Source: a virus
Virus record (IMG/VR): IMGVR_UViG_3300009285_005182
Coordinates: 1 to 57,387 of that record
Length of the DNA: 57,387 bases
Direction: 5' to 3' (one strand)
Part shown: piece after piece, positions 1-57,387 of the stretch
Layout of the letters: each line of letters begins with the position of its first letter
Numbering within the stretch: position 1 is the first letter of the stretch
Position numbers and translations under genes: made by a program
The notes under the pieces: generated by a model
Seen by the model: only the letters and a program-made list of their open reading frames with translations
What the model was told of the DNA's origin: nothing
The model's database searches: none

Positions 1-388
1 CGCGCTGCAGGTGCCCCCGGTACGAGCGGCGCACGCTGTCGCTGGCCTTGCTGCCGTCGAACTCGTAGGCGTCAGCGAGCCTGTTCCCGTAGGCGGGACT
101 AGTAATTACTGCCGGCACGCTCCCCGACGCGAGCGGCAGGCGGGTCGCATCCCACCGCAGGCCCGTCGCTCCGTACTTCCACGCCTGCCCGATCCACTCG
201 GGCTCGAGGTCGCCGCAGAGCACGCGCCAGCGCGGGCCCAGAAGGGCAAGGGAACCTACGCCGCCAAAAGGGTCAACGACTAACCCGGGCGGCACAATGC
301 TTTGCAGCGCTATGAGCAGCGGCTTCGACCATTTTGCAGGGTGAGGTCGCTCTAGCCTAGGCGGCCCGTATAGCGTAAGCTGTTCCAT
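1..388 (-). CDS. DNA methyltransferase, N-terminal part, runs off left edge
   Basis: Start ATG at 388; the 129 visible residues run off the left edge. Two class I methyltransferase motifs are visible: DPFGGVGS (SAM-binding motif I, preceded by the GLVV strand) and SPAYGNR (motif IV, the (D/N/S)PP(Y/F) position, here SPAY). I infer an amino-methylating (N6-A or N4-C) DNA methylase. Its first ~40 residues (HPAKWSKPLLIALQSIVPPGLVV) closely match a second, truncated methylase start at about 975-1095, on the far side of the HNH gene. The start codon is one base from the start of the divergent HNH gene. This copy is less GC-rich than the remnant. It belongs to the foreign left segment, not the phage backbone. 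Confidence 0.8.
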   Translation of the reverse strand, partial: MEQLTLYGPPRLERPHPAKWSKPLLIALQSIVPPGLVVDPFGGVGSLALLGPRWRVLCGDLEPEWIGQAWKYGATGLRWDATRLPLASGSVPAVITSPAYGNRLADAYEFDGSKASDSVRRSYRGHLQR

Positions 389-389
389 T

Positions 390-974
390 ATGAAGCCGTG
401 CGAACAATGCGGCGGACCGCTGCCTCGTGTTGTGCCCTCACAACGCCACCGGCAACGGTTCTGCTCGAAGACGTGCAAGAGTCGATGGATCGGCATGACG
501 CACGGCATGAGCGCGGCGTGTCAAGCCGCCCGCAAGCCGCCACCGCACTACTCTGGCGCCAAAAACCCGAAGTGGGTCGAGGCGCTTCGATTCGCGTGCA
601 AGAACTGCGGTGCTGCGTTCGAGCGCAAGCCGTGGCGGGCTCGTCAATCTCCGCCGCTCTACTGCTCGAAGTCGTGTCGAAACGACTATCGGCATCGTGT
701 AGAAGTTGGCCGCGAGTCGCCGTTCTGGGTTGAAGGAAAGTCCGCACGTCGCGGGAAGGCATGGCAGCGGATCCGGCTCGTTGTCGTCGAAGCCCAAGGC
801 GGTGCGTGCGCTCGTTGCGGAACGCACGTTGGCAACGGGCTCCCAGTGCACCACATCCGGCCGTTCCGAGAGTTCGCGTCCGCAGACGAGGCCAACGTCT
901 TGAGCAACCTGATCGGCTATTGCCAGCCATGCCACATGAAGATAGAGCCGCGTCGCCGCAAGTCCTCTGCATAG
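390..974 (+). CDS. HNH endonuclease with N-terminal Cys-pair zinc fingers
   Basis: 194 aa and the only plus-strand gene I accept. Two Cys-x2-Cys fingers come first (CEQCGGPL...FCSKTCKSRW and CKNCGAAF...YCSKSCRNDY). The nuclease domain follows in the C-terminal third: CARCGTHVGNGLPVHHIRPF...NVLSNLIGYCQPCH, i.e. paired Cys around the VHHI core and the N of HNH. This is the layout of free-standing phage homing endonucleases. It sits head-to-head with the methylase at 388 (1 bp apart), and its stop codon abuts the point where a second methylase N-terminus is cut off. So it seems to have moved in with replacement of the methylase gene. Confidence 0.85.
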   Translation: MKPCEQCGGPLPRVVPSQRHRQRFCSKTCKSRWIGMTHGMSAACQAARKPPPHYSGAKNPKWVEALRFACKNCGAAFERKPWRARQSPPLYCSKSCRNDYRHRVEVGRESPFWVEGKSARRGKAWQRIRLVVVEAQGGACARCGTHVGNGLPVHHIRPFREFASADEANVLSNLIGYCQPCHMKIEPRRRKSSA

Positions 975-1395
975 CCACGACGAGCCCAGGCGGCACGATC
1001 TCTCGCAGGGCGTCGAGTAGCGGGAGCGACCACGCCGCCGGGTGCGGGCGCGGTTCTGGCGCGGCGGCCGGGGCGAAGAGGTCGAGCGTCGGCATCTCCT
1101 TGTCCTCCTCTCGGGCTCCGGCCAGGTACTCGTCCACGGCGGGCGTGCGGTCGGGTTCGCGCCCCGCCCACGTCCGTCCCTCGCTTCGGGCGAGGGCGTC
1201 TTCGGCATACCGCTCCCGGTGCGCCTCCCACGACGCGACGTCCTCGGGGTCGGCCTCGATGATGGCGGCGTCCCGGATCGACCGCAGGCGCCGGTAGTCG
1301 ATCGCGGGACACGGATCGCCGTGCCGGTCCTCCAGGCAACAGCGGTACGTCGGCGCCTCGTCGGGCTCCCACGCGTGCGGGCCGGCGTGGGTCAC
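975..1395 (-). pseudogene. Truncated methylase N-terminus displaced by the HNH gene
   Basis: Minus-strand frame from a GTG at 1395, overlapping the upstream gene's end. It reads through a hydrophilic segment (TYRCCLEDRHGD..., SIRDAAIIEADPEDV) into MPTLDLFAPAAAP and then HPAAWSLPLLDALREIVPPGLVV, a clear relative of the methylase start at 388-270. Homology stops at the base next to the HNH stop codon (974); motif I (DPFGG) is missing and the frame continues as antisense of the HNH gene. An internal ATG at 1095 with a good SD (AGGAGGACAAGGAG) may be the original methylase start. GC is higher than in the surviving methylase copy. Confidence 0.65.
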
Positions 1396-1397
1396 TC

Positions 1398-1757
1398 TCA
1401 GTCCGCCACCCGCTGCCATCCCTCGGGCGTGTGCTCCCGCTGGCGCACGACTCGGTACGTCCCCGCCGGGATCTGCACCGTCTGGTGGCGGTCGTGGTCC
1501 CGGTGGTGGACGAGATCCGCCGGCTCTCCGGCGACCCGCAGCCACCCGACGAGCGGATCGCCCGAGCGGTAGGCGACGACGCCGATCCGCTCCGCGATCG
1601 CGTGGTGGTGGCCGGTTTCAGAGTGCGCGAGGATGACCTGACCGGCCTCGGCCGGCGTCTCCACGGCCTCGGCCGGGATGCTCTCCACGGCGATCAGCAG
1701 GCAGTCGCCCTGCCTCGCAGGCCCCGTCGTCGGATCCCACTGGAGAATCATGTCCAT
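1398..1757 (-). CDS. Small 'GHHH' conserved protein downstream of DUF6745 gene
   Basis: 119 aa from ATG 1757, which has a GAGGAGA SD. Visible features: RQGDCLLIAVESIP near the N-terminus, HSETGHHHAI in the middle and VVRQREHTPEGWQRVAD at the end. From memory, proteins with the QGD...GHHH...RQREY pattern are often encoded next to DUF6745 genes in high-GC bacteria; that is the arrangement here. Function unknown; the His cluster could bind metal. GC about two thirds, unlike the phage backbone. Confidence 0.75.
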   Translation of the reverse strand: MDMILQWDPTTGPARQGDCLLIAVESIPAEAVETPAEAGQVILAHSETGHHHAIAERIGVVAYRSGDPLVGWLRVAGEPADLVHHRDHDRHQTVQIPAGTYRVVRQREHTPEGWQRVAD

Positions 1758-1767
1758 GCTCTCTCCT

Positions 1768-2877
1768 CTACGCCTGAACGGCAGGCGAGTAATCGGGGCC
1801 GAGGCCCCAGGTCCATCCGTTCGCTTCCTGCGCCGTCCGCACGTCGGCCGGCACAGGCAGCACGAAATCGCGGCCCGTGGCGCAGCGCACTCGAAGGAAC
1901 TGTGAGCCCGGCGCATCCGGCAGATCAGCGCGCAACAGCGTGCCGATCGACGGGTCGGGATCGGCCTGCACCGTCACGGCGTGGACCTCCCGCAGCACCG
2001 CCTCCCACCCGAGGATCTCACAGGCCGCTCGCCGCTGCTCTACCTGCGGCCACGTAAGCGCGACCGTGGCGCTCAAGGCGGCCCGCTCTTCGATCCACGC
2101 CGCCGGGACGCGAGTTCCGTGCCAGAGGTGGACGCCCCACCCGTCAGGATAGTGAACCGCAGGCCCGTCTGTGCAGTGCAAGCGCCCCGCTGCGTCCCAC
2201 CGCAGCCAGTCGTGACGCTCGCTCACCCAGCAGATCCCCGCGTGCGGGAGTACCCACCCGGCAGATCGCGCGAGCGCCCACAGCCCTGCGAGTGGGGCCG
2301 TCTGTGATACCAACCCGATCTGCCGCATCGTGTCGTAGAACGCCAGCCACGGCGCGTTGTGCGACCCGTACACCGAGTCCCCCACCGAGTCCCACACCGA
2401 GTTCCCCACCGAGTCCCACACCGAGCTCCCCACCGAGCTCCTCACCGAGTCCCACACCCGCAATAAATCCTTGTCTTTTTGCGTGATTTGAGTCTGCGGG
2501 TCCTTCAGGGGGTTATGAATAGGCCGTAGAGTTAGCTCTGGAGGGCAGAGAGGCTGACAATCTAAATCCATCAATGCCCGCCTAACATCCCTACTATCAT
2601 CCCACCGCCCCTCTCTTATATTTATCTGGTCGGTAATAAACTGCTTATTCAGAGGGAGAAATTCATACTTGTTTACTTTGTCACAGTCGAGCCCGAAGTA
2701 AGCACATATCTGGCTGTGGCTATCAGGATCATCAATAGTACTCAAACCAGCAGAATCCCTAAGCTTACCTCTCACAATCAGCTTTCTCTTCTTACCATCG
2801 AAGTAGATTGGACAACCATCTCCCTTGCTTACCACACTCAGAAAAAGACACATAATTATTCTCCTTTTACCCATCAT
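1768..2877 (-). CDS. Chimeric xxSV-repeat protein: phage-type N-terminus joined to DUF6745-like C-terminus
   Basis: 369 aa in three parts. Residues 1-140 (MCLFLSVVSKGDG... to ...LLRVWDSV; the MCLFL start is probably an internal ATG) are AT-rich like the phage and match a known family of phage/bacterial proteins with 'WDSV' repeats. Residues ~140-170 are the four-residue repeat (RSSVGSSVWDSVGNSVWDSV). From about 171 the gene becomes ~67% GC and reads as a DUF6745-like domain (APWLAFYD, LHCTDGPAVHYPDGWGVHLWHGTRVP). The composition change falls in the repeat. In intact family members the MCLFL head is usually followed, after the repeats, by a tail like that at 56564-56760. I consider this a recombinant or misassembled gene. 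Confidence 0.6.
   Translation of the reverse strand: MMGKRRIIMCLFLSVVSKGDGCPIYFDGKKRKLIVRGKLRDSAGLSTIDDPDSHSQICAYFGLDCDKVNKYEFLPLNKQFITDQINIREGRWDDSRDVRRALMDLDCQPLCPPELTLRPIHNPLKDPQTQITQKDKDLLRVWDSVRSSVGSSVWDSVGNSVWDSVGDSVYGSHNAPWLAFYDTMRQIGLVSQTAPLAGLWALARSAGWVLPHAGICWVSERHDWLRWDAAGRLHCTDGPAVHYPDGWGVHLWHGTRVPAAWIEERAALSATVALTWPQVEQRRAACEILGWEAVLREVHAVTVQADPDPSIGTLLRADLPDAPGSQFLRVRCATGRDFVLPVPADVRTAQEANGWTWGLGPDYSPAVQA
2370..2457 (-). repeat. 12-nt (xxSV) tandem repeat, left copy
   Basis: Degenerate 12-nt units (plus strand CACCGAGTCCCA, CACCGAGTTCCC and similar) coding W/G-x-S-V on the minus strand. Positions 2392-2435 are identical to 56813-56856, and the match continues past one mismatch for 14 more bases. 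The phage-to-high-GC transition lies at its left edge. Confidence 0.85.
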
Positions 2878-2955
2878 TACTCAGTAACGCCGAAAAAACA
2901 CCGAAAATTCGCCGACGTTTTTCTCTACGAATTTCACCGGGTTTTGTTCGGAAAA

Positions 2956-3003
2956 TTTTCCGTCGAATTTTCCGTCGAATTTTCCGTCGAATTTTCCGTC
3001 GAA
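2956..3003. repeat. Four perfect 12-bp tandem repeats (iteron-like)
   Basis: TTTTCCGTCGAA occurs four times head-to-tail without a mismatch in the intergenic region 2878-3076, next to a further AAAATTTTCC segment. The region also holds, at 3022-3041, a 20-bp element found at 48286 and 49366. Perfect short tandem repeats in AT-rich intergenic DNA next to replication genes suggest iterons (initiator binding) or a regulator array. I saw no DnaA box or initiator gene to decide. Confidence 0.7.
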
Positions 3004-3021
3004 TTTATGGAGAAATTTTCC

Positions 3022-3041
3022 AAATCAGGAATTACCGCTCG
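3022..3041 (-). promoter_or_regulatory. Dispersed 20-bp intergenic element, copy 1
   Basis: Plus-strand consensus AAATCAGGAAYTACCRCTCG; three copies at 3022, 48286 and 49366, each intergenic and 145-184 bp before the next minus-strand gene. This copy precedes the iteron-like repeats. Two copies lie 83-92 bp upstream of near-consensus sigma-70 promoters; no such promoter is obvious here. Confidence 0.55.
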
Positions 3042-3076
3042 TGGATGTGAAACCCCTGCAGAAACCCCGCCGATGT

Positions 3077-3232
3077 TTACTGAGTGCGATTGGTGTGTGA
3101 AAACCTCTCTCTAATCTCCGCCAGCCTCTGCTCAAACTTCTCCCTGGACATCTTACCCCCCATATACTCCCATCGCAAGTCCAGTTCCTCCCTGGATACC
3201 TGTCTCGGCCTTGGGGTGCTACCCTTTCCCAT
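3077..3232 (-). CDS. Small conserved phage protein (MGKGSTPRPRQV)
   Basis: 51 aa from ATG 3232 (SD TTGGAG). The frame is open upstream to 3331, but the internal ATG has the SD and gives the familiar start MGKGSTPRPRQVSREELDLRWEYM, seen in many short phage hypothetical proteins. Charged C-terminal helix (REKFEQRLAEIRERF). Function unknown. It is the last phage gene before the iteron region. Confidence 0.7.
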   Translation of the reverse strand: MGKGSTPRPRQVSREELDLRWEYMGGKMSREKFEQRLAEIRERFSHTNRTQ

Positions 3233-3258
3233 GGTTGTCTCCAATCTATCTGCAGGGG

Positions 3259-3372
3259 CTACTTGAAAATCAGTACCTGTACGATTGCCAGTAGGATACC
3301 GGCTATACCCAGACGCCACTGATGACGCCATAGGTCATAGCCAGCTATCCCACAATATCCAACTATCATCAT
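3259..3372 (-). CDS. Very small single-TM protein
   Basis: 37 aa: MMIVGYCGIAGYDLWRHQWR followed by a hydrophobic helix LGIAGILLAIVQVLIFK. Sits between two real genes; SD weak. One of several tiny membrane ORFs between replication genes in this phage (also 9274, 10304, 11469, 16023, 48554). Function unknown. Confidence 0.45.
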   Translation of the reverse strand: MMIVGYCGIAGYDLWRHQWRLGIAGILLAIVQVLIFK

Positions 3373-3392
3373 ATAGAAGAAGAAGGCTCTCA

Positions 3393-4097
3393 CTATATCC
3401 TGCCTCTGTTTCCTTTATACTTGATTATAGCCTTATAAAGTTCTTCAGTTGAGTGAATGTCTTGAATACAGTGCTTGAGAATATAATCCAGAGCGGCTTG
3501 GTGGCCCGTCAACGCATCCTGCCACACTTCCATATTGAAGGGCAGTCCCTTGGATTTAATCCCAAATAACCTGCAGGCGTTTTGCATCGACCTCTTTGAC
3601 AGTTTGAACTTCCCACTGATAATATCGTAGAGATCTATCACCTTAATTTGCTTCCATTCTGGAAACCCCTTTACCCCCCACTTCGCACAACGAGTTCGGA
3701 GAAATGGTATGTCGTGACGCTGGTAGCGTCCTCCAGCATCCCGGCCATAGTACACAACCAAAATATCAAAATTCCATACATCCTTACAAAATTGTTCTAT
3801 AAGGTGTTTATCTTTAGTGCCGCCCCTCATAATTGGGGCTCTAACCTCAGCAGGCGTGATGCTACGGGCAATAATAGGACCATCCAGAGCTTTGAGACAA
3901 TAGCAAAGGACATGACCCCAATCAGCATCAAGACTACCACCACTCTCTATGTCCAGAAATCCAATTCGCTCTTCTACTCCACGAGCCTCCTCATAACAGG
4001 CAGGGTGTCCACCAGGCATCCCATTATGTCTATGGACACATCTAAAGTTCAGTCTGTCCAGTAGCTCAGTTTTCAGCATTAGGTTTACGTCTTTCAT
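3393..4097 (-). CDS. Predicted DEDD-type 3'-5' exonuclease (RNase H fold)
   Basis: 234 aa, ATG 4097 with SD AGGAAGG. The exonuclease acidic motifs are recognisable: GFLDIESGG (Exo I, D-x-E), GRYQRHDIPFLRTRC (Exo II, acidic residue before a PFL helix) and HCIQDIHSTEELY (Exo III, HxxxD). The whole resembles YprB/DnaQ-like single-domain nucleases rather than a polymerase proofreading domain, which the PolA at 13398 already has. A likely role is DNA processing in replication or recombination. One base separates it from the SPFH gene upstream. Confidence 0.7.
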   Translation of the reverse strand: MKDVNLMLKTELLDRLNFRCVHRHNGMPGGHPACYEEARGVEERIGFLDIESGGSLDADWGHVLCYCLKALDGPIIARSITPAEVRAPIMRGGTKDKHLIEQFCKDVWNFDILVVYYGRDAGGRYQRHDIPFLRTRCAKWGVKGFPEWKQIKVIDLYDIISGKFKLSKRSMQNACRLFGIKSKGLPFNMEVWQDALTGHQAALDYILKHCIQDIHSTEELYKAIIKYKGNRGRI

Positions 4098-4634
4098 TTA
4101 TATTATCCTTCCTGTTTTATTGTCAATGTTGTCAATGAACAGTTTAAGTACTCTGGAATACACGAACTGCAGGGGAATAACCTGCTGTATGTACAACCCT
4201 ATTCCAGTTACCTCATTCCTAATTTCGCTTGCCATCTCATTTAGGTTCCATTGTCCTGGATTCTCTCCTGCAATGATATGTCCCCCAATTACTTTCATAG
4301 AATGAGCGGCCAGTATCTCTTCAGCATCCTCACATTCATACTTGGCCTTATATGGATTCAGAATCCAATACCTTACCGCCCACGAGGATTCTGTACTCTT
4401 GCCCTGGACGACCGCCGCCAGCTCTACCAGCAGTACCTGCTGCTTAACTTCTACCACCGCCATCGTCTGAAAAAGCGGCCAATACATATACCACCCAAAC
4501 TTCTTCACCCGGTACCAACTGCGTATAAATGGCACATGTGTTATTCGCACCGCCGCTTCCCGTGGACTCAGCAATACAAACTGTGGCACAAACTGAAACA
4601 GCCAGTCGAATAATCTACTTAGCCAATCCAACAC
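4098..4634 (-). CDS. SPFH/Band-7 (stomatin-like) domain protein
   Basis: 178 aa, GTG start at 4634 overlapping the end of the deoxyribosyltransferase-like gene. A hydrophobic/aromatic N-terminus (LSRLFDWLFQFVPQFVLL) is followed by WYMYWPLFQTMAVVEVKQQVLLVELAAVVQGKSTESSWAVRYWILNPYKAKYE. This has the pattern of stomatin/flotillin domains (pressure 'WPLFQ', 'VxVKxQV', 'V+Y+I.DPYKA'). The C-terminal part (ASEIRNEVTGIGLYIQQV) fits the SPFH helix region. Likely membrane-associated; such proteins organise membranes and oligomerise. An SPFH protein inside a phage replication cluster is unusual. Confidence 0.6.
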   Translation of the reverse strand: MLDWLSRLFDWLFQFVPQFVLLSPREAAVRITHVPFIRSWYRVKKFGWYMYWPLFQTMAVVEVKQQVLLVELAAVVQGKSTESSWAVRYWILNPYKAKYECEDAEEILAAHSMKVIGGHIIAGENPGQWNLNEMASEIRNEVTGIGLYIQQVIPLQFVYSRVLKLFIDNIDNKTGRII

Positions 4635-5082
4635 GCTTGAATTCCTTCAACGCTCTCTCAAATTCCTTGAACGACGCGAACACCTTTGTCCCGTGCACCT
4701 GCAGCCACGGATGCTGACTGTGTCCGTTGGTACAAATTATGAACACGGGCTTGCCAAATACAATCCCACCATACACAATCTCCATTATTGTACCATAACT
4801 TACTGAACCGTCAATCACCGCCACTACCCCATCCGCCTTCCGAATCTCCTCCAGGTCTCTCCTCACCAATATCGCCTTCTCCACGTCCGTCATCGCATAC
4901 TTCTCTTTACACCCGGAATCAATGGCGTTAATATCTTCCCGGTCCAGGTCATAGAAGGGATTTACCAACTCAATTCCATACTTCCGCTCCACCTTCTCCT
5001 CCCACACCCTGGTTTTTTGTCTGGTTTCAAACGGATGGGCCAGGTAGAATTTAAGATTGGGTTTCTTTTTGTCTGTTGTCAT
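4615..5082 (-). CDS. Nucleoside 2-deoxyribosyltransferase-like protein
   Basis: 155 aa from ATG 5082 (perfect SD AAGGAG, 8-nt spacing; an upstream in-frame TTG is less likely). Rossmann-like start LKFYLAHPFETR, then VVAVIDGSVSYGTIMEIVYGGIVFGKPVFIICTN. That is the 'D(G)xSxGTxxEIxY' pattern of the deoxyribosyltransferase/DUF4406 superfamily, which cleaves or transfers N-glycosidic bonds of (deoxy)nucleotides. Probably nucleotide salvage or DNA-base metabolism. Overlaps the endonuclease VII gene by 32 bp, implying translational coupling. Confidence 0.7.
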   Translation of the reverse strand: MTTDKKKPNLKFYLAHPFETRQKTRVWEEKVERKYGIELVNPFYDLDREDINAIDSGCKEKYAMTDVEKAILVRRDLEEIRKADGVVAVIDGSVSYGTIMEIVYGGIVFGKPVFIICTNGHSQHPWLQVHGTKVFASFKEFERALKEFKRVGLAK

Positions 5083-5575
5083 CGTCAATCTCCTTAATTA
5101 GGTAGTCTGTAGCAGTTTTTAGAAATTTCGCATCATCATTTGCCATCCCCAGGATTCTGTTACACATGGAACACAGCAGACCCCTAATTCGACCCGTCTT
5201 GTGGTCGTGGTCCACACATAGACGTTTCCTCTTTCGGTCTTTTTTCCCACAAATAGCACAAACTCTCCCCTGGGAGTCCAGCATATTCTGGTAGCTCTCT
5301 TTAGACAGCCCATACTTAGTTCTCAAACCACGAATCCATACGTCTCTTAGTATTCTAGACTTATTTACCTTAAAATATTTCTTTTGGCGGGCGGAAATAA
5401 TTTTCTCATGTTCCTGATAGTATCTTCTAGCGTATTCCTTTCGGTCTCTTCCACGTGCCCTACATTTTTCACATTGTTTACACCGCCTGGAGACACTATT
5501 TCTCGTTCTGTCCGGGTAAAACTCTGCCAGGGGTCTCTCCTTTTTGCAGGTGGAACACTTCTTGTTGGTCTGCAA
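5051..5575 (-). CDS. Recombination endonuclease VII family protein
   Basis: 174 aa; TTG start at 5575 preceded by AAGGAG at good spacing. The N-terminal zinc motif (CSTCKKERPLAEFY...CKQCEKC) is followed by a basic linker and the endonuclease VII core: VCAICGKK...LCVDHDHKTGRIRGLLCSMCNRILGMANDD (Cys pair, DHDH, Cys pair). Phage endo VII resolves Holliday junctions and branched DNA before packaging; free-standing relatives can be mobile. Nested within the 3' end of the upstream gene (80-bp overlap). Confidence 0.9.
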   Translation of the reverse strand: MQTNKKCSTCKKERPLAEFYPDRTRNSVSRRCKQCEKCRARGRDRKEYARRYYQEHEKIISARQKKYFKVNKSRILRDVWIRGLRTKYGLSKESYQNMLDSQGRVCAICGKKDRKRKRLCVDHDHKTGRIRGLLCSMCNRILGMANDDAKFLKTATDYLIKEIDDDNRQKETQS

Positions 5576-5888
5576 AATATATCTCCTTAATCAGTGCCAA
5601 AGCAAGGATATGATAGTTAATGTTATCAATATATTTTTCCAAAAACCAAGCCCACGGGCGGACATTCCCATCTTGCAATTCGTCAAGCCCCTGGATGATA
5701 CTTGCTTTGTGCTTTAGCTGCATCCCGCGTAACGCTTCTATGGGGGTGATCCCGTCAATTCGCCCGGCCAGCTTGAAGTTGAACAGCTTGTCGGAATCAT
5801 AACTGTAATCACTCGATTTTATATCAAGAATATTGGTTATTTGATGCAAGATGTTTTTCAAAAATTCTGAGAACCTTACAATAGTCAT
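5496..5888 (-). CDS. DUF1599-like (nucleotide modification-associated) protein
   Basis: 130 aa from ATG 5888. The central motif DKLFNFKLAGRIDGITPIEALRGMQLKHKASIIQGLDEL followed by WFLEKYIDNINYHILALALIKE matches the shape of DUF1599/Nmad1 proteins, which are helical and carry a conserved 'D..DxxxY' pair. That family has been linked by context to phage nucleotide modification. Its 3' end overlaps the start of the endonuclease VII gene by 80 bp. Assignment rests on pattern, not a search. Confidence 0.55.
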   Translation of the reverse strand: MTIVRFSEFLKNILHQITNILDIKSSDYSYDSDKLFNFKLAGRIDGITPIEALRGMQLKHKASIIQGLDELQDGNVRPWAWFLEKYIDNINYHILALALIKEIYFADQQEVFHLQKGETPGRVLPGQNEK

Positions 5889-5898
5889 AGGATTTCCC

Positions 5899-7077
5899 TT
5901 ACTTGTCGAAGACTCCAATTTCACTTAGTGAACTATAAATATCAGGTGCCAGCCTGTACCAGTTATCCTCAGATTGATGAACGCTCTCAATCTGAAAAAT
6001 TCCACTATACACATACTGGTTAGCAATCCGAAACATTTCACGTTTGCCCGTCATACATACGCCTGCCATCGCCTCCAGTGTCTGAGTAGGCAGGTGCTTT
6101 CCCTGTCTAAACATCCACCTCAATAGCCTGGCTCTCACAGCACTAAGACTGTCCACAAATACCCGTTTCACCAGCTCCGTATCGGAATCATCCCAAGTCT
6201 TCCGCTGGTCCGCGATGCAGTGCCCATATCCAAGGTTCAGCAACTGTTGCACCAGCCTGGTAGCCAGCTCCGCATCCACTGCCGTCGTGTCGTCCGGCAC
6301 TGTCCGAGCCAGAGCCAGCACATCCGCCATCAGGACCACTTTCCTCTGAGCCCCTGCAGGAAGCACTGGAATCTCAGTCAGTTTCTTGGCGTAGTCGTTT
6401 ATCTTCTCAAGCTCCCCCTCAACGACCTTCTGCAGTTGGTACTTCCAGACCTTCTTGCTTTTCATAGACTCCACGATTGGGCCCAGGTTCTGCACACGCT
6501 GATGATGACTTCTCCGAATCCTGTTCATCCGAAAGCTCAGGAACCTCTCACCAAGCTGCTGGTGTTCATCGGCGTAACCATCAATCTTGTTGGTCACACA
6601 AGCAATCATCCCAAACCTTGACCTATACTTCTTCAGCCCACTTTTCCCAGATGCCTTACTGCAATGCTGGTCGAAAGCATCTCTCAGCTCCCCATATACC
6701 TTGGCGACTATTTTCTGGGGGCCATTTATCAAGGCGGTGAAGTCCTTCCAGATAAGCACCTTCCCATTGAGCATCTTAATCAACGAAGGGTCTGTGCCGT
6801 CGTCATCCTCGAAGCCACTCATAAAAGCGTTCTCGGTGGGCGTAGTGAGCAGGAGACAGAACTTCTCACACTCAGCCACTGTCTCCACCGTCAGGGTTTT
6901 TCCACTACCTGCAGGGGCTATGATATAAATCCAAACCGGCTCATCCAGTATAGGGCACAGTAGAGCGGTAATCGTGGCTATGAACACCCTCGGAGCCATC
7001 TCGTCGTCGTTCTCATACTTCAGTTTGCTTAGGTACTCGTTCACGATGGCCCTAAGAGGAGAATCAGGGATGCTCAT
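5899..7077 (-). CDS. P-loop ATPase, probable replication helicase or loader
   Basis: 392 aa. Walker A APAGSGKT at residues 54-61, Walker B-like GKVLIWKDFT around 106-115, and an Asn/sensor-like strand GMIACVTNKIDG. The C-terminal part (residues ~320-390, SLSAVRARLLRWMFRQGKHLPTQTLEAMAGVCMTGKREMFRIANQY) looks like a winged-helix DNA-binding domain. Family resemblance is to phage DUF3987/primase-helicase-type ATPases. No primase or DnaB-type helicase was otherwise recognised, so this is the best candidate for unwinding. The Walker A codons coincide with one copy of the dispersed GCCCCTGCAG motif. Confidence 0.7.
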   Translation of the reverse strand: MSIPDSPLRAIVNEYLSKLKYENDDEMAPRVFIATITALLCPILDEPVWIYIIAPAGSGKTLTVETVAECEKFCLLLTTPTENAFMSGFEDDDGTDPSLIKMLNGKVLIWKDFTALINGPQKIVAKVYGELRDAFDQHCSKASGKSGLKKYRSRFGMIACVTNKIDGYADEHQQLGERFLSFRMNRIRRSHHQRVQNLGPIVESMKSKKVWKYQLQKVVEGELEKINDYAKKLTEIPVLPAGAQRKVVLMADVLALARTVPDDTTAVDAELATRLVQQLLNLGYGHCIADQRKTWDDSDTELVKRVFVDSLSAVRARLLRWMFRQGKHLPTQTLEAMAGVCMTGKREMFRIANQYVYSGIFQIESVHQSEDNWYRLAPDIYSSLSEIGVFDK

Positions 7078-7591
7078 ACTTTCTCCTTACATTCTTGGGC
7101 CTTACTTTTTTGTACTTTGCTCGGATGAAATCCCTGGTCAGAAGTGGAAGCCCCAGCAGATGATACTGACCACCTCCCTCCCCAGTAACTATGGAAATTA
7201 CTCCTTTTGTATAGATAACACCAGAAAAATCTTTCTCATCTACAAACTCCCAGACATTCCGCTGAATGAAATATCGGATTGACTTCTCGTGGTTGAAACA
7301 GGCCAATGACCCACACCACACTACTGGTCCATATCCCGGAATGTATGGCAAATCAGTAGCAATTCCAACCAGGTCTTTCACATAGTCAGGATAGCTCACT
7401 GTCAGGAACATGTACTTGTGGATACCCATAAACTGCCGCCTGTGCAGGTCCGGTACTCCGAGCTGGAACATCCGGCCTATACGCACGAATCGGCCATCCA
7501 CTACTGAGCCCTCTTTCCGGCTTCGCTTGTGGATGTAGATTCTTGTATTATCGAATCTTGCAGCTTCTGGCTCTATCAGTCTGACTGACAT
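7064..7591 (-). CDS. Hypothetical protein in replication cluster
   Basis: 175 aa from ATG 7591 (frame open upstream to 7645; internal ATG follows ACAGGG). No recognised domain. Mixed alpha/beta composition with aromatic and basic patches (YIHKRSRKEGSVVDGRFVRIGRMFQLGVPDLHRR) and a basic C-terminus (IRAKYKKVRPKNVRRKYEHP). Overlaps the ATPase start by 14 bp, so probably co-translated with it. Confidence 0.6.
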   Translation of the reverse strand: MSVRLIEPEAARFDNTRIYIHKRSRKEGSVVDGRFVRIGRMFQLGVPDLHRRQFMGIHKYMFLTVSYPDYVKDLVGIATDLPYIPGYGPVVWCGSLACFNHEKSIRYFIQRNVWEFVDEKDFSGVIYTKGVISIVTGEGGGQYHLLGLPLLTRDFIRAKYKKVRPKNVRRKYEHP

Positions 7592-7734
7592 CGTTTTACC
7601 CTGTAGAAAGTTGGTACAGACCACAACCTCAAAATTTCCGGCCAATCAAAAAGGTGCGTGACATTTCCATCCCCTATGTCACCTAAGCACTCCCACCTTA
7701 TGGGCACTCGTTTGAGGCCACATAATGTTACCAT
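7576..7734 (-). CDS. Small hypothetical protein
   Basis: 52 aa read from ATG 7734: MVTLCGLKRVPIRWECLGDI, then a stretch with HLFDWPEILRLWSVPTFYRVKR. Its stop overlaps the start of the next gene (7591). Composition is protein-like and it fills an otherwise empty 190-bp gap, but the SD is weak. Function unknown. Confidence 0.4.
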   Translation of the reverse strand: MVTLCGLKRVPIRWECLGDIGDGNVTHLFDWPEILRLWSVPTFYRVKRCQSD

Positions 7735-7782
7735 TGTGCAACACCCGGCCAAGAATGGGACTGTTTGGGTTACTGTTTACAA

Positions 7783-8283
7783 CTAGCTCGGTACTTCAGG
7801 AGCGGTCTGCTCCGTAGCGGCCTCAGACATCTCCAGCCGCTCCGTTGGCATGATGTTCACAAAGGGGTCTCCACCTTCTTTGCGTGGGGTTCTGGATACA
7901 TTCACCCGCAGACAGGCGTTGCCGACGCTGTTAGCTATAACATCCAGGCACTCCGGCAACTTGCCGACAGGCTCACCGGCCAGCACCGAAGCCAGCGTCT
8001 TGAGCCCATTGAAGTTTTGAATCGACGCATAGGTTAACTCAAACTCCTTGCCTTCCAGCTCACCGTGCAGGATGGTGCCGCCGACTCTGGCCCACACGCT
8101 TTTCTTCTTGAGCTTCTTGAGCTCGGTAGTGCCGTGGGAGAAGGCACTTACCAGTACAATGTACTGCCCATTAGGAGGAGACCACCGGAAGAAGTTTTGT
8201 GCTTCATCATAGAAGGACTCACTCTCCTGGAGTATCCGACTAAATTCTGGGTCCTCCAGAGACTTTTGGATTTCAGGGTTCAT
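7783..8283 (-). CDS. DUF669-like ssDNA-binding/recombination partner
   Basis: 166 aa. The pattern NFFRWSPPNGQYIVLVSAFSHGTTELKKLKKKSVWARVGGTILHGELEGKEFELTYASIQNFNGLKTLASVLAG resembles DUF669 proteins, OB-like phage proteins usually encoded beside Sak4/RecA-like ATPases. The acidic, disordered C-terminus (SEAATEQTAPEVPS) fits an SSB-like protein. It follows the Sak4-like ATPase with 43 bp between. I infer an ssDNA-binding role. Confidence 0.55.
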   Translation of the reverse strand: MNPEIQKSLEDPEFSRILQESESFYDEAQNFFRWSPPNGQYIVLVSAFSHGTTELKKLKKKSVWARVGGTILHGELEGKEFELTYASIQNFNGLKTLASVLAGEPVGKLPECLDVIANSVGNACLRVNVSRTPRKEGGDPFVNIMPTERLEMSEAATEQTAPEVPS

Positions 8284-8326
8284 ATAGTATGTTCTCCTTG
8301 TAACAAAAACAATAATGAAATGTTAG

Positions 8327-9271
8327 TTAGACAATACCTCTTGATTCTTGTACTGCCTTCTCATACGCTGCCTTCAACACATCCCATCCACCAACCAGCG
8401 GCACTTCAATCTTTGCCGGTAGTGTTGGTACTCCCCGTCTTTTCCCCTCCATAGTCTTGGCCTCGGTCGGCCTTGTGTAGATGTGATACCGGGTTACCTC
8501 CTTATCTATCTTGCTCTTAATAACTTTCCCAGAAACCTGGTGTTCTTGTTCCACTTTCTCATTTGTAGTGCTGGCATAGATAGTGATGTGAAGCTCGGCC
8601 TTCCGCACTATCGGCCCTACCGAGCCCTTGGCCAACAGCGGCCTAATACGAGTCACCTGAGACTTGGTGATGGGGTCAGTCTCATTCACATAAGTCAGGT
8701 GTCCGACTACAGCCCATGTGTACCCAGCACCCTCCAGGTCGCCGAGAACTTTCTGGCATCGGGCATGGACCAGCGACCAGCCGTGTCCTTCCCTGCCGTA
8801 CTCCCCGATATGCTCTACCATCTTCTCTGTAGCTAATGCCCTGGCCTCAAAGCCAACCCACTCATCGTGAGTGTCGAAGATAATTCGCTTGCAGGGGCAT
8901 CTTCCATTCTTGCCATCCTCGATTAGGTTGGTGATGATATCCCTATACACCGAGTACGAATCCCTTTTCAGCTTCCGTGCAATGCTGTGGATATTAAAGT
9001 AAGCACCTCTTGCACCAGGTACAGCATTAGCAGCGTTCTCAAAATCAAGACACCACGAATCTGGTATGCTACGCAAGAAGGTCGTCTTGCCTTCACCGGT
9101 CAAACCCGTAACATACAACCTCAAGTCCTCAGCAGCAACAGGATTGTAACCCGTTGTCAGACCTAGGTTTACATACTTCTCAGGCAACGGTATCTCCGAC
9201 GGACTTGTCGCCACCACCTTATTCACAATACTCCCATTTCCACTAGCCCCATTCTTCGCCGTAATAACCAT
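8327..9271 (-). CDS. Sak4-like AAA/RecA-fold ATPase (recombination)
   Basis: 314 aa. Walker A GLTGEGKTTFL near residue 55; Walker B KRIIFDTHDEWV near 128; WAVVGHLTYVNE further on. The pattern is that of phage 'AAA_24'/Sak4 single-strand annealing-associated ATPases, which use a RecA core without the N- and C-terminal domains. Next to a DUF669-like gene and in the same transcript as a PD-(D/E)XK nuclease, this gives a plausible three-part recombination system. Confidence 0.8.
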   Translation of the reverse strand: MVITAKNGASGNGSIVNKVVATSPSEIPLPEKYVNLGLTTGYNPVAAEDLRLYVTGLTGEGKTTFLRSIPDSWCLDFENAANAVPGARGAYFNIHSIARKLKRDSYSVYRDIITNLIEDGKNGRCPCKRIIFDTHDEWVGFEARALATEKMVEHIGEYGREGHGWSLVHARCQKVLGDLEGAGYTWAVVGHLTYVNETDPITKSQVTRIRPLLAKGSVGPIVRKAELHITIYASTTNEKVEQEHQVSGKVIKSKIDKEVTRYHIYTRPTEAKTMEGKRRGVPTLPAKIEVPLVGGWDVLKAAYEKAVQESRGIV

Positions 9272-9273
9272 AA

Positions 9274-9378
9274 TTATCTTAGCTCCTTTCTGTTAATACC
9301 AAGGGTATAACCAAGAATACCCCCCAGCAAAACCAGTGTCACCACCCATCCCATCGAAATAGTTATTATCCAGGTCAT
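9274..9378 (-). CDS. Very small single-TM protein
   Basis: 34 aa (MTWIITISMGWVVTLVLLGG...YTLGINRKELR) with one hydrophobic helix and a positively charged C-terminus. ATG 9378 is preceded by AGGAAT; the stop lies 3 bp from the next start. Below usual gene-caller size limits. Function unknown. Confidence 0.5.
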   Translation of the reverse strand: MTWIITISMGWVVTLVLLGGILGYTLGINRKELR

Positions 9379-9388
9379 ATTCCTATTC

Positions 9389-10150
9389 CTATCCTTTCTT
9401 AACTACAGGCACCAGACTATACTCTACAGACCCACCTCTGTCAACCTCCAGCTTGAGGACGTTATCTTCCTTGAACAATGCTCCAGCACAAAAGACCTTG
9501 ACAGCGTACTCACCACTGTATTCGTACTGGCTGTGTCTATGGCCATGTAATACTGTTATGTGTTTGTACGTGCTGAGTAACCTACAAACCTTCTTCGAGT
9601 CTTCAAGCTCCATCAACTCCTTGGATAGCTTATGCACCAGCTTTGTCCACCACCCTACCGCAGAGGGGTCCTTCAAGTGGTGGTGGAGGCAAATGAATAT
9701 GTGGTCAGCACTCGCAACATCCAACAACAATTTCAGGTTCTTGCGTTGTTCTTTGCCAATCTTCCCACGTGCAAAATCACCCGGCCACAGCCACGTCCGT
9801 GGATTGGAGTCCAGTCCAATTAGCAGAACATTGTCGTGTCTTTTCCACCAAGGTCCAGCGACTTGAGAGAATCTGGTTCCAAAATAATCATCAAATCTCT
9901 CCATCTTGTCTTTAGAGTCCAGGTTGCCAAGTCCAGCATAATCGTGATTGCCTGGAACTATGAAGAGCTTGTCACGAAACCTCTTGACAAGCTCTCTCAT
10001 AGCCCACAAATACTGTCCAGGCTCACCATCATCTGTTATATCCCCCGTCACGATAATGTGATGGCGGGGAAAGTGGTCCTTGATGTATGCCAACTTAGGC
10101 TCACATTCTTTCTTGTTGTGCAGGTCCGAGATGTGTATGGCCCTAAACAT
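9389..10150 (-). CDS. Calcineurin-like metallophosphoesterase
   Basis: 253 aa with the full metallophosphoesterase motif set: HISDLH (residues 6-11), VTGDITDDG (34-42), VPGNHDY (65-71), CLHHHLKD and LHGHRHSQ. These residues bind two metals. Single-domain phage members include nucleases, protein phosphatases and 2',3'-cyclic phosphodiesterases; sequence alone does not choose among them. Located between recombination genes, so nuclease or nucleotide processing is the favoured guess. Confidence 0.85.
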   Translation of the reverse strand: MFRAIHISDLHNKKECEPKLAYIKDHFPRHHIIVTGDITDDGEPGQYLWAMRELVKRFRDKLFIVPGNHDYAGLGNLDSKDKMERFDDYFGTRFSQVAGPWWKRHDNVLLIGLDSNPRTWLWPGDFARGKIGKEQRKNLKLLLDVASADHIFICLHHHLKDPSAVGWWTKLVHKLSKELMELEDSKKVCRLLSTYKHITVLHGHRHSQYEYSGEYAVKVFCAGALFKEDNVLKLEVDRGGSVEYSLVPVVKKG

Positions 10151-10156
10151 TTCAGA

Positions 10157-10300
10157 CTACGCCTCCGTTCCGCCCAGCAATGCCATCTTAGCAACCTTGG
10201 CCTGGGTTTCTTGGTCGCCGGGGAACAGTATCTTCAACAATTCGATTAAGACTTTGATGGCCTCAATCCACTTAAATAAATCTGCAGGGTTAAAAGACAT
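10157..10300 (-). CDS. Small helical protein
   Basis: 47 aa from ATG 10300 with an excellent SD (AAAGGAGATAAACA). Starts MSFNPADLFKWIEAIKVLIE and ends ...AKMALLGGTEA; an amphipathic helix, no known family. Packed between the phosphoesterase and a tiny TM gene. Confidence 0.6.
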   Translation of the reverse strand: MSFNPADLFKWIEAIKVLIELLKILFPGDQETQAKVAKMALLGGTEA

Positions 10301-10303
10301 TGT

Positions 10304-10369
10304 TTATCTCCTTTTGAAATAGAGCATCAATAGTGTTACAATAATAGCCAACGTGACTATTGTTTTCAT
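10304..10369 (-). CDS. 21-residue single-TM peptide
   Basis: MKTIVTLAIIVTLLMLYFKRR: one transmembrane helix with a basic tail. The ATG at 10369 overlaps the stop of the nuclease gene and has a strong SD (GGAGGTGA). The arrangement argues for real, coupled translation despite the tiny size. Function unknown. Confidence 0.5.
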   Translation of the reverse strand: MKTIVTLAIIVTLLMLYFKRR

Positions 10370-11448
10370 TAGTCATCACCTCCACTCCCCACTTCATCCT
10401 CTTTGTCCATAACGTCTCCCTCCTTGGTCCCAGGCCGTAGCTCATACCTCTGCTCAATAGTTGAAGGCCACGCCGACACATCTGAATTGCAGAGGTCAAA
10501 GTACGGGCATTTTCTCCGGTACGCGAAGCAGTGTGTCTTGGTTTGGTCTCTTTCAAATTGTACAGGGTCAGGGTCCATTGCCCACAACGTGTGTATTAGG
10601 TCAAGCTTACTTACAAATTCTGGATGAAACAAAGGCTCGGTGTACTGGATAGCCATAGATGTCATCATCTCTTCGCCTTTTTCCTCATGCTCCTTGTACC
10701 ACTCCTTGACTCTTTGAATATAATGGTTGAATCCACCATCCTCCGGTTTATCCTTGGTTGTCGGACAATACTTAATCCCAGGGATAGTAATCATATCCAG
10801 AATGAATCCAACCAACTTATCACTCCTGCCGCTTATTGTAAGCCAGGACCTCGTAGCTACCCGATACATCCGGCACTGCACACACCAAGTATATCCGGTT
10901 AGTACAGAATCAAACCCCTGTCCTGTGCACTTGGTATCACGTACCCAGACAGACCCATTCCGTGAATCTCTATCAATCCTGTCGATTCGGTTCAGTACTG
11001 GAAGCTCCCCCCGGACCGTCAGCACCTTACTCTCCACGGTCTGCTCCCTTGCAAGTATCTCTATGTACTCAGCCGGTTTCACCACCTCCCAGTAAATACG
11101 AGCTATCGCTATAGCCTTGTCAAGCGTCTCCCCAATCTGATGGGCCTTCGCCGACAACTCTCCAGTTAAGTCCCCACCCTGATTGATTTCCTTCAACAGC
11201 TTCTCGTGGGTCTTGATGACTTCCTCCCTCAGCGTGTCAACCCCGTCAGGCCCCAGCTCCTGCAGCCTGTGCAGATACTTCCCCACACTGGCATTAGGAG
11301 TAAAGGGACTAATCCGCGGTTTTAATCTCCACTTACTCCGGTACAGAAACTTGCGAGCACATCCCAGCCCATCCGTCATGGAGCTGGTGGACACCGGCTT
11401 CTTCCAGTCCTTTAGATTCTCATCCAACCATTCTTTAGTTGTTCCCAT
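10369..11448 (-). CDS. PD-(D/E)XK exonuclease with Fe-S-type cysteines (Cas4/AddB-like)
   Basis: 359 aa. Domain order: early Cys in CARKFLYRSKWRLKP (residue ~30), GKYLHRLQE helix (~57), nuclease core VLNRIDRIDRDSRNGSVWVRDTKCTGQ (D...D-x-K pattern), a QCRMYRVAT helix, and a C-terminal Cys cluster CFAYRRKCPYFDLC. One N-terminal plus three C-terminal cysteines is the layout of 4Fe-4S PD-(D/E)XK exonucleases. Likely resects DNA ends for the Sak4-like/DUF669-like recombination set encoded downstream. Confidence 0.8.
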   Translation of the reverse strand: MGTTKEWLDENLKDWKKPVSTSSMTDGLGCARKFLYRSKWRLKPRISPFTPNASVGKYLHRLQELGPDGVDTLREEVIKTHEKLLKEINQGGDLTGELSAKAHQIGETLDKAIAIARIYWEVVKPAEYIEILAREQTVESKVLTVRGELPVLNRIDRIDRDSRNGSVWVRDTKCTGQGFDSVLTGYTWCVQCRMYRVATRSWLTISGRSDKLVGFILDMITIPGIKYCPTTKDKPEDGGFNHYIQRVKEWYKEHEEKGEEMMTSMAIQYTEPLFHPEFVSKLDLIHTLWAMDPDPVQFERDQTKTHCFAYRRKCPYFDLCNSDVSAWPSTIEQRYELRPGTKEGDVMDKEDEVGSGGDD

Positions 11449-11468
11449 ATTCTTGTCTCTTTCTATTT

Positions 11469-11549
11469 CTATTCCTTCTTACGAAAGAAATGAGTTGCAA
11501 CTATAATACCACACAACCAAACCAGGAGTAACCACCTACCTGGGTCCAT
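11469..11549 (-). CDS. 26-residue single-TM peptide
   Basis: MDPGRWLLLVWLCGIIVATH plus a basic tail. ATG at 11549 overlaps the stop of the upstream gene (TGATG) and is preceded by GGAG at 8 nt, so translation looks coupled. Function unknown. Confidence 0.5.
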   Translation of the reverse strand: MDPGRWLLLVWLCGIIVATHFFRKKE

Positions 11550-11887
11550 CAGCTTGTCTCCTTTGTCTTATGTGGTCTAATGATAAAGTAGGGCTCCGAG
11601 TCCATTTGATATAACAGATTCACCAACTCGGAGATAGTCAAGTCCCTGGACCAAATCCACTCTCTCATCTCGGCATTAGTAAGATGCAGTACCTTAGCCA
11701 GATTCTCTGCCGGGGTACCCGACTCTTTCATCATCACCAAGATGTCTGCAGCAATCTTCGCACGGACCCGCTCATTGATTACAGCTTTGGTTGTGACAGT
11801 CGGAAGTAACAGCAGTCGCCTGTGCAGCCTCCGCAGCGTCTCCCTCACCAACCCCGGTTTGCCCTTTGTTTTTGTCTCAGTTATCAT
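11549..11887 (-). CDS. Small HTH-like regulatory protein
   Basis: 112 aa from ATG 11887. A basic N-terminus (KPGLVRETLRRLHRRLLLLP) precedes AKIAADILVMMKESGTPAENLAKVLHLTNAEMREWIWSRDLTISELVNLLYQM. That reads as an XRE-like helix-turn-helix (AENLAKVLHLTNAEMREWI). It is the first gene after an intergenic region (11888-12075) with hairpins, so it may be a regulator of this transcript. Family not certain. Confidence 0.55.
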   Translation of the reverse strand: MITETKTKGKPGLVRETLRRLHRRLLLLPTVTTKAVINERVRAKIAADILVMMKESGTPAENLAKVLHLTNAEMREWIWSRDLTISELVNLLYQMDSEPYFIIRPHKTKETS

Positions 11888-11989
11888 TTCTTGGCCTTCC
11901 CATTCTGTTAGTCCTACCCCAGATAAAACGGAGGGGGGCAGAACCGTCAACCAGCTCCACCCCCCACCTGCAGGGGCTCTTAGTTATAG

Positions 11990-12075
11990 GTGGAGGAAAA
12001 AAATTTCGCCACCTTTATTACTACGTCGCCAAATTTTTTTTGTTCGTTTTCTTAACGATTTTTTAAGAAAAATTT
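11990..12075 (-). promoter_or_regulatory. Intergenic AT-rich hairpins shared with 16103-16217
   Basis: On the minus strand, immediately after the 12076 gene: TTCTTAA...TTAAGAA (7-bp stem), then GAACAAAAAAA, CGTAGTA, and GGTGG...CCACC enclosing a T-run. The string GAACAAAAAAA with CGTAGTA 9-10 bp later recurs at about 16120-16165. Either a terminator plus phage promoter, or a replication/regulatory site; no -35/-10 pair is convincing. Confidence 0.4.
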
Positions 12076-12234
12076 TCAGCCCTTCTTTTTCTTAGCGACC
12101 CTCTTAGCCAGAGACCTTACCACCGCATAACGCTGGTCTTGTTTTGGAAATTCTTTATTCATTACAGAATTGCCCATAGCTCTGGCGACAAACTCCTTCA
12201 GGGTCTCGCCCTTATGTTTCTTGGGCAGCGGCAT
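12076..12234 (-). CDS. Small basic conserved protein (MPLPKKHKGET)
   Basis: 52 aa from ATG 12234: MPLPKKHKGETLKEFVARAM...NKEFPKQDQRYAVVRSLAKRVAKKKKG. The pattern 'MPLPKxxKGExxxEFVxRxM..xxMxxEFPDxxQRxAV' occurs in many short phage proteins near heads or proteases; role unknown. Overlaps the ERCC4 gene by 23 bp. Confidence 0.65.
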   Translation of the reverse strand: MPLPKKHKGETLKEFVARAMGNSVMNKEFPKQDQRYAVVRSLAKRVAKKKKG

Positions 12235-12793
12235 CTGAGTATCCTCCTGTAAGTATATCCGGCAATGCCTCAAAGCTTTGCTTGAATCGACATGCCAGCA
12301 TAAGTTGTATCAGAAACAAACCAAGCTGCATTTTGCCGGTAGTCTTCCTGGACCTCCAGGGTATCCATAGTACGTTAAATCCATACCTGGCAAACACAAG
12401 ACTCACCCTGTGCATCAGAGCATCTGGGTCAGGTATGTGTGGGTTCTCCCTGAGTATCTCCTGGGGGGTCAGTTCAATCAGAACATACGGGAACTCGCAC
12501 GAGGCCAGCTTCCTGAAGCTCTTGGCCTGCCTGACAGCATCCTGCGGGTCATAGATATTCTTGAATAACTCCCTCTGCCCAGCCTTCCTCTCAATCACAC
12601 AGCAGTCTGGGTACTCCTTCAGTCTGTAATCTCCATACGGCAACGCCACCTTCTGCGTCTGCACCTTAATCAGTATCCTCTCGTATGGCTTCTCAGGATT
12701 AGGAATTCGCACCGCAGCAGGAAAATCTATTGGATACCTCTCTCTTGAATCAACTTCTACTGTGATTAAGTTGGGTACTTTCAAGTATGTCAT
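12212..12793 (-). CDS. ERCC4-type nuclease
   Basis: 193 aa from ATG 12793 (ATGA overlap with the Dam-like gene). Diagnostic sequence: LITVEVDSRERYP (D-S-R-E), LPYGDYRLKEYPDCCVIERKAG (GD...ERK-x2), then PYVLIELTPQEIL. This is the ERCC4/XPF nuclease core without a C-terminal HhH. Related phage proteins act on branched DNA. Together with endo VII and the PD-(D/E)XK enzyme it makes three structure-specific nucleases in this phage. Confidence 0.8.
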   Translation of the reverse strand: MTYLKVPNLITVEVDSRERYPIDFPAAVRIPNPEKPYERILIKVQTQKVALPYGDYRLKEYPDCCVIERKAGQRELFKNIYDPQDAVRQAKSFRKLASCEFPYVLIELTPQEILRENPHIPDPDALMHRVSLVFARYGFNVLWIPWRSRKTTGKMQLGLFLIQLMLACRFKQSFEALPDILTGGYSDAAAQET

Positions 12794-13401
12794 AGACCTA
12801 TCCTTACGTTTGAAAGAGCCTTCTTCACAGGCAAGGCCAAACCTAGGTTGCTGTTGTATAATACCTCCGCATTTTTCTCCCCAAACGCCACCAGCATCGA
12901 AGCTGCCCCACAACCACCTTTAGGCTGGTATTGGCCATCGGCATATAAACTCGCATAGGGTATTCCATCCCTAATTTGTCCTGTTTTTTTATCTGTAACT
13001 TTGTCTGGTTCATCTGCTGGAACAAAATGAACACGGCCCTTGATAAAACATACCACATCAGCTTTGGGAATGTAGGCGTGAAACCACTTTGTATCCGGTC
13101 GAGCAAAGACTAAGGCTATGCCGCCTTCGTCGCTACGGCTGTGTGCTGCCAAGCGACGCATCCATGCCGGGGTATCCGAGCCGTATGGCGGATTCATAAA
13201 GACATTGCCCCACCACTTATGCGTCAGGCCGTCATCTTTGATTGTTAAATGAATCTGTGCCGGAATCCAGGGGACTATATCCTGCCCCGGACTGCACGGG
13301 TCGAGGTCAAAGGTCAAGCCTAACGCCCGGAAAATCTCACGTGGCGTGTACCACTCCTTGCTTTCATTGTACGTTGATTCGTGTGTGAATCCCTTGCTCA
13401 T
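12790..13401 (-). CDS. Phage N6-adenine DNA methyltransferase (Dam-like)
   Basis: 203 aa. WYTPREIFRALGLTFDLDPCSP at the N-terminus and GNVFMNPPYGSDTPAWMRRL (NPPY, motif IV) fit the 'phage N-6-adenine-methyltransferase' family (PF05869). It overlaps PolA (13398) and ERCC4 (12793) by 4 bp each. Probably protects phage DNA from restriction. Target unknown; the over-represented GCCCCTGCAG motif contains adenine only in its TGCAG half. Confidence 0.88.
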   Translation of the reverse strand: MSKGFTHESTYNESKEWYTPREIFRALGLTFDLDPCSPGQDIVPWIPAQIHLTIKDDGLTHKWWGNVFMNPPYGSDTPAWMRRLAAHSRSDEGGIALVFARPDTKWFHAYIPKADVVCFIKGRVHFVPADEPDKVTDKKTGQIRDGIPYASLYADGQYQPKGGCGAASMLVAFGEKNAEVLYNSNLGLALPVKKALSNVRIGL

Positions 13402-16019
13402 CCAACAATCTCCAGTTCAAATTCGATGGGAACTGTGCGTCCGAGCTTCTCTTCCAGTATATCCATTATCGGCGGTCGTGTCAAGTAAATTTCAGCCAGC
13501 CTATCCACTTCCCCCGCCTCATCATACGGAGTATCTATGATGATAGAGTCGTATTTCTGTCCACAGATTACAGACCTCATCTTCTGCTTTCTAAACGCAG
13601 CCAGCATAGCAAACTGGGCACTGAGAGGAATCTGTCCACTCCCTATTGTCTGAATAGGGTAGTTACATATCTCGTTCACTGCCCCTGCAGCATTAGCCCT
13701 ACCACTCCCGAAGGACCTGCTCCACCCAGTCGGCAGCTCAATAAATCCCGTTCTTTCCACTAACTCAATAAGGTCATCCTGCCATCCCTTAAACACCGGG
13801 TGCTGTGCATACCACCTGTCGATATGTTGTTGGCACTCCTCCAGTGACAGGGCCAACCCGCAATCAGACATCGCCGTAGCCTGATACGCTCCCGCTCCAC
13901 CCCTAAACAACACCAGGAAGTTTACTGATTTACAGGATGTGTATATCTTGTAGTGTTCCTTCTTGATAGTATCCGCTGGTAATCCTTTCAGGTGTGGGTA
14001 GAGCATCAGGGTGGTATCCATATGTATGCTCCGGCCCTTCGTGTTATACACCTCCAACAACACTGGACACCCAGACAGTAGAGCTGCCGTCCTCAACTCA
14101 ATCTGGCTAAAGTCATACGCCCTCAATGTGCCCCCCGGAAACCTTGACCTCAAGCACTTGTACACCGGCTTTGGATATGTCTGCATTGGGGGATTCCTCG
14201 CCGTAATCCTCCCCTGTATTGTGCCTCCCTTTCCCTCATCATTCTCCCTACCCCCCTTGTCGAACACCGATGGTACCGGATACCACGTTGGGTATGCCTC
14301 TCCCACATTGAATCTCTGTACAGTAAGACCATTACGCTTATTCCTCAACAGCTTATTGGTGTACGTATTCCTCAAGTGTGAGTACTCATTATACTCCTGC
14401 ACAGCCAGGGCAGTATCTCTCAGCTCGCCATCCGGCAGATGTTGAAGGACCAGATTCATATTAGCCTTCGCCGTAGAAATCTCCCGCTTCACCTCCGTCA
14501 GCTCCACCCTACTGTCGTTCATCAGGTTACACTCTTTCAGCGCCTTGGTGATAAACTCCAACATAGATGCCTTAGTGCCCTCTCCCCCCGTGATGACTCC
14601 CTTAGCCCCTGCAGATACCTGGGCCTTTTCCACCCACTCTGTGTACTCTGCATTGACCTTCCTCAGCTTAACAAGGTCCATCCTATGCCCCGCTCTCTCC
14701 ATTCCAATCACAGCCCACAGGGTATCGCTTCGCATTTTGGCGCAAACCGGTCCCAGCTTGGTGGAATTCTCCCCATACTTCATCTTGATTCTTGCAATAA
14801 TCTCATCAGTCATTGCAATCTGTACGCCGGTGTCCATACAATTATAGTATAGAAGATTAGGGTCGTCCACCCCCTTAGCTCTCCCCGCCCGTGCTGTTAC
14901 CAGTAGCTTGCTGTAGTCAGTGATACCAAACAACAATGCCAACTCCTTCTGGCTCTTCTCCGGCCTTTGCTCATCCAGCAGGAAAGCCCACAGCAGGGAA
15001 TCATCCAGAGTAACGTGATTGGGGTCCAGCAGCATATCCAGCACCGGGTCATTCATCACCATATACAGCATATCAAACTTGAAGTTTTGCCCCTGTAGAA
15101 CATGCCCAGGTTCTCTCACTCTCCTTATCCACTCGTACAGAATCTTCCTTTGTGCTGGGTCATTGAACTGGAACACGCAGGTCCTAATTCCGCAGGGACT
15201 CATCTTGCTCTTCTCCGCTTTGTGCCCAACTGAAATAGTCTTAATCTGCTGGCCGTATGGAATCCCATCCACGTGATAGGACTTGGCTGGAGTGAACACC
15301 GTTTGCTCCACCCCCTCCATAATCCCGTAGGTTTCAATATCCAAACTTAACCTGTCTGGAAACTCCTTCGGTGGTTCTCCCCCAATCTCAGGTACTACCC
15401 ATATCTGGTTCGGTATAAAGTCTCCAGTCAAGTACCTGCGAACCAACACAAAGTGGTCCTGCATCGAAGCCACTGCCTGTGGTTTCCTCCCCGCATGGAG
15501 TATCGCCGGGTGGTTTGTGAAGAACACTGTTGGATGTTTGGCTATAATCTGCAGGGGCTCTATTCCCTCGTGGACACCCTGCATCCGCAAGCCATCATTT
15601 AGGGATGAGACCCCTGTCACAGAGTGTGTTGCATCGGCTCCACAGCACAGAATGATTAGGTCATTATACTTTTCCGACAGCCTCTGTATGTCCAATAGAA
15701 TCTTGGGACGACATGCTTTGATGTCTCCCTTCGCCGTCTTCTGGCCCTGTGGCACTCTGCATCTCACCGCGTTGCTGAGGTACACATCCACCAGCTCAGT
15801 GAATCGACAGGCTTCAATAAACTTCTGTAGAATCTGCCCACTCCATCCAATCCAACTAACCCCCTTCTCATCTTCGTGGACTCCAGGAGCCATTCCCACC
15901 ACTAGCAGTGCACGATTCTTCCCACTTACCTGCAGGGGCCTTGTTGGAATCCCCGGACAGGTGGCAGATTCCCAGAGCCTACAGTCCTTACACTTGTCGT
16001 ATGCGGGAAACTCAATCAT
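13398..16019 (-). CDS. UDG-PolA fusion: uracil-DNA glycosylase domain + family A DNA polymerase
   Basis: 873 aa. Residues 1-200 form a family-4-like UDG: 4Fe-4S cysteines C10-x2-C13...C87-x15-C103, GMAPGVHEDE (42-51) and NHPAIL (169-174). Residues ~224-420 are a 3'-5' exonuclease: LSLDIETYG, GQNFKFDML, YYNCMD. The polymerase follows: motif A YDFSQIELR, motif B KSVNFLVLFRGGAGAY (canonical NFGxxYG changed), motif C GQKYDSIIID where QxHDE is expected (H to Y, E to S). UDG-Pol fusions exist in other phages (SPO1-type). Probably the replicative polymerase; the C-motif change may alter metal handling. Confidence 0.92.
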   Translation of the reverse strand: MIEFPAYDKCKDCRLWESATCPGIPTRPLQVSGKNRALLVVGMAPGVHEDEKGVSWIGWSGQILQKFIEACRFTELVDVYLSNAVRCRVPQGQKTAKGDIKACRPKILLDIQRLSEKYNDLIILCCGADATHSVTGVSSLNDGLRMQGVHEGIEPLQIIAKHPTVFFTNHPAILHAGRKPQAVASMQDHFVLVRRYLTGDFIPNQIWVVPEIGGEPPKEFPDRLSLDIETYGIMEGVEQTVFTPAKSYHVDGIPYGQQIKTISVGHKAEKSKMSPCGIRTCVFQFNDPAQRKILYEWIRRVREPGHVLQGQNFKFDMLYMVMNDPVLDMLLDPNHVTLDDSLLWAFLLDEQRPEKSQKELALLFGITDYSKLLVTARAGRAKGVDDPNLLYYNCMDTGVQIAMTDEIIARIKMKYGENSTKLGPVCAKMRSDTLWAVIGMERAGHRMDLVKLRKVNAEYTEWVEKAQVSAGAKGVITGGEGTKASMLEFITKALKECNLMNDSRVELTEVKREISTAKANMNLVLQHLPDGELRDTALAVQEYNEYSHLRNTYTNKLLRNKRNGLTVQRFNVGEAYPTWYPVPSVFDKGGRENDEGKGGTIQGRITARNPPMQTYPKPVYKCLRSRFPGGTLRAYDFSQIELRTAALLSGCPVLLEVYNTKGRSIHMDTTLMLYPHLKGLPADTIKKEHYKIYTSCKSVNFLVLFRGGAGAYQATAMSDCGLALSLEECQQHIDRWYAQHPVFKGWQDDLIELVERTGFIELPTGWSRSFGSGRANAAGAVNEICNYPIQTIGSGQIPLSAQFAMLAAFRKQKMRSVICGQKYDSIIIDTPYDEAGEVDRLAEIYLTRPPIMDILEEKLGRTVPIEFELEIVG

Positions 16020-16022
16020 TCT

Positions 16023-16100
16023 CTACACCGTACAGAGCCAGACCACAATAATCAGGAAGACTCCAACCACCACACCCACTGTAATTCGTCTTGTGCACAT
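16023..16100 (-). CDS. 25-residue single-TM peptide
   Basis: MCTRRITVGVVVGVFLIIVV plus a short end; basic N-terminus then one hydrophobic helix. Lies 3 bp before PolA. SD weak (GGGGTT). Matches the series of tiny TM ORFs in this phage. Confidence 0.4.
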   Translation of the reverse strand: MCTRRITVGVVVGVFLIIVVWLCTV

Positions 16101-16102
16101 CA

Positions 16103-16217
16103 AATAACCCCAAAAAAAAATTGTTTAGTCACGTACTACTACGCACGCGATCTTTTTTTGTTCAGTTTGCTCGGCGAGTTTGCGGAAAATTTTCAAAATT
16201 TTTGAAATTTTTTTCCG
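16103..16217 (-). terminator. Intergenic hairpin after internal virion genes
   Basis: 16183-16217 folds as a long AT-rich stem (plus strand CGGAAAATTTTCAAAA pairing with TTTTGAAATTTTTTTCCG) straight after the 16219 gene. It is followed on the minus strand by GAACAAAAAAA, CGTAGTAGTACGTGA and a run of nine T. The hairpin is a plausible end of the virion transcript; the downstream part shares words with 11990-12075 and may be a promoter for PolA and replication genes. Confidence 0.5.
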
Positions 16218-16218
16218 T

Positions 16219-19200
16219 TTATTTGAGCAATAGAGGGTTATAGGCATCGAGGTCTAGGGGCCGATGCTCTAGATTTTGGGTGATTTCAGCTAGCCCCGCT
16301 TGACTAACCATAGAACCAAACAACGGCTGGTACTCACGCGGAAAGCCTTTGAGAATACGGTTCAGCCTGCTGATTTCCCGCCGGTTGTGGATGGCCTTGA
16401 GGTCACTCTTCTGGGTCTGCAGGGGCCCCAGTTCTGGATATGCCTTCTGGAAGTCCAGGTTTATCTTCTCCGCTCCCCTGACATCGTTGTCCGCCAGTCT
16501 CTCCAGGTACTCCCTCCTATAACCACGGACCTTCTCCCTCTGGGTCAGTAACCACTTGGCCGCATCGTACTCCGCCTGCTGCGAGCTTGGAGCTACACCC
16601 AAGGCCCTCATCGTAAGCTGCCAGGGGGTATATGCTCCAATCAACGCACGGCTATCATTGTACACTGGTATCCGACCATCCTCAGTCTTGTTATTATAGT
16701 CCGCATACTTCGGCCCCAGCGTCTTGTAGAGCCTGCGAATAGCTATACCCCCCGGAGCCAGTAATGCCAGCGTCCTCTTGGCCTGGTCCGGGTCTCCAGT
16801 ACTCACAGACTTAGCCATAGCCCCACCCACTTGCAACATTGGAGAAACCAAAGGCCAGGGGTGGAATGGAGCATCCTCGTACTGGGGGAATGGTAGTGCC
16901 CCATACATAAGGCCGGAGCTGATGTCTGCCCCCAATAGATTCTTCGCCGCGATGTAAGCTCCTGCAGATGCCCCAGCTGCACGCATTGGGACAGTGAGTC
17001 TGGATACCCCCTTTCCCCAATCCATAGAGGCTCTTAAAAATCCCATATACCTCATTGGGAAGTGCATGAACTGTCTAGCAGGAGACCACACTCCGAGTAA
17101 ACCCCCAGGCATCCCCAGGGGCCCCCCAGGAAAGTGGGCGGCATTGTTGACCATCATGCCGAAGGTATCGGCCATAGCCTTGTCCGCCCCAGGGGTCAGG
17201 AGGAAGGAGTGTTTGGCGGCATAGAATCCAAACAACCGGTTGAACGTCTCGGTAGCACTAAACCCCTTCAGCGATATATCTCTTGCTTTTCCAGCTATAG
17301 ACCTGATAGCATCCGGGGTTGTGGCTCCTATCCCCCCCTCAGCCATCGCCCCGCTTGCAATGGGATGAGTCATCCCCGGAGCCTTACCCATAGCCCCCAC
17401 GAAATCTTTGAAGGCTTCGTGAAAAGCCTTCTCTGCAGGCATCGTGCTCTTTAGCCCTTTGTAGGTTGCTGTTCTCGCCATCAAGTCCTGCATCCCAGCC
17501 GAAATACCCCTCATTGAAATCCCAGGTATATGTATCATAGTGATATAGTTCTGCAGGAGGTTCTTGGAGGCTGGAGATATATTCAGGCCCAAGGTGGAGA
17601 CATAGAAGTATTCCGATATTTTGGCTCCAATAGACTCAGAACTCAAGGAGCTAAAGTCACTGAAGTATTTCCGCAACCAATCCTTCGACCCTTCAGGGAT
17701 GAATTTCTGGGCGACGGGGTGATTGTTGAGCCAAGTCAACATCTGGCTTTTTGCATTACCCATCATCACCCCACGCGTATATGCCCCGTGGGGTTTGAGC
17801 CCTCTTACCAACGGGTTCAGATAGTCATTGATGTAGATGTCCTGCCAGCTTCCCAGCCTTGCTCCCTTAGTTAGTCTATTTATCAGTCCACCGAATCCTG
17901 TGAAGACCTCCTTCTCATTCAGGGGGTTTGTAGCCTTGAGGATATGCCAGGAGTATGACGACCCCACTGAGGAGATGTACCGCTGGAAGGCCCGGATTGG
18001 ATTCATATCATACTGCATTGGTTCAGTCAGGACCTGGGCAATCTCACTTATCTTGGACGTGGCCGCTTGGGGGTTTTTCAGAAATGCCGAGTCCAGCTGT
18101 GCCATAGCATTTCCAAGGGCCGTTTCCGCCACCGGTCCACTGCCCAACCGAACCTTGTTATACAGTCCAGCTTCTTTAAGCTGGTAGGTCATCTCATCCG
18201 TGAAGAGCTTGGTTCTTAAATTATCATTAGAAACACGCCTCACTGTTTCATAGGCCCTTCCAACAATCCCCTCCATCTTTCTGGTATTCTTGCCCACCGC
18301 CTCCATCATCCTATCCACAATCTTGGGCATCCCATACTCCTCCATCTTTCGGAGCTGAGCTATGTCACCCACCGTGACTCCCTGCACTTTTTTCAAATGC
18401 CCGGACGCATAATTCATAGCCTTAGTTAGACCATATCTATACCCCTTCTGGGTCTGCATAACCTGTGCTAAAGCCGGGCCCTCCAACCTGCTATACCTCC
18501 CCAAGATTGGAAACCAGTCTGGAACATAGTCCCCAATAATATGACCCTTCGCCATCATCTCCTTCTTTAGTTGCTGTATCCCCGGAGCATCAGTCGGCAT
18601 CACCTCCTTCCAGATATTGTCGCTGAGTCCCCGCAGATTCTTCGCAACCTTCACCAGTCCTGGTCCCATTTGCTTCTCAAGGCCAGGCCACAGAGCTTTG
18701 TCCCTTGATAACCCGAGAGCACTATGAATAAACATCTTGGTCCCATGGTCCGCCACTTTCTCCACGTGCTGCTTGTTAAATCCCTGCAGCCAGGCAGAAA
18801 CCATCAGATTCTCTTTTTCAGTCGGTCTCCGCCCAAACTTGTTCCATATTTCATTGTGGGCCTCCCCATACTTATAGACAAATTCTCCGACCGCCTTGGT
18901 GTGTGCGGCGTAGGCCCTGAAAGCCCCCGGTATGTTCCGCAGGTTCTCCATCGCCCCGTGAAACTTGGAAGCCAGCAAGCCGGGTGCTCCTATTCCCTTT
19001 TCCAGTCCACTCCATATCCTAAACATCCGGTCGGCCCCCCCAGGCACCGGATATTTCAAGGATAAAACTATACCCATAATCACAAATGGGTTAGTGCCAA
19101 TGTCAACGATAGTCTTCAGCAGCTTGTTCTGCTTGCCCTTCGGACCCAGCAGGGTATCTGTGAAAGACTTCATCTCTGCAGGGGTTAAGGTCTGAGGTGC

Positions 19201-19371
19201 AAAGATTGACCGGGTCGCCGCGTCCACGTTCCCCCGCAGCAGCAGGTTGGCCATGGCCAAGCCGGGCCTATCATAGAGTGTAATTGGAAAGTCAGCAGGC
19301 TCTAACGCCTGTAGTGCGTTCTCGTCCCTGTCCCCCATCAGGATGTCTGGAGCGTCGAGAAAACCTCTCAT
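16219..19371 (-). CDS. Large internal virion/ejection-type protein
   Basis: 1050 aa, mostly helical, with Ala/Gly-rich hydrophobic stretches (NPFVIMGIVLSLKYPVPGG near 115; ASAGAYIAAKNLLGADISSGLMYGALPFP near 790). No enzyme motif seen. Size, hydrophobic helices and position as the last and largest gene of a block of five helical proteins (22687 to 16219) suggest the large DNA-ejection protein of a podovirus. This is inference from context; no family recognised. Adjacent stop/start with 19371. Confidence 0.6.
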   Translation of the reverse strand: MRGFLDAPDILMGDRDENALQALEPADFPITLYDRPGLAMANLLLRGNVDAATRSIFAPQTLTPAEMKSFTDTLLGPKGKQNKLLKTIVDIGTNPFVIMGIVLSLKYPVPGGADRMFRIWSGLEKGIGAPGLLASKFHGAMENLRNIPGAFRAYAAHTKAVGEFVYKYGEAHNEIWNKFGRRPTEKENLMVSAWLQGFNKQHVEKVADHGTKMFIHSALGLSRDKALWPGLEKQMGPGLVKVAKNLRGLSDNIWKEVMPTDAPGIQQLKKEMMAKGHIIGDYVPDWFPILGRYSRLEGPALAQVMQTQKGYRYGLTKAMNYASGHLKKVQGVTVGDIAQLRKMEEYGMPKIVDRMMEAVGKNTRKMEGIVGRAYETVRRVSNDNLRTKLFTDEMTYQLKEAGLYNKVRLGSGPVAETALGNAMAQLDSAFLKNPQAATSKISEIAQVLTEPMQYDMNPIRAFQRYISSVGSSYSWHILKATNPLNEKEVFTGFGGLINRLTKGARLGSWQDIYINDYLNPLVRGLKPHGAYTRGVMMGNAKSQMLTWLNNHPVAQKFIPEGSKDWLRKYFSDFSSLSSESIGAKISEYFYVSTLGLNISPASKNLLQNYITMIHIPGISMRGISAGMQDLMARTATYKGLKSTMPAEKAFHEAFKDFVGAMGKAPGMTHPIASGAMAEGGIGATTPDAIRSIAGKARDISLKGFSATETFNRLFGFYAAKHSFLLTPGADKAMADTFGMMVNNAAHFPGGPLGMPGGLLGVWSPARQFMHFPMRYMGFLRASMDWGKGVSRLTVPMRAAGASAGAYIAAKNLLGADISSGLMYGALPFPQYEDAPFHPWPLVSPMLQVGGAMAKSVSTGDPDQAKRTLALLAPGGIAIRRLYKTLGPKYADYNNKTEDGRIPVYNDSRALIGAYTPWQLTMRALGVAPSSQQAEYDAAKWLLTQREKVRGYRREYLERLADNDVRGAEKINLDFQKAYPELGPLQTQKSDLKAIHNRREISRLNRILKGFPREYQPLFGSMVSQAGLAEITQNLEHRPLDLDAYNPLLLK

Positions 19372-19883
19372 TAGAATCCTCCATAGTATCCAGCTCCTGC
19401 GTTCCCCGTACCGACTGCTCTTTCTCCCTTAGCCAGTAGAGTCTGGCCACGCCCCTGCAGGATGGCTGCTAACAGGGCATCCTGAGCCTGTCTCCTATCC
19501 CCTGAAAGGTCCCCGGCCATCGCTTGGTAGTACATATCATCAGGGCTACTTTCCATTCCTTGGTTTATAGCTGCTTCTTGAACACCTCTTGCTCCCTCGT
19601 CCCCGGTATGTTTCATAATCCGGTCCATTAGAAGTTGTAGAAGAATTACTCCTCCAATTCCTGTAAGAACCGGATGCTTGGTGGACAGGCCCTTGAGAAA
19701 CGCTCCCATAGCTGGAGATTTAGTGATAGTTTTTCCAATAGTTTTTCCAGCTGCGGACCTCTTGCCTGCTGCTGCCGCCGCCTTCTTCGCAGCCTTCTGG
19801 AGATATGCTGGCACTCCCTGTTGTGCACCAAGTTGTGATACCGCCTGGGCAGCTTCTGCATCGCTAATAACACGTGGAATCAT
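19371..19883 (-). CDS. Probable internal virion protein, Ala-rich with TM segment
   Basis: 170 aa. A basic Ala-rich segment (KAAKKAAAAAGKRSAAGKTI) is followed by a hydrophobic helix HPVLTGIGGVILLQLLMD and a Gly-rich C-terminus (GTGNAGAGYYGGF). It shares one base with the next gene. Probably one of the small ejection proteins; no family recognised. Confidence 0.55.
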   Translation of the reverse strand: MIPRVISDAEAAQAVSQLGAQQGVPAYLQKAAKKAAAAAGKRSAAGKTIGKTITKSPAMGAFLKGLSTKHPVLTGIGGVILLQLLMDRIMKHTGDEGARGVQEAAINQGMESSPDDMYYQAMAGDLSGDRRQAQDALLAAILQGRGQTLLAKGERAVGTGNAGAGYYGGF

Positions 19884-19901
19884 TGCTATTACTACCTTTC
19901 T

Positions 19902-20294
19902 TTACTGCCTTAACATTCCAACCAGAGATTCAGTGGGCCAAGCTGACGGAGCCTGGGGCCTACCGGTGTTCAGATTACCAGAGAGAAGCGCCATCAGCAT
20001 ACTGGTAGTCTCAGAGTCACGTGCATCCATTCGGGCCAGTCTTTCATCTGCTCGCTCTTCACTTCTTTCCTTCCCCTTGTAGGCCAACAACCTATTTATC
20101 ATCTCGTCCGCCCTCCGCTCTTCCCGACGACCCAGGGCAGCTTGCATCATCAACTGCTTGTCTTGAAGTTTCAGCCCCTCCTTTTGGAGTCCAAATTCCC
20201 TCGATTGCCCAAACCATTTGGCTGCTGCATCAGCACCAAACAAGATCGTAGCAAGATAATATGCGGCAGTAGGAATAGCAAGAGCTGCAGCCAT
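19902..20294 (-). CDS. Small virion-block protein, TM plus charged coiled coil
   Basis: 130 aa. N-terminal hydrophobic helix (ALAIPTAAYYLATILFGADA) then a charged helix LQKEGLKLQDKQLMMQ...REERRADEMINRLL...RSEERADERLARMDARD, likely a coiled coil. Fits a membrane-interacting internal virion protein. Two bp from the upstream gene. Confidence 0.55.
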   Translation of the reverse strand: MAAALAIPTAAYYLATILFGADAAAKWFGQSREFGLQKEGLKLQDKQLMMQAALGRREERRADEMINRLLAYKGKERSEERADERLARMDARDSETTSMLMALLSGNLNTGRPQAPSAWPTESLVGMLRQ

Positions 20295-20296
20295 GG

Positions 20297-21607
20297 TTAA
20301 AATCCTCCCGACTGGTCTGATAGATTCAGTTGCTTAAAAATAGAATAATCCTTGCGGAGATAATTTCTTATCAACTCACGTTCTGCGGCGTTGTATCCAC
20401 TCAAGTCAATAGTGTCTGGATCGACAGCTCCAGCTTCCCCACTTGATTTCGCATGGTTGAGGAGATATTGTTTCATTTCCTTTGCGTTAGTGACTCTAAG
20501 GTTAATCTCTTCTGCCCTCTCAGCTTCGGGGTTAGCAGTACGTTTCGAGAGGAATCCTCCCAAATACTTACGTATTGACATTCCCCCATTCTTAACGGGG
20601 TCTTCACTCCCTTTCACCCTCTCCCATGTAAGCTGTTTGGAGATTAAACCCGATAGTTCTTTTTCAGCAACATCCAGTTTGGATTTAGCCTCCAAAGCCT
20701 CCGGTGTCGGTATTTTCTGGGTCACGTCTCTCCCTCCCCCGATTATCCCCACACGCCTATCCTCTGTCATCTTCGCGGTTGGGTCGTCTCTCAGCTCCTG
20801 GACCGCGGCGGTCTTCGCCGCAACCTTTAACCGGAGTATCATATCAATACTTTCAGCATCCTTTACGGTAACTCTCCCCTCAGTTATCAGCTTGGTTAAT
20901 TCTTTTTCCTTGCCGGGGAGGAAATACTCTGGAAGAACGTAAGAAGATACACGCAGATGACCCAAATCCTCGTCTATTGCACCACCCTCAAGATGACCTC
21001 CCACCCAGCCTTTATAGCCTTCCTCCGCCACTCTCCTGGTTTCCTGGTACTCAACCAACTCCTTTGATGTTTGATTCATACGGACACTAAGTTCAGCAGC
21101 TTGGTCGTCTCCCGTTACTCTTCTTCCGAGTATTCCCTCCATAATTCTATTAGTGACCGCCTGGAGTTTAGCCTGTTGTATCTCCGAGGCAGTCATCCGA
21201 GCCTGTATATCTTTAGCTATTCCCCCAACTTTCTCCCACTCTTCCTTAATCCGTGCTGTCTCAAAATCGTTCCGCATCTGCTCCAGGTCTTGGTTAGATT
21301 GTATCTCCATACGAGTCAATGCAGTTTCGTGATTGCGGTCTTCTTCCGCTCCCTTTATCCTTGCTGCATTTGCCTGGCTCTCTGCTTGCACCTGCATAGC
21401 CGTCCGTGCCAAGTCGCTCTCAGCCCCGATTCGAGCCGTCGCCACCTGAGCTCCCGCAGCTATCCCGGCTCTCTTACTCGCTCCCTGCTCCTGCATAGCC
21501 GTAACCATACGATTCTCACGGCCCTGCCGCTTGCTCGCAATCGACTGCTGAACGCCTGGGTCAACCTGTCCGCCTCTAACTATCTGTCCAATGGGTGCCA
21601 TCGCCAT
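20297..21607 (-). CDS. Coiled-coil virion-block protein
   Basis: 436 aa, highly helical and charged. Residues ~30-190 are Ala/Glu/Gln-rich heptads (AQVATARIGAESDLARTAMQVQAESQANAARIKGAEEDRNHE). The C-terminal half is mixed, ending FKQLNLSDQSGGF. No enzymatic motifs. Between two other internal-virion candidates in one unbroken block from the promoter at 22.74 kb. Probably an ejection/core protein. Confidence 0.55.
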   Translation of the reverse strand: MAMAPIGQIVRGGQVDPGVQQSIASKRQGRENRMVTAMQEQGASKRAGIAAGAQVATARIGAESDLARTAMQVQAESQANAARIKGAEEDRNHETALTRMEIQSNQDLEQMRNDFETARIKEEWEKVGGIAKDIQARMTASEIQQAKLQAVTNRIMEGILGRRVTGDDQAAELSVRMNQTSKELVEYQETRRVAEEGYKGWVGGHLEGGAIDEDLGHLRVSSYVLPEYFLPGKEKELTKLITEGRVTVKDAESIDMILRLKVAAKTAAVQELRDDPTAKMTEDRRVGIIGGGRDVTQKIPTPEALEAKSKLDVAEKELSGLISKQLTWERVKGSEDPVKNGGMSIRKYLGGFLSKRTANPEAERAEEINLRVTNAKEMKQYLLNHAKSSGEAGAVDPDTIDLSGYNAAERELIRNYLRKDYSIFKQLNLSDQSGGF

Positions 21608-21613
21608 AATTCA

Positions 21614-22687
21614 TTATGCTCCTAATACCGTCTCAATAAGTGGAAGTATATCCATAGAGTACACAGGAGTTTGTTGTATCCAGTTCGCCACATTCTCCAT
21701 ACCCGCCATCTGCATCTGCTCCAGTCCTATCAGTGTCTGGGAGGTCTGCAGAGCATACTGGTCACTGGCCTGGGCCAGATACCTCAAAGTCTCTACATGC
21801 TGTTGCTCCTGATAACTGGTGTACATATTCTGCTTCCACATAGCTTCATTCTTCACAGTGAAGTACGTTCTATATGACTCTTCCCTCATCTGCTGAATCC
21901 CTGTTTCTATTTGACTAAATACTGCTCCTAGCGTCCGTCTCCCACTCTCCCGGAATTGCATGGCCTCCGGGCTCCCGGCCCCATAAGTCTGAGCGATGTT
22001 TCGTTCCTCAGCCCTCATCTGCCCAAGAGATGTCTGTACTGCAGCTTGCATAGCATGAGACCTGGCAAAATCTCTATCCGTATTCCACTCATCCCAAACT
22101 TCATCCAGTTCTGCAAATACCTCCCCCATTCGTGCCCTCGAAGCCTGCACGTACTCATCCACCTGCCCAGCAGCCTCTCCCCATATCTCTGCAGACCTGG
22201 CCTGGTTCGTCCTGGCCTCCTGGCCCAGAGCACCCAGATTTCTCATATACGTCTCGGTGCTAGCACCCATCAGCTCCAGTGCCGTAGCCGACTGCTCACC
22301 CTGTGCCCCCAGTGCCCCTCGGTCAGTAGCATACTGAGTCCCAGCAGCGGCAGCACGGGCTAGCTGGTCCTGGTACCCTTCCATCTGAGCAGCACGTTCC
22401 CCTTCACTTATCCTCTCACCACCATATTCTGCTTCCCAGCGTGCAACAGCACTGGCTAACTCATTACCCTGGGAGCCATACGCAATAGTAGGACGTGGAG
22501 GAGCGGACCCACCACCGGCAGGAGGCCGTATGTCCGGCATTGGCAGTGTTTCCGGCCCCCGCACCTCACGGGTAGAGGATGCGAGCTGGGCTATCCTTTC
22601 CCTGAAAGCTTCATAGTTGAACGGGTCCTGCATGGAACTGTTAGAATCCAGAGTACGCAGGAACGGGCTTTGAACAGTCTCAGCCAT
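21614..22687 (-). CDS. First gene of the internal virion block
   Basis: 357 aa. Pro/Gly-rich start, then long helical Ala/Gln/Glu-rich stretches (ASAVARWEAEYGGERISEGERAAQMEGYQDQLARAAAAGTQYATD; LDEVWDEWNTDRDFARSHAMQAAVQ). Starts 37 bp after a near-consensus sigma-70 promoter (22724-22751), so it likely leads its own transcript. No family recognised. Confidence 0.55.
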   Translation of the reverse strand: MAETVQSPFLRTLDSNSSMQDPFNYEAFRERIAQLASSTREVRGPETLPMPDIRPPAGGGSAPPRPTIAYGSQGNELASAVARWEAEYGGERISEGERAAQMEGYQDQLARAAAAGTQYATDRGALGAQGEQSATALELMGASTETYMRNLGALGQEARTNQARSAEIWGEAAGQVDEYVQASRARMGEVFAELDEVWDEWNTDRDFARSHAMQAAVQTSLGQMRAEERNIAQTYGAGSPEAMQFRESGRRTLGAVFSQIETGIQQMREESYRTYFTVKNEAMWKQNMYTSYQEQQHVETLRYLAQASDQYALQTSQTLIGLEQMQMAGMENVANWIQQTPVYSMDILPLIETVLGA

Positions 22688-22723
22688 AGAAAATCCCCAT
22701 AATATACAATATCATAACACCAT

Positions 22724-22751
22724 ATTATATCATACAACACTCATAAGTCAA
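22724..22751 (-). promoter_or_regulatory. Near-consensus sigma-70 promoter for virion block
   Basis: Minus strand: TTGACT, 16-nt spacer, TATAAT, with an extended -10 (TGA before TATAAT). It sits in the 81-bp gap between the 22769 and 22687 genes and should give a short leader to the 21614-22687 gene. Confidence 0.8.
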
Positions 22752-22768
22752 TCCCCCATATGGTAGCC

Positions 22769-25642
22769 TTATGAGTTAGCCACAACATTCTTGGAACCAG
22801 TCTCAGAGATACCTACGTGCATATCAATCAATTCAAACTTCACACCGCAAGCTATCTGCTCCAGGTAAGGCTCTACATCCACCCCATCAATACCCAGAGC
22901 CCCTGCAGAATCTGGCGGGTTTTCAGTAACGTCAATATAAACCCCCTCCGAATCCAGAGAGGTTCCACTATTTCTGTACGCTGCCAGTCTCCAGTAGGCA
23001 TTATCGTTGCCGGTGAACCCACTGATGCCGTTGACCTTGACCTGGGCCCCAGTCATTACCCACCTGTCAAATGCGGATACTTGTCTGTTCGCCCTCAAAG
23101 GCCACAGCCTCACCTTGAATGGAACCGGACTTATCGAATATCTGTCTCCGGTGGCCACATTGTTAGTGAAAGCAGATACTGTAATAGTCTTAGTCCCCAC
23201 ATTAACATTAGTAATCTCACGACATTCACCGGCGTTATCCCCACTCGTACAATATAGCAGAGCCCCCACCATATCAGCGTGGAAGGTAGCTCCACTGTCT
23301 ATGATACTGGTCTGGCTGGCAGCCCCCGTTGTGGTCCCATCCAGCGTGTACGAAGAACTCAGCCCCCACATATTACCATATCCGGCCTCAGCAGTGTCTG
23401 GATATACAATCAACCCGGTTGTGGTGATGAAGTACGCTCTCCTCTTGGTGCCATCCGTGATGTCAGCGGTATCCGACACACCCACGAAATTGGCCCCCTC
23501 CAGCATTGAAGCAGTCTGCTGCGAGTGCCACACAATCACCGCCTCTGAATCATCTGGGTTCAGGAAGATACTGGCGTTCAGACCGGCATCGTAGGCACTC
23601 TTCACATCCGGTAGGTCCGCCTTCCAATCGGAGAATATCACTCTGTCCACCGCTGAAACCTGGCCCATACTTCCATCGGCAGCGTTCAGAATCATTAACC
23701 CTGCCGGACTAACCATAAAAATACTATTACCAGCAGCGTGAGCGGCCCCAGGCCCTGAGAGCCCACGCCCCTGGTGCAGCTCTGTAACCTCAATAGGCTT
23801 CCAATCTGCAGGTTTGAAGATATGCACAACGGCATTGGGGCACAGAGCGAACATGGAATCCCCTGCTCGGATAAATCTCTGCGGCCTGCCATTCTCAGAA
23901 TTACCAAACCACCGATTATAGGTTGTAAAATACTCCGGGCTCGAAGTCTCGAAGGACGAGTGCACGATGTCATAGCCACCCCTTGTACCGGTAGCCTCAG
24001 TCATAAACGTCTGGCTCTGATACCGACCAATCGCCCCAGACTGTGGCGGTGCCGACACTATATCCTTCTCTGGGTCATACATTGTCTGGAACGGCAGGGC
24101 TTCGTCCACCATTGTCCCTATAGTCACCGTCAAGGCGTCCCACGTTCCCGAAGTTGCCCAATTCCCGGTCTTGGCTACCGTTTGCTCCAGGTAGAATATT
24201 GCTCCATCTGCAGGGGCATCTCCCAAATTGATTGTTCGGAACACATCCACCGTATCGAACAGAGCGGCAAAGTCGGCATACACCTTTCCACTAACTACCG
24301 ATCCGTTAGCTGGAAAATCTATCGTGGCCTTGCACTGCGTCTCCGGGTCTGTGGTAGCTGTCCCACCACCCGCCAGAGTCGAGCCGCTTACTGAAATATC
24401 ATTCTGATTCGGAGCGACTTCCGTATCAGAAAGTCCATACGCATTACCCGAAGCTCCCCTCGTCTTAGCTGTCAGGGTTACTGCTGTAGTCCCCGCTACT
24501 GCTGTTACACTGGCACTTGAATCTCCGTTGATGGCATTTGCCAGGGCCGTTGCATGGGCGGCTATTGTTGCCGCCCCCGCTGCGGCAATAGTAACATTAG
24601 AGCCCGCATCAATATACTCATAAGTACGACTATTGATAGTAAAGACATCTCCGGCGACCATAAGGCCGCTATCACCACCCCCTGAGCTGAAGTAGATAGC
24701 TCCTGTAGCATACGACTCCTTCATGTGGTCCAAGTGGATTATCAGGATGTCACTCAACCCACTGTATATTCCCCTGGTTGAATCGTAGAACCGGTAGGCA
24801 ACCTGATATGAGCCATCTCCTCTTAGCTGATACGAACTATCCACCGCAGTGGTATTCAGAGTCATCGCTCCAAGCTCCACTCCGAAATCACCCGGACCTG
24901 AGCTCACTGTCGTCAACGCCGACCCGCTCCAATATACCGTCTTGGTGGCCTTCGTATCCACCGCAACTATCAGGAATCCACCCTCTGTCATACAGTCCAC
25001 AGCCAGTGTCGATGTAATTGCATTGTCTGTAGAATTTCCGGCAACCGTGGCGATATTGTCCTGTGTACCAGTTACATTAAGGTTCTCAGCTTGGAACGTC
25101 CCGGTCTGCGTATGTATATTGAATGTCCCGGCGGCAGTCCCCCCTGCCCAGCTTCCACTGGATAAAATGACAGAATCTATCTTAGCTGTAGCCCCACTGG
25201 TCGCTCCAGTGACGGTCATACCTACAGTTACCTCCGCCGTCCCACCACTGGTGAAAGCTATCGTCCGAGCCGCCCAGATATTATGCTTGGCCCACGAGGA
25301 CCCATTATCCGCCGTATAGAATAAGTCTATCTGCTCGGAGGAGTTGTTGTTATGCACGTCCCACCGAATCACAAATCCCCTGTACGTCGTGGATGTGTCC
25401 TTCTTCTGGAACGTAACCGCCTTGAAGTATGACGGCCCATCATAGGCGTCAATGTTTCCAGCCCCTGTGATGTCATCCAGGTCAGTCAGCTCTTTCATTC
25501 CCCAGAACTTCTTCAGCCCACCGCTGAACCTGCCGTCCACCCCGGACAACTCGTAGAGCGTCCCCGGATTCACCCGCAAGGACGACGTGGACTTGTTCAT
25601 CCTCGGACTAACCAACGGATATGGAATGTATATCTCACCCAT
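22769..25642 (-). CDS. Large tail protein, beta-propeller-like (nozzle/hub candidate)
   Basis: 957 aa. Starts with YIPYPLVSPRMNKSTSSLRVNPGTLYELSGVDGRFSGGLKKFWG. Beta-rich inserts follow (SGGTAEVTVGMTVTGATSGATAKIDSVI; SYEYIDAGSNVTIAAAGAATIA). Blade-like segments come next: RFIRAGDSMFALCPNAVVHIFKPADW, HAAGNSIFMVSPAGLMILNAADGSMGQVSAVDRVIFSDW. The shape is that of podovirus tail proteins that form the nozzle, or of P22 gp10-like stabilisation proteins. No catalytic motif seen. Position between the collagen-like fibres and the ejection block supports a tail role. Confidence 0.6.
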   Translation of the reverse strand: MGEIYIPYPLVSPRMNKSTSSLRVNPGTLYELSGVDGRFSGGLKKFWGMKELTDLDDITGAGNIDAYDGPSYFKAVTFQKKDTSTTYRGFVIRWDVHNNNSSEQIDLFYTADNGSSWAKHNIWAARTIAFTSGGTAEVTVGMTVTGATSGATAKIDSVILSSGSWAGGTAAGTFNIHTQTGTFQAENLNVTGTQDNIATVAGNSTDNAITSTLAVDCMTEGGFLIVAVDTKATKTVYWSGSALTTVSSGPGDFGVELGAMTLNTTAVDSSYQLRGDGSYQVAYRFYDSTRGIYSGLSDILIIHLDHMKESYATGAIYFSSGGGDSGLMVAGDVFTINSRTYEYIDAGSNVTIAAAGAATIAAHATALANAINGDSSASVTAVAGTTAVTLTAKTRGASGNAYGLSDTEVAPNQNDISVSGSTLAGGGTATTDPETQCKATIDFPANGSVVSGKVYADFAALFDTVDVFRTINLGDAPADGAIFYLEQTVAKTGNWATSGTWDALTVTIGTMVDEALPFQTMYDPEKDIVSAPPQSGAIGRYQSQTFMTEATGTRGGYDIVHSSFETSSPEYFTTYNRWFGNSENGRPQRFIRAGDSMFALCPNAVVHIFKPADWKPIEVTELHQGRGLSGPGAAHAAGNSIFMVSPAGLMILNAADGSMGQVSAVDRVIFSDWKADLPDVKSAYDAGLNASIFLNPDDSEAVIVWHSQQTASMLEGANFVGVSDTADITDGTKRRAYFITTTGLIVYPDTAEAGYGNMWGLSSSYTLDGTTTGAASQTSIIDSGATFHADMVGALLYCTSGDNAGECREITNVNVGTKTITVSAFTNNVATGDRYSISPVPFKVRLWPLRANRQVSAFDRWVMTGAQVKVNGISGFTGNDNAYWRLAAYRNSGTSLDSEGVYIDVTENPPDSAGALGIDGVDVEPYLEQIACGVKFELIDMHVGISETGSKNVVANS

Positions 25643-25644
25643 AA

Positions 25645-26556
25645 TTATTCCACAAACTCAAAAGAAAAATCCCTGGTCTCATCAATATCATAGATATTAT
25701 CATGCCCTATCCAGAGTTCGGATAGAAAAAACCCCCGACCATAGTTATCTGGACTATACCAAATATGGTCTATTGTGCCACCATCAAATGATATTAGGTA
25801 TCTTTGTCCTCCTACAAAATTTGGAGTCCCATCCGTGCAGGGGCAAGTAATCCATCCAGTATATGCAGGTGGGTCCGTAATAATACCGTTATCGAAGGTT
25901 GCGATATAACTTCCTAAAGTGACCGTAGTTTCTGTATAAGAGGCGACATTGTACACATACGCAGTATGATAACTCAGACCTCCTCCTCCGTCAATGGTTA
26001 CATATAACTTCAAACTCCCTGGAGTATAGTTTCCCTGAGCACGAAATGCTTGAGCATAAACGTAATCAGACCAGAAAAGGTCTTCGGTAGCACTTGTTGC
26101 ATCAGTATTTTTATCTGGACCTCCACTATCGTCTCCTCCAAGTCCTCCTATTGGTCCCTGTGGACCGCTGAGCCCTATCGGTCCCCTGTCCCCACTTGCT
26201 CCTCGTGGTCCGGCAGGTCCAGCCTGCCCGGCAGGCCCCTGTAGTCCACGCGGCCCACGCGGTCCTACCAGTCCTGTAGTACCGGGGATATTTAGTCCGG
26301 GCCCTCCTCCCAGGGATAGGTCATATCGTCCCCCAAGCCCCTGCAGAAGCAGTGGTGTTGCTACAGACGACCCGGCAGCGGTAGTATTGGACCGGTCCGT
26401 TCCTCGACGAACCAGAGGCCCACCCCCAAATGGGGTAATAATCCCCAAGCCATCGTCCTGCCTACCATACCTTAGTGTGGAGAAAGCCCCCGATAGTGCT
26501 GGACTGGCCACCACCGATCCTGAGAAGTCACCAGTTTGTGGTCTTAAAATAGTCAT
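25645..26556 (-). CDS. Collagen-like tail fibre/appendage protein
   Basis: 303 aa. N-terminal anchor with [14 protein letters not shown], then ~15 G-x-y triplets ([20 protein letters not shown]...GPIGGLGG), then a beta-rich C-terminal domain ([22 protein letters not shown]...[14 protein letters not shown]) that could be a carbohydrate-binding tip. The triplets should form a collagen triple helix. Paired with the shorter 26560-27009 protein, which has the same anchor motif. Confidence 0.75.
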
Positions 26557-26559
26557 AAT

Positions 26560-27009
26560 CTACCAGGATACTACACAACTCCCCGTCACACCCTGTGGGC
26601 CTTGAGGTCCTGCAACTCCCGCAGGTCCACGGGGACCTGTCTCTCCTCCCGGCCCCTGTGGTCCCTCTGGTCCTTGGGGCCCCGGCGGTCCCGGAAGTCC
26701 CGGAAGTCCTTGTGGGCCCTGGGGCCCAGGCTGCCCTACAGTTGGCCCGGTAAATCCTCCGTCAGATATATTTATCTCATACAGGCTGGTTCCCATATCA
26801 ATACCACCGAAGCCCACTCCTGCCTCCCCGGATACCCCATATTCTTCCGCCAGGGCTGCATTAAGCTGTCCTCCTCCAAACGGTGTAACCAGACCCCACC
26901 CGCTGCTGAAGTTGGGCTGGTCCACAGCAGGGATGTAAGCACCAACCAGGTCCGGTGGTGGAATCTCAGTTGTATGAAACGAGCCTGAAGGCTCAAGGAC
27001 TACACCCAT
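26560..27009 (-). CDS. Short collagen-like fibre protein
   Basis: 149 aa. Anchor segment [13 protein letters not shown] matches [13 protein letters not shown] of the next gene; ~15 G-x-y triplets ([20 protein letters not shown]...) end in [10 protein letters not shown], with no tip domain. Possibly co-assembles with the longer protein or is a decoy length variant. Three bp before the next gene. Confidence 0.75.
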
Positions 27010-27018
27010 TAGAAAGAC

Positions 27019-27915
27019 CTAAAAAAATCGGTTATCATATCCATCAGAATGGAGCATCGCAGCCTCATCTATATGACTATAATAAGCTTGGAGACGGCAA
27101 TTACGTATTGCCTCCAAATAAGCTAATCTTATACCCCTATATCTTTTTTCATTCCCTTCAATTCCAGCAATCGTCATCGCAGAGTGTATCGGAACCACCA
27201 AGTCCATCCCTTTGTGTATGGCCGGGGCAATCTCATAGTATATGTAACCATCATTTGTAGTCGGCACATAACTCAAAGCAGGAGTCAGAGTAGCTGCCCT
27301 GGTCGTGCAGTTATAGGCACTGATGGTCCTCTCCTGCATGTAGTTATTGGTGATAATGCTGCCGTCTACGGTTAGAAACCGGAACACAGAACCAACATAC
27401 CCGTGAACATGGGTATCCAGTGTACCTGCATTGGGAGTAGCTCCAAGAGTCGCAATAGTTCCACCGGCGTTGAATGTGCAGGTGCCATTGTGGAGACGTG
27501 CAGTACCGGATGGCGTATATTCCACCGTCAGACTAGTACCAAGACCATACATTGTCGGGGTTTGTATATGGAGCACATTGCCTTCCACTCTCAAATTCAC
27601 ACCAAGAGGATTGTAGTTGCTTCGACGACTATAGAATACCTTAGTCCCCAAACTATCAGTCTCAAAGATTCCCTCGATTGACCCAACGGTGTAGGGCAGG
27701 ATATAGTCATAGGTGCTACCGGAAGGAGTCACAGTGATTGAGGCGACAATGGGTGTCTGGGCATTTCTATTCACCTCATTTATCACCAGGGTATAGGAGT
27801 GCTCCAGCATTTCAATGACCCTGGCATCGGTGTATTTCTTATTTACCAGGGGTTCATCAATGTGCTCTCTACTTTTAGCAATGGCCCTTGTCAAGAAGGA
27901 TTCTGTATAGCTCAT
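27019..27915 (-). CDS. Probable head-tail adaptor/tail tube protein
   Basis: 298 aa. Helical N-terminus (SFLTRAIAKSREHIDEPLVNKKYTDARVIEMLEHSYTLVINEVNR), a central beta-rich insertion (residues ~60-220) and a C-terminal helical part (EGNEKRYRGIRLAYLEAIRNCRLQAYYSHIDEA). Helical ends holding a beta insertion fit podovirus adaptor proteins that bridge portal and nozzle; the family is not certain. Overlaps the next upstream gene by 4 bp. Confidence 0.5.
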   Translation of the reverse strand: MSYTESFLTRAIAKSREHIDEPLVNKKYTDARVIEMLEHSYTLVINEVNRNAQTPIVASITVTPSGSTYDYILPYTVGSIEGIFETDSLGTKVFYSRRSNYNPLGVNLRVEGNVLHIQTPTMYGLGTSLTVEYTPSGTARLHNGTCTFNAGGTIATLGATPNAGTLDTHVHGYVGSVFRFLTVDGSIITNNYMQERTISAYNCTTRAATLTPALSYVPTTNDGYIYYEIAPAIHKGMDLVVPIHSAMTIAGIEGNEKRYRGIRLAYLEAIRNCRLQAYYSHIDEAAMLHSDGYDNRFF

Positions 27916-28067
27916 TCTGTCTTTTCCTTACCCAGTTTTTTCAGGGCCTCAGTAATAGCATGGATAATATTACTGATGGCTACCTCTTGTATGAAGTTAG
28001 TCTCCACCTGCTGTCTCATAATCAACAGCTCTGCCTTCATTGCTAAAAGTTTCTTCTTTATGTCCAT
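27912..28067 (-). CDS. Small helical protein
   Basis: 51 aa from ATG 28067 with SD GGGAAG: MDIKKKLLAMKAELLIMRQQ...NIIHAITEALKKLGKEKTE, one amphipathic helix. Overlaps the holin-like gene by 10 bp and the adaptor gene by 4 bp. Role unknown; could be an antiholin-like partner given its neighbour. Confidence 0.55.
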   Translation of the reverse strand: MDIKKKLLAMKAELLIMRQQVETNFIQEVAISNIIHAITEALKKLGKEKTE

Positions 28068-28237
28068 ATCTTCCCAAGAAGAAAAAAGACTAAGGCTGTA
28101 AACGCAGACAATGCTGCTGCAATAGAACAAAGACTTATCATCCAGTGATGCTGCAGATGGTTTGCAAATCCCCTCTTCAACCAACCTATATCATTCCTAA
28201 CAGCTATTAGCAAGTCATGGTCTGTTATCTCTTTCAT
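28058..28237 (-). CDS. Small holin-like membrane protein (XhlA-like layout)
   Basis: 59 aa from ATG 28237 (an in-frame ATG at 28246 overlaps the promoter -10). N-terminal helix KEITDHDLLIAVRNDIGWLKRGFANH, then a TM segment WMISLCSIAAALSAFTALVFFLLGKIW. A cytoplasmic coiled helix followed by a C-terminal TM is the XhlA/holin-accessory layout. It is one of two lysis candidates in the window; no endolysin was recognised beside it. Confidence 0.55.
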   Translation of the reverse strand: MKEITDHDLLIAVRNDIGWLKRGFANHLQHHWMISLCSIAAALSAFTALVFFLLGKIWT

Positions 28238-28244
28238 AGTATCC

Positions 28245-28272
28245 ATTGTATCACAAACCCTTTATTTGTCAA
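28245..28272 (-). promoter_or_regulatory. Near-consensus sigma-70 promoter, apparently leaderless
   Basis: Minus strand: TTGACA, 16-nt spacer, TACAAT (28250-28245). The ATG at 28237 begins 7 nt after the -10, where transcription would start, so the mRNA for the holin-like gene may be leaderless. Confidence 0.75.
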
Positions 28273-28308
28273 TGTACTCATTCTCCACAATGTGCCGTAT
28301 ATTTTAAC

Positions 28309-31300
28309 TCATTGCTCATAATACTCAAAAGTGATCGAGAAGTATTTCACTGTTCCTGATACGCTCGTTGTCTTCCATCCAACCCAATCGCCCGCGTCTA
28401 TCGTGGCGTTGGTGAAAGACGTATCTTCCAGTTCGGTTGTCGTTATCGTCCAATCAGCCGCATCGACATCAACTCCGCCCGTGCCGTTCGGATCGTACTC
28501 TTGAAGTTGGCCGACTACGTTTGTTCCACCCGTACAAATGGCGGCCACTTTGGTAATCGTTATGGCCCTCGGAGTCTCCCAAAATGGAAAATCGGAACCA
28601 ACCACAGGGCTTGGTATTACGTGGAACCGAGACTGGGTTTTACTCGCTATGACAACGTCCAGAGCGCCGTCGTAAACGTGCAAGTCGGCATCGTCCGTCT
28701 CCCAGGCCATTTCGCCGGTCGCATCAACCGTGGGATTAGTTCCATTCGGAATCTCTACTGAGGTCGCCCCGCCGAAATCATAGACTCCCGTGCCAGAGTC
28801 GCCCGTATTCAAAAGGAAATCGTCGTCAACGTCGAGGTCGTCATCGGTCAGGGTAATATGGTCGCCTGCCGTCAGGTTCGTATTCGCCGAGATGTCAACC
28901 GTCGTAAGGAGCGTTCCGCTCGTATTGGGAAAGGTGAAGGTCTTGTTGGAGGTCGTGATTAAACTGAAATCGAGAATACCGTACTTAGGCGTCACGTGTG
29001 TTAAAGGATTTTCAAACTTATATGTCCCGTTCGCATCCGTTCCCGCCGCGTAACCGGCGCGGAAAATTACATCTCCGCCGTTGCCGCTACTGCCTTTTGC
29101 ATCGCCTCCGTATATTGTCACGGCCCCGCCGTTGCCCGATGTCGCGCCGCTATTGCCCGCCTCCAGGTATGCAGCCCCGCCGTTGCCGGTAAGGTATCCT
29201 CCGCCCGCGACTACATCTATAGGCGAACCATTCGGGGAGGCTCCGTCGCCGGAGTACGCTATTATGAGGAAAGTAGTATCATAACTTCCAAACAGAGTAT
29301 CGGTATAAAGTCCATCGACGTAAAGATTGGTAGCGGTAAGATCATAGGCCCCCAAATCGACGTTGCCCGTCGCCCCACTGTAGGGAACAAGAGTCTGCAT
29401 TTTATCGTAGGCGGCGTTCATAGAGACGGCGTTGATGTTCCCATCCCAAGATGCGGCGTAGGCAGTATCGTTGGCGTCCACAAAGGCATCATCGAGAACA
29501 TCGTAGATTGCTTTGGTTAAGTATCCTGCTAAACTATGGTCTCCCCAACCAAACGCCGTCGCAATATCATTGTGGTCATACGTGCTCAGGTGCAGGACGT
29601 GGCAGGGGTCTGTTTCGGCGGCATCGGCATCGGCCTTCATATAGAACCCGTCCGCCGCCGCATCGTAAGCCACCACGTAGTCGTCATCGACCGGCAGAGT
29701 CGCCAAATCCACTATGTATCGCACAGCGTCATCGTCGTACCAGCACATCGCCCCATCAAGAAGGCCGGTAACGGTATTGTCATAGAGCAACTCACCTGCC
29801 GCGTCTGGTGAAGTATCCGCATCAGCAAAGGATACGCCATAGCGGGCCAAAACAGCCGCGTTCAAATTGAGGGTCTGACTGGCTGCCGTTGCGTTGAACA
29901 CCCCATAGATGAGAGCGTTGGTAATTTCATTGGCGGCGCTGCTGCGATCTTGATTGTCGATAATGAGAAGATTGCTGTTGGTGGTTTGATTGTAGCCGGA
30001 TTTATAGCCAAGAAAAAGATTAGACAAACCAGTAGAAAGAGAGTAACCGGAATAAGCACCAAATAAAGAATTATAGCTAAATGAATTTCCTGTTACACCA
30101 TAACCCGCCAAAGAACCAGCAACAGTATTCTCATTGCCCGTCTGATTGAAATAAAGTGCTGACGCACCCATTCCAAGATTCCCAAACCCAGTAGTATTTA
30201 ATCGCATAGCATTGTAAGCGATTGCTAAGTTATTGCTCCCAATAGTATTAGCGCGTAATGAATTTCCTCCCATTGCCAAGTTGTAGTAACCATTTGTGTT
30301 CGCAAATAATGCCCTATAACCAAAGCCTGCATTATATGAAGCATGATAGGTTGAAGTTGCCGTACTCCCCATGGCAAAGTTGCCACTCTCTTCACCAACA
30401 AATGTATTATACCCCACAGGAACCGCCCCACCACCTGTTGGATGATGAAAATTGTGTAAGAATCTGTTTGCCCCTTTGTAAATCACACCAATAGTCGAAG
30501 TGGTGGTATCTTCCAGTTCCAGAGAGCCTATAAGGTCGAGGGCCTGGGAAGGCGTGGCCGTGCCGATACCCACTTGGTCGGTATAACCAGGCAGATTCAC
30601 GCAGAGAGTAGGAGAATCAACGGTAAGGGCGGCGAAAGTCGGCGATGCGGCAATCTTCACAGACTGGTCAAGATAGGGCATTGCACAAGGGTCTGTTTCA
30701 CTATAGGTCGTCAGGTATCCGACAAGGCTATGGTCCCCCCAGCCGAAAGCGGTATCCCAATTTGATACGTTCAGATTTGCGCCTGTGATATTCCCGGTGG
30801 CCGACAGGTCATCGGCCATAACTATATCGCCGTCCGATTCTATGCGCATCCTCTCGGTAATCGAAGTGCTTGCATCTGGTTTCGTATAAAAAGTCATCCG
30901 CCCGCCCCTCTGATTGACCGTTGTTCCGTCCGTCGAGACGCCTATCAAGCCGATTCGCGTATGCCCGGCGCTTTGGCCGAGGGCCAAATAATTCAACCCG
31001 GCTACTCCTACGCCGTCGGCAGGCGAAGCTACATCATTTCCCAAGTCGAGATTAGTCACGGCTGAGCCTGTGGTTATGGCGGCAAACTCACGGCCCTCAT
31101 TGATATAGCGGGGCGTCGCAGTGTTCAGACCTATATCAATAGCTCCAAAGTTGATAATGGGCCCGGCCAACCAAAAGACGTGGCAGGGGTCTGTTTCGCT
31201 GTAGGCCGTCAAATAGCCCGCGAGCGAATGGTCCCCCCAGCCGTAGGCCGTGTCCCAGTTGGCGTGATTGTCAACAAGGGCAAAGCAGGGGTCAGTTTCG

Positions 31301-31710
31301 GCTCCCGCCCCGATAGTTTCAATTTTGTCATAAACAGTGTTCATTGAGGGAGCGTTGATATTCCCGTTCCACGAAGCTGCATAAGGTGTGTCATTGCCAT
31401 CCACAAAGCCGTCGTCCACAATATCATAAACCGCTTTCGTCATATCCCCATATCCGGCGAGAGCGTGGTCGCCCCAACCGTAAGCTGTATCCCAGTCGGA
31501 TATATTGAGATTCGCCCCTGTAACATTGCCGGACGCATTTACATCCACCACGTAGAGACTGGCCCACCGCTCGCTTACTGTGCCGAGCGAATATGTATTA
31601 GTTGCGCTTGGTTTAATGTTATCATAGCTGATGGTCCCAAACACAAAGGGAGCCAGTAACATCAGAATGATTACCGCTACGATGCTTCGAGCTTGAACTT
31701 TGGAGTCCAT
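28309..31710 (-). CDS. Long tail fibre/adhesin-like protein with N-terminal hydrophobic segment
   Basis: 1133 aa. Residues 9-26 (SIVAVIILMLLAPFVFGT) look like a Sec signal or TM anchor, odd for a phage fibre. Then come repeated modules: 'DTAYGWGDHSLAGY-LTxYSETDPC' (four or more copies) and 'AxYDxxDDxFVDxNDTxYAASWxGNIN' (two copies). A YadA-head-like run follows (GYNTFVGEESGNFAMGS..., NLAMGGNSLRANTIGSNNLAIAYNAMRLNTTG), then a C-terminal beta domain. Probably a trimeric receptor-binding fibre. Codon choice is more GC-rich than its neighbours, suggesting acquisition. Confidence 0.65.
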   Translation of the reverse strand: MDSKVQARSIVAVIILMLLAPFVFGTISYDNIKPSATNTYSLGTVSERWASLYVVDVNASGNVTGANLNISDWDTAYGWGDHALAGYGDMTKAVYDIVDDGFVDGNDTPYAASWNGNINAPSMNTVYDKIETIGAGAETDPCFALVDNHANWDTAYGWGDHSLAGYLTAYSETDPCHVFWLAGPIINFGAIDIGLNTATPRYINEGREFAAITTGSAVTNLDLGNDVASPADGVGVAGLNYLALGQSAGHTRIGLIGVSTDGTTVNQRGGRMTFYTKPDASTSITERMRIESDGDIVMADDLSATGNITGANLNVSNWDTAFGWGDHSLVGYLTTYSETDPCAMPYLDQSVKIAASPTFAALTVDSPTLCVNLPGYTDQVGIGTATPSQALDLIGSLELEDTTTSTIGVIYKGANRFLHNFHHPTGGGAVPVGYNTFVGEESGNFAMGSTATSTYHASYNAGFGYRALFANTNGYYNLAMGGNSLRANTIGSNNLAIAYNAMRLNTTGFGNLGMGASALYFNQTGNENTVAGSLAGYGVTGNSFSYNSLFGAYSGYSLSTGLSNLFLGYKSGYNQTTNSNLLIIDNQDRSSAANEITNALIYGVFNATAASQTLNLNAAVLARYGVSFADADTSPDAAGELLYDNTVTGLLDGAMCWYDDDAVRYIVDLATLPVDDDYVVAYDAAADGFYMKADADAAETDPCHVLHLSTYDHNDIATAFGWGDHSLAGYLTKAIYDVLDDAFVDANDTAYAASWDGNINAVSMNAAYDKMQTLVPYSGATGNVDLGAYDLTATNLYVDGLYTDTLFGSYDTTFLIIAYSGDGASPNGSPIDVVAGGGYLTGNGGAAYLEAGNSGATSGNGGAVTIYGGDAKGSSGNGGDVIFRAGYAAGTDANGTYKFENPLTHVTPKYGILDFSLITTSNKTFTFPNTSGTLLTTVDISANTNLTAGDHITLTDDDLDVDDDFLLNTGDSGTGVYDFGGATSVEIPNGTNPTVDATGEMAWETDDADLHVYDGALDVVIASKTQSRFHVIPSPVVGSDFPFWETPRAITITKVAAICTGGTNVVGQLQEYDPNGTGGVDVDAADWTITTTELEDTSFTNATIDAGDWVGWKTTSVSGTVKYFSITFEYYEQ

Positions 31711-32234
31711 ATACCTACCAATCTTACCTCAAAAACCAGGTCTGTCCCGTCGTTCCGAATTCTCCAGTTACCATTTGTATTAGGAGGAGCAGTGCCAAAA
31801 TTAACCTCACTGGTCATTATGCCGGTAGCATAAGACTCCACCATCTCAATCCCACCAATACAATAGGTTTTATCAAAGTTAGCAAACTTTACAATATAAA
31901 CATAAATTATCCCAATCGGATATTCCGACGGCGTTCCACTCAACACATAGTTACCATCTCCATCCAGGGTGGTTGTTATCAGGGCTCCACCGGAGTCTTC
32001 TGGGGATGTAAAAGTTGGATAACCCGTCGCGTCAACTGGGTCAAGCTGCGTGGTGACGGCGTCGATTCCAGCCTGCCACTCATTAAGGACGACAGAAGCG
32101 CCCGTCGGGAGCGATAGGCTTCCGCTTGTTCCTGAACTAACTCGTTCAAACCACGTAACCTTGACATACTTATCCTCCAGGGCCGTCAGCCTGTCAGTAA
32201 CATCATCGTACTTATACCTGCTGCGTCCATACAT
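31677..32234 (-). CDS. Beta-rich virion-associated protein
   Basis: 185 aa. Starts MYGRSRYKYDDVTDRLTALEDKYVKVTWFERV, then beta strands with Gly/Ser/Thr (SSGTSGSLSLPTGASVVL, TTTLDGDGNYVLSG) and a C-terminal NGNWRIRNDGTDLVFEVRLVG. Overlaps the long fibre gene by 34 bp. Probably a fibre accessory or baseplate-like part; no family recognised. Confidence 0.5.
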   Translation of the reverse strand: MYGRSRYKYDDVTDRLTALEDKYVKVTWFERVSSGTSGSLSLPTGASVVLNEWQAGIDAVTTQLDPVDATGYPTFTSPEDSGGALITTTLDGDGNYVLSGTPSEYPIGIIYVYIVKFANFDKTYCIGGIEMVESYATGIMTSEVNFGTAPPNTNGNWRIRNDGTDLVFEVRLVGIWTPKFKLEAS

Positions 32235-32242
32235 ACAATCAA

Positions 32243-32740
32243 TTAGTATCCACTACCCTCTATTGTTATATTGCCGCCACTTAACGCACTTACCAGAATC
32301 CATATCCGCGTATATCCCAGTTTGTCGAAAACCACCTGCGAAATACCAGTATTGGATTCGTTGTCGCTGGCCCCAATCCGGTCTGGAATCCAGTACGATG
32401 TCACGGTCGAAGTCTTCCCAAAAAACCTCCCCTCTTCATTGGTCTGTGTCCCGGCCACCACAGCCACCGATGCTACATACTTCACAGTCCGTTCCGCCTC
32501 ACGAGCCATAAAGATGTCATAGGTAGCAGTCCTGGCGTTGGTGTCAAAATGGCACCTCAACTCCATAGCATTGATAGTTGATATATCCACCGGTGCTATA
32601 GCTGCATCACTGGCATTGGTCATCCTGGCAACCAGCCGGTCAGTCACGTTACTCACGGCGTCGTAAGTGCCCCCGGAATCCACCGCCGCAATCTGGTTCC
32701 TAATCTTCAACCACTGTGCTGAAACTGTCGTTAGTATCAT
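32243..32740 (-). CDS. Virion-cluster hypothetical protein
   Basis: 165 aa; alpha start (MILTTVSAQWLKIRNQIAAV) then beta-rich segments (TINAMELRCHFDTNARTATYDIFMAREAERTVKYVASVAVVAGTQ; KLGYTRIWILVSALSGGNITIEG). Some resemblance in order of strands to the 33163-33708 protein; possibly both are capsid decoration or minor virion proteins. No family recognised. Confidence 0.5.
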   Translation of the reverse strand: MILTTVSAQWLKIRNQIAAVDSGGTYDAVSNVTDRLVARMTNASDAAIAPVDISTINAMELRCHFDTNARTATYDIFMAREAERTVKYVASVAVVAGTQTNEEGRFFGKTSTVTSYWIPDRIGASDNESNTGISQVVFDKLGYTRIWILVSALSGGNITIEGSGY

Positions 32741-32761
32741 ATCAGCCTAAGCCCCTGCAGA

Positions 32762-33145
32762 TTAGTCGGAATTAGCCAGCAACTCTTCTTTGCGGTCGTA
32801 CTCTTCACCGTCGCCGTTGATTCTTTCGGTGGTATAATCACGGTTGGCTTGCTCTATCTTCCTGGACATTTCTTCGGGAGACATTGGGCAATACAGGCGG
32901 TGGAGAAATTCAGCAGCCTGCTGTCTGGTCATATTGATGGAGTGCCCCAGGTTCAGGAAGTCGGTAAAAATCCCCATCTCCCGGTCCTGTGCCCACCTGC
33001 CCACAACGAAGGTCCCGTGAATCCTGTGATGGTATATGAAAAAATCCCGTCCTCCTGCAGGGGCTTTTCGTCGAATCCATCCAATCAGCTCACCGCCGGG
33101 GATGATTTCGTGCTGAGCCTCGTCGAACATGCAAGGAATAACCAT
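32762..33145 (-). CDS. Virion-cluster hypothetical protein
   Basis: 127 aa. EIIPGGELIGWIRRKAPAGGRDFFIYHHRIHGTFVVGRWAQDREMGIFTDFLNLGHS, then a helical region MTRQQAAEFLHRLYCPMSPEEMSRKIEQ. The family is familiar from phage head clusters near the capsid gene but I cannot name it. APAGG coincides with a copy of the dispersed GCCCCTGCAG motif. Confidence 0.5.
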   Translation of the reverse strand: MVIPCMFDEAQHEIIPGGELIGWIRRKAPAGGRDFFIYHHRIHGTFVVGRWAQDREMGIFTDFLNLGHSINMTRQQAAEFLHRLYCPMSPEEMSRKIEQANRDYTTERINGDGEEYDRKEELLANSD

Positions 33146-33162
33146 TGTATGTCTTCCCTATA

Positions 33163-33708
33163 TTATGGTACATAATAACCGGACGCATCCATAGCAACAG
33201 AACTTGTGGTGTCGGAGTGTCCGTGGAACACCAACAGGTCACATCCACATGGGTCGATCTGGAGGATACAGGTAAGCTCCGTGTCGTTGCCACCTCCATA
33301 TACCGCCGCCGTCGTAGGCCACTGAGTAGTGTTGTTGGTTAAGACTATTTCATCAGCAAACAGCGTATAGTTCGTAGCTCCATTCCAAGCTACCTGTGTC
33401 CCTATCTCCACATCCAGCGTGACAATTCTATGAAGATCGCAGTCCCTCTCCTTACATAGTCTGCCTGCCCACACGTCAATATATTTTGCATCGTCGCCGT
33501 TAGTCTTACCACGAAAGCGGAATAGCAACCTATTGAGGTTACGTGGAAGAGGGGTCCAGAGAACTACGTTGGTCATAGACGGTTCCCCACCTGTGGCTAC
33601 GAAACTATATTTTCTCTCCCCAACTGCAAGGGCGGAATCGGCATCCATAGTGGTCTTGTCGAACGTACCAAGCTGTTTCCAGGGCATTTGTATTAGGTTT
33701 TCTGCCAT
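33163..33708 (-). CDS. Virion-cluster beta-rich protein
   Basis: 181 aa. Beta strands with Cys-bearing loops (WAGRLCKERDCDLHRIVTLDVEIG; LTCILQIDPCGCDLLVFHGHSDTTSS). First gene after the strong terminator at 33722-33764. Possibly a decoration or minor capsid protein; no known family. Confidence 0.5.
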   Translation of the reverse strand: MAENLIQMPWKQLGTFDKTTMDADSALAVGERKYSFVATGGEPSMTNVVLWTPLPRNLNRLLFRFRGKTNGDDAKYIDVWAGRLCKERDCDLHRIVTLDVEIGTQVAWNGATNYTLFADEIVLTNNTTQWPTTAAVYGGGNDTELTCILQIDPCGCDLLVFHGHSDTTSSVAMDASGYYVP

Positions 33709-33721
33709 GTTCTGTTACTCC

Positions 33722-33764
33722 AAAAAAGGGGTAGGCACACGGTTGTATGCCGTAAGCCTACCCC
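33722..33764 (-). terminator. Strong intrinsic terminator
   Basis: Minus strand: GGGGTAGGC (33764-33756), inner TTACGG...CCGTGT, GCCTACCCC (33736-33728), then TTTTTT (33727-33722). Nine-bp GC-rich stem plus six U. Ends the beta-helix gene transcript. Confidence 0.9.
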
Positions 33765-33793
33765 CATCATACGTATAGGTTACTACTCGGTTA

Positions 33794-36193
33794 CTATGCC
33801 GGTAGTGTAGCGTCTTTTCCAGTGTAGTTAATACCCCAACCATTGGTTGAGCCACCATCTACAAACGGGTTGTTAGCCGGAGCATCCTTGCTGTCGTTGG
33901 CCACGTTACCGTTGACCCAACCATTGGCGGTTGTGGCACCGAGAGTGATTGCACCACCTGTTCCTGTATCTGTTCGCAACTTGACACGGTTGCCTTCGAT
34001 TACAGGATAGGAGGCTCCGGCGATATTGATAGCCGGGTTCGCAGTTGTGCCGTTGCCAAGAACCAGGTTATCCAGAATCTTACCACACGTTATATTACCC
34101 TGAACATTGACGGCGGAACCGGTGGTTGCCATCCCACCAAGCTCGTTGAAGAAGTTGTCTTCAACAACAAGGTACGGTGCGTCTGCTCCTGCGGGGATGA
34201 GAATACCGTCCAGGCAGGGGGCGTCGGCATCACGCCCGATGTGACAATCGTGAATGTAGTTACCATACGCACCGGCGACACAGCCGTCAAAGGAGATGGC
34301 AGCGGCGGTTGTGTCACCACCGCCAATGGTCAGGTTGGCGATTTCAACGCGGTCTCCGGCGTCGGTAAATGTGATACCAGGAACAGCCGTTGCGGGCTTG
34401 ATTCTTGGATATGACATACCCTTACAAGCGTTGCCGATGATGTGGACAAAGGATTTGTCGATTGTTACGGTGGCTCCACCGCCACTGTAATCAAAGACAA
34501 GAATCCAATCATCGACAGAATTGGAGCAGGCGGTGATAGCCTCCTGTATAGTTTGGAAGGCAGTCGCCGGAGTCTTGCCGTCGCCTGATACACCAATGTT
34601 GGCATCGACATACCAGATTGCGATAGGCATTGCAGACCCTGCAACCGATTTGAGATTGTAACCCATTTCAATTTGCAGGACTTTGGCGAGAGCTTCGATA
34701 GAGTGATACCGCCTGTCATAATCGGAGGCGTCCCCATCGTCAGTGAGGATGTCGGCCAACACCGTATTGTCAGCAACCTCGGTACTAATATCTACAGGGT
34801 CACTTGTGTCAGCGATTGCGGTCTGAGCCAAGTGATCCAGATTGGCTCCAACCAGAGCCGCAGTTGCCCCTGTTCCAGCAGCCAAAGCATCAGAGATAGC
34901 CTCTAACGAGTCCGTAGATGCCAGGTAATCGGAGGTGTCTGCTCCCTTAGTCATTATGTGGGATAGAACCGAGCCATCGGCTGCGTAAGTTGACAAGTCA
35001 GCATCTGCAGCTACCCCAGTAGTAGTATTCTGGAGATGGTCAAGCTGAATCCCAGCTCCCAGAGTAGTACCTGCAGTCAGGGTGTCGGAGATTGCTTCGA
35101 GTGAATCCGTAGATGCCAGGAAGTCAGAGGAGTCTGCCCCCTTAGTCATTATATGAGAGAGGACAGAACCGTCCGCCACATAAGTAGTCAGGTCCGCGTC
35201 CGCGGCCACACCCGTGTCAGTCTTATTGAGGTGGTCGAGGTTGTAGGCTTCTATTGCCGCCTCCAGCTCTCCACCACCCACAACTACCGCCGCCGTTCCA
35301 TCGGCGGTCACGGCATAAACATCGAACCAAGCCATGTCCGCAGCGACTACAGCAGAGTCAGCCGCAGTGGTAGTGGCCTCGATGTACACCTGCCGGATGA
35401 TACCGGTAGTGTTAGCATGACACTCAATACCTGGTTCAGCGTCCTTGACCTTGATGGTGCAGTTTTCGATGAGCAAGTCGGTGGATGCAGCAGTCTCACT
35501 GACAATACCCGCAGTGCTGTAGTTACCAATGATTCGACAGCCACTGATTATGCAGTTGTCGGATGTACCGGTCAGACAGATGGCGTCTGTAACCCCTGCA
35601 GATGCTACTTTGGTGCGGAACAAACAATCCTTGATTACTGTATTGTCACAGCCTGCCTTTAGGTTAATGGCCGTGATAAACTCATCCACAGAGTCGTCGC
35701 CCTCTGCGAACTCGCAGTCTTCGATGAGGGTCCCGGTTACAGACGCTTCGATGTCAAGCCCTATGAGGATGTCTGTCACCGAGGGATTGAACCGAAGTCC
35801 CTTGATTGTTACATTTGCAGCTCCAATATCCACAGAGTCGGCGGCGTTGGAGTACGTGATGGTCGGGCGGTTTGTGCCGTTGCCAAGACCGATACAGGTA
35901 ACTCCAGCCACGTCGAAGTCGATGGTCGAGGTGCTGAGTGTTTCGGCGTGTCCGGGAGCAACAAGAATTACATCGCCGTTGCTGGCCGTACACAAACCGA
36001 TGGCGTAGTCGATGGTCGCTAGGGGGATGTCCCACTTGTGGCCATGAACGCCGTCATTGGCGTCTAACGTCTGGGCAGCACCCGAATCGACAAACCACAC
36101 GTTGCCGTTGGGAAGGGCACGTCCCGCTTTAATTGTAGGCAGTATGGCGATTGACTCCCAGCCATACTTGCGAATCAAGTCTAATACTTGCAT
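33794..36193 (-). CDS. Right-handed beta-helix virion protein with duplicated linker
   Basis: 799 aa. Two beta-helix segments (residues ~40-290: VTIKGLRFNPS, TLIEDCEFAEGDD, TVIKDCLFRTK, CIISGCRIIGN, LLIENCTIKV; and ~530-760: VHIIGNACKG, VEIANLTIGGGD, YLVVEDNFFNE, PVIEGNRVKL) flank a linker. The linker is built from two ~63-aa repeats (LDHL..TGVAADADLxTYxADGSVLSHIMTKGAD, LASTDSLEAISDxLxAGT) and a degenerate third. Directly downstream of the major capsid gene and bracketed by terminators at 36.27 and 33.74 kb, so expressed with or near the capsid. Could be a capsid fibre or spike. Confidence 0.75.
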   Translation of the reverse strand: MQVLDLIRKYGWESIAILPTIKAGRALPNGNVWFVDSGAAQTLDANDGVHGHKWDIPLATIDYAIGLCTASNGDVILVAPGHAETLSTSTIDFDVAGVTCIGLGNGTNRPTITYSNAADSVDIGAANVTIKGLRFNPSVTDILIGLDIEASVTGTLIEDCEFAEGDDSVDEFITAINLKAGCDNTVIKDCLFRTKVASAGVTDAICLTGTSDNCIISGCRIIGNYSTAGIVSETAASTDLLIENCTIKVKDAEPGIECHANTTGIIRQVYIEATTTAADSAVVAADMAWFDVYAVTADGTAAVVVGGGELEAAIEAYNLDHLNKTDTGVAADADLTTYVADGSVLSHIMTKGADSSDFLASTDSLEAISDTLTAGTTLGAGIQLDHLQNTTTGVAADADLSTYAADGSVLSHIMTKGADTSDYLASTDSLEAISDALAAGTGATAALVGANLDHLAQTAIADTSDPVDISTEVADNTVLADILTDDGDASDYDRRYHSIEALAKVLQIEMGYNLKSVAGSAMPIAIWYVDANIGVSGDGKTPATAFQTIQEAITACSNSVDDWILVFDYSGGGATVTIDKSFVHIIGNACKGMSYPRIKPATAVPGITFTDAGDRVEIANLTIGGGDTTAAAISFDGCVAGAYGNYIHDCHIGRDADAPCLDGILIPAGADAPYLVVEDNFFNELGGMATTGSAVNVQGNITCGKILDNLVLGNGTTANPAINIAGASYPVIEGNRVKLRTDTGTGGAITLGATTANGWVNGNVANDSKDAPANNPFVDGGSTNGWGINYTGKDATLPA
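34870..35230 (-). repeat. Two ~190-bp direct repeats within beta-helix gene
   Basis: Coding repeat of the linker module. The block around 34900-35040 and that around 35090-35230 share long runs (e.g. 'TCCGTAGATGCCAGG', 'CCCTTAGTCATTAT') and encode the same 'SLEAISD...ASTDSDF...KTMIHSLVSGD' module read in reverse order. Recent internal duplication. Confidence 0.7.
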
Positions 36194-36250
36194 TTCTGTC
36201 TCCTTTTATACTACATTCTAAACTAAACTACCTTGAAGGATTGATGCCAT

Positions 36251-36296
36251 AAAACAGCCGACGGGCTTGTTTAGGGAAGACAAGCACCGCCGACTG
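36251..36296 (-). terminator. Hairpin/terminator after major capsid gene
   Basis: Minus strand: CAGTCGGCGGTGCTTGT pairs with ACAAGCCCGTCGGCTG (one bulge, one G-U, one mismatch) and is followed by TTTT. Lies between the capsid stop (36316) and the beta-helix start (36193). The short U-run suggests a partial terminator or mRNA-stabilising hairpin, which would lift capsid expression over that of the next gene. Confidence 0.75.
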
Positions 36297-36315
36297 TCAT
36301 TCACAATACTACATA

Positions 36316-37908
36316 CTACGCTTCCGTGAGGTTAGTTAATTTGATTCCCCGGACATCTTGCGGGATCGTTGCCTGATACTGGAAGAATGGGGCTTCCAGA
36401 ATGTCCAGCACCTGCCCGGAACTTCCACGGGCCACCATAAAGATGCCAGTGTGCCCACCCAGAGGTGCGAGGAACTGAATCTCACCGTCCAAGCCGCCAC
36501 TCTGGTCGAGCCTGGAGTCACCCTTGCTGATTGACGGTGGCACGTACCTCTTGATATTACCCCCACCAAGCTTCAGGGCGTACAGCCTGTTCTTCACACA
36601 GAGCGGGTCAACAATCCACTTAACCACCCTGCCGTTGAACTCGTATCCAACCTCTGCCCAGCCGCCCTGAACCTTCAGGGACTTACCGGCACGGTCGTAG
36701 AAGTACCTGTTGTTGTAGAGACCGAATTGCTGCAGATACTTCTGAGTCACACCATTGGTGGTAATCAGTGTATCAATAGTCAGTCCAGGATAGGCGTCCA
36801 GGTAGTCGCCCACTCTCTTGTTCAACACATCCTCAGTCAGCGGCCCACTAATATCGTGGACAGCGGACTTGAACTGTGGGTACGTTCCGAGGTCGAGAGC
36901 CTGACTTCCAGCAGTGCCGCTCAGCAAGTAGCCGGAGCTTTGAATCCAGTCCTCCATGCCCCACGTAGGCATCGGTCTGGTCCCGCTGGAGTAGGTGCTG
37001 CAGTCACGCATAACAATGTAGTCGTACTGGGCGATAGGCACAGACCCCGCGGCCTTCCAGCCGTGAGTCGTATCATACGCCTCAATCAGACCGTCACCAG
37101 AATCAATACCGACGCACTTGAACGTCCGGCTCAGGTAGTCCACAGCCGTAATCATAACGTGGACATATCCGGCAGCAGCCGTGTAGTTCACACGGTCGGT
37201 GCCGTTGGTGGCCGAACCATCCTGAAGGACGCCGCCATCCGACGCATCGCCCTTGACAATATCAATCATCATGCCGGGGCGGAAGTTGTGGATAGTGCCG
37301 TACTTCTCATCAATGGTCACAGTCACAACATTGCTAGCATTACTGACTGACGTAACAGCCCCCAGTATCTTAGTTTTATACCCGGAGGCGTTGGTGACAG
37401 ACAATGCGTGGAAGCCGGTAGCCTCCACCATCGCCCTCAGTTTTCCGACAGCCTTAATATCCCTGGCTACCGACTTAATCTGCGTAGCACTCAGGGCATC
37501 CGCCGACATCCATGCAGTCGGCACGCTGAAGTTGCCGGTTGTCATGTGCAGGTACAGGTCACGCTGCAAGCTACCGGCATGGGGAGATTCCGTGGCCGTG
37601 GGGAACGGAGTCGAGGCCGCAGCAGTCACAAACTGCAACATCTGTGCCTGAGCCCCACTTGTACTTGCCGCCACAAACGCCGGTCCATATGGAGCGGCAT
37701 ATTTCATCAACCCCGAAATACCAGAATCAAAAAGGTGAATAACCTTCCAGTCCCTGCCCAACGGACTGGCCGGGTCCTTACTTACTCCCACCGATGTTAC
37801 AATCATGTCCCGGAAGAAAGGAGCCACGAGGGGGAGACTCTCGTGCATCACACTGGGCAATTCTTCTCTAATAAAGTGAGACAGGTTCTCGATAGCCGTA
37901 TCAGCCAT
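36316..37908 (-). CDS. Major capsid protein
   Basis: 530 aa. Position (after terminase, portal and scaffold) and size fit a major capsid protein. N-terminal helix LSHFIREELPSVMHESLPLVAPFFRDMIVTS, long alpha/beta core with SATQIKSVARDIKAVGKLRAMVEATGFHAL (spine-helix-like), and a C-terminal QGGWAEVGYEFNGRVVKWIVDPLCVKNRLYALKLGGG...GGHTGIFMVARGSSGQVLDILEAPFFQYQAT. HK97-fold membership is inferred. Followed by a strong hairpin. Confidence 0.8.
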   Translation of the reverse strand: MADTAIENLSHFIREELPSVMHESLPLVAPFFRDMIVTSVGVSKDPASPLGRDWKVIHLFDSGISGLMKYAAPYGPAFVAASTSGAQAQMLQFVTAAASTPFPTATESPHAGSLQRDLYLHMTTGNFSVPTAWMSADALSATQIKSVARDIKAVGKLRAMVEATGFHALSVTNASGYKTKILGAVTSVSNASNVVTVTIDEKYGTIHNFRPGMMIDIVKGDASDGGVLQDGSATNGTDRVNYTAAAGYVHVMITAVDYLSRTFKCVGIDSGDGLIEAYDTTHGWKAAGSVPIAQYDYIVMRDCSTYSSGTRPMPTWGMEDWIQSSGYLLSGTAGSQALDLGTYPQFKSAVHDISGPLTEDVLNKRVGDYLDAYPGLTIDTLITTNGVTQKYLQQFGLYNNRYFYDRAGKSLKVQGGWAEVGYEFNGRVVKWIVDPLCVKNRLYALKLGGGNIKRYVPPSISKGDSRLDQSGGLDGEIQFLAPLGGHTGIFMVARGSSGQVLDILEAPFFQYQATIPQDVRGIKLTNLTEA

Positions 37909-37985
37909 ATTAAATACCTTAAATTACTTTAATTGATTGTTTCTTTTCGGTAAATAGTATGGCAATACCACACTACTACCTCACG

Positions 37986-39035
37986 TCATACAGCCAATCC
38001 CCTATTTCTAATCGACTTGACAAACTTCTGTCCAAGCCTCTTAACGACATTATCGTCGTAGTCAGGGTCGTCTGATGATACACGCTTGATGTCGTCGTCA
38101 GAGTGGACTTCGGCAGGAAGATTCCCGTCAACGCCAAGGCCCAGTACAGAGGCTAATGCCAGTCCGGGTTGCCTGCTTGACTTCGTCGGAATACCGAGCT
38201 TCTTTACCTGGTCTCTCACCCCTTGGATGGCAGACTGTATCATCTCGGTTCCAAATTTTTCCTTTGTGTACGGAGACGCCAAAATCTTCTCACGAACTCT
38301 TTGCTGCACCATCGACATAATGGCCGCTTTCCGGTTTTCTTTTATATCAACCGGACTTTCTTTCAGTATTTTACCAAAGAAATCGTCTTTGTCAACCCCC
38401 TCCTGGCACATTTTTTCAACTTTTATCTCGGCATTATCAATCTGGTCCTGCCGAGCCTGGTTCAGCGTGCTTCTGGTATCCTCATCCAAGTCCTCTATCG
38501 TAACCTTCTTGGGGGGAGTATCCTTGCTTTTTCCACCACCCCCGCCCCCACTCTTCCTCACTTCTTCCTGAAACAACTCAAGCATCTTGTCGGGGTCCTC
38601 GTCCATATACACTGCCAGCTTTCTGATGTCTTTCTCATCAACATTGCCGTCTTTGGTTCCGAATACTTTCTTGAACGCTTCCTTAATCTCAAACCCCTCC
38701 TTGCCCTTCTTAAACTGGTCAGCCGCCTCAGTAAATCTCTTATCAGCCCCTGCAGATTTTGTAGCAAGGGTCTTTAGCTCATCTAGTGTAAGCTGCTTGG
38801 TTTCACCATCCACCTTCACTTCGTAGGTGGAGGGTCTATTCTTATCATCTCCCCCTCCTCCTCCACCGCCAGAGCCCTGTCCATCTCCGCCACCAGAGCC
38901 TCCTTTTCCGCCGCTGTCATCTTCCTTCCCACCTCCCCCGGCTGCTCCTCCTGTGTCGCCTCCGTCATCTTTCTCAAATACATATGTAATTCCAGACCTC
39001 CATAAACCAAGTTTCATTAGCTCTTGCAAATTCAT
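37986..39035 (-). CDS. Capsid scaffolding protein
   Basis: 349 aa. Acidic Gly-rich N-terminus (residues 20-68, runs of G with D/K/E), then charged helices: YEVKVDGETKQLTLDELKTLATKSAGADKRFTEAADQFKKGKEGFEI..., a GGGGGGKSKDTPPKK linker, and a basic C-terminus (VVKRLGQKFVKSIRNRGLAV). Highly charged, helical, disordered, located between portal and capsid: classic scaffold. No protease motif recognised. Confidence 0.85.
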   Translation of the reverse strand: MNLQELMKLGLWRSGITYVFEKDDGGDTGGAAGGGGKEDDSGGKGGSGGGDGQGSGGGGGGGDDKNRPSTYEVKVDGETKQLTLDELKTLATKSAGADKRFTEAADQFKKGKEGFEIKEAFKKVFGTKDGNVDEKDIRKLAVYMDEDPDKMLELFQEEVRKSGGGGGGKSKDTPPKKVTIEDLDEDTRSTLNQARQDQIDNAEIKVEKMCQEGVDKDDFFGKILKESPVDIKENRKAAIMSMVQQRVREKILASPYTKEKFGTEMIQSAIQGVRDQVKKLGIPTKSSRQPGLALASVLGLGVDGNLPAEVHSDDDIKRVSSDDPDYDDNVVKRLGQKFVKSIRNRGLAV

Positions 39036-39074
39036 TGTCTAGCTCCTTTCGGCCCGTAGGCTTGGATTGGGGTA

Positions 39075-41111
39075 CTAAAACTGCGGAGAAGCACCTACGT
39101 TAGGGGCCCCGCCCATCATCATTTTTTGCATCGCTTCTATACTCCCCACTGCACCCTCCGCGGCCTCTTCCGGTTTTGGCATACCTTCCGGCAACATGCC
39201 CATCCCATCCATGTGCTCCTCCCTGTGTGATACGAAAGCATCCCTCACTGCAGGGGCTGCCAGGAAAAACTCTGGACGGGCCATAAATGCGTCAAGCACC
39301 ATCATGTGAACTTTATGCTGGTCCCTGTCTGAAAATATGATTTTGCCCGGAGTCTGCCCGTCGTTAAAAAGTACCAGATTTTCCAGCATCGCTCTTCGGT
39401 AGTTCTGCCACTCCACCTCATTGCCAACCGGAAGTTCAAGAGCTTCCTTCCTCACCAGGATATTGTATTCTGTAAGAGTAATAATCCCCTTCTCCAGAGC
39501 AGAGGTTATCTCCATCTTACGCTGTTCCTTGGAACGGGGGATAGCAGACTCTACACTAACCACAACCTCATCGGGATGGGGTATGGAGTTCTGTGTAAGA
39601 GTCATCTTGCCGGTGCCCGACTCAAGCTGGATACCGGAAAGTGTATCGTCCAGGTTGGTAATATCTATAACCTTGGAATCTCCCCACATCCTCTTGGCAA
39701 TATCCAGCACCACCCGGTAGCACTCGCTGAACGCCTGGGCACAAGCCTTGGCGGTCGGAGTCAACGGAACGCTGGAGGTCTCGAACAAGAAGCCCAGACC
39801 GGCAGACGAATCTACACGGCCTGGAGCATCCCCACCCATAAGCTCCTTGGGCTGGTTGGCAATCCGGTCTTGAATAGCTGCACCCATTTGGATGAGCTGT
39901 ACAGGGAGCGTACCGGATGTCTTTGGGTTTATATTGTAGGGCTTGGCCTCCGGTGTGACGGGGTCAGGCTCATATCTCGCACGCTTCAGCCCATCACGCC
40001 CACGAATAATACTGGCCGGGACACCGGAGGTGGTAGGCTCGTAGAAAATACCGTAGAGGTCCCACTCCTTAGCGTTCTGGAACTGTCTGGCTATGGCAGC
40101 CTCCATCTCGCAGTTCATCGGAATCAAGGTATCCACGTAGGAGCGTCCCCAGAAACTTCCAATATCTATATCTGAAACCACCTGTATGGGAAACGGTCGT
40201 CTGTCCAGCTTATAGTTGTCTCTGGTCACTATCTTCCCACCGGCACTCAGTATATGCTCCTCAAGATAACTGTCCTTGGTCCTGGTCCATATCTCGGCCA
40301 CCTCCACCGCCTTAATCCTACGCTGGTCGCCCTTCTTGCTGCCCAGCCTGCGATTCTTCCCGGAGTTCGGAGGAGTATTATCCAAGTCTGTGGTAATGGC
40401 GGAACTACCTATACCAGTTATGACTCCTCCCCTAGAATCGTCATCAGCCCCTGCAGGTATCATTCCTACAGGAACCTCGGTGGTTTCCATCTTGCTCCAA
40501 ACCTGGGAGCGTGAGTCGGGGGTGTTTGGTAAACCCATCAACCACTGCAGGGGCACTAGTTTTCGGCGGAGGATTCCCATAGCTTTGTGAGTGCTGTCCA
40601 CATCTATAGGCAGTGGTATAATTTCCCAGGGGGGAACTACGTCTATACCAATTCGGTCTTCGTCTATGGCCCACGGAATAAGAGCAGCGGTGCCGTACAA
40701 CAGCAGGACTTTGAAGAATTCCAGCTGCAGGTTGGTGACTTTGGGTCGGGGGAAGACGGACTGTAGCACGACCTGAGCTACACTGGCCTTACGCATACCG
40801 TCCAGGCTGATGCCTTCCTTAGTTACAGCCGGGTAGAGATTCAGGCCCATCAAGCGACCGAGCTGGGATTGGTACTTGGCGACAATCTCCTCATACATGA
40901 ATTCCAGCACGCCCCTCTCATTCATGTAGGAAATCTGGATAGAGCCCTCTCGGTAATTGACGTTCTTGAAGTTTCGGACGCCCCGCATGTACCACCTGGA
41001 AATCCACCAGCGGATGGATGAGGGGTTCTGCTTACGCTTGCCCTCTCCAAGCAAGAATCGTATCGTGTCTTCGGCCTGTGCTGTGTCCGTTGGGATAATC
41101 AGGTCATTCAT
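39075..41111 (-). CDS. Portal protein
   Basis: 678 aa. N-terminal WWISRWYMRGVRNFKNVNYREGSIQISYMNERG..YEEIVAKYQSQLGRLMGLNLYPAV; core FKVLLLYGTAALIPWAIDEDRIGIDVVPPWEIIPLPIDVDSTHKAMGILRRKLV (the 'V.P.EI...' portal pattern); C-terminal helical region IPRSKEQRKMEITSALEKGIITLTEYNILVRKEALELP and an MMGG-rich tail. Size and the gene order (terminase, portal, scaffold, capsid) support the dodecameric portal. A small TM gene lies between terminase and portal. Confidence 0.85.
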   Translation of the reverse strand: MNDLIIPTDTAQAEDTIRFLLGEGKRKQNPSSIRWWISRWYMRGVRNFKNVNYREGSIQISYMNERGVLEFMYEEIVAKYQSQLGRLMGLNLYPAVTKEGISLDGMRKASVAQVVLQSVFPRPKVTNLQLEFFKVLLLYGTAALIPWAIDEDRIGIDVVPPWEIIPLPIDVDSTHKAMGILRRKLVPLQWLMGLPNTPDSRSQVWSKMETTEVPVGMIPAGADDDSRGGVITGIGSSAITTDLDNTPPNSGKNRRLGSKKGDQRRIKAVEVAEIWTRTKDSYLEEHILSAGGKIVTRDNYKLDRRPFPIQVVSDIDIGSFWGRSYVDTLIPMNCEMEAAIARQFQNAKEWDLYGIFYEPTTSGVPASIIRGRDGLKRARYEPDPVTPEAKPYNINPKTSGTLPVQLIQMGAAIQDRIANQPKELMGGDAPGRVDSSAGLGFLFETSSVPLTPTAKACAQAFSECYRVVLDIAKRMWGDSKVIDITNLDDTLSGIQLESGTGKMTLTQNSIPHPDEVVVSVESAIPRSKEQRKMEITSALEKGIITLTEYNILVRKEALELPVGNEVEWQNYRRAMLENLVLFNDGQTPGKIIFSDRDQHKVHMMVLDAFMARPEFFLAAPAVRDAFVSHREEHMDGMGMLPEGMPKPEEAAEGAVGSIEAMQKMMMGGAPNVGASPQF

Positions 41112-41117
41112 GGGCTA

Positions 41118-41435
41118 CTACCCTCGTTGAACTAAAGTATAACCATTCGGTTCGGATTCCGGCTCCGGGTGTTCTTTCAGGGAATCTGTCCCTTTTTCTA
41201 TGTCTGCCAGTATCCTCTCCCTGTTGGCAGCGTTCACCATCATACGGGCCCCCGGATAATTCTCTTTCTCAGTGGCTGCGTAGGCGGCGAAGTCACGGAC
41301 CAGGTTTCCATATTCCTTGGTGGCGCGTTGCAGCTGGTTGTCATAATTGCTAAGCACACGGAATAGTTTCAAGACCATCACGAAGCAAACTATGGACAAG
41401 GCCCCAAGAGCTATTGTTGTCGTTAGTTCATTCAT
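41118..41435 (-). CDS. Membrane protein between terminase and portal
   Basis: 105 aa. N-terminal TM helix (LTTTIALGALSIVCFVMVLKLFRVL), then a coiled, charged cytoplasmic or periplasmic part (YDNQLQRATKEYGNLVRDFAAYAATEKENYPG...ADIEKGTDSLKEHPEPESEP). The layout recalls i-spanins or small holin accessories, but the neighbours are packaging genes. Function unknown. Confidence 0.55.
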   Translation of the reverse strand: MNELTTTIALGALSIVCFVMVLKLFRVLSNYDNQLQRATKEYGNLVRDFAAYAATEKENYPGARMMVNAANRERILADIEKGTDSLKEHPEPESEPNGYTLVQRG

Positions 41436-41450
41436 TTCAATCTCCTTTGT

Positions 41451-41478
41451 ATTTTAACATATCTTTTGGTTTTTGCAA
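41451..41478 (-). promoter_or_regulatory. Possible sigma-70 promoter before the membrane/portal genes
   Basis: Minus strand TTGCAA, 16-nt spacer, TAAAAT in the short gap after the terminase stop, 16 bp before the ATG at 41435. Less close to consensus than the promoters at 22.7, 28.3, 48.2 and 49.3 kb. Confidence 0.4.
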
Positions 41479-41482
41479 TAGG

Positions 41483-43321
41483 CTACCCGACGACATTTGC
41501 AGGGGGCCTGGTATTTTCAAACTCTCTTAGGAGGGAGTTATCAATGGCGGTCTGGATGATGGCGGCAAGCTCTTCGCCCGTAAGCTGTGAGGCTGATATG
41601 CCGCTAAGCAGGGGTAGTCCGGGCACCAGGGGCTCGTCGCGTCTGATTTGATCTACCAGGGTCCGCCTGACCGGAGCGGCGGTCTGGGCACGGCCCTTGG
41701 TGTGAATCAGGTAGTTGGACATGGCGATGGTGTCGATGGCGTCGTCGTGAGTCAGTAAGGCCAGGTCCTTGGTGAAGTTCTCGGTCTGCTCGTAGAGAGC
41801 TGAGAAAGGCCATTCCTGGGCACGGTGGGCCGGGTACTTGATCCGGCCCGACTGGAACCTCCATTCGAGACCGGCTATACGCTCCCCCTTGGACTGGCGT
41901 TGGGGGTAGCGTATCGGAACTACTCTCGGCAGCCAGGCCCCCCCAAGCTCACGACCGGCGGCAAGGGCCTTTTCCTTGATGTTGTTGACATACTCTTCCA
42001 TAGAATCGACCAGGTTGCCTTGTGTCCCGCAAGCTTCTATGCCGATGGTGCGGACCATCCACTTGACAGCCATCTCGTAGATTTTCGAGTAGAAAACGTG
42101 GTCCCTGACTTTTCCCAGCCAGAGGTCCAGCACCCATAGGCAGTTGTTGTGGTCGTAGCCGCAGATACCAATAGCACGGTAATCGTTCCTGCCTGCCAAA
42201 CCGGAGGCCGTATCTACAAGGGCGACTTTATACATCGGACCGAAGACTGCTGATATTGCCCCCTTCTTGTCCACCAGCTCGTAGGATTCCTTCTCCTTGG
42301 TAAATACACGTTCCTTCCAGGTTACCTCAGCCTTGCTTGTTATCAGGTGGTCCATCTCGTGAGGAGGGATAGAGCGGAATTCAGCTATGTTGTATTCGTT
42401 AAGGTCGGGGTTTACCTGGAGGAGACGGGTTTCGTCGGTCAAGGGCTTGTTGAGGTACTCCGACGAGAAGGATGAGGAGCCTATTTCTTCCTTGCGTGCG
42501 TCAAGAAACTCCTGGGTCCACATACCAGGCCAGAGAATTACAGTTTTACCCGGGTTTCTGGGGTCCGGGCCCAAGGCCGCATAAACACGACGCATCCAGT
42601 TTTTGAAACGCGGGTCTTCCCCCTCACAGGCACGGTACAAAAGGCAACGGCGGTTAATCATCGTTCCAATCCAGAACATCGACGAGCCTTGGGTGAGCAT
42701 CGGGATTATCTGGCGGAACAGGATGTACTCATATTTCTCGGTGATTAGATACTGAGAGTCCGAGGCCCCTGCAGATAGGTCGGCGTCAAACTCAGGATCG
42801 TCCATAATAAAGAGCTGGGGGCGAGCACCACGCTTGCGGCCCATGATGCTGAAACCCTGAACAGCGGCGCCGTTGTTGAGTTGCAGATAATTGTGGTTCC
42901 AAATGGCGGCTCCCCGCCTGGGTTTCATCTCGCCGAAATCTGCAAGGATTTGGGAATTCTCCGTATATTCACGCATCAACTTGTCGAACCGATTTTGGAT
43001 GAGGCGGTCCGTGGCCATAGCAAGAGTGATACTGTAGTAGGGTCTGGTGAGAGACAGGAGCAGTGGTATTTCACAGCCAATGACTACAGATTTACCAAAC
43101 CCGCGTGGAGCTGCTTGGGCGTTTCGGGCCCAGTCTCCAAGGTCATATATCATCTGGTGGTGGAAGGGAGGAGAGGGATAGAAGCCGCCCTCATAGAAGG
43201 CGTCACCCCGTGGTCGGAGGTACAGGTTTCTGAACAAACTCCAAGCTTCCACGAGCCGCCGTGGAGAAGAGTGGTCACACAACACTGCCAGCCTTGCCTG
43301 TTTCTGTGCTTCCGGGTTCAA
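41483..43321 (-). CDS. terL: Terminase large subunit
   Basis: 612 aa. ATPase: Walker A AAPRGFGKSVV (residues ~69-79), Walker B LFIMDDPEFD (~167-176), coupling motif GTMINRR (~217). Nuclease: VALVDTASGLAGRND, an acidic IGIEACG, and LTHDDAIDTIAM. It packages DNA into the prohead. Start is unclear: TTG 43321 has no SD, while AAAGGAG lies 55-60 bp upstream and the frame is open to it through YYPLPPDYAT but holds no ATG/GTG/TTG there. The true N-terminus may be longer, with a rare start codon. Confidence 0.92.
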   Translation of the reverse strand: MNPEAQKQARLAVLCDHSSPRRLVEAWSLFRNLYLRPRGDAFYEGGFYPSPPFHHQMIYDLGDWARNAQAAPRGFGKSVVIGCEIPLLLSLTRPYYSITLAMATDRLIQNRFDKLMREYTENSQILADFGEMKPRRGAAIWNHNYLQLNNGAAVQGFSIMGRKRGARPQLFIMDDPEFDADLSAGASDSQYLITEKYEYILFRQIIPMLTQGSSMFWIGTMINRRCLLYRACEGEDPRFKNWMRRVYAALGPDPRNPGKTVILWPGMWTQEFLDARKEEIGSSSFSSEYLNKPLTDETRLLQVNPDLNEYNIAEFRSIPPHEMDHLITSKAEVTWKERVFTKEKESYELVDKKGAISAVFGPMYKVALVDTASGLAGRNDYRAIGICGYDHNNCLWVLDLWLGKVRDHVFYSKIYEMAVKWMVRTIGIEACGTQGNLVDSMEEYVNNIKEKALAAGRELGGAWLPRVVPIRYPQRQSKGERIAGLEWRFQSGRIKYPAHRAQEWPFSALYEQTENFTKDLALLTHDDAIDTIAMSNYLIHTKGRAQTAAPVRRTLVDQIRRDEPLVPGLPLLSGISASQLTGEELAAIIQTAIDNSLLREFENTRPPANVVG

Positions 43322-43372
43322 GGTAGCGTAATCAGGTGGCAGAGGGTAATAGGGATTTGGTATAGCTACGGG

Positions 43373-43621
43373 TTAGTCTCCTTTTATTACCCGGTCAATA
43401 CTAATCATAATCTCTGTAGCCGTTGGAAAAGGAAAATAACAGGAGTTTGTAGCCTTTTCCTTTTCTTTGCTACTTGCCTCTTTTATTTTTTCCTTGATTT
43501 CTTTCAATTCTTCCCGCAGCCTTACAATTTTGGTGTTTGCCCGCATAAGTTCCTCTCTCATAAGGAAGTTCATATTCTGAGCAAGTATAAGCTCTATTTT
43601 CATTTTTTCCATTTTATCCAT
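43373..43621 (-). CDS. Small coiled-coil protein
   Basis: 82 aa: MDKMEKMKIELILAQNMNFLMREELMRANTKIVRLREELKEIKEKIKEASSKEKEKA, a coiled coil, then SCYFPFPTATEIMISIDRVIKGD. Between packaging genes; function unknown. Its 3' end contains the SD that may serve the terminase gene. Confidence 0.6.
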   Translation of the reverse strand: MDKMEKMKIELILAQNMNFLMREELMRANTKIVRLREELKEIKEKIKEASSKEKEKATNSCYFPFPTATEIMISIDRVIKGD

Positions 43622-43643
43622 TCTTCACCTTCCAGCTTATGGA

Positions 43644-43880
43644 TCATCTCCAGATTTTCTGGTCGTCTTCCATCGCGTGTTTAATGACACTCTTGCAGAG
43701 GCCCAGTGTCCCGGCCCGCATGGCGGCTACACATTGTATGCGGTAACTTTGCACGGACTTCCTGAGTTTCTCAAGCTCCTCAAGCTCCTTCAAATACTGT
43801 TCCTCCAGCTTTAGCTCCTTAGCGAACTTGAAATAGTCCTTTAGCTCTTCTCGTGCCTGAGATTTGTTGGTGTCACTCAT
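43644..43880 (-). CDS. Small coiled-coil protein
   Basis: 78 aa; SQAREELKDYFKFAKELKLEEQYLKELEELEKLRKSVQSYRIQCVAAM is helical and charged. Adjacent to another coiled-coil ORF and upstream of terminase; possibly a terminase accessory or small-subunit fragment, but no family recognised. Confidence 0.6.
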   Translation of the reverse strand: MSDTNKSQAREELKDYFKFAKELKLEEQYLKELEELEKLRKSVQSYRIQCVAAMRAGTLGLCKSVIKHAMEDDQKIWR

Positions 43881-43990
43881 TTATTATTCTTTCTGTGCTT
43901 GCTCGGCCTTGTACCTTTGCTTTTTGTGGATCATCAGTTATCCACAAATCTGTTTGTAGCTCATATATCGCCGAAAGTGAGCCACAAAAT
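43881..43990 (-). other. Short gap with a protein-like open frame
   Basis: The frame 43873-43985 reads VEFCGSLSAIYELQTDLWIT, then DDPQKAKVQGRASTERIINE, ending over the next gene's start (ATGAGTGA). It is protein-like but has no ATG/GTG start and begins right after a stop; only an internal TTG is available. Either a short peptide with an unusual start or a remnant. Confidence 0.25.
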
Positions 43991-44206
43991 TCAACCAGGC
44001 CGATTCATTGTTACTGTTGGTATAAGAATCTTATCCAATATAGGATAAGTAAAGTAATTAAGAGCAGTGATAAAGCACTGTTTTACTACTTCTGGGTCAT
44101 TACACTCATTAGAAAATGTAATCAGCGGGGCGCTATCATCGCTCTCATCCACTATCTGCCAGTTGCCGTTTATGAGCCGCTGGAGTCCTAAACTTACTGT
44201 TGCCAT
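43991..44206 (-). CDS. Small hypothetical protein
   Basis: 71 aa from ATG 44206 with SD AAGGAG: MATVSLGLQRLINGNWQIVD, then ESDDSAPLITFSNECNDPEVVKQCFITALNYF. Overlaps the 3' end of the polyQ-containing frame by 62 bp. No family recognised. Confidence 0.6.
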   Translation of the reverse strand: MATVSLGLQRLINGNWQIVDESDDSAPLITFSNECNDPEVVKQCFITALNYFTYPILDKILIPTVTMNRPG

Positions 44207-45251
44207 TCTGTTCTCCTTCCTCTTCCTCCTGCTGCTGTTGTTGTTGTTGCTGCTGCTGTAGTCTCCGCCACCGCTCCTGTTCGGCTTCGGCGTCACGGAG
44301 ACCTTCCACTACGACTGGAAGAATTTTGATGAGGTTAAAGAGGGACAGGATCGTGGCTACACGGGCTGCCCACTCGCGGTTCAGAATATCGTTTCCCAGG
44401 AGGAGCTTGATAGAGGGCCATATATCGTCGATGAAAGCGTCGGCCTGTAGCTGCTCCCACACCAGTCGGCTAATGTCCAGGTGGTTGGAGATTTGCCAGC
44501 GGTGAGGAGGGGGCAGAGGAGCAAACTGACCACTGAAGGCGGCTCGGAGCTGCATTTCCACACCGTGAGGGCCATACTCTGTATTTAGGTACTCCTTGAA
44601 GGCCTCAAGCTGCTTATCTATTGGACCGGTAGAGGGTTGTTCAGGGACCTCCGGCTCCAATAAAGTCAGCGGCGGAGGGGGCCCTTCCACTCCGGTCATG
44701 CTCTCTGGCAATTCCTCTAAGATGGTCCCTGGCAGCTTTAGTGGAGGGGGGCTTGGTGATGTGGAGACCTGCTCCGGGGCCGATTCCTCCAGGTTCTTCC
44801 TCCCCTCCTCCTTGCTGGCTTTGGCTTTCAGCTTGCCCAGACGCATCTTCTCCTTCTGCTGAGTCGTCAGCTTGCGTGTCGTCCGGTGGTCCACCTTCTC
44901 CACCGGCGACGGCTTCGGGGCTAGGGCTGGTGGAGTATGTAGGGAAAGTGATGGAAGTGGGAGTGGTGTAGAGTCCGCCAGGGACTGTAGTTTCTGCAGG
45001 GACTCTGCTGTTCGAGGGTCCAAGTCCAGGTTCAGCGACTCCTGTATTTCCTTCTCCACGTCTGACATGTACTCGGTCTGGTCCAGGGCCGATGCCAGAC
45101 TCTTGAGGTTGGCCATCTGCTCCGGGCTGGTGGGGGATACCTGTGTTTCCGTTTCCTGCGTTTCCGTTTCCTGTACTTTCGGGGTTTTCTTGGGGGACAT
45201 AGTTATTGCTGCTTTCATCCACGTTGTTATTTTTTGGGTTAGTGAGGTCAT
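44145..45251 (-). CDS. Downstream overlapping frame: charged helical protein with polyglutamine
   Basis: 368-codon frame, +1 relative to the 44641-45609 frame, overlapping it for 610 nt. Content: Lys/Glu/Pro-rich linkers (RKLTTQQKEKMRLGKLKAKASKEEGRKNLEES), a folded-looking C-terminal half (DKQLEAFKEYLNTEYGPHGVEMQLRAAFSG...DISRLVWEQLQADAFIDDIWPSIKLLLGNDIL), then QQQQQQQQQQQ and an acidic tail. None of its early ATGs (45251, 45218, 45200) has an SD, and a stop lies just upstream, so it may be reached by frameshifting at A6 (45235-45230) from the upstream frame. Confidence 0.6.
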   Translation of the reverse strand: MTSLTQKITTWMKAAITMSPKKTPKVQETETQETETQVSPTSPEQMANLKSLASALDQTEYMSDVEKEIQESLNLDLDPRTAESLQKLQSLADSTPLPLPSLSLHTPPALAPKPSPVEKVDHRTTRKLTTQQKEKMRLGKLKAKASKEEGRKNLEESAPEQVSTSPSPPPLKLPGTILEELPESMTGVEGPPPPLTLLEPEVPEQPSTGPIDKQLEAFKEYLNTEYGPHGVEMQLRAAFSGQFAPLPPPHRWQISNHLDISRLVWEQLQADAFIDDIWPSIKLLLGNDILNREWAARVATILSLFNLIKILPVVVEGLRDAEAEQERWRRLQQQQQQQQQQEEEEGEQNGNSKFRTPAAHKRQLADSG

Positions 45252-45609
45252 CTATGGTCGTATGGTCCTGTTGGCCCTCCAGGATACTTTGGACTACATT
45301 GCCGGATAGTCGCAAAGAGGAGCCTGCAGGACCTGTGATTGTTCGGGTAGCCATTGCAATGAGGCCGGAACGTGTCATGGCGTCAACCAACAGCTGGTTG
45401 AGGGTCCTGACTGCGGTGATACGGCAAGCGTCGGACATGGATTTATTGGCAATCTCAACCAAGGTCTGGATAGCTTTTTCAAAGCTCCAGTCCTGTTCCT
45501 CCATAGCATCGACCACGTCTGCCGGGCTGATAATGCCAGCCAGTCTCTTGAGGACCTTGCGAGTCAGTGGCTTCTGGGGCACGCTCTGGATTGGATTATC
45601 AACCACCAT
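44641..45609 (-). CDS. Terminase small subunit-like / DNA-packaging protein with low-complexity tail
   Basis: 322 aa from ATG 45609 (frame open to GTG 45654). Residues 1-100 are folded: KPLTRKVLKRLAGIISPADVVDAMEEQDWSFEKAIQTLVEIANKSMSDACRITAVRTLNQLLVDAMTRSGL, a helical pattern seen in small terminase-type packaging proteins. The rest is Gly/Pro/Asn/Gln-rich (ENPESTGNGNAGNGNTGIPH...) with a basic end (AARDHLRGIAREHDRSGRAPSAADFIG). The low-complexity part overlaps the 44145-45251 frame for 610 nt. Both frames are stop-free. Confidence 0.6.
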   Translation of the reverse strand: MVVDNPIQSVPQKPLTRKVLKRLAGIISPADVVDAMEEQDWSFEKAIQTLVEIANKSMSDACRITAVRTLNQLLVDAMTRSGLIAMATRTITGPAGSSLRLSGNVVQSILEGQQDHTTIDDLTNPKNNNVDESSNNYVPQENPESTGNGNAGNGNTGIPHQPGADGQPQESGIGPGPDRVHVRRGEGNTGVAEPGLGPSNSRVPAETTVPGGLYTTPTSITFPTYSTSPSPEAVAGGEGGPPDDTQADDSAEGEDASGQAESQSQQGGGEEEPGGIGPGAGLHITKPPSTKAARDHLRGIAREHDRSGRAPSAADFIGAGGP

Positions 45610-46000
45610 GGGATTGGATTCCTGCGGGGAGAGGCCCCATGCCTTCGGATGCACGGAGACGGTTTATGGTTTCTATATCGTCAGGGTGGTACATGTGGGC
45701 GATATTATTATTAACAAGACGACGCTTTCTATATCTCTTACGGCAGGTCTTGCAGATGCATACCAGACCATCCTTGTTGCGCTCATCGTGGTCAAAATAC
45801 TGGAGGGTGGCTGGATATGCCTGGCCACACTTGCGGCAGGTCCTAACATCTGGCAGGTTATTTTCCAGGACAAGATGGAGAGTCTGTTTCACATTCTCCA
45901 GCTCTGTGGGGGATAAAAAACCTGTAATGTCACACATCCTACCCAGGTAGGCCAACACCCCCAGCTTGGTTGTTGTTATGCTTTCTGTGGGGCGACTCAT
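45599..46000 (-). CDS. Zinc-finger protein, packaging region
   Basis: 133 aa from ATG 46000. Helical N-terminus (LGVLAYLGRMCDITGFLSPTELENVKQTLHLVLENN) then a four-Cys motif CRKCGQAYPATLQYFDHDERNKDGLVCICKTCRKRYRKRR, i.e. C-x2-C...C-x-C-x2-C followed by a basic patch for nucleic-acid binding. This CxxC...'DGLxxxCKxC' motif is common in phage proteins near terminase. Possibly a packaging or transcription cofactor. Confidence 0.65.
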   Translation of the reverse strand: MSRPTESITTTKLGVLAYLGRMCDITGFLSPTELENVKQTLHLVLENNLPDVRTCRKCGQAYPATLQYFDHDERNKDGLVCICKTCRKRYRKRRLVNNNIAHMYHPDDIETINRLRASEGMGPLPAGIQSHGG

Positions 46001-46036
46001 ACTATGTACCTTTCTGTTCTGAAGGCAAAAAACCAA

Positions 46037-46477
46037 AAAATTCGTTTGTCCTTATTTTATACGCGGGCGCGTGTAGAATGTTCGTAGGAATCTGAGGAAT
46101 TTAGAAAAATTTTTTCGGTGGCAAAGAGGGGGTGCACGTAATATACGAAAATCGACCCCTTTCCGGGAGAGGGGTAAAGTAAGATAAATATCTATTTACA
46201 TCACCTATACCCCTGTAGGGGGTTATTTTTTGGAAATTACTGACAACTACCCTGTTTTTTTGGCAAAAAATAAGGGTTGTGCAACTGGCATTTTGGAAGA
46301 GATTATTGGACCTGTTTTTAAGGGGAGGGAGGGGGGTCGAAAACATCTGGATTGTCGGTAAAATACTGTTGGTCAAAAAGAGGAAAAGCCCCTGCAGGAG
46401 CTGGTTTTGAAAGTGGCTCTTGACTACCAACTGGTTATTTTGTAGTCGGCAACCAGGGTATCTGCAGGGGCATGGGT
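46037..46477 (-). other. Intergenic region with promoter-like and hairpin elements
   Basis: No convincing gene: the 110-codon minus frame at 46101-46430 is Phe/Pro-rich and unlike the neighbours. Minus strand holds GACTAC...GTAGTC, AGCTCC-TGCA-GGGGCT followed by TTTTCC (46405-46385, terminator-like and made from a copy of the GCCCCTGCAG motif), a second copy at 46462, and CGCGCCCGCGTATAAAAT about 60 bp upstream of the 46000 start (-10-like, with an inverted repeat ACGCG-GG-CGCGT). Confidence 0.4.
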
Positions 46478-46873
46478 TTACAGGGGGGGATGAGGTCTGG
46501 ATTGGGAGGCGTATTCAAGGGCTTTGGCGGTGATGAGCTCCAGGGTCCGCTCATAGCCATGGGTGGACAGGGTGGCAGCTCTGTGGGCGATGGCTCCAGC
46601 AGCCTCAATCCAGGGCTGAATGGAGAGCTTCATAAGGTCATCCGTGAAAAGTGTACAGGCGTGCTGGGTTGGGTCTTCAGAGCCTTGGAATACAGCAACC
46701 TGGATAAAACCAAGAGGTATGGCATCCTGCGGTGGTGGTGGGAGGGCAGGGGAGCTATCGTCACTACCTGCATTCTCATCACCAAGGCTGTTTTCATCGT
46801 CGTCTTCGGGTGGGTCATCCGGGGCGGTATCGAACTGGTCTATGTTGAAGTCAGGCATAAGGCATCTATCCAT
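46478..46873 (-). CDS. Hypothetical protein, acidic N-terminus
   Basis: 131 aa; ATG 46873 follows GGAAAGG. Acidic Pro-rich start (DTAPDDPPEDDDENSLGDENAGSDDSSPALPPPP) then a folded part (IPLGFIQVAVFQGSEDPTQHACTLFTDDLMKLSIQPWIEAAGAIAHRAATLSTHGYERTLELITAKALEYA). First gene of the packaging block after the long non-coding region. Function unknown. Confidence 0.6.
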   Translation of the reverse strand: MDRCLMPDFNIDQFDTAPDDPPEDDDENSLGDENAGSDDSSPALPPPPQDAIPLGFIQVAVFQGSEDPTQHACTLFTDDLMKLSIQPWIEAAGAIAHRAATLSTHGYERTLELITAKALEYASQSRPHPPL

Positions 46874-46918
46874 CCTTTCCTTTCTTTTCCTTTCGTTTCG
46901 TTTCTTTTTGTTTAATTA

Positions 46919-47629
46919 GCGGCCACGTATTTATACGTCGAAAACCAGGATTTGTTCATTTTCGGCAAGGTTTTGACTAGGCCTATTTTACCACAAATTT
47001 GGAAGGGGTCAAGGGCGGGGGGAGGGTTCTGGAATCGGGAATTTACCGACCCTGATACGCAGGGATGAGATAAAAGTGAGGTCTTCGCCACAATCTTTCG
47101 CTCACAGATCAGGGGGTCGGTGGGGTGGGGGTGCGACCCCAGGAAAAAAATTTTCAGGTTGGGCGAAAAATTCCGAATGTCCCCTGGTCGTTTTGCGATA
47201 ATCGACAAACCGGAGAAAGTAAACCGGAAATGTTGCAATTAGCGTTTGCACCAATCTGCAAAGTGGAAGTTATATGTCCTGAATATATGCAGGTTGCAGG
47301 TGGGGTCGAGAGACAGGCTGCGAGATATACATACATACGCACGCACGCAATAGGTTGAGAGAGAGATTGAGAGAGAGAGAGATAGCTCACCTTCTATATG
47401 GTGTAGTAGCAAACCTACGAAAGTCTTCGTAGATTTACCCCAAGCTAAGTGGTTTACACGCCGCGTCAATACCCTCCGCCGTTTGCCGATTTAGGCCCAC
47501 CACGCTTTGCAGGTTGCCCGATCGCCTTGTCGGCCGTCCAACCCCCCGGAATTTGCCGAAAACGGCTTAAATCAAGCCCTGTGGCTTTTAGCAGGCAATC
47601 GCCATTTTCGCTGCGGAAATCCAGGGCAC
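46919..47629. other. Long non-coding region, candidate origin/regulatory/packaging region
   Basis: About 710 bp with no acceptable gene. Contents: inverted repeat ACGTAT-TT-ATACGT (46925-46938) just before the 46873 gene; AAACCGGA-type direct repeats near 47200; a CGCA/GA microsatellite (47335-47385); hairpin CTACGAA-AGTC-TTCGTAG (47415-47432); and repeated TTTGCCGA words (47480-47570). Bounded on the right by an intrinsic terminator. Length is unusual for this tightly packed genome. Confidence 0.5.
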
Positions 47630-47665
47630 AAAAAAAAACCCCACTAAACACATTGCTTAGTGGGG
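47630..47665 (-). terminator. Strong intrinsic terminator
   Basis: Minus strand CCCCACTAA (47665-47657), 9-nt loop, TTAGTGGGG (47647-47639), then nine T. Ends the early transcript after the 47749-48102 gene. Confidence 0.93.
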
Positions 47666-47748
47666 CTGAAAATCGCACACAGGTCTGGTTTTAAGCTATA
47701 TCATTTGATACATACTACTCTTTACCGTCCCCGGATCAAAGCCGGGGT

Positions 47749-48102
47749 TTATGCGTTTTTTGACGCCGCCAGATTCTTTTCGGCTTCTTTAGCTGCATCG
47801 ACAAGCTCTCGTCTGTTGTTCGCCGCGCCATCAGCTTCATCGCCCTGTACGTCCGCGAACAGGTTCAAGCCAATACGCAATTCCATTGGCTTCCCCGTTA
47901 TCGGATTTTTGACAATCACGCCTGTATCTTTATTTCCCCCTGTGCTGAACGCCGATCTGCTTTTCCCTGTCTTAGTGAGCGGGAATTGTGGATTCAGGTC
48001 GCCGTCAAGGGTGAAGTGATTTCTCACGACCGTCATGGTTAAGTCATCTATTTGCAGGGTTTGCTCCTGCTCCGGTTTTGCTGTTCTTGCAACGTTTGCC
48101 AT
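47749..48102 (-). CDS. Early-region hypothetical protein
   Basis: 117 aa from ATG 48102 (SD AAAGGAGA). MANVARTAKPEQEQTLQIDD, then LTMTVVRNHFTLDGDLNPQFPLTKTGKSRSAFSTGGNKDTGVIVKNPITGKPMELRIGLNLFADV, then a helical tail. The internal text reads like a small beta domain (DNA- or host-protein-binding). Between a near-consensus promoter and a strong terminator, so a dedicated, highly expressed monocistronic unit. Confidence 0.7.
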   Translation of the reverse strand: MANVARTAKPEQEQTLQIDDLTMTVVRNHFTLDGDLNPQFPLTKTGKSRSAFSTGGNKDTGVIVKNPITGKPMELRIGLNLFADVQGDEADGAANNRRELVDAAKEAEKNLAASKNA

Positions 48103-48164
48103 AATTATTCTCCTTTTTCTAATTTTGGCCCGTGTGCGATCTTCACTTGTCAAAGAACGTCTGG

Positions 48165-48194
48165 ATTGTACCACAACGCTATCTTTTCTGTCAA
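48165..48194 (-). promoter_or_regulatory. Near-consensus sigma-70 promoter
   Basis: Minus strand TTGACA, 18-nt spacer ending GG, TACAAT, 63 bp upstream of the 48102 start. Same spacer length and GG-before--10 as the promoter at 49254-49283; both have the 20-bp element 83-92 bp upstream. Confidence 0.85.
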
Positions 48195-48285
48195 TACTTA
48201 TTTTCAGATTTTCTTATATGCCCACAATACAGGCCCAAAAAGCCTGATTCTACCACGCAGTATCCAACCTGGCTGCCACAGCTAG

Positions 48286-48305
48286 AAATCAGGAATTACC
48301 ACTCG
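48286..48305 (-). promoter_or_regulatory. Dispersed 20-bp intergenic element, copy 2
   Basis: AAATCAGGAATTACCACTCG on the plus strand, 92 bp upstream of the promoter at 48165-48194 and just past the stop of the 48310 gene. On the minus strand CCTGATT here could pair with AATCAGG 46 nt on, before CTTTTTGG, giving a terminator-like fold in this copy. Confidence 0.6.
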
Positions 48306-48309
48306 GTCT

Positions 48310-48552
48310 TCACGGTACTGGTATTCCATCGTCCTTTGAATCCTCATAGCTTTCTTCGTTTAGTCCCCCTTCTTTCAGCAGCTTCCTCCTAAGCAGCAGA
48401 TTAGCATAGCTCAGTATCAGTTGGGCATCCGTAATACTAAAAGCCTCCGTCAGGCACTTAGCCAGAGCAGTAGCCCTGTCGATTATCTGCTTACTCTTCT
48501 TCTGTTGTTCCACGCTCTGGTGTGGAAACTTGATATTCTTACCGGTCTTCAT
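48310..48552 (-). CDS. Small hypothetical protein
   Basis: 80 aa from ATG 48552: MKTGKNIKFPHQSVEQQKKSKQIIDRATALAKCLTEAFSITDAQLILSYANLLLRRKLLKEGG, mostly helical, ending acidic. Likely a small regulatory or adaptor protein of the early region. Two bp after a tiny TM ORF. Confidence 0.6.
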   Translation of the reverse strand: MKTGKNIKFPHQSVEQQKKSKQIIDRATALAKCLTEAFSITDAQLILSYANLLLRRKLLKEGGLNEESYEDSKDDGIPVP

Positions 48553-48553
48553 C

Positions 48554-48634
48554 TCACCACCTGCTTTCCCATTGTAAATACAGTATGAACAGTACAATTA
48601 TTATCACACTACTTGTTGCCATCCCAATTACCAT
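48554..48634 (-). CDS. 26-residue single-TM peptide
   Basis: MVIGMATSSVIIIVLFILYL plus QWESRW; one hydrophobic helix. Between two compactly spaced genes. SD weak (AGGA at 13 nt). Same class as the tiny TM ORFs in the replication region. Confidence 0.4.
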   Translation of the reverse strand: MVIGMATSSVIIIVLFILYLQWESRW

Positions 48635-48639
48635 CTCAA

Positions 48640-48846
48640 TCACCGTCCTTTCTTGGTGTCCACGCTGGACATCACAGCCAGCATAAACAGCCGCTCAATA
48701 CCCAACTCATACCTGTTACCCATACCCTTAGCCCTAAACACAATAGTCTTGGGCTTGACAGTTACCACAATAGCCCGCATCTTCCCTGTCTCATATACAC
48801 AGGCATCTGTGGTGCGTGTAACTCCATTGTTCTTGGCCCTGGTCAT
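48640..48846 (-). CDS. Small early-region protein
   Basis: 68 aa, MTRAKNNGVTRTTDACVYET, then GKMRAIVVTVKPKTIVFRAKGMGNRYELGIERLFMLAVM, an alpha/beta pattern. Overlaps the upstream gene by 4 bp (ATGA). Familiar type of phage small hypothetical protein; function unknown. Confidence 0.65.
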   Translation of the reverse strand: MTRAKNNGVTRTTDACVYETGKMRAIVVTVKPKTIVFRAKGMGNRYELGIERLFMLAVMSSVDTKKGR

Positions 48847-49202
48847 TCTCCAACCTCCTTCCTACTCCTCCTCTCCAGGTCAGCGTGCACCATAGTTGCA
48901 GTATTCCACGCAAACCTGGGCGGTCTCTTGCTCCCGCCATACTTGTCTTCAACCGAGACGATACAGGTGTCGGAGTTGATACAACCATTACAGTTGTTAC
49001 AATCACTGCAAGGATTGGCCAGAGCTCTCTTTGCCTGTCTCTGGGGAGTATTCCGTCTCTGCTCTCCAGACAGACACTTCAGACGGATAAACTGTTCCCC
49101 TTTTCTTGCAGGATGAAGTCCTCTATCATCCACCAATTTCTTCTCACCATCCACTACCGGACTCACAATAAGCTTTATTCTCATCTTAATACCCTTTACC
49201 AT
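48843..49202 (-). CDS. Cys-cluster protein, early region
   Basis: 119 aa. A dense cysteine cluster CSDCNNCNGCINSDTC (residues ~65-80) suggests zinc or Fe-S binding; the N-terminus is basic (MVKGIKMRIKLIVSPVVDGEKK; MRIKL is an alternative start). First gene after the best promoter in the window, so probably early and strong. No family recognised. Confidence 0.65.
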   Translation of the reverse strand: MVKGIKMRIKLIVSPVVDGEKKLVDDRGLHPARKGEQFIRLKCLSGEQRRNTPQRQAKRALANPCSDCNNCNGCINSDTCIVSVEDKYGGSKRPPRFAWNTATMVHADLERRSRKEVGE

Positions 49203-49253
49203 ACTGTGTTGGCTCTATGGGGCGAAAACACGGCGTTTTCACCGACGCCGCGA

Positions 49254-49283
49254 ATTATACCAAAACGCCCGAAAACCTGTCAA
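49254..49283 (-). promoter_or_regulatory. Perfect-consensus sigma-70 promoter
   Basis: Minus strand TTGACA, 18-nt spacer ending GG, TATAAT; about 52 bp upstream of the 49202 start. All twelve consensus bases present. Confidence 0.9.
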
Positions 49284-49365
49284 GTATTTTTTCAGGTTTT
49301 TTTATCCCAACAAACTGCATCCAAAAAGCCCACCAAGCCCTCCAACCCGGCCTATTCCTCCCCAG

Positions 49366-49385
49366 AAATCAGGAACTACCGCTCG
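49366..49385 (-). promoter_or_regulatory. Dispersed 20-bp intergenic element, copy 3
   Basis: AAATCAGGAACTACCGCTCG, 83 bp upstream of the perfect promoter and 14 bp after the 49399 gene. Downstream sequence also shares GGTTGGA and GCTTTTTGG with copy 2, so the conserved unit may be ~65 bp. Confidence 0.6.
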
Positions 49386-49398
49386 CACCCTCCTTCTC

Positions 49399-49614
49399 TT
49401 ATCCTCCTCTCTTCTCAAGCAATCTGCTTACCATAGAACAATCGCACTTTAGCAGCAGGTATGGCTGTGGATTCTTTTTACTCCCACAACACAGACTACT
49501 TCCAACTACCTTACCCCGCAGCCCGTTCACAAGGACATATACCATCGCCTCTCCCGGCTTACTGGTAACAGCCTTCAGGCTCTCCAGCTTCTTGCACAGC
49601 GTCTCAGCCTTCAT
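49399..49614 (-). CDS. Small hypothetical protein
   Basis: 71 aa: MKAETLCKKLESLKAVTSKP, then GEAMVYVLVNGLRGKVVGSSLCCGSKKNPQPYLLLKCDCSMVSRLLEKRGG. Strand pattern with Cys near a putative turn. Short intergenic distance to the 49617 gene (2 bp). Function unknown. Confidence 0.6.
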   Translation of the reverse strand: MKAETLCKKLESLKAVTSKPGEAMVYVLVNGLRGKVVGSSLCCGSKKNPQPYLLLKCDCSMVSRLLEKRGG

Positions 49615-49616
49615 GC

Positions 49617-49775
49617 CTATTCTCCTTTCTGCCCCTTTTCCTTCGCAGACTCACACACAGTACACCTGCAGGCAGTCTGGCGTCCGCTTGGGCTATCACA
49701 AATGTTATGTACCCTTTTCCCTTCTCCATGCAGTTTATCCTGCTCCTTATGGGGACATTTACACTTCTTTATCAT
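49617..49775 (-). CDS. Small Cys/His-rich phage protein
   Basis: 52 aa from ATG 49775 (SD AAGGAA): MIKKCKCPHKEQDKLHGEGK, then RVHN and CRCTVCESAKEKG. The pattern 'KxCxCxHxxQDxxHGxGxRVHN...xCTVC' occurs in many phage small proteins and looks like a zinc-binding fold. Function unknown. Confidence 0.75.
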   Translation of the reverse strand: MIKKCKCPHKEQDKLHGEGKRVHNICDSPSGRQTACRCTVCESAKEKGQKGE

Positions 49776-49812
49776 ACTTCCTTCTGCTCCTTTCTATCTC
49801 CTATAAGAATGA

Positions 49813-49844
49813 CCGGACGCTACCCATACAGGCATAGCGTCCGG
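49813..49844 (-). promoter_or_regulatory. Perfect 10-bp hairpin in leader of 49775 gene
   Basis: CCGGACGCTA / TAGCGTCCGG with a 12-nt loop, 37 bp upstream of the ATG. Not followed by a clear U-run in the minus direction, so more likely an RNA structure or weak attenuator than a strong terminator. Confidence 0.6.
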
Positions 49845-49895
49845 CCTCTTGAGGAGAATAAAGATGAGATTCGTTTGTACTTGTACTGATGGCTG

Positions 49896-50528
49896 TTAGA
49901 TACCTGGCAGACACTCCGTGGAGCTGAAGCACCTAATCTGGATGCTCAATCTCTCCAGGCCCATAGCCGTTACTTTTACTGCTTCCTGTATGCAGATGAG
50001 ACACTTGGCGTCACCAACAGTCTTGGCTAACACAAACCCCTCGGCCAGAATCTCAGTGTTACAGGCCTTCTCATCCCTACTCCAGATAATGTACTCGTAC
50101 TTCCTCATAACTGTTTCTCCTTTCAAACCAGGGTAGTAGTATTTGTTACTGTTAAAGTCAGATTCTCCCCACACAGGGTAGAAATCATAATTACACATCT
50201 GATAAGACGACCCAAAAGACGTATCATGTCCGGTGTTAAAAACCCCTAAGCCGGGTATCCTTGTTATCTCTACTATCTTCCCATCCATCTGGGGAGAAGC
50301 ATACGGTTCTCTACCGGGCCTTACCCTAACCAGGTATGTCTTTCCCACTTCAATCCTATCTACCCGTTGCCCTTCATTACTTTTCGCTAGGGTCTCGGCG
50401 ATACTCTGGTCGGTTGCCCAATCCTCACAGTCCGAGGCATCTTTCTGTCCTGGACACTGGGGCTCGGATACTCTTTCGATACAGTCTTCGCATTTCTTGT
50501 CCAGCCGTTGTTCTTCATTGACGTTCAT
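49896..50528 (-). CDS. Hypothetical protein with Cys pairs
   Basis: 210 aa. N-terminal DKKCEDCIERVSEPQCPGQKDASDCEDW (four Cys), then VGKTYLVRVRPGREPYASPQMDGKIVEITRIPG, an SH3/OB-like barrel pattern, and a YEYIIWSRDEKACNTEIL strand. Preceded by a 140-nt structured leader. Function unknown. Confidence 0.6.
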   Translation of the reverse strand: MNVNEEQRLDKKCEDCIERVSEPQCPGQKDASDCEDWATDQSIAETLAKSNEGQRVDRIEVGKTYLVRVRPGREPYASPQMDGKIVEITRIPGLGVFNTGHDTSFGSSYQMCNYDFYPVWGESDFNSNKYYYPGLKGETVMRKYEYIIWSRDEKACNTEILAEGFVLAKTVGDAKCLICIQEAVKVTAMGLERLSIQIRCFSSTECLPGI

Positions 50529-50668
50529 TGTGTCTTATCCTTTTCGTGCTTCAAAGCAGGAGTGCTCAACCGAGTCGGTTAGTCATACCATTTTCCCGAT
50601 GCCGGGAAACGTCCCCGCCTGCCTTTGCGGCTACGGCTGTTTCACCGGGTGGGGCTGCCTTGCCGGGC
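50529..50668 (-). ncRNA. Structured leader upstream of 50528 gene
   Basis: 140-nt gap in an otherwise packed operon. On the minus strand it folds into TTTCCCG-GCAT-CGGGAAA (7 bp), AACCGA-C-TCGGTT, TGCTT..AAGCA and GCC-GCAAA-GGC. Dense in GC hairpins but without the conserved ends of the 51961 and 52298 elements. Could be a cis-regulatory RNA; no known riboswitch class recognised. Confidence 0.4.
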
Positions 50669-50851
50669 CTAAAGCTCATTTCCATTAGCGTCAAAAATTC
50701 CGGTGTATTCTAATTCGTACCACTCCCAAGCATCTAAGCTGCAGTTGTCGCAGTGAAACTCATAGCGCAGGCCACTGTCCTGAATTTCTGAATCACCATA
50801 GCTTACATTTTCACTACCGCAGATCGGACATACGCCCGGCTGTAACATCAT
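50669..50851 (-). CDS. Zinc-ribbon protein
   Basis: 60 aa: GVCPICGSENVSYGDSEIQD...YEFHCDNCSLDAWEWYELEYTG, two C-x2-C pairs of a zinc ribbon. Overlaps the upstream gene by 4 bp. Probably a small nucleic-acid or protein adaptor. Confidence 0.7.
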   Translation of the reverse strand: MMLQPGVCPICGSENVSYGDSEIQDSGLRYEFHCDNCSLDAWEWYELEYTGIFDANGNEL

Positions 50852-51177
50852 TCACCTTCCTTCTCCGCCTCGCGGATAGTGGCCTCGGCTTTTTTGCGGC
50901 GTTCCAATGTTGTCCTATAAGCATAAAACTGGCCGCCGAGCTTGCCTTTGTCCGACACCTCAAGCGGTTCAGATAAGAGGTCTCTGCACGCCGCCAGCAG
51001 CTTGGCGTGGCTGTTGCAGGCACGGACAATGAAAGTGGCATTGGCTTCGTTCCATTCGGGCTTGTCTCTACGGTTCAGAACCGCAATAATTATATCGCCT
51101 GATTTAATAACCCAACCCCTTTCAAGCCAAGATGGTGCACGCCGCCAAGGCGTTGGCGTATGTGTTGTTTCGCTCAT
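50848..51177 (-). CDS. Small conserved phage protein
   Basis: 109 aa: THTPTPWRRAPSWLERGWVIKSGDIIIAVLNRRDKPEWNEANATFIVRACNSHAKLLAACRDLL. The 'HTPTPW...NAxFIVRACNSHxxLLxA' pattern is widespread in phage and bacterial small proteins of unknown role. Lies 11 bp downstream of the E1-like gene and so may belong to the same transcript. Confidence 0.75.
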   Translation of the reverse strand: MSETTHTPTPWRRAPSWLERGWVIKSGDIIIAVLNRRDKPEWNEANATFIVRACNSHAKLLAACRDLLSEPLEVSDKGKLGGQFYAYRTTLERRKKAEATIREAEKEGE

Positions 51178-51188
51178 TTTAGTCGCCT

Positions 51189-51941
51189 CTATTCTCCAAA
51201 CCTAACAGTACCCATACTCAGTGTCTCAACCATAAAATCTCTAACTACAGGATACCCATTCAACCAATTCACCAACTGACTGACCATCAGTCCCGCCGCA
51301 ATATATGCCCCATACATAGTCAGCCTGTCCGTACATGCCCCCTGAAAAGCCTGCTCATCACTATAAAAGCTCTCCAGGTAGTATCCTACATCCTCCCGCC
51401 TATTCATCTGAATAGTAACTATCCTAATCGCTCCGCTGGCCACTCTCGAATCAATCCAGAGCCCCTGCAGATGCCTGGTTTTCAGAATATCCACCCATAT
51501 CTCCTGCCTGGCTCTCATTGTGTCCACGCAGCAGAACACAACCTTCTTGGCCCACCTCTCCCTGGTTAAGCCTGTTCTCCACGGATTAAGAAGTCTCTGG
51601 AAAGTTGCAGACATACCACAAATCTTGGGGAAATCTCTGTAGATAACCTCAAACTTATCTTTACCCACATCACTGGGAGACCACCCCTGTGTCCCTATAT
51701 TCTTGGCCTCAATCCTGTCCGGGTCTGCTCCTACCACTCTGTCTGTGCCTATAGCATTCAGCAAAATGGCCACCTGTCTGCCCGTAGCTCCAAGCCCTGC
51801 AATTCCAATGTCCAGCTCCCTGAACTTGTCCAGCGGCAGTGTTGTCCTGAACCTCAAGTCAGCCTCACTCAAATCAACACCTAGTGTACTCTGCAGGGGC
51901 TTGTCCTCACTACTCGTTGTAATTTTAGTACTCGTACTCAT
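51189..51941 (-). CDS. E1-like (ThiF/MoeB family) adenylyltransferase of a Ub-like system
   Basis: 250 aa. Nucleotide-binding GIAGLGATGRQ (residues 46-56, the E1 GxGxxG loop), GADPDRIEAKNIGTQGW (71-87, where D-x-D...N is expected), VVFCCVDTMRARQ (134-146, D...R). A candidate catalytic cysteine is C203 in GACTDRLTMYGAYIAAGLMVSQ, the position before the last conserved helix. E1 enzymes adenylate the Ubl C-terminus and pass it as a thioester to E2. It is the last of the four conjugation genes and has its own structured leader (51961-52087). Confidence 0.85.
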   Translation of the reverse strand: MSTSTKITTSSEDKPLQSTLGVDLSEADLRFRTTLPLDKFRELDIGIAGLGATGRQVAILLNAIGTDRVVGADPDRIEAKNIGTQGWSPSDVGKDKFEVIYRDFPKICGMSATFQRLLNPWRTGLTRERWAKKVVFCCVDTMRARQEIWVDILKTRHLQGLWIDSRVASGAIRIVTIQMNRREDVGYYLESFYSDEQAFQGACTDRLTMYGAYIAAGLMVSQLVNWLNGYPVVRDFMVETLSMGTVRFGE

Positions 51942-51960
51942 TGTTTATTCTCCTTTCAAA

Positions 51961-52087
51961 TATCAATCCGGCGGGCAGGATTCCCCACCCTGCACCCTTT
52001 TACAAGATATGACGTAGGTGGCAGAACGCATAGTCATATCTATAAAACTTTCACCTTACCCAGCACTGCCACGCCGCCGCCGGACTG
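51961..52087 (-). ncRNA. Structured leader RNA A (pseudoknot), upstream of E1-like gene
   Basis: Minus-strand RNA closed by CAGUCCGGCGG : CCGCCGGAUUG (11 bp with one G-U that would be A-C on the other strand, favouring the minus strand). After the 5' closing strand comes CGGCGUGGCA. Inside, GUGGCAG pairs with CUGCCAC and AGAUAUGAC with GUCAUAUCU in interleaved order (plus positions 52066-52072/52018-52024 and 52033-52041/52005-52013): an H-type pseudoknot of 7+9 bp. Then GCAGG-CCUGC before the closing strand. Ends 20 nt before the ATG of the E1 gene. Confidence 0.7.
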
Positions 52088-52095
52088 ATTAGAAT

Positions 52096-52278
52096 TTAGT
52101 TCTTTTGTGCCTCTCGAAGACGCTTATTTTCATTTTCTAACTCCTCGATGAGATTACACATTGCACCCAGTACGTGTTCAATATCCCAAAGTATCAACTC
52201 ACCCTTTTTCATACGTCGAACAGTGGCAACACTTAATTTTATATGGGGAGGTTCTTTGGCTATAATGGGTTTGTTCAT
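52096..52278 (-). CDS. Small coiled-coil peptide in the Ub-like cluster
   Basis: 60 aa from ATG 52278 (SD AAGGA): MNKPIIAKEPPHIKLSVATV, then RRMKKGELILWDIEHVLGAMCNLIEELENENKRLREAQKN. C-terminal leucine-rich coiled coil. It sits between structured leaders B (upstream) and A (downstream). Could be a regulator or a substrate adaptor; no family recognised. Confidence 0.6.
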   Translation of the reverse strand: MNKPIIAKEPPHIKLSVATVRRMKKGELILWDIEHVLGAMCNLIEELENENKRLREAQKN

Positions 52279-52297
52279 TACTTTTCCTTCTTCTAAT

Positions 52298-52466
52298 ATC
52301 AGCCCGGCGGGCAGGATAGTTTGTTTCGGCTCACCTCTCGGTAGCCGCCACGATTGAGTGCTCTTTTCAACATATCTGCTGTTCAGAGACTCATTCAACA
52401 ACACGCACAGTCGGCTTTCTGTTCGTCCCTATCCTGCAACTACGTTGCCACGCCGCCGCCGGGCAG
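52298..52466 (-). ncRNA. Structured leader RNA B, upstream of 52278 gene
   Basis: Shares its ends with RNA A: 5' CCGGCGGCGGCGUGGCA and 3' AUCCUGCCCGCCGG (minus strand). P1 GCCCGGCGG:CCGCCGGGC (9 bp) and P2 GCAGGAUAG:CUAUCCUGC (9 bp) are contiguous on the 3' side; on the 5' side an 18-nt bulge with the conserved CGGCGUGGCA and a GCAAC/GUUGC hairpin separates them. The ~110-nt core differs from A and carries ACC-GAGA-GGU and UGAGU/ACUCA helices. Ends 19 nt before the ATG. Confidence 0.7.
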
Positions 52467-52491
52467 GTTAATCCTCTATTTTATCATACTC

Positions 52492-52707
52492 TCAATCATT
52501 TTCCTTGAGTTTCTTTAGTATGCGGCTAAGTCTTCTACCTACATTTGCCGGGTGTATCATCAACAACTGCGAAATCTCGATAGTAGAGTATCCATCCCTG
52601 TAGTACAAGTGAAAAAGCATCTTCTCGTGAACAGGTAATATGTTAGCCTTGTTACACAAGTACTCAACCTTACCACGGGTTTGGATTCTAATATCCACTG
52701 CAACCAT
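52492..52707 (-). CDS. Sigma-region-4-like HTH protein
   Basis: 71 aa from ATG 52707: NILPVHEKMLFHLYYRDGYSTIEISQLLMIHPANVGRRLSRILKKLKEND. This is the sigma-70 region 4 / LuxR-type HTH pattern (ILPxxEKxxFxLYYxxGxSxxEIxxLLxxxxxxVxRRLxRxxxKLK). Lies directly after the JAB gene and before RNA B; probably a transcription regulator of this cluster. Confidence 0.65.
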   Translation of the reverse strand: MVAVDIRIQTRGKVEYLCNKANILPVHEKMLFHLYYRDGYSTIEISQLLMIHPANVGRRLSRILKKLKEND

Positions 52708-52712
52708 CACTA

Positions 52713-53762
52713 CTACAAAAATTCTACAATACCTGCTATGTTTCTGGCCTGCTTTCTGTTCTTCTTTCTCCAACGGTTAAAATACGGCTTATGCTCGCTC
52801 TCCCTATTGCCCCCAAGATTTCCTATGGTATCTTCGTGGAGAATTTTAGACAGCCTCCCTTTACCCTCAAGCCGACAATGGGTAAGGTAGAGTTTCGTTG
52901 GTTTATGGGGTGCTTGGTTAAAAACAGCCGTGTCCCATGTCTCAATCTGTTCCAAGCTGTATCCCTCAAGGCGAGCTATGGTAAATGCCTCAAGCGGTAT
53001 CCACGTACCCGGTTGTGCCTCCCACTCTGCCTGGAATTTTTCGATGGGCAATTTGCCGTTATTGTAAAGCGCCAACACTAGTGAGCAAATATCAGAATTA
53101 TTGACCTCCTGGAGGAATCTGTTAGTCTCGCCCTCTCCCTTGTCCCTGTTCCAGTCATATCGGTTGTTCCAAGAATCTCTGGTTATCTGGCTTACAGTTA
53201 CCACCTCCTCCTGGATATTCTCCTTGTACTCAAGTGCCCAGCTCTCTTGGTTGGCAGTACGAACCATCGTCCCTACCTCATGGGATACATTGATTTCTAT
53301 ATCTATAACAGAACATCCGGGGAGGATAATCTGGCTTCTCAGACGAGCGATACTTGTTTCCATACTCTTGCCGAATATAACCATTACCCCCCAGTCCCCC
53401 TCTCCTATTTTCTTTTGAAATGTATTCTCATCCGTTACACTGGGGCCTATACCACTTGACGAAAATGGGTGGGAGTGAATCCACACCCTCATACATCTGG
53501 CTGGCTCTATTCCCTTTTCAGCCATCGACCCAACATAAAGAGCCAGTTTCTCATCATCCATCTTGGTCTCTGTACCACCTACCTCTTGGTGGGTGGTTCG
53601 GAAGTCCACTATACGTAGAGCGTTCTCAGGCTCAGTAACCCCGAACCCACTGATTTCATTCTTACCAGCCTGCTCCATAAACCACCTGATTTTCTCCCAG
53701 GCATACTCTGAGAACACCAGGCTAGGAATAGGACTACTTAATTCTACAGTTTTAGTTGTCAT
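52713..53762 (-). CDS. JAB/JAMM metallopeptidase (deubiquitinase-like) with C-terminal extension
   Basis: 349 aa. JAMM zinc site: E36 (NEISGFG), H96-x-H98-P99 and S108...D111 in WIHSHPFSSSGIGPSVTD; the P-to-S spacing is two residues longer than in Rpn11 or RadC. Residues ~150-349 are an extra helical domain ending in a basic segment (FNRWRKKNRKQARNI). Such enzymes trim Ubl precursors or cleave Ubl-target isopeptide bonds. It starts 2 bp after the E2-like gene, so the pair should be co-translated. Confidence 0.9.
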   Translation of the reverse strand: MTTKTVELSSPIPSLVFSEYAWEKIRWFMEQAGKNEISGFGVTEPENALRIVDFRTTHQEVGGTETKMDDEKLALYVGSMAEKGIEPARCMRVWIHSHPFSSSGIGPSVTDENTFQKKIGEGDWGVMVIFGKSMETSIARLRSQIILPGCSVIDIEINVSHEVGTMVRTANQESWALEYKENIQEEVVTVSQITRDSWNNRYDWNRDKGEGETNRFLQEVNNSDICSLVLALYNNGKLPIEKFQAEWEAQPGTWIPLEAFTIARLEGYSLEQIETWDTAVFNQAPHKPTKLYLTHCRLEGKGRLSKILHEDTIGNLGGNRESEHKPYFNRWRKKNRKQARNIAGIVEFL

Positions 53763-53764
53763 TT

Positions 53765-55360
53765 CTACTTTTTCTCCTTTCTTTTCTCTATTTCAACAGC
53801 ACGCTTCAGGGCATCCTCAACTTCCCCTGCTGGGGCAGGGCTATATCCACGCTCTATACACCCCCGGCACAACCCCTTATCGGGGACAAAGTGGCTTAGG
53901 CACGCATTGGCTCCACAAGCATGACATTTCAATATACACCGTCCACAGAAGTAGCTTGATACGGCGTCACTTTCTCCCCCAGAGCTGTGAGTGTGCATAC
54001 ACCTCACAGTGTGTTCGTCACAAACTGGCTCACCACACCAGCTGCAGGTTCTACCCTGAGAGTGGGCTTCACCACCTGAAGAAGGGGGAGATAGGAGTGG
54101 TGATGATTGGTGTAAAACCCTATTCAACGTAACACAAGTCTTACATACAGGAGCAGTAATGAGTCCCCGAACCGTACCCTCCGAAGCAAAAATACTACTA
54201 TTCATCCGTAGAGTGATTTTCCGGCCACATCTCAGTTTAGAGCATACTGTATTTCTTTTTTCGGAAAGTTTCATAGCCTCCTTCACCCGTCTCTGTCGTA
54301 TTTCAGAATTCACCTTATCTGGGCTCATTTCCTTAATCATCTTCTGGATTTCTTCTGAGGGCTGAAGGCTATGCTTTTTACACACAACTCCCTGACAAGT
54401 ACTACACAAAGAAAACTCTGGAGAGCCGGATTTAGAGAGCCATACACCACACACAGAACAATGTCCTCCTTCCTCGTCTGTGTAGTGAAACAGTTGTCGG
54501 TATTCCCCTCCACGGTGGAGTGTATGAAGTAGGCTCACCAACACAGAGTATAGGCTAATAACATCTCCGTGTTGCCTGGCTCTTTCGACCGCTGTGTAGC
54601 CCTCCCCCAAACAAAAACCCCCATCAAGGATATGAGGATGATATTGTCTCCTAAGAAACTGATACTGCATCCGGTCGCCAACTATTCCGTCAGGCTCCTG
54701 GCCCTCAAGGAGAGCAGTAGAAGGTAAATTACCAGACCCAACTATATCAAATGTAAGAAAAAATCCCAGCGTTGGTGCTAGTAAACACATCTTCATAGAA
54801 ATAAGTATCCATAGCCCACGAAACTCTACACTCAATCCTCTATCATCCAAATTGAATGGAGCCACCGGAAAATTAAACAACAGTTTCTTATCCCGACCCT
54901 TTCTAATAGACCATCCGGGGTAGAGAGAGGATAGAAAATTCTCTTTGCACTCAATGCTGGAAGGCAAAATTTCCTCATTCTTAGTCAAGGATTCTGCTGT
55001 CATCAACTCACCAGCTCTCTTCTCTAGGGTATCCAGATGTGTCTTTATACCTCTCCGAATGCGCTCATGATATAGGCTTATATTGATTTCTTCCCCTGCA
55101 GAAACAAGAGAATCCTGAAGTGTCTTGACTTCTATTTCCAGGGCATCCATAGCCTTCAGGAGCGCCTTTGGTGAGGGGTGCAGCATATCCTCTACGTGGT
55201 TATGCCACAAGGCTGCTCCGGTCTCTGGGGTTGTAGCCACTCCGGGCTTCTTGGTTTTTTTAGTCTCTTTACTTTTCTTTGTCCAGCCGTTCTGAGTTTT
55301 TTGTTTTTGTGTTGCCATCTCTTCTTGTCTCCTAAGAGGATAGGTTGTGGGGTGAGCCAT
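53765..55360 (-). CDS. E2-like Ub-conjugating enzyme fused to Cys-rich (RING/treble-clef-like) region
   Basis: 531 aa from ATG 55360, or 517 aa from ATG 55318, which has the better SD. A charged coiled N-terminus (15-125) precedes an E2/UBC-like domain (~140-290): beta strands KLLFNFPVAPFN / LSVEFRGLWILI / LGFFLTFDIVG, then HPHILDGGFCLG (H241-P-H...C250), matching the eukaryotic HPN...CL active-site loop, then the helix ISLYSVLVSLLHTLH. The C-terminus (300-505) has C-x2-C modules: HCSVCG..CSTC..VCKKH, VCSKLRC..VCKTC, CSWCGEPVCDEHTVRC, CGRCILKCHACGANACLSH..CRGC. That is a plausible built-in E3-like or substrate-binding part. Confidence 0.78.
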   Translation of the reverse strand: MAHPTTYPLRRQEEMATQKQKTQNGWTKKSKETKKTKKPGVATTPETGAALWHNHVEDMLHPSPKALLKAMDALEIEVKTLQDSLVSAGEEINISLYHERIRRGIKTHLDTLEKRAGELMTAESLTKNEEILPSSIECKENFLSSLYPGWSIRKGRDKKLLFNFPVAPFNLDDRGLSVEFRGLWILISMKMCLLAPTLGFFLTFDIVGSGNLPSTALLEGQEPDGIVGDRMQYQFLRRQYHPHILDGGFCLGEGYTAVERARQHGDVISLYSVLVSLLHTLHRGGEYRQLFHYTDEEGGHCSVCGVWLSKSGSPEFSLCSTCQGVVCKKHSLQPSEEIQKMIKEMSPDKVNSEIRQRRVKEAMKLSEKRNTVCSKLRCGRKITLRMNSSIFASEGTVRGLITAPVCKTCVTLNRVLHQSSPLLSPPSSGGEAHSQGRTCSWCGEPVCDEHTVRCMHTHSSGGESDAVSSYFCGRCILKCHACGANACLSHFVPDKGLCRGCIERGYSPAPAGEVEDALKRAVEIEKRKEKK

Positions 55361-55408
55361 TTACCCACCCCACTCCTATCTTCGCTGCCCTATCTGGACT
55401 GGCGGTTG

Positions 55409-55648
55409 TTAGTTTCCCTTCACCTTGACAGGAACGATAACCACCAAATCTCCGTCTTTGATGGTGGTTTTCTTGGGTTCACTAATCATCGCGCCATTAA
55501 GCATGATACGATGCTCCGCGGGGTCAATCTCAGCCCCAAGCTCGGCGTGAAGAATTTCAGACAGAGTCATATCCCGGGCGACATTAGCCTTCCTGACGCT
55601 GCCAGTACCTTTGTTACTTACGATTGTAATTGTCCCATTCATAGGCAT
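55409..55648 (-). CDS. Ubiquitin-like beta-grasp protein (Ubl)
   Basis: 79 aa. The beta-grasp order is clear: beta hairpin GTITIVSNKGTGSVRKANVA, helix MTLSEILHAELGAEIDP, strand EHRIMLNGAMISEPKKTTIKDGDLVVIVPVKVKGN, like ThiS/MoaD and small Ubls. The C-terminus is G78-N79 rather than GG, so a JAB cut after G78 (or use of a single Gly) would be needed before adenylation. First of the conjugation genes; 48 bp before the E2-like ORF. SD AAAGGAG. Confidence 0.85.
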   Translation of the reverse strand: MPMNGTITIVSNKGTGSVRKANVARDMTLSEILHAELGAEIDPAEHRIMLNGAMISEPKKTTIKDGDLVVIVPVKVKGN

Positions 55649-55725
55649 GTGGATTTCTCCTTTGTTAAATTAAGTTATGTTACATTATATTTCTAATCTA
55701 CTTTCTACCTATACCTAACTCACCT

Positions 55726-55986
55726 TTATTCTCTGATTGTCACGGTAAGCCCTCTGGCTCTGGCCATATCATATACCAGCGTTCTCCGTTCTCTATCCGC
55801 CCTGCTAAGCTCGGCGTTGGAGTAATCTGGAAAATCCAAGCCATCTACAACCCATCTTGCAATAGTATTCCCTGAAGAAATCAAAAGAATACCATCGGTG
55901 ATGAACCGGGCCTTACCTTTTGCCACTACACAAGCTTCTTTTCTGTCCAGAAACTTGGTGGCAACAATTACCTCGGCCTTAGTCAT
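55726..55986 (-). CDS. Small protein leading the Ub-like cluster
   Basis: 86 aa: MTKAEVIVATKFLDRKEACV, then VAKGKARFITDGILLISSGNTIARWVVDGLDFPDYSNAELSRADRERRTLVYDMARARGLTV, an alpha/beta pattern with a charged helix. First gene after the promoter at 56025-56053. No family recognised; its place suggests a cofactor or substrate of the system. Confidence 0.65.
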   Translation of the reverse strand: MTKAEVIVATKFLDRKEACVVAKGKARFITDGILLISSGNTIARWVVDGLDFPDYSNAELSRADRERRTLVYDMARARGLTVTIRE

Positions 55987-56024
55987 ACCTCATACCTTCT
56001 CCTTTCAAACAACAAGACGTAAAC

Positions 56025-56053
56025 AGTATAATACTAAGAAGGTGAGTTACCAA
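56025..56053 (-). promoter_or_regulatory. Sigma-70 promoter driving the Ub-like cluster
   Basis: Minus strand TTGGTA, 17-nt spacer, TATACT, about 39 bp upstream of the 55986 start. The rest of the 247-bp gap (55987-56233) shows no gene; it holds an AGAAAAAAAAGTG run and GTGTTAC repeats. Confidence 0.75.
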
Positions 56054-56233
56054 CCAGTAACACTACAACCACAATATCTGGGTTCCAGGCCAGACTGGGT
56101 TTTCTTTATGTTGTTGGTGTTACATACAATTCTCTACAATCACTTTTTTTTCTTTCACAAAATGATGAGTGGGAGAGCATTAAGCCGCCCTCCCACCACA
56201 CCATCTATGAGGAGGGGGGATGAAAAGCCATAA

Positions 56234-56392
56234 TTACAAATCTACTGGTACAAGCCGGAGATTTTCTGGAAGGTCTGCCTCAATGGTAAACTCAGCACTC
56301 GCCCCAAATACGCTCTCCTTCGGCAACCAAATAACTACCTCAACATCATCCGGGTACTCATTCAGGATGTCCTTCAGGTCTCTCAGCTTCAT
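56234..56392 (-). CDS. Small conserved phage protein (MKLRDLKDIL)
   Basis: 52 aa from ATG 56392 with SD GGAGG; the frame is open to 56500 but the upstream part lacks an SD. MKLRDLKDILNEYPDDVEVV, then IWLPKESVFGASAEFTIEADLPENLRLVPVDL. The 'ML..L...L..YPDDxEVVI' motif is common in phage and bacterial small proteins of unknown role. Confidence 0.65.
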   Translation of the reverse strand: MKLRDLKDILNEYPDDVEVVIWLPKESVFGASAEFTIEADLPENLRLVPVDL

Positions 56393-56563
56393 AGTGTAAT
56401 CCTCCAGTCGCACGCCCACATAACCAGAGCCAAACCAGCCAGGGCCCCCCACACAACGAGAGTCCACCACAGGTCTATAGTCAACCTCCATCTGCCCCAA
56501 GTCCAGGACTCCCTCAACTGGGGCCCCAACGGTCTATCCCACCCCATCATATCTCTTTCTCAT

Positions 56564-57387
56564 TTATTGTTTTGCTTTCCACTCCCATACTATCTTCGCG
56601 TCTGGCCCTGTGTGTAACCTCCACGTCTCACCATCAAAACTTGGCAGGAGATTCCTGTTCCACAAGTCAACTGCTGCCTGAAACGGATATTTCCCCTTCT
56701 TGTGTTTACTACCCTTCCACTGTGGCAGTGTGAAGAATGAGCCAACATAGGCCTTCACCAAGTCCCTCACCGAGTCCCTCACCGAGTTCCACACCGAGTT
56801 CCTCACCGAGTTCCACACCGAGTTCCCCACCGAGTCCCACACCGAGCTCCCCACCGGGCTCCTCACCGAGTTCCCCACCGAGTCCGCCACCGAGTTCCCC
56901 ACCGAGTCCGCCACCGAGTCCCACACCGAGTCCCACACCGAGTCCCACACCGAGTCCCCCACCGAGGCCCACACCGAGTCCCGCACCGAGTCCCACACCG
57001 AGTCCCACATCAAGTCCCACACCGAGGAGCCCACCGAGGCCCGCACCGAGGCCCACTCTTTTAGAAGGGCAATATCGCTTTTGGTTGGAGCGCCAGCATC
57101 CAGCAGCAGCGGGTTTATAGGATGACACACCCCAGAGTATTGCCACCCGAATAGAGTATCCAACGACGCTTGGGGAATTTCTTCCAGCACAGTGGCCTCG
57201 ACCCAACCCCATTTGGTTTCGTCCCCGCAAACTGGATCGAACTCTAGGCGAAAACATGCACATGGGATTTTAGTGCCTATTAAACAGTCGTTGGGATTCG
57301 TGCTGGCATGTCCAACCCCTTTAGAGCACAGGCCCAAACCAGGGTTAGCGTTCGGGACTACCACCTTATGCGGGTATGTGTCACCTC
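56564..57387 (-). CDS. xxSV-repeat protein, 5' end beyond window
   Basis: At least 274 codons, open to the right edge (GDTYPHKVVVPNANPGLG continues upstream of the first in-window start at 57364). N-terminal domain: LCSKGVGHASTNPNDCLIGTKIPCACFRLEFD...WGWVEATVLEEIPQASLDTLFGW. Then ~26 four-residue repeats (WDSV, RDSV, GNSV, ADSV) and a tail AYVGSFFTLPQWKGSKHKKGKYPFQAAVDLWNRNLLPSFDGETWRLHTG. The tail is the usual C-terminus for both this N-terminal type and the MCLFL type at 2877. Repeats may form a beta-helical or pentapeptide-like rod. GC about 52%. Confidence 0.65.
   Translation of the reverse strand, partial: GDTYPHKVVVPNANPGLGLCSKGVGHASTNPNDCLIGTKIPCACFRLEFDPVCGDETKWGWVEATVLEEIPQASLDTLFGWQYSGVCHPINPLLLDAGAPTKSDIALLKEWASVRASVGSSVWDLMWDSVWDSVRDSVWASVGDSVWDSVWDSVWDSVADSVGNSVADSVGNSVRSPVGSSVWDSVGNSVWNSVRNSVWNSVRDSVRDLVKAYVGSFFTLPQWKGSKHKKGKYPFQAAVDLWNRNLLPSFDGETWRLHTGPDAKIVWEWKAKQ
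56755..57055 (-). repeat. 12-nt (xxSV) tandem repeat, right copy
   Basis: About 25 degenerate 12-nt units with consensus CACCGAGTCCCA on the plus strand. 56813-56856 is identical to 2392-2435. Protein repeat of period four. Such hubs are prone to recombination and to assembly error. Confidence 0.85.

Follow-up and report, generated by a model that had tools for sequence, protein, structure and literature searches.

The stretch of DNA analysed here, referred to as the window, is the IMG/VR virus record IMGVR_UViG_3300009285_005182 over its 57,387 nucleotides. Near each of its ends lies a gene with an array of 12-bp units that encode xxSV repeats and, apart from a few deviating units, read nGG nnC TCG GTG. 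The features of the two ends and of the sequence between them are listed in Table 1.

Table 1. Features of the window, with the evidence for each.
Feature	Positions	Strand	Remarks
Segment attributed to another source, 69% GC	1-2370		DUF6745, neighbour gene, HNH and methyltransferase fragment
Methyltransferase fragment	2-508	-	Weak UPF0020 match, E 0.015
HNH endonuclease	390-974	+	PF01844, E 9.5e-6
Usual neighbour gene of DUF6745	1398-1754	-	Recurs next to DUF6745-type xxSV genes in 18 other loci
Left gene as assembled: phage head domain, 7 xxSV units and alien DUF6745	1768-2877	-	Probable chimera
C-terminal DUF6745 domain	1768-2370	-	PF20530, E 1.4e-29
Left array, 7 units nGG nnC TCG GTG	2371-2458	-	Single Arg codon is AGG; would hold the left join
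44-bp identity, left copy	2392-2435	-	Exact match to 56813-56856
Phage genome proper	2436-56812		Apparently circularly permuted and opened inside its own xxSV gene; gene order compared with G001
Head domain MCLFL..., family head1, assigned to the phage's own xxSV gene	2464-2877	-	tblastn, alignment A3
Tail domain KAYVGSFF...SFDGETWRLH..., assigned to the phage's own xxSV gene	56564-56755	-	Sequence matches, family typing
Right array, 25 units, mosaic	56756-57055	-	Arg codon switch CGG/AGG
44-bp identity, right copy	56813-56856	-	Exact match to 2392-2435
Head of another family, HASTNPNDC...IPCACF (rN), incomplete at contig end	57056-57387	-	Probable second foreign source

The DUF6745 domain makes up the final 200 residues of the product of the left gene, and the PF20530 profile matched residues 166-367 with 103.3 bits, against a gathering score of 27. 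The usual DUF6745 N-terminal domain (LTxEQ...GLSTEPADR...) was absent from this gene, and a head1 domain stands in its place. This head gave tblastn matches in more than 20 loci, its composition falls inside the phage range, and the alignment of the head1 family (A3, 20 sequences) showed that the MC start and the invariant residues of that family are present. The tail, SFF...SFDGxxWRLH, was missing from the left gene as assembled, which has the DUF6745 end instead, and was located near the opposite end of the window. On the right, the rN head showed 54% identity to its counterparts in L003-L005.

A switch of base composition within the repeat of the left gene had been reported in the initial annotation, and we confirmed it: the GC content was 0.689 in 1-2369 as compared with 0.499 in 2459-56755. 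The GC3 values of the DUF6745 part (0.83) and of its neighbour gene (0.91) both exceeded every window of the phage core, the coding sequence of which had a GC content of 0.516 +/- 0.040 and a GC3 of 0.56 +/- 0.09. A DNA search of GenBank phages with the left segment gave no match, and DUF6745 was present in one of 289 genomes in the class of its sole bacterial match, that one being the match itself. The GC content of about 52% at the other end (0.520 in 57057-57387) had likewise been read as a foreign mark. This argument was dropped, since the right flank (GC 0.525, GC3 0.51) lies inside the range of the phage core; its composition being phage-like, a codon switch in the array alone betrays a foreign origin there. 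Two further observations concern the left end. In the region 1-1100, the HNH gene is flanked by two minus-strand stretches that each encode HPAxWSxPLLxALxxIVPPGLVV, as though a methyltransferase gene had been interrupted by it or partly duplicated. In addition, just upstream of the head1 gene, 4.4 exact copies of another 12-bp unit (AATTTTCCGTCG) form a tandem repeat at 2954-3006 that is unrelated to the array.

We typed the heads and tails of 107 xxSV genes in the viral contigs fetched, 76 of which were intact with a typed head and a typed tail. The intact genes comprised 39 DUF6745N-DUF6745C, 21 head1-tail, nine head2-tail and seven rN-tail pairings, so that the usual architecture of head, repeat and tail proposed for the phage gene is a real one, as is rN-array-tail. 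None of the 37 intact genes with a head1, head2 or rN head carried DUF6745C, and none of the 42 intact DUF6745C genes carried any of those heads (39 had the usual head and three were untyped). The association of head with tail was strong (Fisher P about 2e-23, with loci treated as independent even though some are near-identical contigs from sister samples). Alignment A2 was used without the row of L045, which had been translated in the wrong frame. When the window was closed into a circle, an in-frame protein was obtained that scored 240.6 bits against the head1-array-tail profile and covered positions 1-237 of its 238, fitting the family from end to end, as compared with 134 bits for the left gene as assembled. 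The window gene resembles DUF6745 proteins in its clear DUF6745 domain preceded by an xxSV array, but in natural members the array is preceded by an N-terminal domain peculiar to them (39 of 39 typed intact pairings), in contrast to the head of another family found here. Because the head1-DUF6745 pairing was unseen among the typed genes, the window gene is unlike all natural ones, and the assembled gene 1768-2877 probably does not exist as such.

The initial annotation had joined the two ends across an identity of 44 bp. The equality of 2392-2435 and 56813-56856 proved exact and in frame, with an offset of 54,421 bp, both copies lying within xxSV units and the match being maximal at both sides. 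As evidence in itself, it turned out to be only marginally above what arrays of the same unit class share. When the order of the units was shuffled, at least 44 exact bases were obtained in 5.5% of trials (P = 0.055), and a stretch of 59 bp with one mismatch in 1.9% (P = 0.019). Arrays of unrelated IMG/VR contigs had 45-67 exact bases in common, and the right array of the window shared 45 with those of L058/L060. A check of the window for terminal repeats found the 44-bp repeat internal to both ends and barely over chance. The identity was therefore rejected as proof of circularity, given the shuffles and the sharing by unrelated arrays. Just past the match, a single base differs (TCG versus CCG, in unit 17), which counts against the explanation that we prefer below.

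Gene order gave independent information on circularity. A search with the terminase yielded an 11,820-bp fragment from sample 3300025117 (L164), 100% identical to 38851-50670 of the window, and a related genome of 59,525 bp, IMGVR_UViG_3300049854_000016 (G001), which is apparently circular as it has an exact direct terminal repeat of 127 bp. G001 is syntenic with the whole window, and the window proteins map to it in order save for the placement of the ends. Homologues of the right-end genes 51189-51941, 52713-53762 and 55409-55648 lie at 2150-5565 of G001, those of the left-end genes 3393-4097, 4615-5088 and 5899-7077 at 6822-9917, and the two groups are separated by about 1.3 kb. Since the genes of the two ends are thus adjacent in G001, the window appears to be a circularly permuted genome with its opening somewhere from 55.6 kb to 3.4 kb, where the xxSV gene is located. 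At this place G001 has small genes and no xxSV gene, and so cannot show the form of the intact gene. Single-sequence searches with the head, 53765-55360 and 5899-7077 returned no relatives, and 30-mers from the window head and tail had no match in other IMG/VR contigs.

The arginine codons of the arrays indicated where the right join may lie. In the right array, Arg is encoded by CGG in units 2 and 7, on the outer side next to rN (57043-56972), and by AGG in units 17, 22, 24 and 25, on the side of the phage tail (56863-56756), the test thus comprising six Arg codons only (2 CGG and 4 AGG). Among 87 other arrays, each with at least three Arg codons, none mixed AGG with CGG and 85 used one Arg codon throughout. 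CGG was the Arg codon in all other TCG-GTG arrays inspected (L045, L058, L060 and L061), as on the outer side of the right array, and the lone Arg codon of the left array (AGG) agrees with the phage side. On the simplest reading of this switch, the right join would lie between about 56971 and 56864, in units 8 to 16, and the tail side and the head1 side would belong to the same phage gene.

Taken together, these results make it likely that the window represents one circularly permuted phage of about 54.4 kb, the ends of which run on through the array into two other genomes. According to this explanation, the linear contig would begin and end inside the single xxSV gene of the phage, which we infer to consist of the head1 domain, the 12-bp array and the tail. 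The 12-bp units are so alike that unrelated phages share exact stretches of 40-60 bp, and through such stretches the assembler, or a contig-merging step, may have followed the array at the left end into a locus of 69% GC that carries an xxSV gene of the DUF6745 type, and at the right end into one of the rN type. The joins would then be assembly errors and not recombinant molecules. The earlier proposal of a circle extended through the repeat thus stands on the adjacency in G001, the unseen pairing, the composition of the left segment and the Arg switch in the right array, whereas its figure of exactly 54,421 bp should not be relied on, since assemblies do not render array length dependably. 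A point against this explanation is that assemblers usually stop at arrays and that none of the 76 intact genes with typed heads and tails paired a head of the MC or rN type with DUF6745C, so that two misjoins in one contig would be unusual.

It is also conceivable, though we regard it as unlikely, that only the left end is wrong, and that the right end is a genuine part of a genome longer than 54.4 kb with two tandem xxSV genes, head1-array-tail and rN-array-tail. The seven natural rN-array-tail loci and the phage-like GC and GC3 of the rN flank are consistent with this, and L010 does contain three tandem head1-array-tail genes with near-identical heads and differing arrays (L010:5701-7974). 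These copies are, however, all of the head1 type, no fetched locus has head1 and rN genes together, and the mixture of CGG and AGG in the right array would be left unexplained. Still less probable is a real recombinant phage or population variant that gained its DUF6745 tail by recombination in the array, with a right end that is perhaps recombinant too. Head1, head2 and rN all occur naturally with one tail family and a common array, and the order of array units varies between near-identical phages, both of which would suit such an exchange. Against it, head1-DUF6745 was found in none of the 107 genes, and one circle would have to have undergone two separate events in a single gene. Moreover, the alien part, which has a high GC content and brings along its own neighbour gene, continues for 2.4 kb until the contig stops, which points to a foreign locus rather than a swapped domain.

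The topology of the window is exactly that of a single-crossover integration between the phage array and the array of another replicon, the flanks being the halves of one rN-array-DUF6745 gene, and the arrays do have long identical stretches suited to recombination. We rejected this possibility as very improbable on flank composition and gene architecture, as the flanks are unlike one locus (GC3 0.83-0.91 on the left versus 0.51 on the right) and rN-array-DUF6745C occurred in none of the 107 genes.

Contigs are often interrupted at such arrays. In 14 of 77 loci a contig end lay no more than 60 bases from the array, as compared with 2.07 expected for random ends, and 25 of the 107 xxSV genes were cut by a contig end. 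The 44-kb contig IMGVR_UViG_3300020156_000045 begins in the tail and finishes in the head of a gene of this same type, and its ends overlap by 126 bp inside the array, so that it shows the opening of the window without the foreign flanks. The situation resembles known short-read misassembly at tandem repeats, in that the window joins inside a low-complexity repeat common to unrelated genomes, the composition changes abruptly on the left and the two ends of the circle lie in the same repeat. It differs in that the repeat is a protein-coding 12-bp array of many unrelated phages; because the array is protein-coding, the alien gene is joined in frame and the open reading frame looks real. The xxSV arrays are thus a predictable trap, at which contigs end about seven times as often as expected and which can join unrelated viral genomes in frame. 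As to the window itself, 1768-2877 should be kept out of databases as a fusion with DUF6745, and the phage record needs trimming by 2.4 kb at its left end and by about 0.5 kb at its right end.

The arrays themselves showed an unusual pattern of variation. Across 90 distinct arrays (1,687 units in all), base 1 of the unit (W/R/G) deviated from the majority of its array in 51% of units and base 5 (D/A) in 36%, and each of the remaining bases deviated in at most about 5%. Silent deviations were rare (16 of 1,687 Ser codons, 27 of 1,687 Val codons and one of 528 Arg codons), and the frozen Ser codon varied by array (TCG in 33, AGC in 30 and TCC in 19). Unit order differed between L013 and L016 despite 98.8% identity of the two over 6.4 kb spanning the array, and was likewise scrambled between L065 and L151. 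Neighbouring identical units were not in excess (315 observed versus 341 expected), and longer internal blocks were somewhat so (mean 3.35 units versus 2.61 when shuffled). The GenBank sequence of the M. abscessus prophage prophiGD102-1 contains 45 units of [T/C/G]GG G[A/G]C CAG CTC in which the ten remaining bases never change, so that the pattern also occurs outside metagenome contigs. Arrays of the xxSV, xxQL or xxSL type with two-base variation were noted in L003-L162 and also at L175:1682-3127. Two variable bases per unit, combined with frozen silent codons, make a strong signature, open to testing, of an unusual mode of protein variation.

This variation recalls diversity-generating retroelements, a comparison that we draw for the hypervariable arrays only and not for the junction, in that it is limited to set positions and changes the amino acids there, whereas silent sites stay as they are. 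It differs from them in that the units vary appreciably at only two positions per 12 bp with a limited alphabet, and in that AGG and CGG are not mixed in any of the 87 arrays, as random mutagenesis of that base would cause. Furthermore, no RVT_1 reverse transcriptase was found in 31 carrier records other than the window, and a reverse-transcriptase mechanism is accordingly unsupported. Recombination among a few founder units fits the arrays better than mutagenesis. We tentatively suggest, as a possibility short of a probable one, that the xxSV, xxQL and xxSL arrays are DNA-level shuffling cassettes in phages and prophages, and that the window perhaps is a genuine swap of end domains. If this is true, fast recombination of units would generate protein diversity without reverse transcriptase, and could swap whole end domains too.

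The xxSV repeat genes form a widespread and little-studied family; a literature search by the DUF6745 name and by xxSV peptide strings retrieved no paper naming it. For a head1-array-tail protein, the array part of the predicted structure had low confidence (mean pLDDT 72, pTM 0.51), and the model gave no structural match with Z of at least 2. The head1 domains (2464-2877 and its relatives in A3) all begin with Met-Cys, and the invariant Cys2 recalls N-terminal-nucleophile enzymes, without a match in the structure comparison. In L080 (IMGVR_UViG_3300023242_000006), the 7 kb at 174-7343 are packed with several dozen small open frames that overlap or adjoin one another, and almost all of these are xxSV repeats sharing the start KxKTMxLGKSIKDKV. 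Near the right end of the window, the minus-strand genes 51189-51941, 52713-53762, 53765-55360 and 55409-55648 include those for ThiF (E1-like) and a small ThiS-like protein, and between these two lie genes of 349 and 531 aa that have no Pfam match. The ThiF, 349-aa and ThiS-like genes all have homologues in G001, where their order is the same, and the set is possibly a ubiquitin-like modification cassette in a phage.

Follow-up and report, generated by a model that had tools for sequence, protein, structure and literature searches.

Background

Localized single-strand interruptions in T5-, phiKMV- and tf/LUZ24-like phages are nicks at strict short words scattered through genes and the gaps between them; these words persist between phages that are little alike in DNA sequence, show small spelling variants between relatives, and in the arrays known to date lie on one strand at ~4–14 sites (PMC3517423, PMC11780129). 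The stoperators of Cluster A mycobacteriophages, up to ~30 asymmetric sites per genome, are repressor-bound and oriented with transcription, and their dialects change in step as the phages and repressors diverge (PMC6550527). DNA uptake sequences (DUS) of the Neisseriaceae have a shared core and lineage dialects, and occur in both orientations and in both coding and intergenic DNA (PMC3630211). Host Chi words are over-represented in phages lacking recombinases (PMC3784561).

The 10-mer GCCCCTGCAG studied here was found in a 57,387-nucleotide stretch of viral DNA (IMG/VR record IMGVR_UViG_3300009285_005182, positions 1–57,387), which was analysed whole and is called the window below. A strict, over-represented word is common to the nicked phages and to the phages described here; nicks are on one strand, whereas the present sites, known from sequence alone, are evenly spaced on both strands, mostly number 20–60, and change their word between clades. 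Stoperators are alike in number and in a spelling that diverges with the phage lineage, but they are oriented with transcription, whereas the present sites are oriented independently of genes and evenly spaced per strand. DUS resemble them in word length, shared core and dialects; DUS, however, reside in the chromosomes of competent bacteria and are read by ComP, whereas these are lytic-looking phages for which no host copy was found among the matches listed. Chi sites are likewise strand-specific, recombination-linked words over-represented in some phages (PMC3784561), but the present phages encode recombination proteins and their words are unlike known Chi. No known kind matches in every feature tested or expected, and the word may nevertheless work like one of them.

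Comparison set

Related viral contigs (~130, 25 of them long) were collected by two terminase profile searches, and the words of these relatives were found by unbiased k-mer counts. No close cultured relatives were found among the phages or plasmids searched.

Count and context of the word in the window

The preliminary description had reported 24 exact copies of GCCCCTGCAG, 12 per orientation, where about 0.1 would be expected for a random 10-mer, together with several one-mismatch copies and none in the long fibre gene. A recount of the window, spanning sites from 3250 to 51900, agreed on each point. The order-2 Markov expectation, the k-mer check that had been proposed, was 0.17, far under the 24 observed, and GCCCCTGCAG was the top over-represented 10-mer of the window under that model; dinucleotide-preserving shuffles averaged 0.20 copies and none attained 24. 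One-mismatch copies numbered 18, of which five deviated at the first base only, so that the 9-mer CCCCTGCAG, with these first-base variants counted in, was present 29 times. Other one-mismatch words showed hardly any enrichment, which indicates that recognition of the spelling is strict. The functional core of GCCCCTGCAG is the 9-mer CCCCTGCAG, which in most cases is preceded by G and followed by A or G. The flanks were unrelated between sites, with a weak A before and A/G then T/A after and nothing further, and a search for hairpins in the flanks gave no covariation. The window also contains repeated 12-mers, but these merely reflect tandem repetition close to the ends of the contig.

The sites fell in coding and intergenic DNA and in several reading frames. 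Several were arranged as convergent pairs: 6350–6359 (+) with 6909–6918 (-), 32751–32760 (+, intergenic) with 33055–33064 (-), 38746–38755 (+) with 39248–39257 (-), 40447–40456 (+, in the portal gene) with 40545–40554 (-), 46388–46397 (+) with 46462–46471 (-), both intergenic, and 51461–51470 (+) with 51891–51900 (-). The site at 3250–3259 (-), left of which the window held no exact copy, was the convergent partner of a variant with the 9-mer core intact, ACCCCTGCAG at 3052–3061 (+). The gene for DNA polymerase contained four sites (13681–13690 and 14605–14614 on the + strand, 15549–15558 and 15930–15939 on the - strand) and terL one (42765–42774, +). The remaining exact copies were at 11968–11977 (-, intergenic), 16417–16426 (-), 19451–19460 (+), 22899–22908 (+), 24208–24217 (-) and 26337–26346 (+), and the fibre gene without exact sites extended over 28309–31710. 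The other core-intact variants were ACCCCTGCAG at 19176–19185 (-) and 35592–35601 (+) and TCCCCTGCAG at 4167–4176 (-) and 55092–55101 (+).

Lineage-specific dialects

Nearly each lineage of relatives possessed its own genome-wide word, for example CCCCTGCAG, CCCCTGCAA, CCTCTGCAG, GCCCCGCAG, CCTCCGCAG, CCCCGACAG and ACCCCCACTG; CCTCCGCAG was present in dozens of contigs, and further dialects included ACCCCGACAGA, ACCCCCACTG(G/A), TTCCCCGCT and others. The C-rich first half was common to the dialect words and the second half was variable; some words were 9–13 bp long, and copies per genome were mostly 20–60 with both strands taken together. Dialects follow phage phylogeny: on the TerL and PolA trees 11 changes were counted, the minimum for 12 labels being 11, which is perfect clustering.

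Of the colinear phages G004 is the nearest (59.5 kb; its terminase is 61% identical to that of the window). It carried 27 copies of the word, and only three of the 18 alignable window sites were intact there; density is kept while individual sites turn over. A close relative, G068, whose capsid protein is 72% identical to that of the window, contained 29 copies of CCCCTGCAA and none of CCCCTGCAG, a total replacement of dialect. Absence of the motif from otherwise similar phages, which the preliminary description had offered as a refutation, is thus misleading: GCCCCTGCAG is absent from G068 because that phage spells the word as CCCCTGCAA.

A convergent-pair scan of wider viral contigs found the window word in 15, of which only one belonged to the family, a 100% identical fragment of the phage of the window (L009). 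No unrelated virus among the viral contigs scanned had the word at phage density. The contig G014/L022, with four sites in 15 kb, was rejected as a relative, being compositionally rich in similar words with few weak protein matches, and the many copies in G008 and G018 were 60-bp-period repeats.

Conservation and rewriting of individual sites

In phage pairs at 70–75% DNA identity, 848 of 1285 sites were intact against 121 expected, and at 65–70% identity 202 of 463 against 19, where the expectation is the background of the same alignments and the counts are not independent since the pairs share ancestry. Sites in the relatives were ~5–10 times better conserved than the DNA around them. This conservation, together with a strict word on both strands, in coding and intergenic DNA and in several frames, strongly supports the earlier proposal that selection acts on DNA, not protein.

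A few homologous sites had been rewritten in the local dialect. The site at 6350 was intact in G004 and was CCTCTGCAG in G069; the site at 22899 corresponded to CCTCCGCAG in seven phages (G073, G077, G079, G081, G084, G087 and G091); the place aligned to 33055 held CCCCTGCAA, its own dialect, in G068; and the site at 51461 was intact in G004 and CCCCTGCAA in G068. The place homologous to 16417 was intact in G004. Such rewriting would be expected had the single reader of each lineage shifted its preference, with the array adapting to it.

Spacing and orientation

For most words the copies were near-evenly spaced on each strand separately, with a mean gap of ~1.5–4 kb per strand. The summed coefficient of variation (CV) of the per-strand gaps was 13.9 as against 19.2 ± 0.63 for random placement, none of 2000 placements being as low. 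In the window the exact 10-mer had a per-strand CV of 0.54 vs 0.89 (P 0.003); measured against equal-number control words of the same genome the CV was 0.56 vs 0.96, and 0.4% of controls were as even. Short gaps and long gaps were both depleted. Evenness was not significant in G004, G080, G091 and G086, and the word of G095 had no even spacing whatever; G086 and G095 may have something else in place of this word.

Because the sites of each strand are evenly spaced, successive sites switch orientation: in the first nine phages this held for 156 of 238 neighbours (122 expected), and orientation changes in 23 genomes numbered 485 (383 expected). Convergent pairs closer than 500 bp were about twofold above expectation, and divergent pairs under 100 bp were rare. 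There was no bias toward the gene strand, with 12 exact sites along and 12 against in the window and the pooled relatives likewise balanced; most relatives were also balanced in the number of sites per strand.

Replication and recombination genes

Four genes of the window, all on the - strand, make up the core of a replication and recombination module: an AAA_24 ATPase (8327–9271), which we take to be a Sak4-like recombinase, a PD-(D/E)XK RecB/Cas4-like nuclease (10369–11448), the gene at 12212–12913, and a family A DNA polymerase with an N-terminal uracil-DNA glycosylase domain (UDG-PolA, 13398–16019). The gene at 12212–12913 is an XPF/ERCC4-family nuclease and a candidate for the protein that reads or cuts the word: Pfam ERCC4 was detected in 15 of 19 homologues, the AlphaFold2 model had a pLDDT of 89, Foldseek matched archaeal XPF and Hef (E 1e-6), and within the GDx(n)ERK motif GDY and ERK were invariant. 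No primase or replicative helicase was recognised among the window genes by Pfam and PHROGs.

The capsid, portal and terminase genes recur in the relative G090, from which the word, UDG-PolA, the Sak4-like ATPase and the ERCC4 nuclease are missing, so that the word travels with the replication/recombination module and not with the virion genes. A packaging signal, one of the roles on the open list in the preliminary description, is unlikely for the same reason. Of the shared genes, the ERCC4 nuclease diverges most closely in step with the word (r 0.75, partial 0.42), a modest correlation with a small margin and uncorrected for the shared tree; the partial correlation of the gene at 11549–11950 was equal. 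The gene directly upstream of terL (44145–45251) was rejected as reader, since it does not diverge in parallel with the word. Two phages speak against the ERCC4 nuclease as reader: G089, which encodes PolA and Sak4 together with a divergent ERCC4, shows no clear word, and G095, the reverse, has a repeated, unevenly placed word and no ERCC4 detected.

Proposed function

A strict, lineage-specific word dotted along each strand points to a machine that finds every stretch of every strand. It is highly probable that the sites form a strand-specific array and that the factor reading it processes DNA and is inherited with the phage; this class of explanation, the strand-specific sites of a phage-inherited machine, is well supported. 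GCCCCTGCAG would be the dialect, in the phage of the window, of the recognition word for a machine inherited with the replication/recombination module. From the spacing, the machine would appear to require at least one site per few kb per strand, a second nearby site adding little.

At each word one strand may be nicked or otherwise opened, and the opened strand would be the starting point for UDG-PolA and the Sak4/RecB-like recombination proteins, with the XPF/ERCC4-like nuclease, alone or with a partner, as leading candidate for the cutter. We infer starting points, the simplest of which are nicks, from the link to the module, the tracking by ERCC4 and the lack of a recognised primase or helicase; the nick/initiation reading fits a core module of that composition. 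It is supported by the per-strand evenness, the alternation, the absence of gene-strand bias, the conservation of sites, the dialects that follow the tree, the replacement in G068 with the rewriting of homologous sites, the module link and the precedent of strict words scattered through genes in phages with known nicks. As a full mechanism, in which the words are nick or initiation sites of a phage-inherited machine, it is nonetheless tentative. Known nick arrays are on one strand only, and here both strands are involved; if both members of a convergent pair less than 500 bp apart were nicked at once, the genome could break. Enzymes of the XPF family usually recognise a structure and not a sequence.

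Alternative explanations

Chi-like control of a RecB-like nuclease, the main rival, accounts for the majority of these observations and falls little short in likelihood, though doubtful in itself. The word would control a nuclease or helicase-nuclease (the phage RecB-like protein or host AddAB/RecBCD) running from DNA ends, turning degradation into the production of 3' ends for Sak4 annealing, for which a site every few kb per strand would be needed. This would account for the even spacing on each strand, for sites placed irrespective of genes and for the association with the Sak4/RecB-like module, and the G-rich complement (CTGCAGGGGC, CTGCGGAGG) somewhat resembles known Chi words. The over-representation of host Chi in phages without recombinases offers a precedent, but phages that encode a recombinase, as these do, tend to avoid host Chi (PMC3784561). 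At 9–13 bp, some of the words are longer than a host-wide Chi would be expected to be, no host genome bearing the word was identified among the matches listed, and the twofold excess of convergent pairs is unpredicted.

It is unlikely that the sites serve a phage DNA-binding protein coating the whole genome, such as a silencer, nucleoid, partition or segregation protein. Such a protein would be suited by the large number of copies in each genome, by spelling that has drifted apart along with the phages and by sites in coding as well as intergenic DNA, and stoperators share the copy number and the lineage-specific spelling; stoperators, however, keep one orientation to transcription (PMC6550527), whereas the sites of the window and of the other phages are balanced along and against it. 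Even spacing per strand would have no obvious reason, and no repressor-like protein common to all word-bearing phages was found.

Copying by the phages of a lineage-specific host word (a DNA uptake sequence, a host Chi or another marker) is less plausible again, for all that the dialects resemble those of Neisseriaceae DUS (PMC3630211). A species-genome scan for close word pairs was background-like among the matches listed, and the densest of 49 genomes checked, among the matches listed, was Cyanobium with 41 copies/Mb vs 418/Mb in the phage. A capsid-profile search of 1677 genomes of five phyla (planctomycete 392, chloroflexotal 400, desulfobacterial 345, patescibacterial 332 and verrucomicrobial 208) gave no match, an absence that is uninformative. 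With no dense genome among the matches listed and no capsid match, a host-borne word is unlikely, and the uptake-like sequence suggested in the preliminary description receives no support from the genome scans. Moreover, none of the scanned unrelated viruses has the word at phage density, the dialects track the phage tree, and uptake does not require even spacing per strand.

Priming sites, at which a sequence-specific primase or RNA polymerase would begin lagging-strand fragments, are improbable. The per-strand spacing of 1.5–4 kb comes close to the length that Okazaki fragments usually have in bacteria, and an unusual primase, though none was recognised, would be possible; known phage primases, however, read ~3–5 bases, not 9–13, and Pfam and PHROGs gave no candidate primase gene in the window.

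An artefact of composition, codon bias, contamination with a mobile repeat or assembly has next to no probability and nothing in its favour after testing; the Markov and shuffle tests, the unrelated flanks, the different frames and intergenic sites, the independent phages from different samples and the conservation of sites refute it, and a protein motif is excluded as well. A mobile repeat (REP, MITE) is contradicted by the unrelated flanks and by aligned sites that mostly lack an insertion.

Conclusions

We propose, tentatively, that these widespread, uncultured tailed phages may start or control synthesis and recombination from dozens of near-periodic, word-marked points on each strand, in place of a single origin with its own primase and helicase, and that word and reader may change together, the spelling acting as a self-mark that bars foreign templates. 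We know of no phage replication or recombination system organised in this way. Should this hold, both strands of the whole genome would be marked, throughout a large and as yet unnamed phage group, with a lineage-specific word on whose spacing selection acts, amounting to a new way to start or police DNA replication and recombination. This would give a handle on the old question of why some phages have site-specific nicks and would provide a natural series of matched enzyme/word pairs. As a marker the dialects are simple to apply in sorting metagenomic phages, and they may also help to trace the hosts.

Repeated words and their flanks

Two additional relatives were found to carry words of their own, spelled CCGTCCCCCGTC in G088 (stretches L339–L341; about 30 copies) and CGTGGTTCCAGAT in G083 (L342–L343; 9 copies), the sites of the latter being evenly spaced on each strand. 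Longer repeated words were present in G086 (TCACTCCGGGCTCC; L312–L314), G085 (GGACCCCGGAAGGGT; L324–L326) and G095 (CCCCGACCCGTC; L333–L335); their spacing was uneven or barely even, and they may be another kind of element. At the sites of G004 (L027–L029), AAG and then several G residues often came after the word (CCCCTGCAGAAGGGG), an arrangement that could fold into a small hairpin; this flank was no general feature of the phage group.

The word of the window, GCCCCTGCAG, was mildly enriched in Cyanobium-like genomes (G036, G022, G026 and G046, assigned to Cyanobium and Synechococcaceae, among the matches listed), occurring at 20–41 copies per Mb over both strands versus about 0.4–3 per Mb for a reversed control word.

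Other features of the window

A 12-bp tandem repeat, ACACCGAGTCCC, was located close to either contig end (2370–2458 and 56756–57056), with one copy lying within a DUF6745 gene (1768–2877) of the high-GC segment. The window encodes a Dam-like adenine methyltransferase (12790–13401), two endonuclease VII-like proteins (5051–5575 and 45599–46036) and a family A DNA polymerase with a fused N-terminal uracil-DNA glycosylase domain (13398–16019), a fusion kept throughout the phage group. Genes for ThiF/E1-like (51189–51941), JAB-like (52713–53762) and ThiS/ubiquitin-like (55409–55648) proteins are near neighbours in the window, and the same block was present in G004, G068, G069, G076, G078 and others; it looks like a ubiquitin-like module of the phage.

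Follow-up and report, generated by a model that had tools for sequence, protein, structure and literature searches.

The window, the whole 57,387-nucleotide stretch of DNA analysed here, encodes a complete set of ubiquitin-like cascade proteins: a ubiquitin-like protein (Ubl), an E2, a JAB/JAMM metallopeptidase (JAB) and an E1, which follow each other in this order on one strand, belong to the phage itself and have conserved catalytic residues (Table 1). This cassette probably represents a self-contained, phage-specific system for conjugation and deconjugation of the Ubl, which acts in the replication phase. The general features of a Ubl cascade occur together, namely a beta-grasp Ubl with a C-terminal Gly, an adenylating E1 with a Cys, a predicted UBC-type E2 and a peptidase with the JAMM residues E/HxH/S/D. 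The first-pass annotation had claimed that the phage carries the complete set on one strand, and all four open reading frames were indeed found on the minus strand, at the positions given there. No description of the four-gene phage cassette was found in the open literature searched.

Table 1. Features of the cassette region, with positions in the window
Feature	Position	Strand	Basis or remark
86-aa protein, function not assigned	55726..55986	-	immediately upstream of Ubl; counterpart upstream of Ubl in sister phage
Ubl, 79-aa beta-grasp ubiquitin-like protein	55409..55648	-	ThiS match, profile, AlphaFold2 model
E2, predicted UBC domain (HPHI..C250LG) and C-terminal Cys/His-rich module	53765..55360	-	family profile, conserved residues
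JAB/JAMM metallopeptidase (E36, H96-S-H98, S108, D111)	52713..53762	-	starts 2 nt past E2 stop
HTH protein, sigma-70 region 4-like	52492..52773	-	Sigma70_r4_2 E=1.3e-7; between JAB and E1
Direct repeat copy 2, CCGGCGGCGGCGTGGCA	52446..52462	-	17 bp, exact
Small coiled-coil-like ORF	52096..52404	-	between JAB and E1, between the 17-bp direct repeat copies
Direct repeat copy 1, CCGGCGGCGGCGTGGCA	52067..52083	-	17 bp, exact
Structured leader of E1 gene	51942..52091	-	RNA folding z=-3.3, 0/200 shuffles as good
E1/ThiF-type adenylating enzyme, candidate catalytic Cys203	51189..51941	-	ThiF match, conserved Cys

Genes for a terminase, a DNA polymerase and a recombinase identify the contig as phage. 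The same four-gene cassette is present in a sister phage of 59.5 kb, which derives from a different metagenome and whose terminase and capsid protein are around 60% identical to those of the window phage. It was also found in six further phages sharing the capsid protein, and is present in 7 of the 12 such phages with contigs of at least 42 kb. The GC content along the cluster (0.44-0.53) is similar to that of the rest of the phage. Host DNA in a chimeric contig is therefore excluded by the sister phage and the six capsid relatives, and the cassette is native to the phage.

A search of viral genomes for the four-gene order revealed 68 distinct viral loci with Ubl, E2, JAB and E1 in order, on one strand and with intact catalytic residues, a few of which may be mis-parsed because the thresholds for Ubl and E2 were loose. 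The same order is found in the cultured crAss-like phages crAss001 and DAC15 and in Flavobacterium (Fpv) phages, in which the genes are annotated as 'thiamine biosynthesis protein', 'metalloprotease' or 'hypothetical'. The cassette is hence not peculiar to the window phage. In an E1 tree, phage E1s are split from plasmid PRTRC E1s with 100/100 support and form two clades, and the cassette is kept across the deep crAss/Fpv clade. In each pair for which dN/dS could be computed, every one of the four genes has a ratio below 1, which shows that the cassette genes are under purifying selection in the relatives; in most close pairs, the E1 diverges slowest of the four proteins and the E2 is one of the fastest. 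The relatives were reached by alignments only: with the E2 and the E1 as single-sequence queries, viral contigs gave no match, and no relative was detected among phage records when the E2, JAB and Ubl were compared by tblastn. The sole match of a genome-collection scan was an ordinary ThiF in a thiamine cluster of a Methanomassiliicoccaceae archaeon, which was dismissed as irrelevant.

The Ubl was proposed to be a single-domain beta-grasp protein, and three lines of evidence agree with this assignment. It matches Pfam ThiS above the cut-off (E=9.6e-5), its family profile matches SAMP2 (E=3.6e-6), and its AlphaFold2 model (pLDDT 75), which has the expected ThiS/Ub-type fold, is matched by Foldseek to Caldiarchaeum ubiquitin and SUMO (E ~9e-5, probability 1.0). 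The protein ends in KVKG-N, with the conserved Gly78 followed by one residue. A Gly with a short tail behind it is kept across the relatives, with [VIM][KDE]G as the recurring ending. One locus, L099, encodes a triple Ubl in which KVEGA occurs where Ubl2 meets Ubl3 and again behind Ubl3, a placement that fits a precursor cut by the peptidase. A ribosome site, GGAG, is located 9 nt 5' of the ATG of the Ubl gene. The 86-aa protein encoded upstream shows 31% identity to its sister counterpart (L094:5586-5825; pairwise E=1e-6).

The UBC fold of the E2 rests on profile evidence, because the full-length AlphaFold2 model (pLDDT 40) was useless and was discarded; the single sequence has no Pfam match. 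A profile of the phage E2 core (n=18) aligns over its whole length with UBC enzymes of eukaryotes, placing HPHV over HPNV and the phage Cys over the UBC catalytic Cys, with a match that is significant only after core trimming (E=0.0044 versus 0.19 untrimmed). H241, C250 and G252 are conserved among the relatives; the invariance of the HP..C.G residues is partly by construction in alignments A19 and A21, as their members were chosen by this pattern, while those of A2, A6 and A9 were chosen by position or homology. The proposed UBC fold around C250 was thus recovered by profile comparison and not by structure prediction, and the E2 is accordingly best described as a predicted UBC fold with a catalytic Cys. 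The zinc fingers said to be fused to the E2 correspond to a Cys-rich, zinc-binding-like tail, whose profile resembles RING/treble-clef fingers, a match that may be biased by composition. The true start of the E2 is probably at 55318 (Met15), 14 codons downstream, since Met15 aligns with the start of the sister protein.

The JAB alone matches Pfam Prok-JAB weakly (E=0.013), and its family profile matches RPN11 (E=2.8e-7). The residues E36, H96, H98, S108 and D111 are conserved, which bears out the JAMM peptidase (E36, HSHP, D111) of the first-pass annotation. The E1, a protein of 250 aa with a single ThiF match, has the GLGATG and DPD motifs and candidate Cys203 as originally described. It matches Pfam ThiF over residues 37-234 (E=1.6e-11, 44.3 bits, cut-off 28.1), and a profile of phage and plasmid E1s matches MccB/UBA5 (E=8e-22 to 1e-21). 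The JAMM residues are kept in 66-67 of the 68 viral loci, and Cys203 is present in all 68 as well as in PRTRC E1s; one subset of the loci was found via a pattern including Cys203, another via the JAB HxH pattern, and a third was independent of both.

Between JAB and E1, the window phage encodes an HTH protein, whose start is uncertain and whose ORF overlaps the JAB end, and a small coiled-coil-like protein with no family match. In the four closest relatives checked, JAB and E1 are adjacent or overlapping and no HTH gene is located there; by sequence, both genes look like a private insertion of the window phage. The 17-bp repeat has two exact copies in the window versus 0.12 expected. Two structured leaders had been proposed in addition to these genes: the leader of the E1 gene folds better than its shuffled versions, the second is no better than chance (z=-1.0), and an Rfam scan of the window including the E1 leader detected no family.

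The cassette had been likened to the bacterial Bil operon, and this holds for the gene order but not for membership. Both consist of four separate polypeptides in the order Ubl-E2-JAB-E1, with two small genes preceding E1 in the window only. Bil is characterized by a tandem-Ubl BilA, a CEHH motif in BilB (C, +6 E, +8 H, +13 H) and a two-domain BilD with a Cys domain of around 80 aa (PMC11354881). Membership was rejected on three sequence-readable features of this description: the Bil Ubl has two consecutive domains, whereas the window Ubl is a single domain of 79 aa; in the window E2, the residues at +6, +8 and +13 from C250 are T, V and Q, unlike in CEHH; and the Bil E1 combines inactive and active adenylation domains with a Cys domain, whereas the window E1 is one 250-aa domain. 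Furthermore, Bil protects bacteria through the tagging of phage tail proteins, while the window cassette is encoded by a phage.

Judged by sequence, the cassette comes closest, among named systems, to PRTRC of plasmids, yet does not belong there. PRTRC corresponds to type 6d of Iyer et al. 2006 and comprises the PRTRC-C Ubl, PRTRC-B/Prok-E2_D, the PRTRC-A JAB and PRTRC ThiF. Like the window, it has separate genes with the core order Ubl..E2-JAB-E1 on mobile elements, a conserved E1 Cys and a Ubl ending near Lys-Gly. Among NCBIfam families, PRTRC_ThiF matches the window E1 best (7.5e-10), at 38.6 bits versus a cut-off of 144.75. The window E2 has no Pfam or NCBIfam match to Prok-E2_D/PRTRC_B, the hhalign similarity of phage and PRTRC E2s (P=0.0006-0.005) is confined to the active site, and hhalign of PRTRC-C against the phage Ubl gave no signal. 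Type 6d E2s were reported to lack the His before the Cys (PMC1779556), whereas the phage E2s retain it (HPH/HSH). The accompanying PRTRC proteins E, F and ParB are missing from the window. PRTRC membership was rejected based on the family cut-offs, the missing partners and the split in the E1 tree.

Tail-assembly clusters of lambda and T1 also contain a phage-encoded Ubl (TAPI) and JAB (TAPK) (PMC1779556); however, they lack E1 and E2, lie among tail genes and have a JAB-NlpC/P60 fusion, whereas the window cassette has early-gene flanks and a JAB without NlpC match. Location and the absent fusion thus exclude it from this group. The E1 domain of CBASS Cap2-type and 6A-MBL systems is distantly similar to the window E1, but E1 and E2 are fused there and a nucleotidyltransferase is conjugated, whereas they are separate in the window; no CD-NTase was found among the scanned window ORFs, which separates the cassette from CBASS type II (Cap2/Cap3). 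Among viruses, African swine fever virus also encodes an E2, UBCv1 (I215L), which uses host ubiquitin and host E1 (see PMC5823848, PMC7771050); the window phage brings its own tag and E1 along with its E2, and a remover.

For the chemistry, timing and targets of the cassette, we infer the following cascade. The JAMM peptidase would trim the Ubl to expose Gly78 (...KVKG), which the E1 would adenylate before loading the Ubl onto Cys203; in crAss phages, the predicted cut follows KIKSG. Cys250 of the E2 would then accept the Ubl, and the Cys-rich tail might serve as a substrate-binding or E3-like part during attachment to targets, from which the JAMM enzyme could also remove it. Neither a proteasome partner nor a separate E3 was identified for the cassette. 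In the window phage, crAss-like phages and several others, the cassette lies within a DNA replication/recombination block, and its neighbours in phages include genes for an exonuclease, a Sak4-like annealing protein, a DNA polymerase, SSB, SbcC, a helicase, a primase and a uracil-DNA glycosylase. Because of this location, replication-phase proteins of phage or host are the likeliest targets, and the purpose might be host takeover or counter-defence; the placement was observed in several phages, and adjacency alone does not establish function. More tentatively, the cassette may form a phage-specific branch distinct from Bil, PRTRC and CBASS, whose E2 has its own RING-like/treble-clef E3 module, which has spread through unrelated phages including human-gut crAss-like phages, and which tags replication-phase phage or host proteins.

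The same biochemistry could be a weapon against competitors, with the cassette tagging the structural proteins of phages that infect the same cell, in the way that Bil works for the bacterium that encodes it. The shared gene order, the patchy presence within one phage family (7/12), which suits an accessory weapon, and the fast divergence of the E2 relative to the E1, as for a target-facing part, are in line with this idea. It is nevertheless unlikely, given that the cassette lies among replication genes in the window family and crAss-like phages rather than among late or superinfection-exclusion genes, and is retained across the deep crAss/Fpv clade. A role late in infection, in which the system would modify virion proteins of the phage itself to help particles assemble or stay stable, has a precedent in the Ubl and JAB of lambda and T1 (PMC1779556) but appears highly improbable: the cassette lies outside the structural block, adjoins no NlpC/P60 or tail gene, and contains the E1 and E2 that are missing from those clusters.

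It was also considered that the E1 activates the Ubl C-terminus for sulphur transfer to a small molecule or tRNA of phage or host, with the JAB only trimming the carrier. The ThiS match of the Ubl and the short ThiF-like E1 with one conserved Cys would suit such a pathway, and many further viral loci encode a short E1 and a JAB with no E2 detected; these loci, however, have a different, shorter E1 and different spacing. As a UBC-like E2 lies between Ubl and JAB in 68/68 full loci and the cassette adjoins no gene for a rhodanese, a desulfurase or a cofactor, sulphur transfer is the least probable of these explanations.

Ubiquitin-like cascades of bacteria are known as anti-phage defences. A cascade owned by phages, forming its own clade and present in cultured crAss-like phages, reverses this picture and raises the question of what phages tag, which is directly testable because cultures exist of crAss001, DAC15 and the Flavobacterium phages. 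A function can now be proposed for crAss-like genes that currently go by 'thiamine biosynthesis protein', 'metalloprotease' or 'hypothetical', and the conjugation system suggested here points to an unrecognised means by which phages label proteins of infected cells.

The cassette of the 57,387-base IMG/VR virus record, which encodes a ubiquitin-like protein (Ubl, 79 aa), an E2, a JAMM peptidase (JAB) and an E1, is real and native to the phage. A chimeric contig, which the first-pass annotation had feared, is contradicted by a sister phage and by capsid relatives that carry the cassette as well. A terminase search led to the sister phage, a contig of 59.5 kb that comes from a second metagenome (terminase identity of 61%), whose cassette sits at the contig end opposite its terminase. 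Using the major capsid protein, seven cassette-bearing phages were found, with capsid identities of 39-72% in six and 28% in the seventh. A capsid-alignment scan revealed eleven capsid relatives on contigs of at least 42 kb, six of which encode the E1 and five of which do not; counting the window, 7 of 12 carry the cassette on contigs that may be incomplete. The left end of the window (to about 2,000) has a GC content of 65-73% compared to 42-58% elsewhere, and its junction with the phage is close to a 12-bp tandem repeat, which recurs near the right end. This end is probably a repeat-mediated misjoin, distant from the cassette.

Features of the window and of the viral loci compared (L-numbers, with coordinates within the locus)
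Feature	Location	Strand	Remarks
Large terminase	window	minus	PHROG E=4.8e-53
A-type DNA polymerase	window	minus	E=3.1e-56
Exonuclease, Sak4-like annealing protein	window	minus	
Portal	window	minus	weak match
Cassette	window 55648-51189	minus	Ubl, E2, JAMM peptidase, HTH protein, small coiled-coil ORF, E1
Exact 17-bp direct repeat	window 52067-52083, 52446-52462		around small coiled-coil gene
GC-rich left end with its junction to the phage	window 1-2450		
12-bp tandem repeat	near left-end junction; window 56756-57056		CACCGAGTCCCA
VWDSV repeat ORF	window 56564-57364		
GYG/SHS repeat ORF	L129:8248-9080		sister phage, near cassette
E1	sister phage		47% identity to window E1 over alignment
JAB	sister phage		34% identity to window JAB
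E2	sister phage		26% identity to window E2; HPHISDEGSICWG, then Cys-rich tail
Ubl	sister phage		80 aa; 42% identity to window Ubl; C-terminus VKGN in both
Second E2-like ORF	L011:6862-7404		HPHI...VCWG
Second E2-like ORF	L015:2580-3158		HPNI...VCLYG
Three consecutive E2-like proteins	L013:57-5366		HPHLNVDNKPCWG, HPHLDLEGHPCWG, HPHVSREGDPCWG
Tandem Ubl genes	L099:2417-3082, L114:303-968		KVEGA junctions
Protein after E1	L003:6732-7544, L002:6747-7451, L005:6741-7490, L004:6621-7709		
Short-E1 group	L040-L062, L064-L068, L070-L078, L081-L083, L085-L090		E1 about 186-200 aa

The sister phage has its four cassette genes in direct succession, so the HTH and coiled-coil genes of the window look like an insertion, as the first-pass annotation had proposed. 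The 17-bp repeat, which has no further copies in the window, may be a mark of insertion. The E2 comprises 531 aa in the window and 426 aa in the sister phage. In sister phage L129, a low-complexity GYG/SHS repeat ORF near the cassette is comparable to the VWDSV repeat ORF of the window.

The E2 is the weakest link of the identification. A Pfam search of 31 E2 members gave no match, and AlphaFold2 gave no usable model from the shallow alignment. A profile of 18 sequences trimmed to the core matched two UBC entries over its full length (E=0.0044-0.0049), aligning HPHV with HPNV and the cysteine with the catalytic cysteine; the hits ranking next were mostly other E2s, and the untrimmed profile reached E=0.19 against the same UBC protein. 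Profile comparison with PRTRC-B aligned the same motif (P=0.0006 to 0.005). The profile of the Cys-rich tail resembles RING fingers (RNF4, E=2.6e-5); because composition draws such matches to Cys-rich profiles, an E3-like role is no more than suggested.

The cassette is more general than initially supposed. A tblastn search of annotated phages with the window E1 returned 66 records at identities below 30%, all of Bacteroides crAss-like, Flavobacterium or uncultured gut phages; crAss-like and Flavobacterium neighbourhoods show the order N-terminal-Ubl protein, HSH..C.G protein, JAB and E1, with the JAB annotated as 'metalloprotease' (crAss001) and the E1 as 'thiamine biosynthesis protein'. Alignment-driven scans of viral contigs, followed by an HMM pass over all loci, recovered the four-gene order in 68 distinct viral loci, including the window. 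The candidate catalytic Cys203 and the glycines of the E1 motif occur in every one of the 68, and 66-67 have the JAMM residues. The HPH kind, to which the window belongs, has a Cys-rich E2 tail and a standalone Ubl ending in [VIM][KDE]G with 0 to about 12 residues after it; the crAss/Fpv kind has an HSH motif in the E2 and a long Ubl extension after K-x-K-S-G. In an unrooted E1 tree of 75 rows, which leaves out Bil and CBASS E1s, the PRTRC, HPH and HSH groups are each split off by one branch (support 100/100, 100/92 and 99/96, respectively), and the window groups with sister phages L097 and L129. Second E2-like ORFs adjoin some main cassettes, and at L013 three such proteins precede JAB and E1, with no Ubl detected at this locus. 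Another viral group encodes a short E1, in most cases with a JAB about 0-2 kb downstream; no E2 was detected there, and it possibly represents a different Ubl or sulphur-transfer system.

In alignment A11, Met1 and the C-terminal Gly78 are the residues kept in the Ubl. Nearly all HPH-kind Ubls end in Lys/Glu/Asp-Gly and few further residues, L138 being one exception. Tandem Ubl genes resemble a polyubiquitin-like phage precursor; the one at L099 holds three units, with KVEGA after the second and third, and looks like a JAMM-processed precursor. This C-terminal pattern is the best sequence argument for the JAB as the enzyme that would mature the tag.

The proposed likeness to Bil stands for gene order; Bil as described (PMC11354881), however, has a different number of Ubls, another E2 motif and an E1 of another architecture. 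Among named E1 families, the nearest is that of the PRTRC plasmid systems, which also have the same core gene order, but matches fall below all PRTRC cut-offs, PRTRC systems have extra partners, and their E2 lacks the upstream His (PMC1779556). Ubl and JAB without E1 and E2 were already reported in lambda/T1 tail clusters (Iyer et al. 2006, PMC1779556).

Exonuclease, deoxyribosyltransferase-like and helicase-like genes, the last two named by eye, precede the cassette of the sister phage. On the linear contig of the window, their homologues (3393-7077) lie at the opposite end, an arrangement consistent with a single block in a permuted genome. Neighbours include primase, uracil-DNA glycosylase, resolvase and exonuclease genes in crAss-like phages, and SbcC, helicase, DNA polymerase exonuclease subunit, primase, Rad52-like recombinase and SSB genes in other HPH phages; by inspection, such genes recur among unrelated phages. 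A conserved hypothetical protein (crAss001 gp75) is encoded directly 3' of E1 in crAss-like and Flavobacterium phages, its gene overlapping the E1 stop in the former; it may be a fifth component of the system or one of its substrates. Of the four proteins, E1 diverges least in most close pairs and E2 or Ubl diverges most, and dN/dS is below 1 in every computable case.

The open literature searched gave no description of a full cascade carried by a phage, and a text search of the crAss001 paper found no mention of these genes; novelty is provisional, because preprints and most subscription papers lie outside that literature. Provisionally, the cassette is a new variant among the prokaryotic ubiquitin-like systems, specific to phages, which likely works as a cascade and for which replication-phase proteins are the favoured guess as targets.
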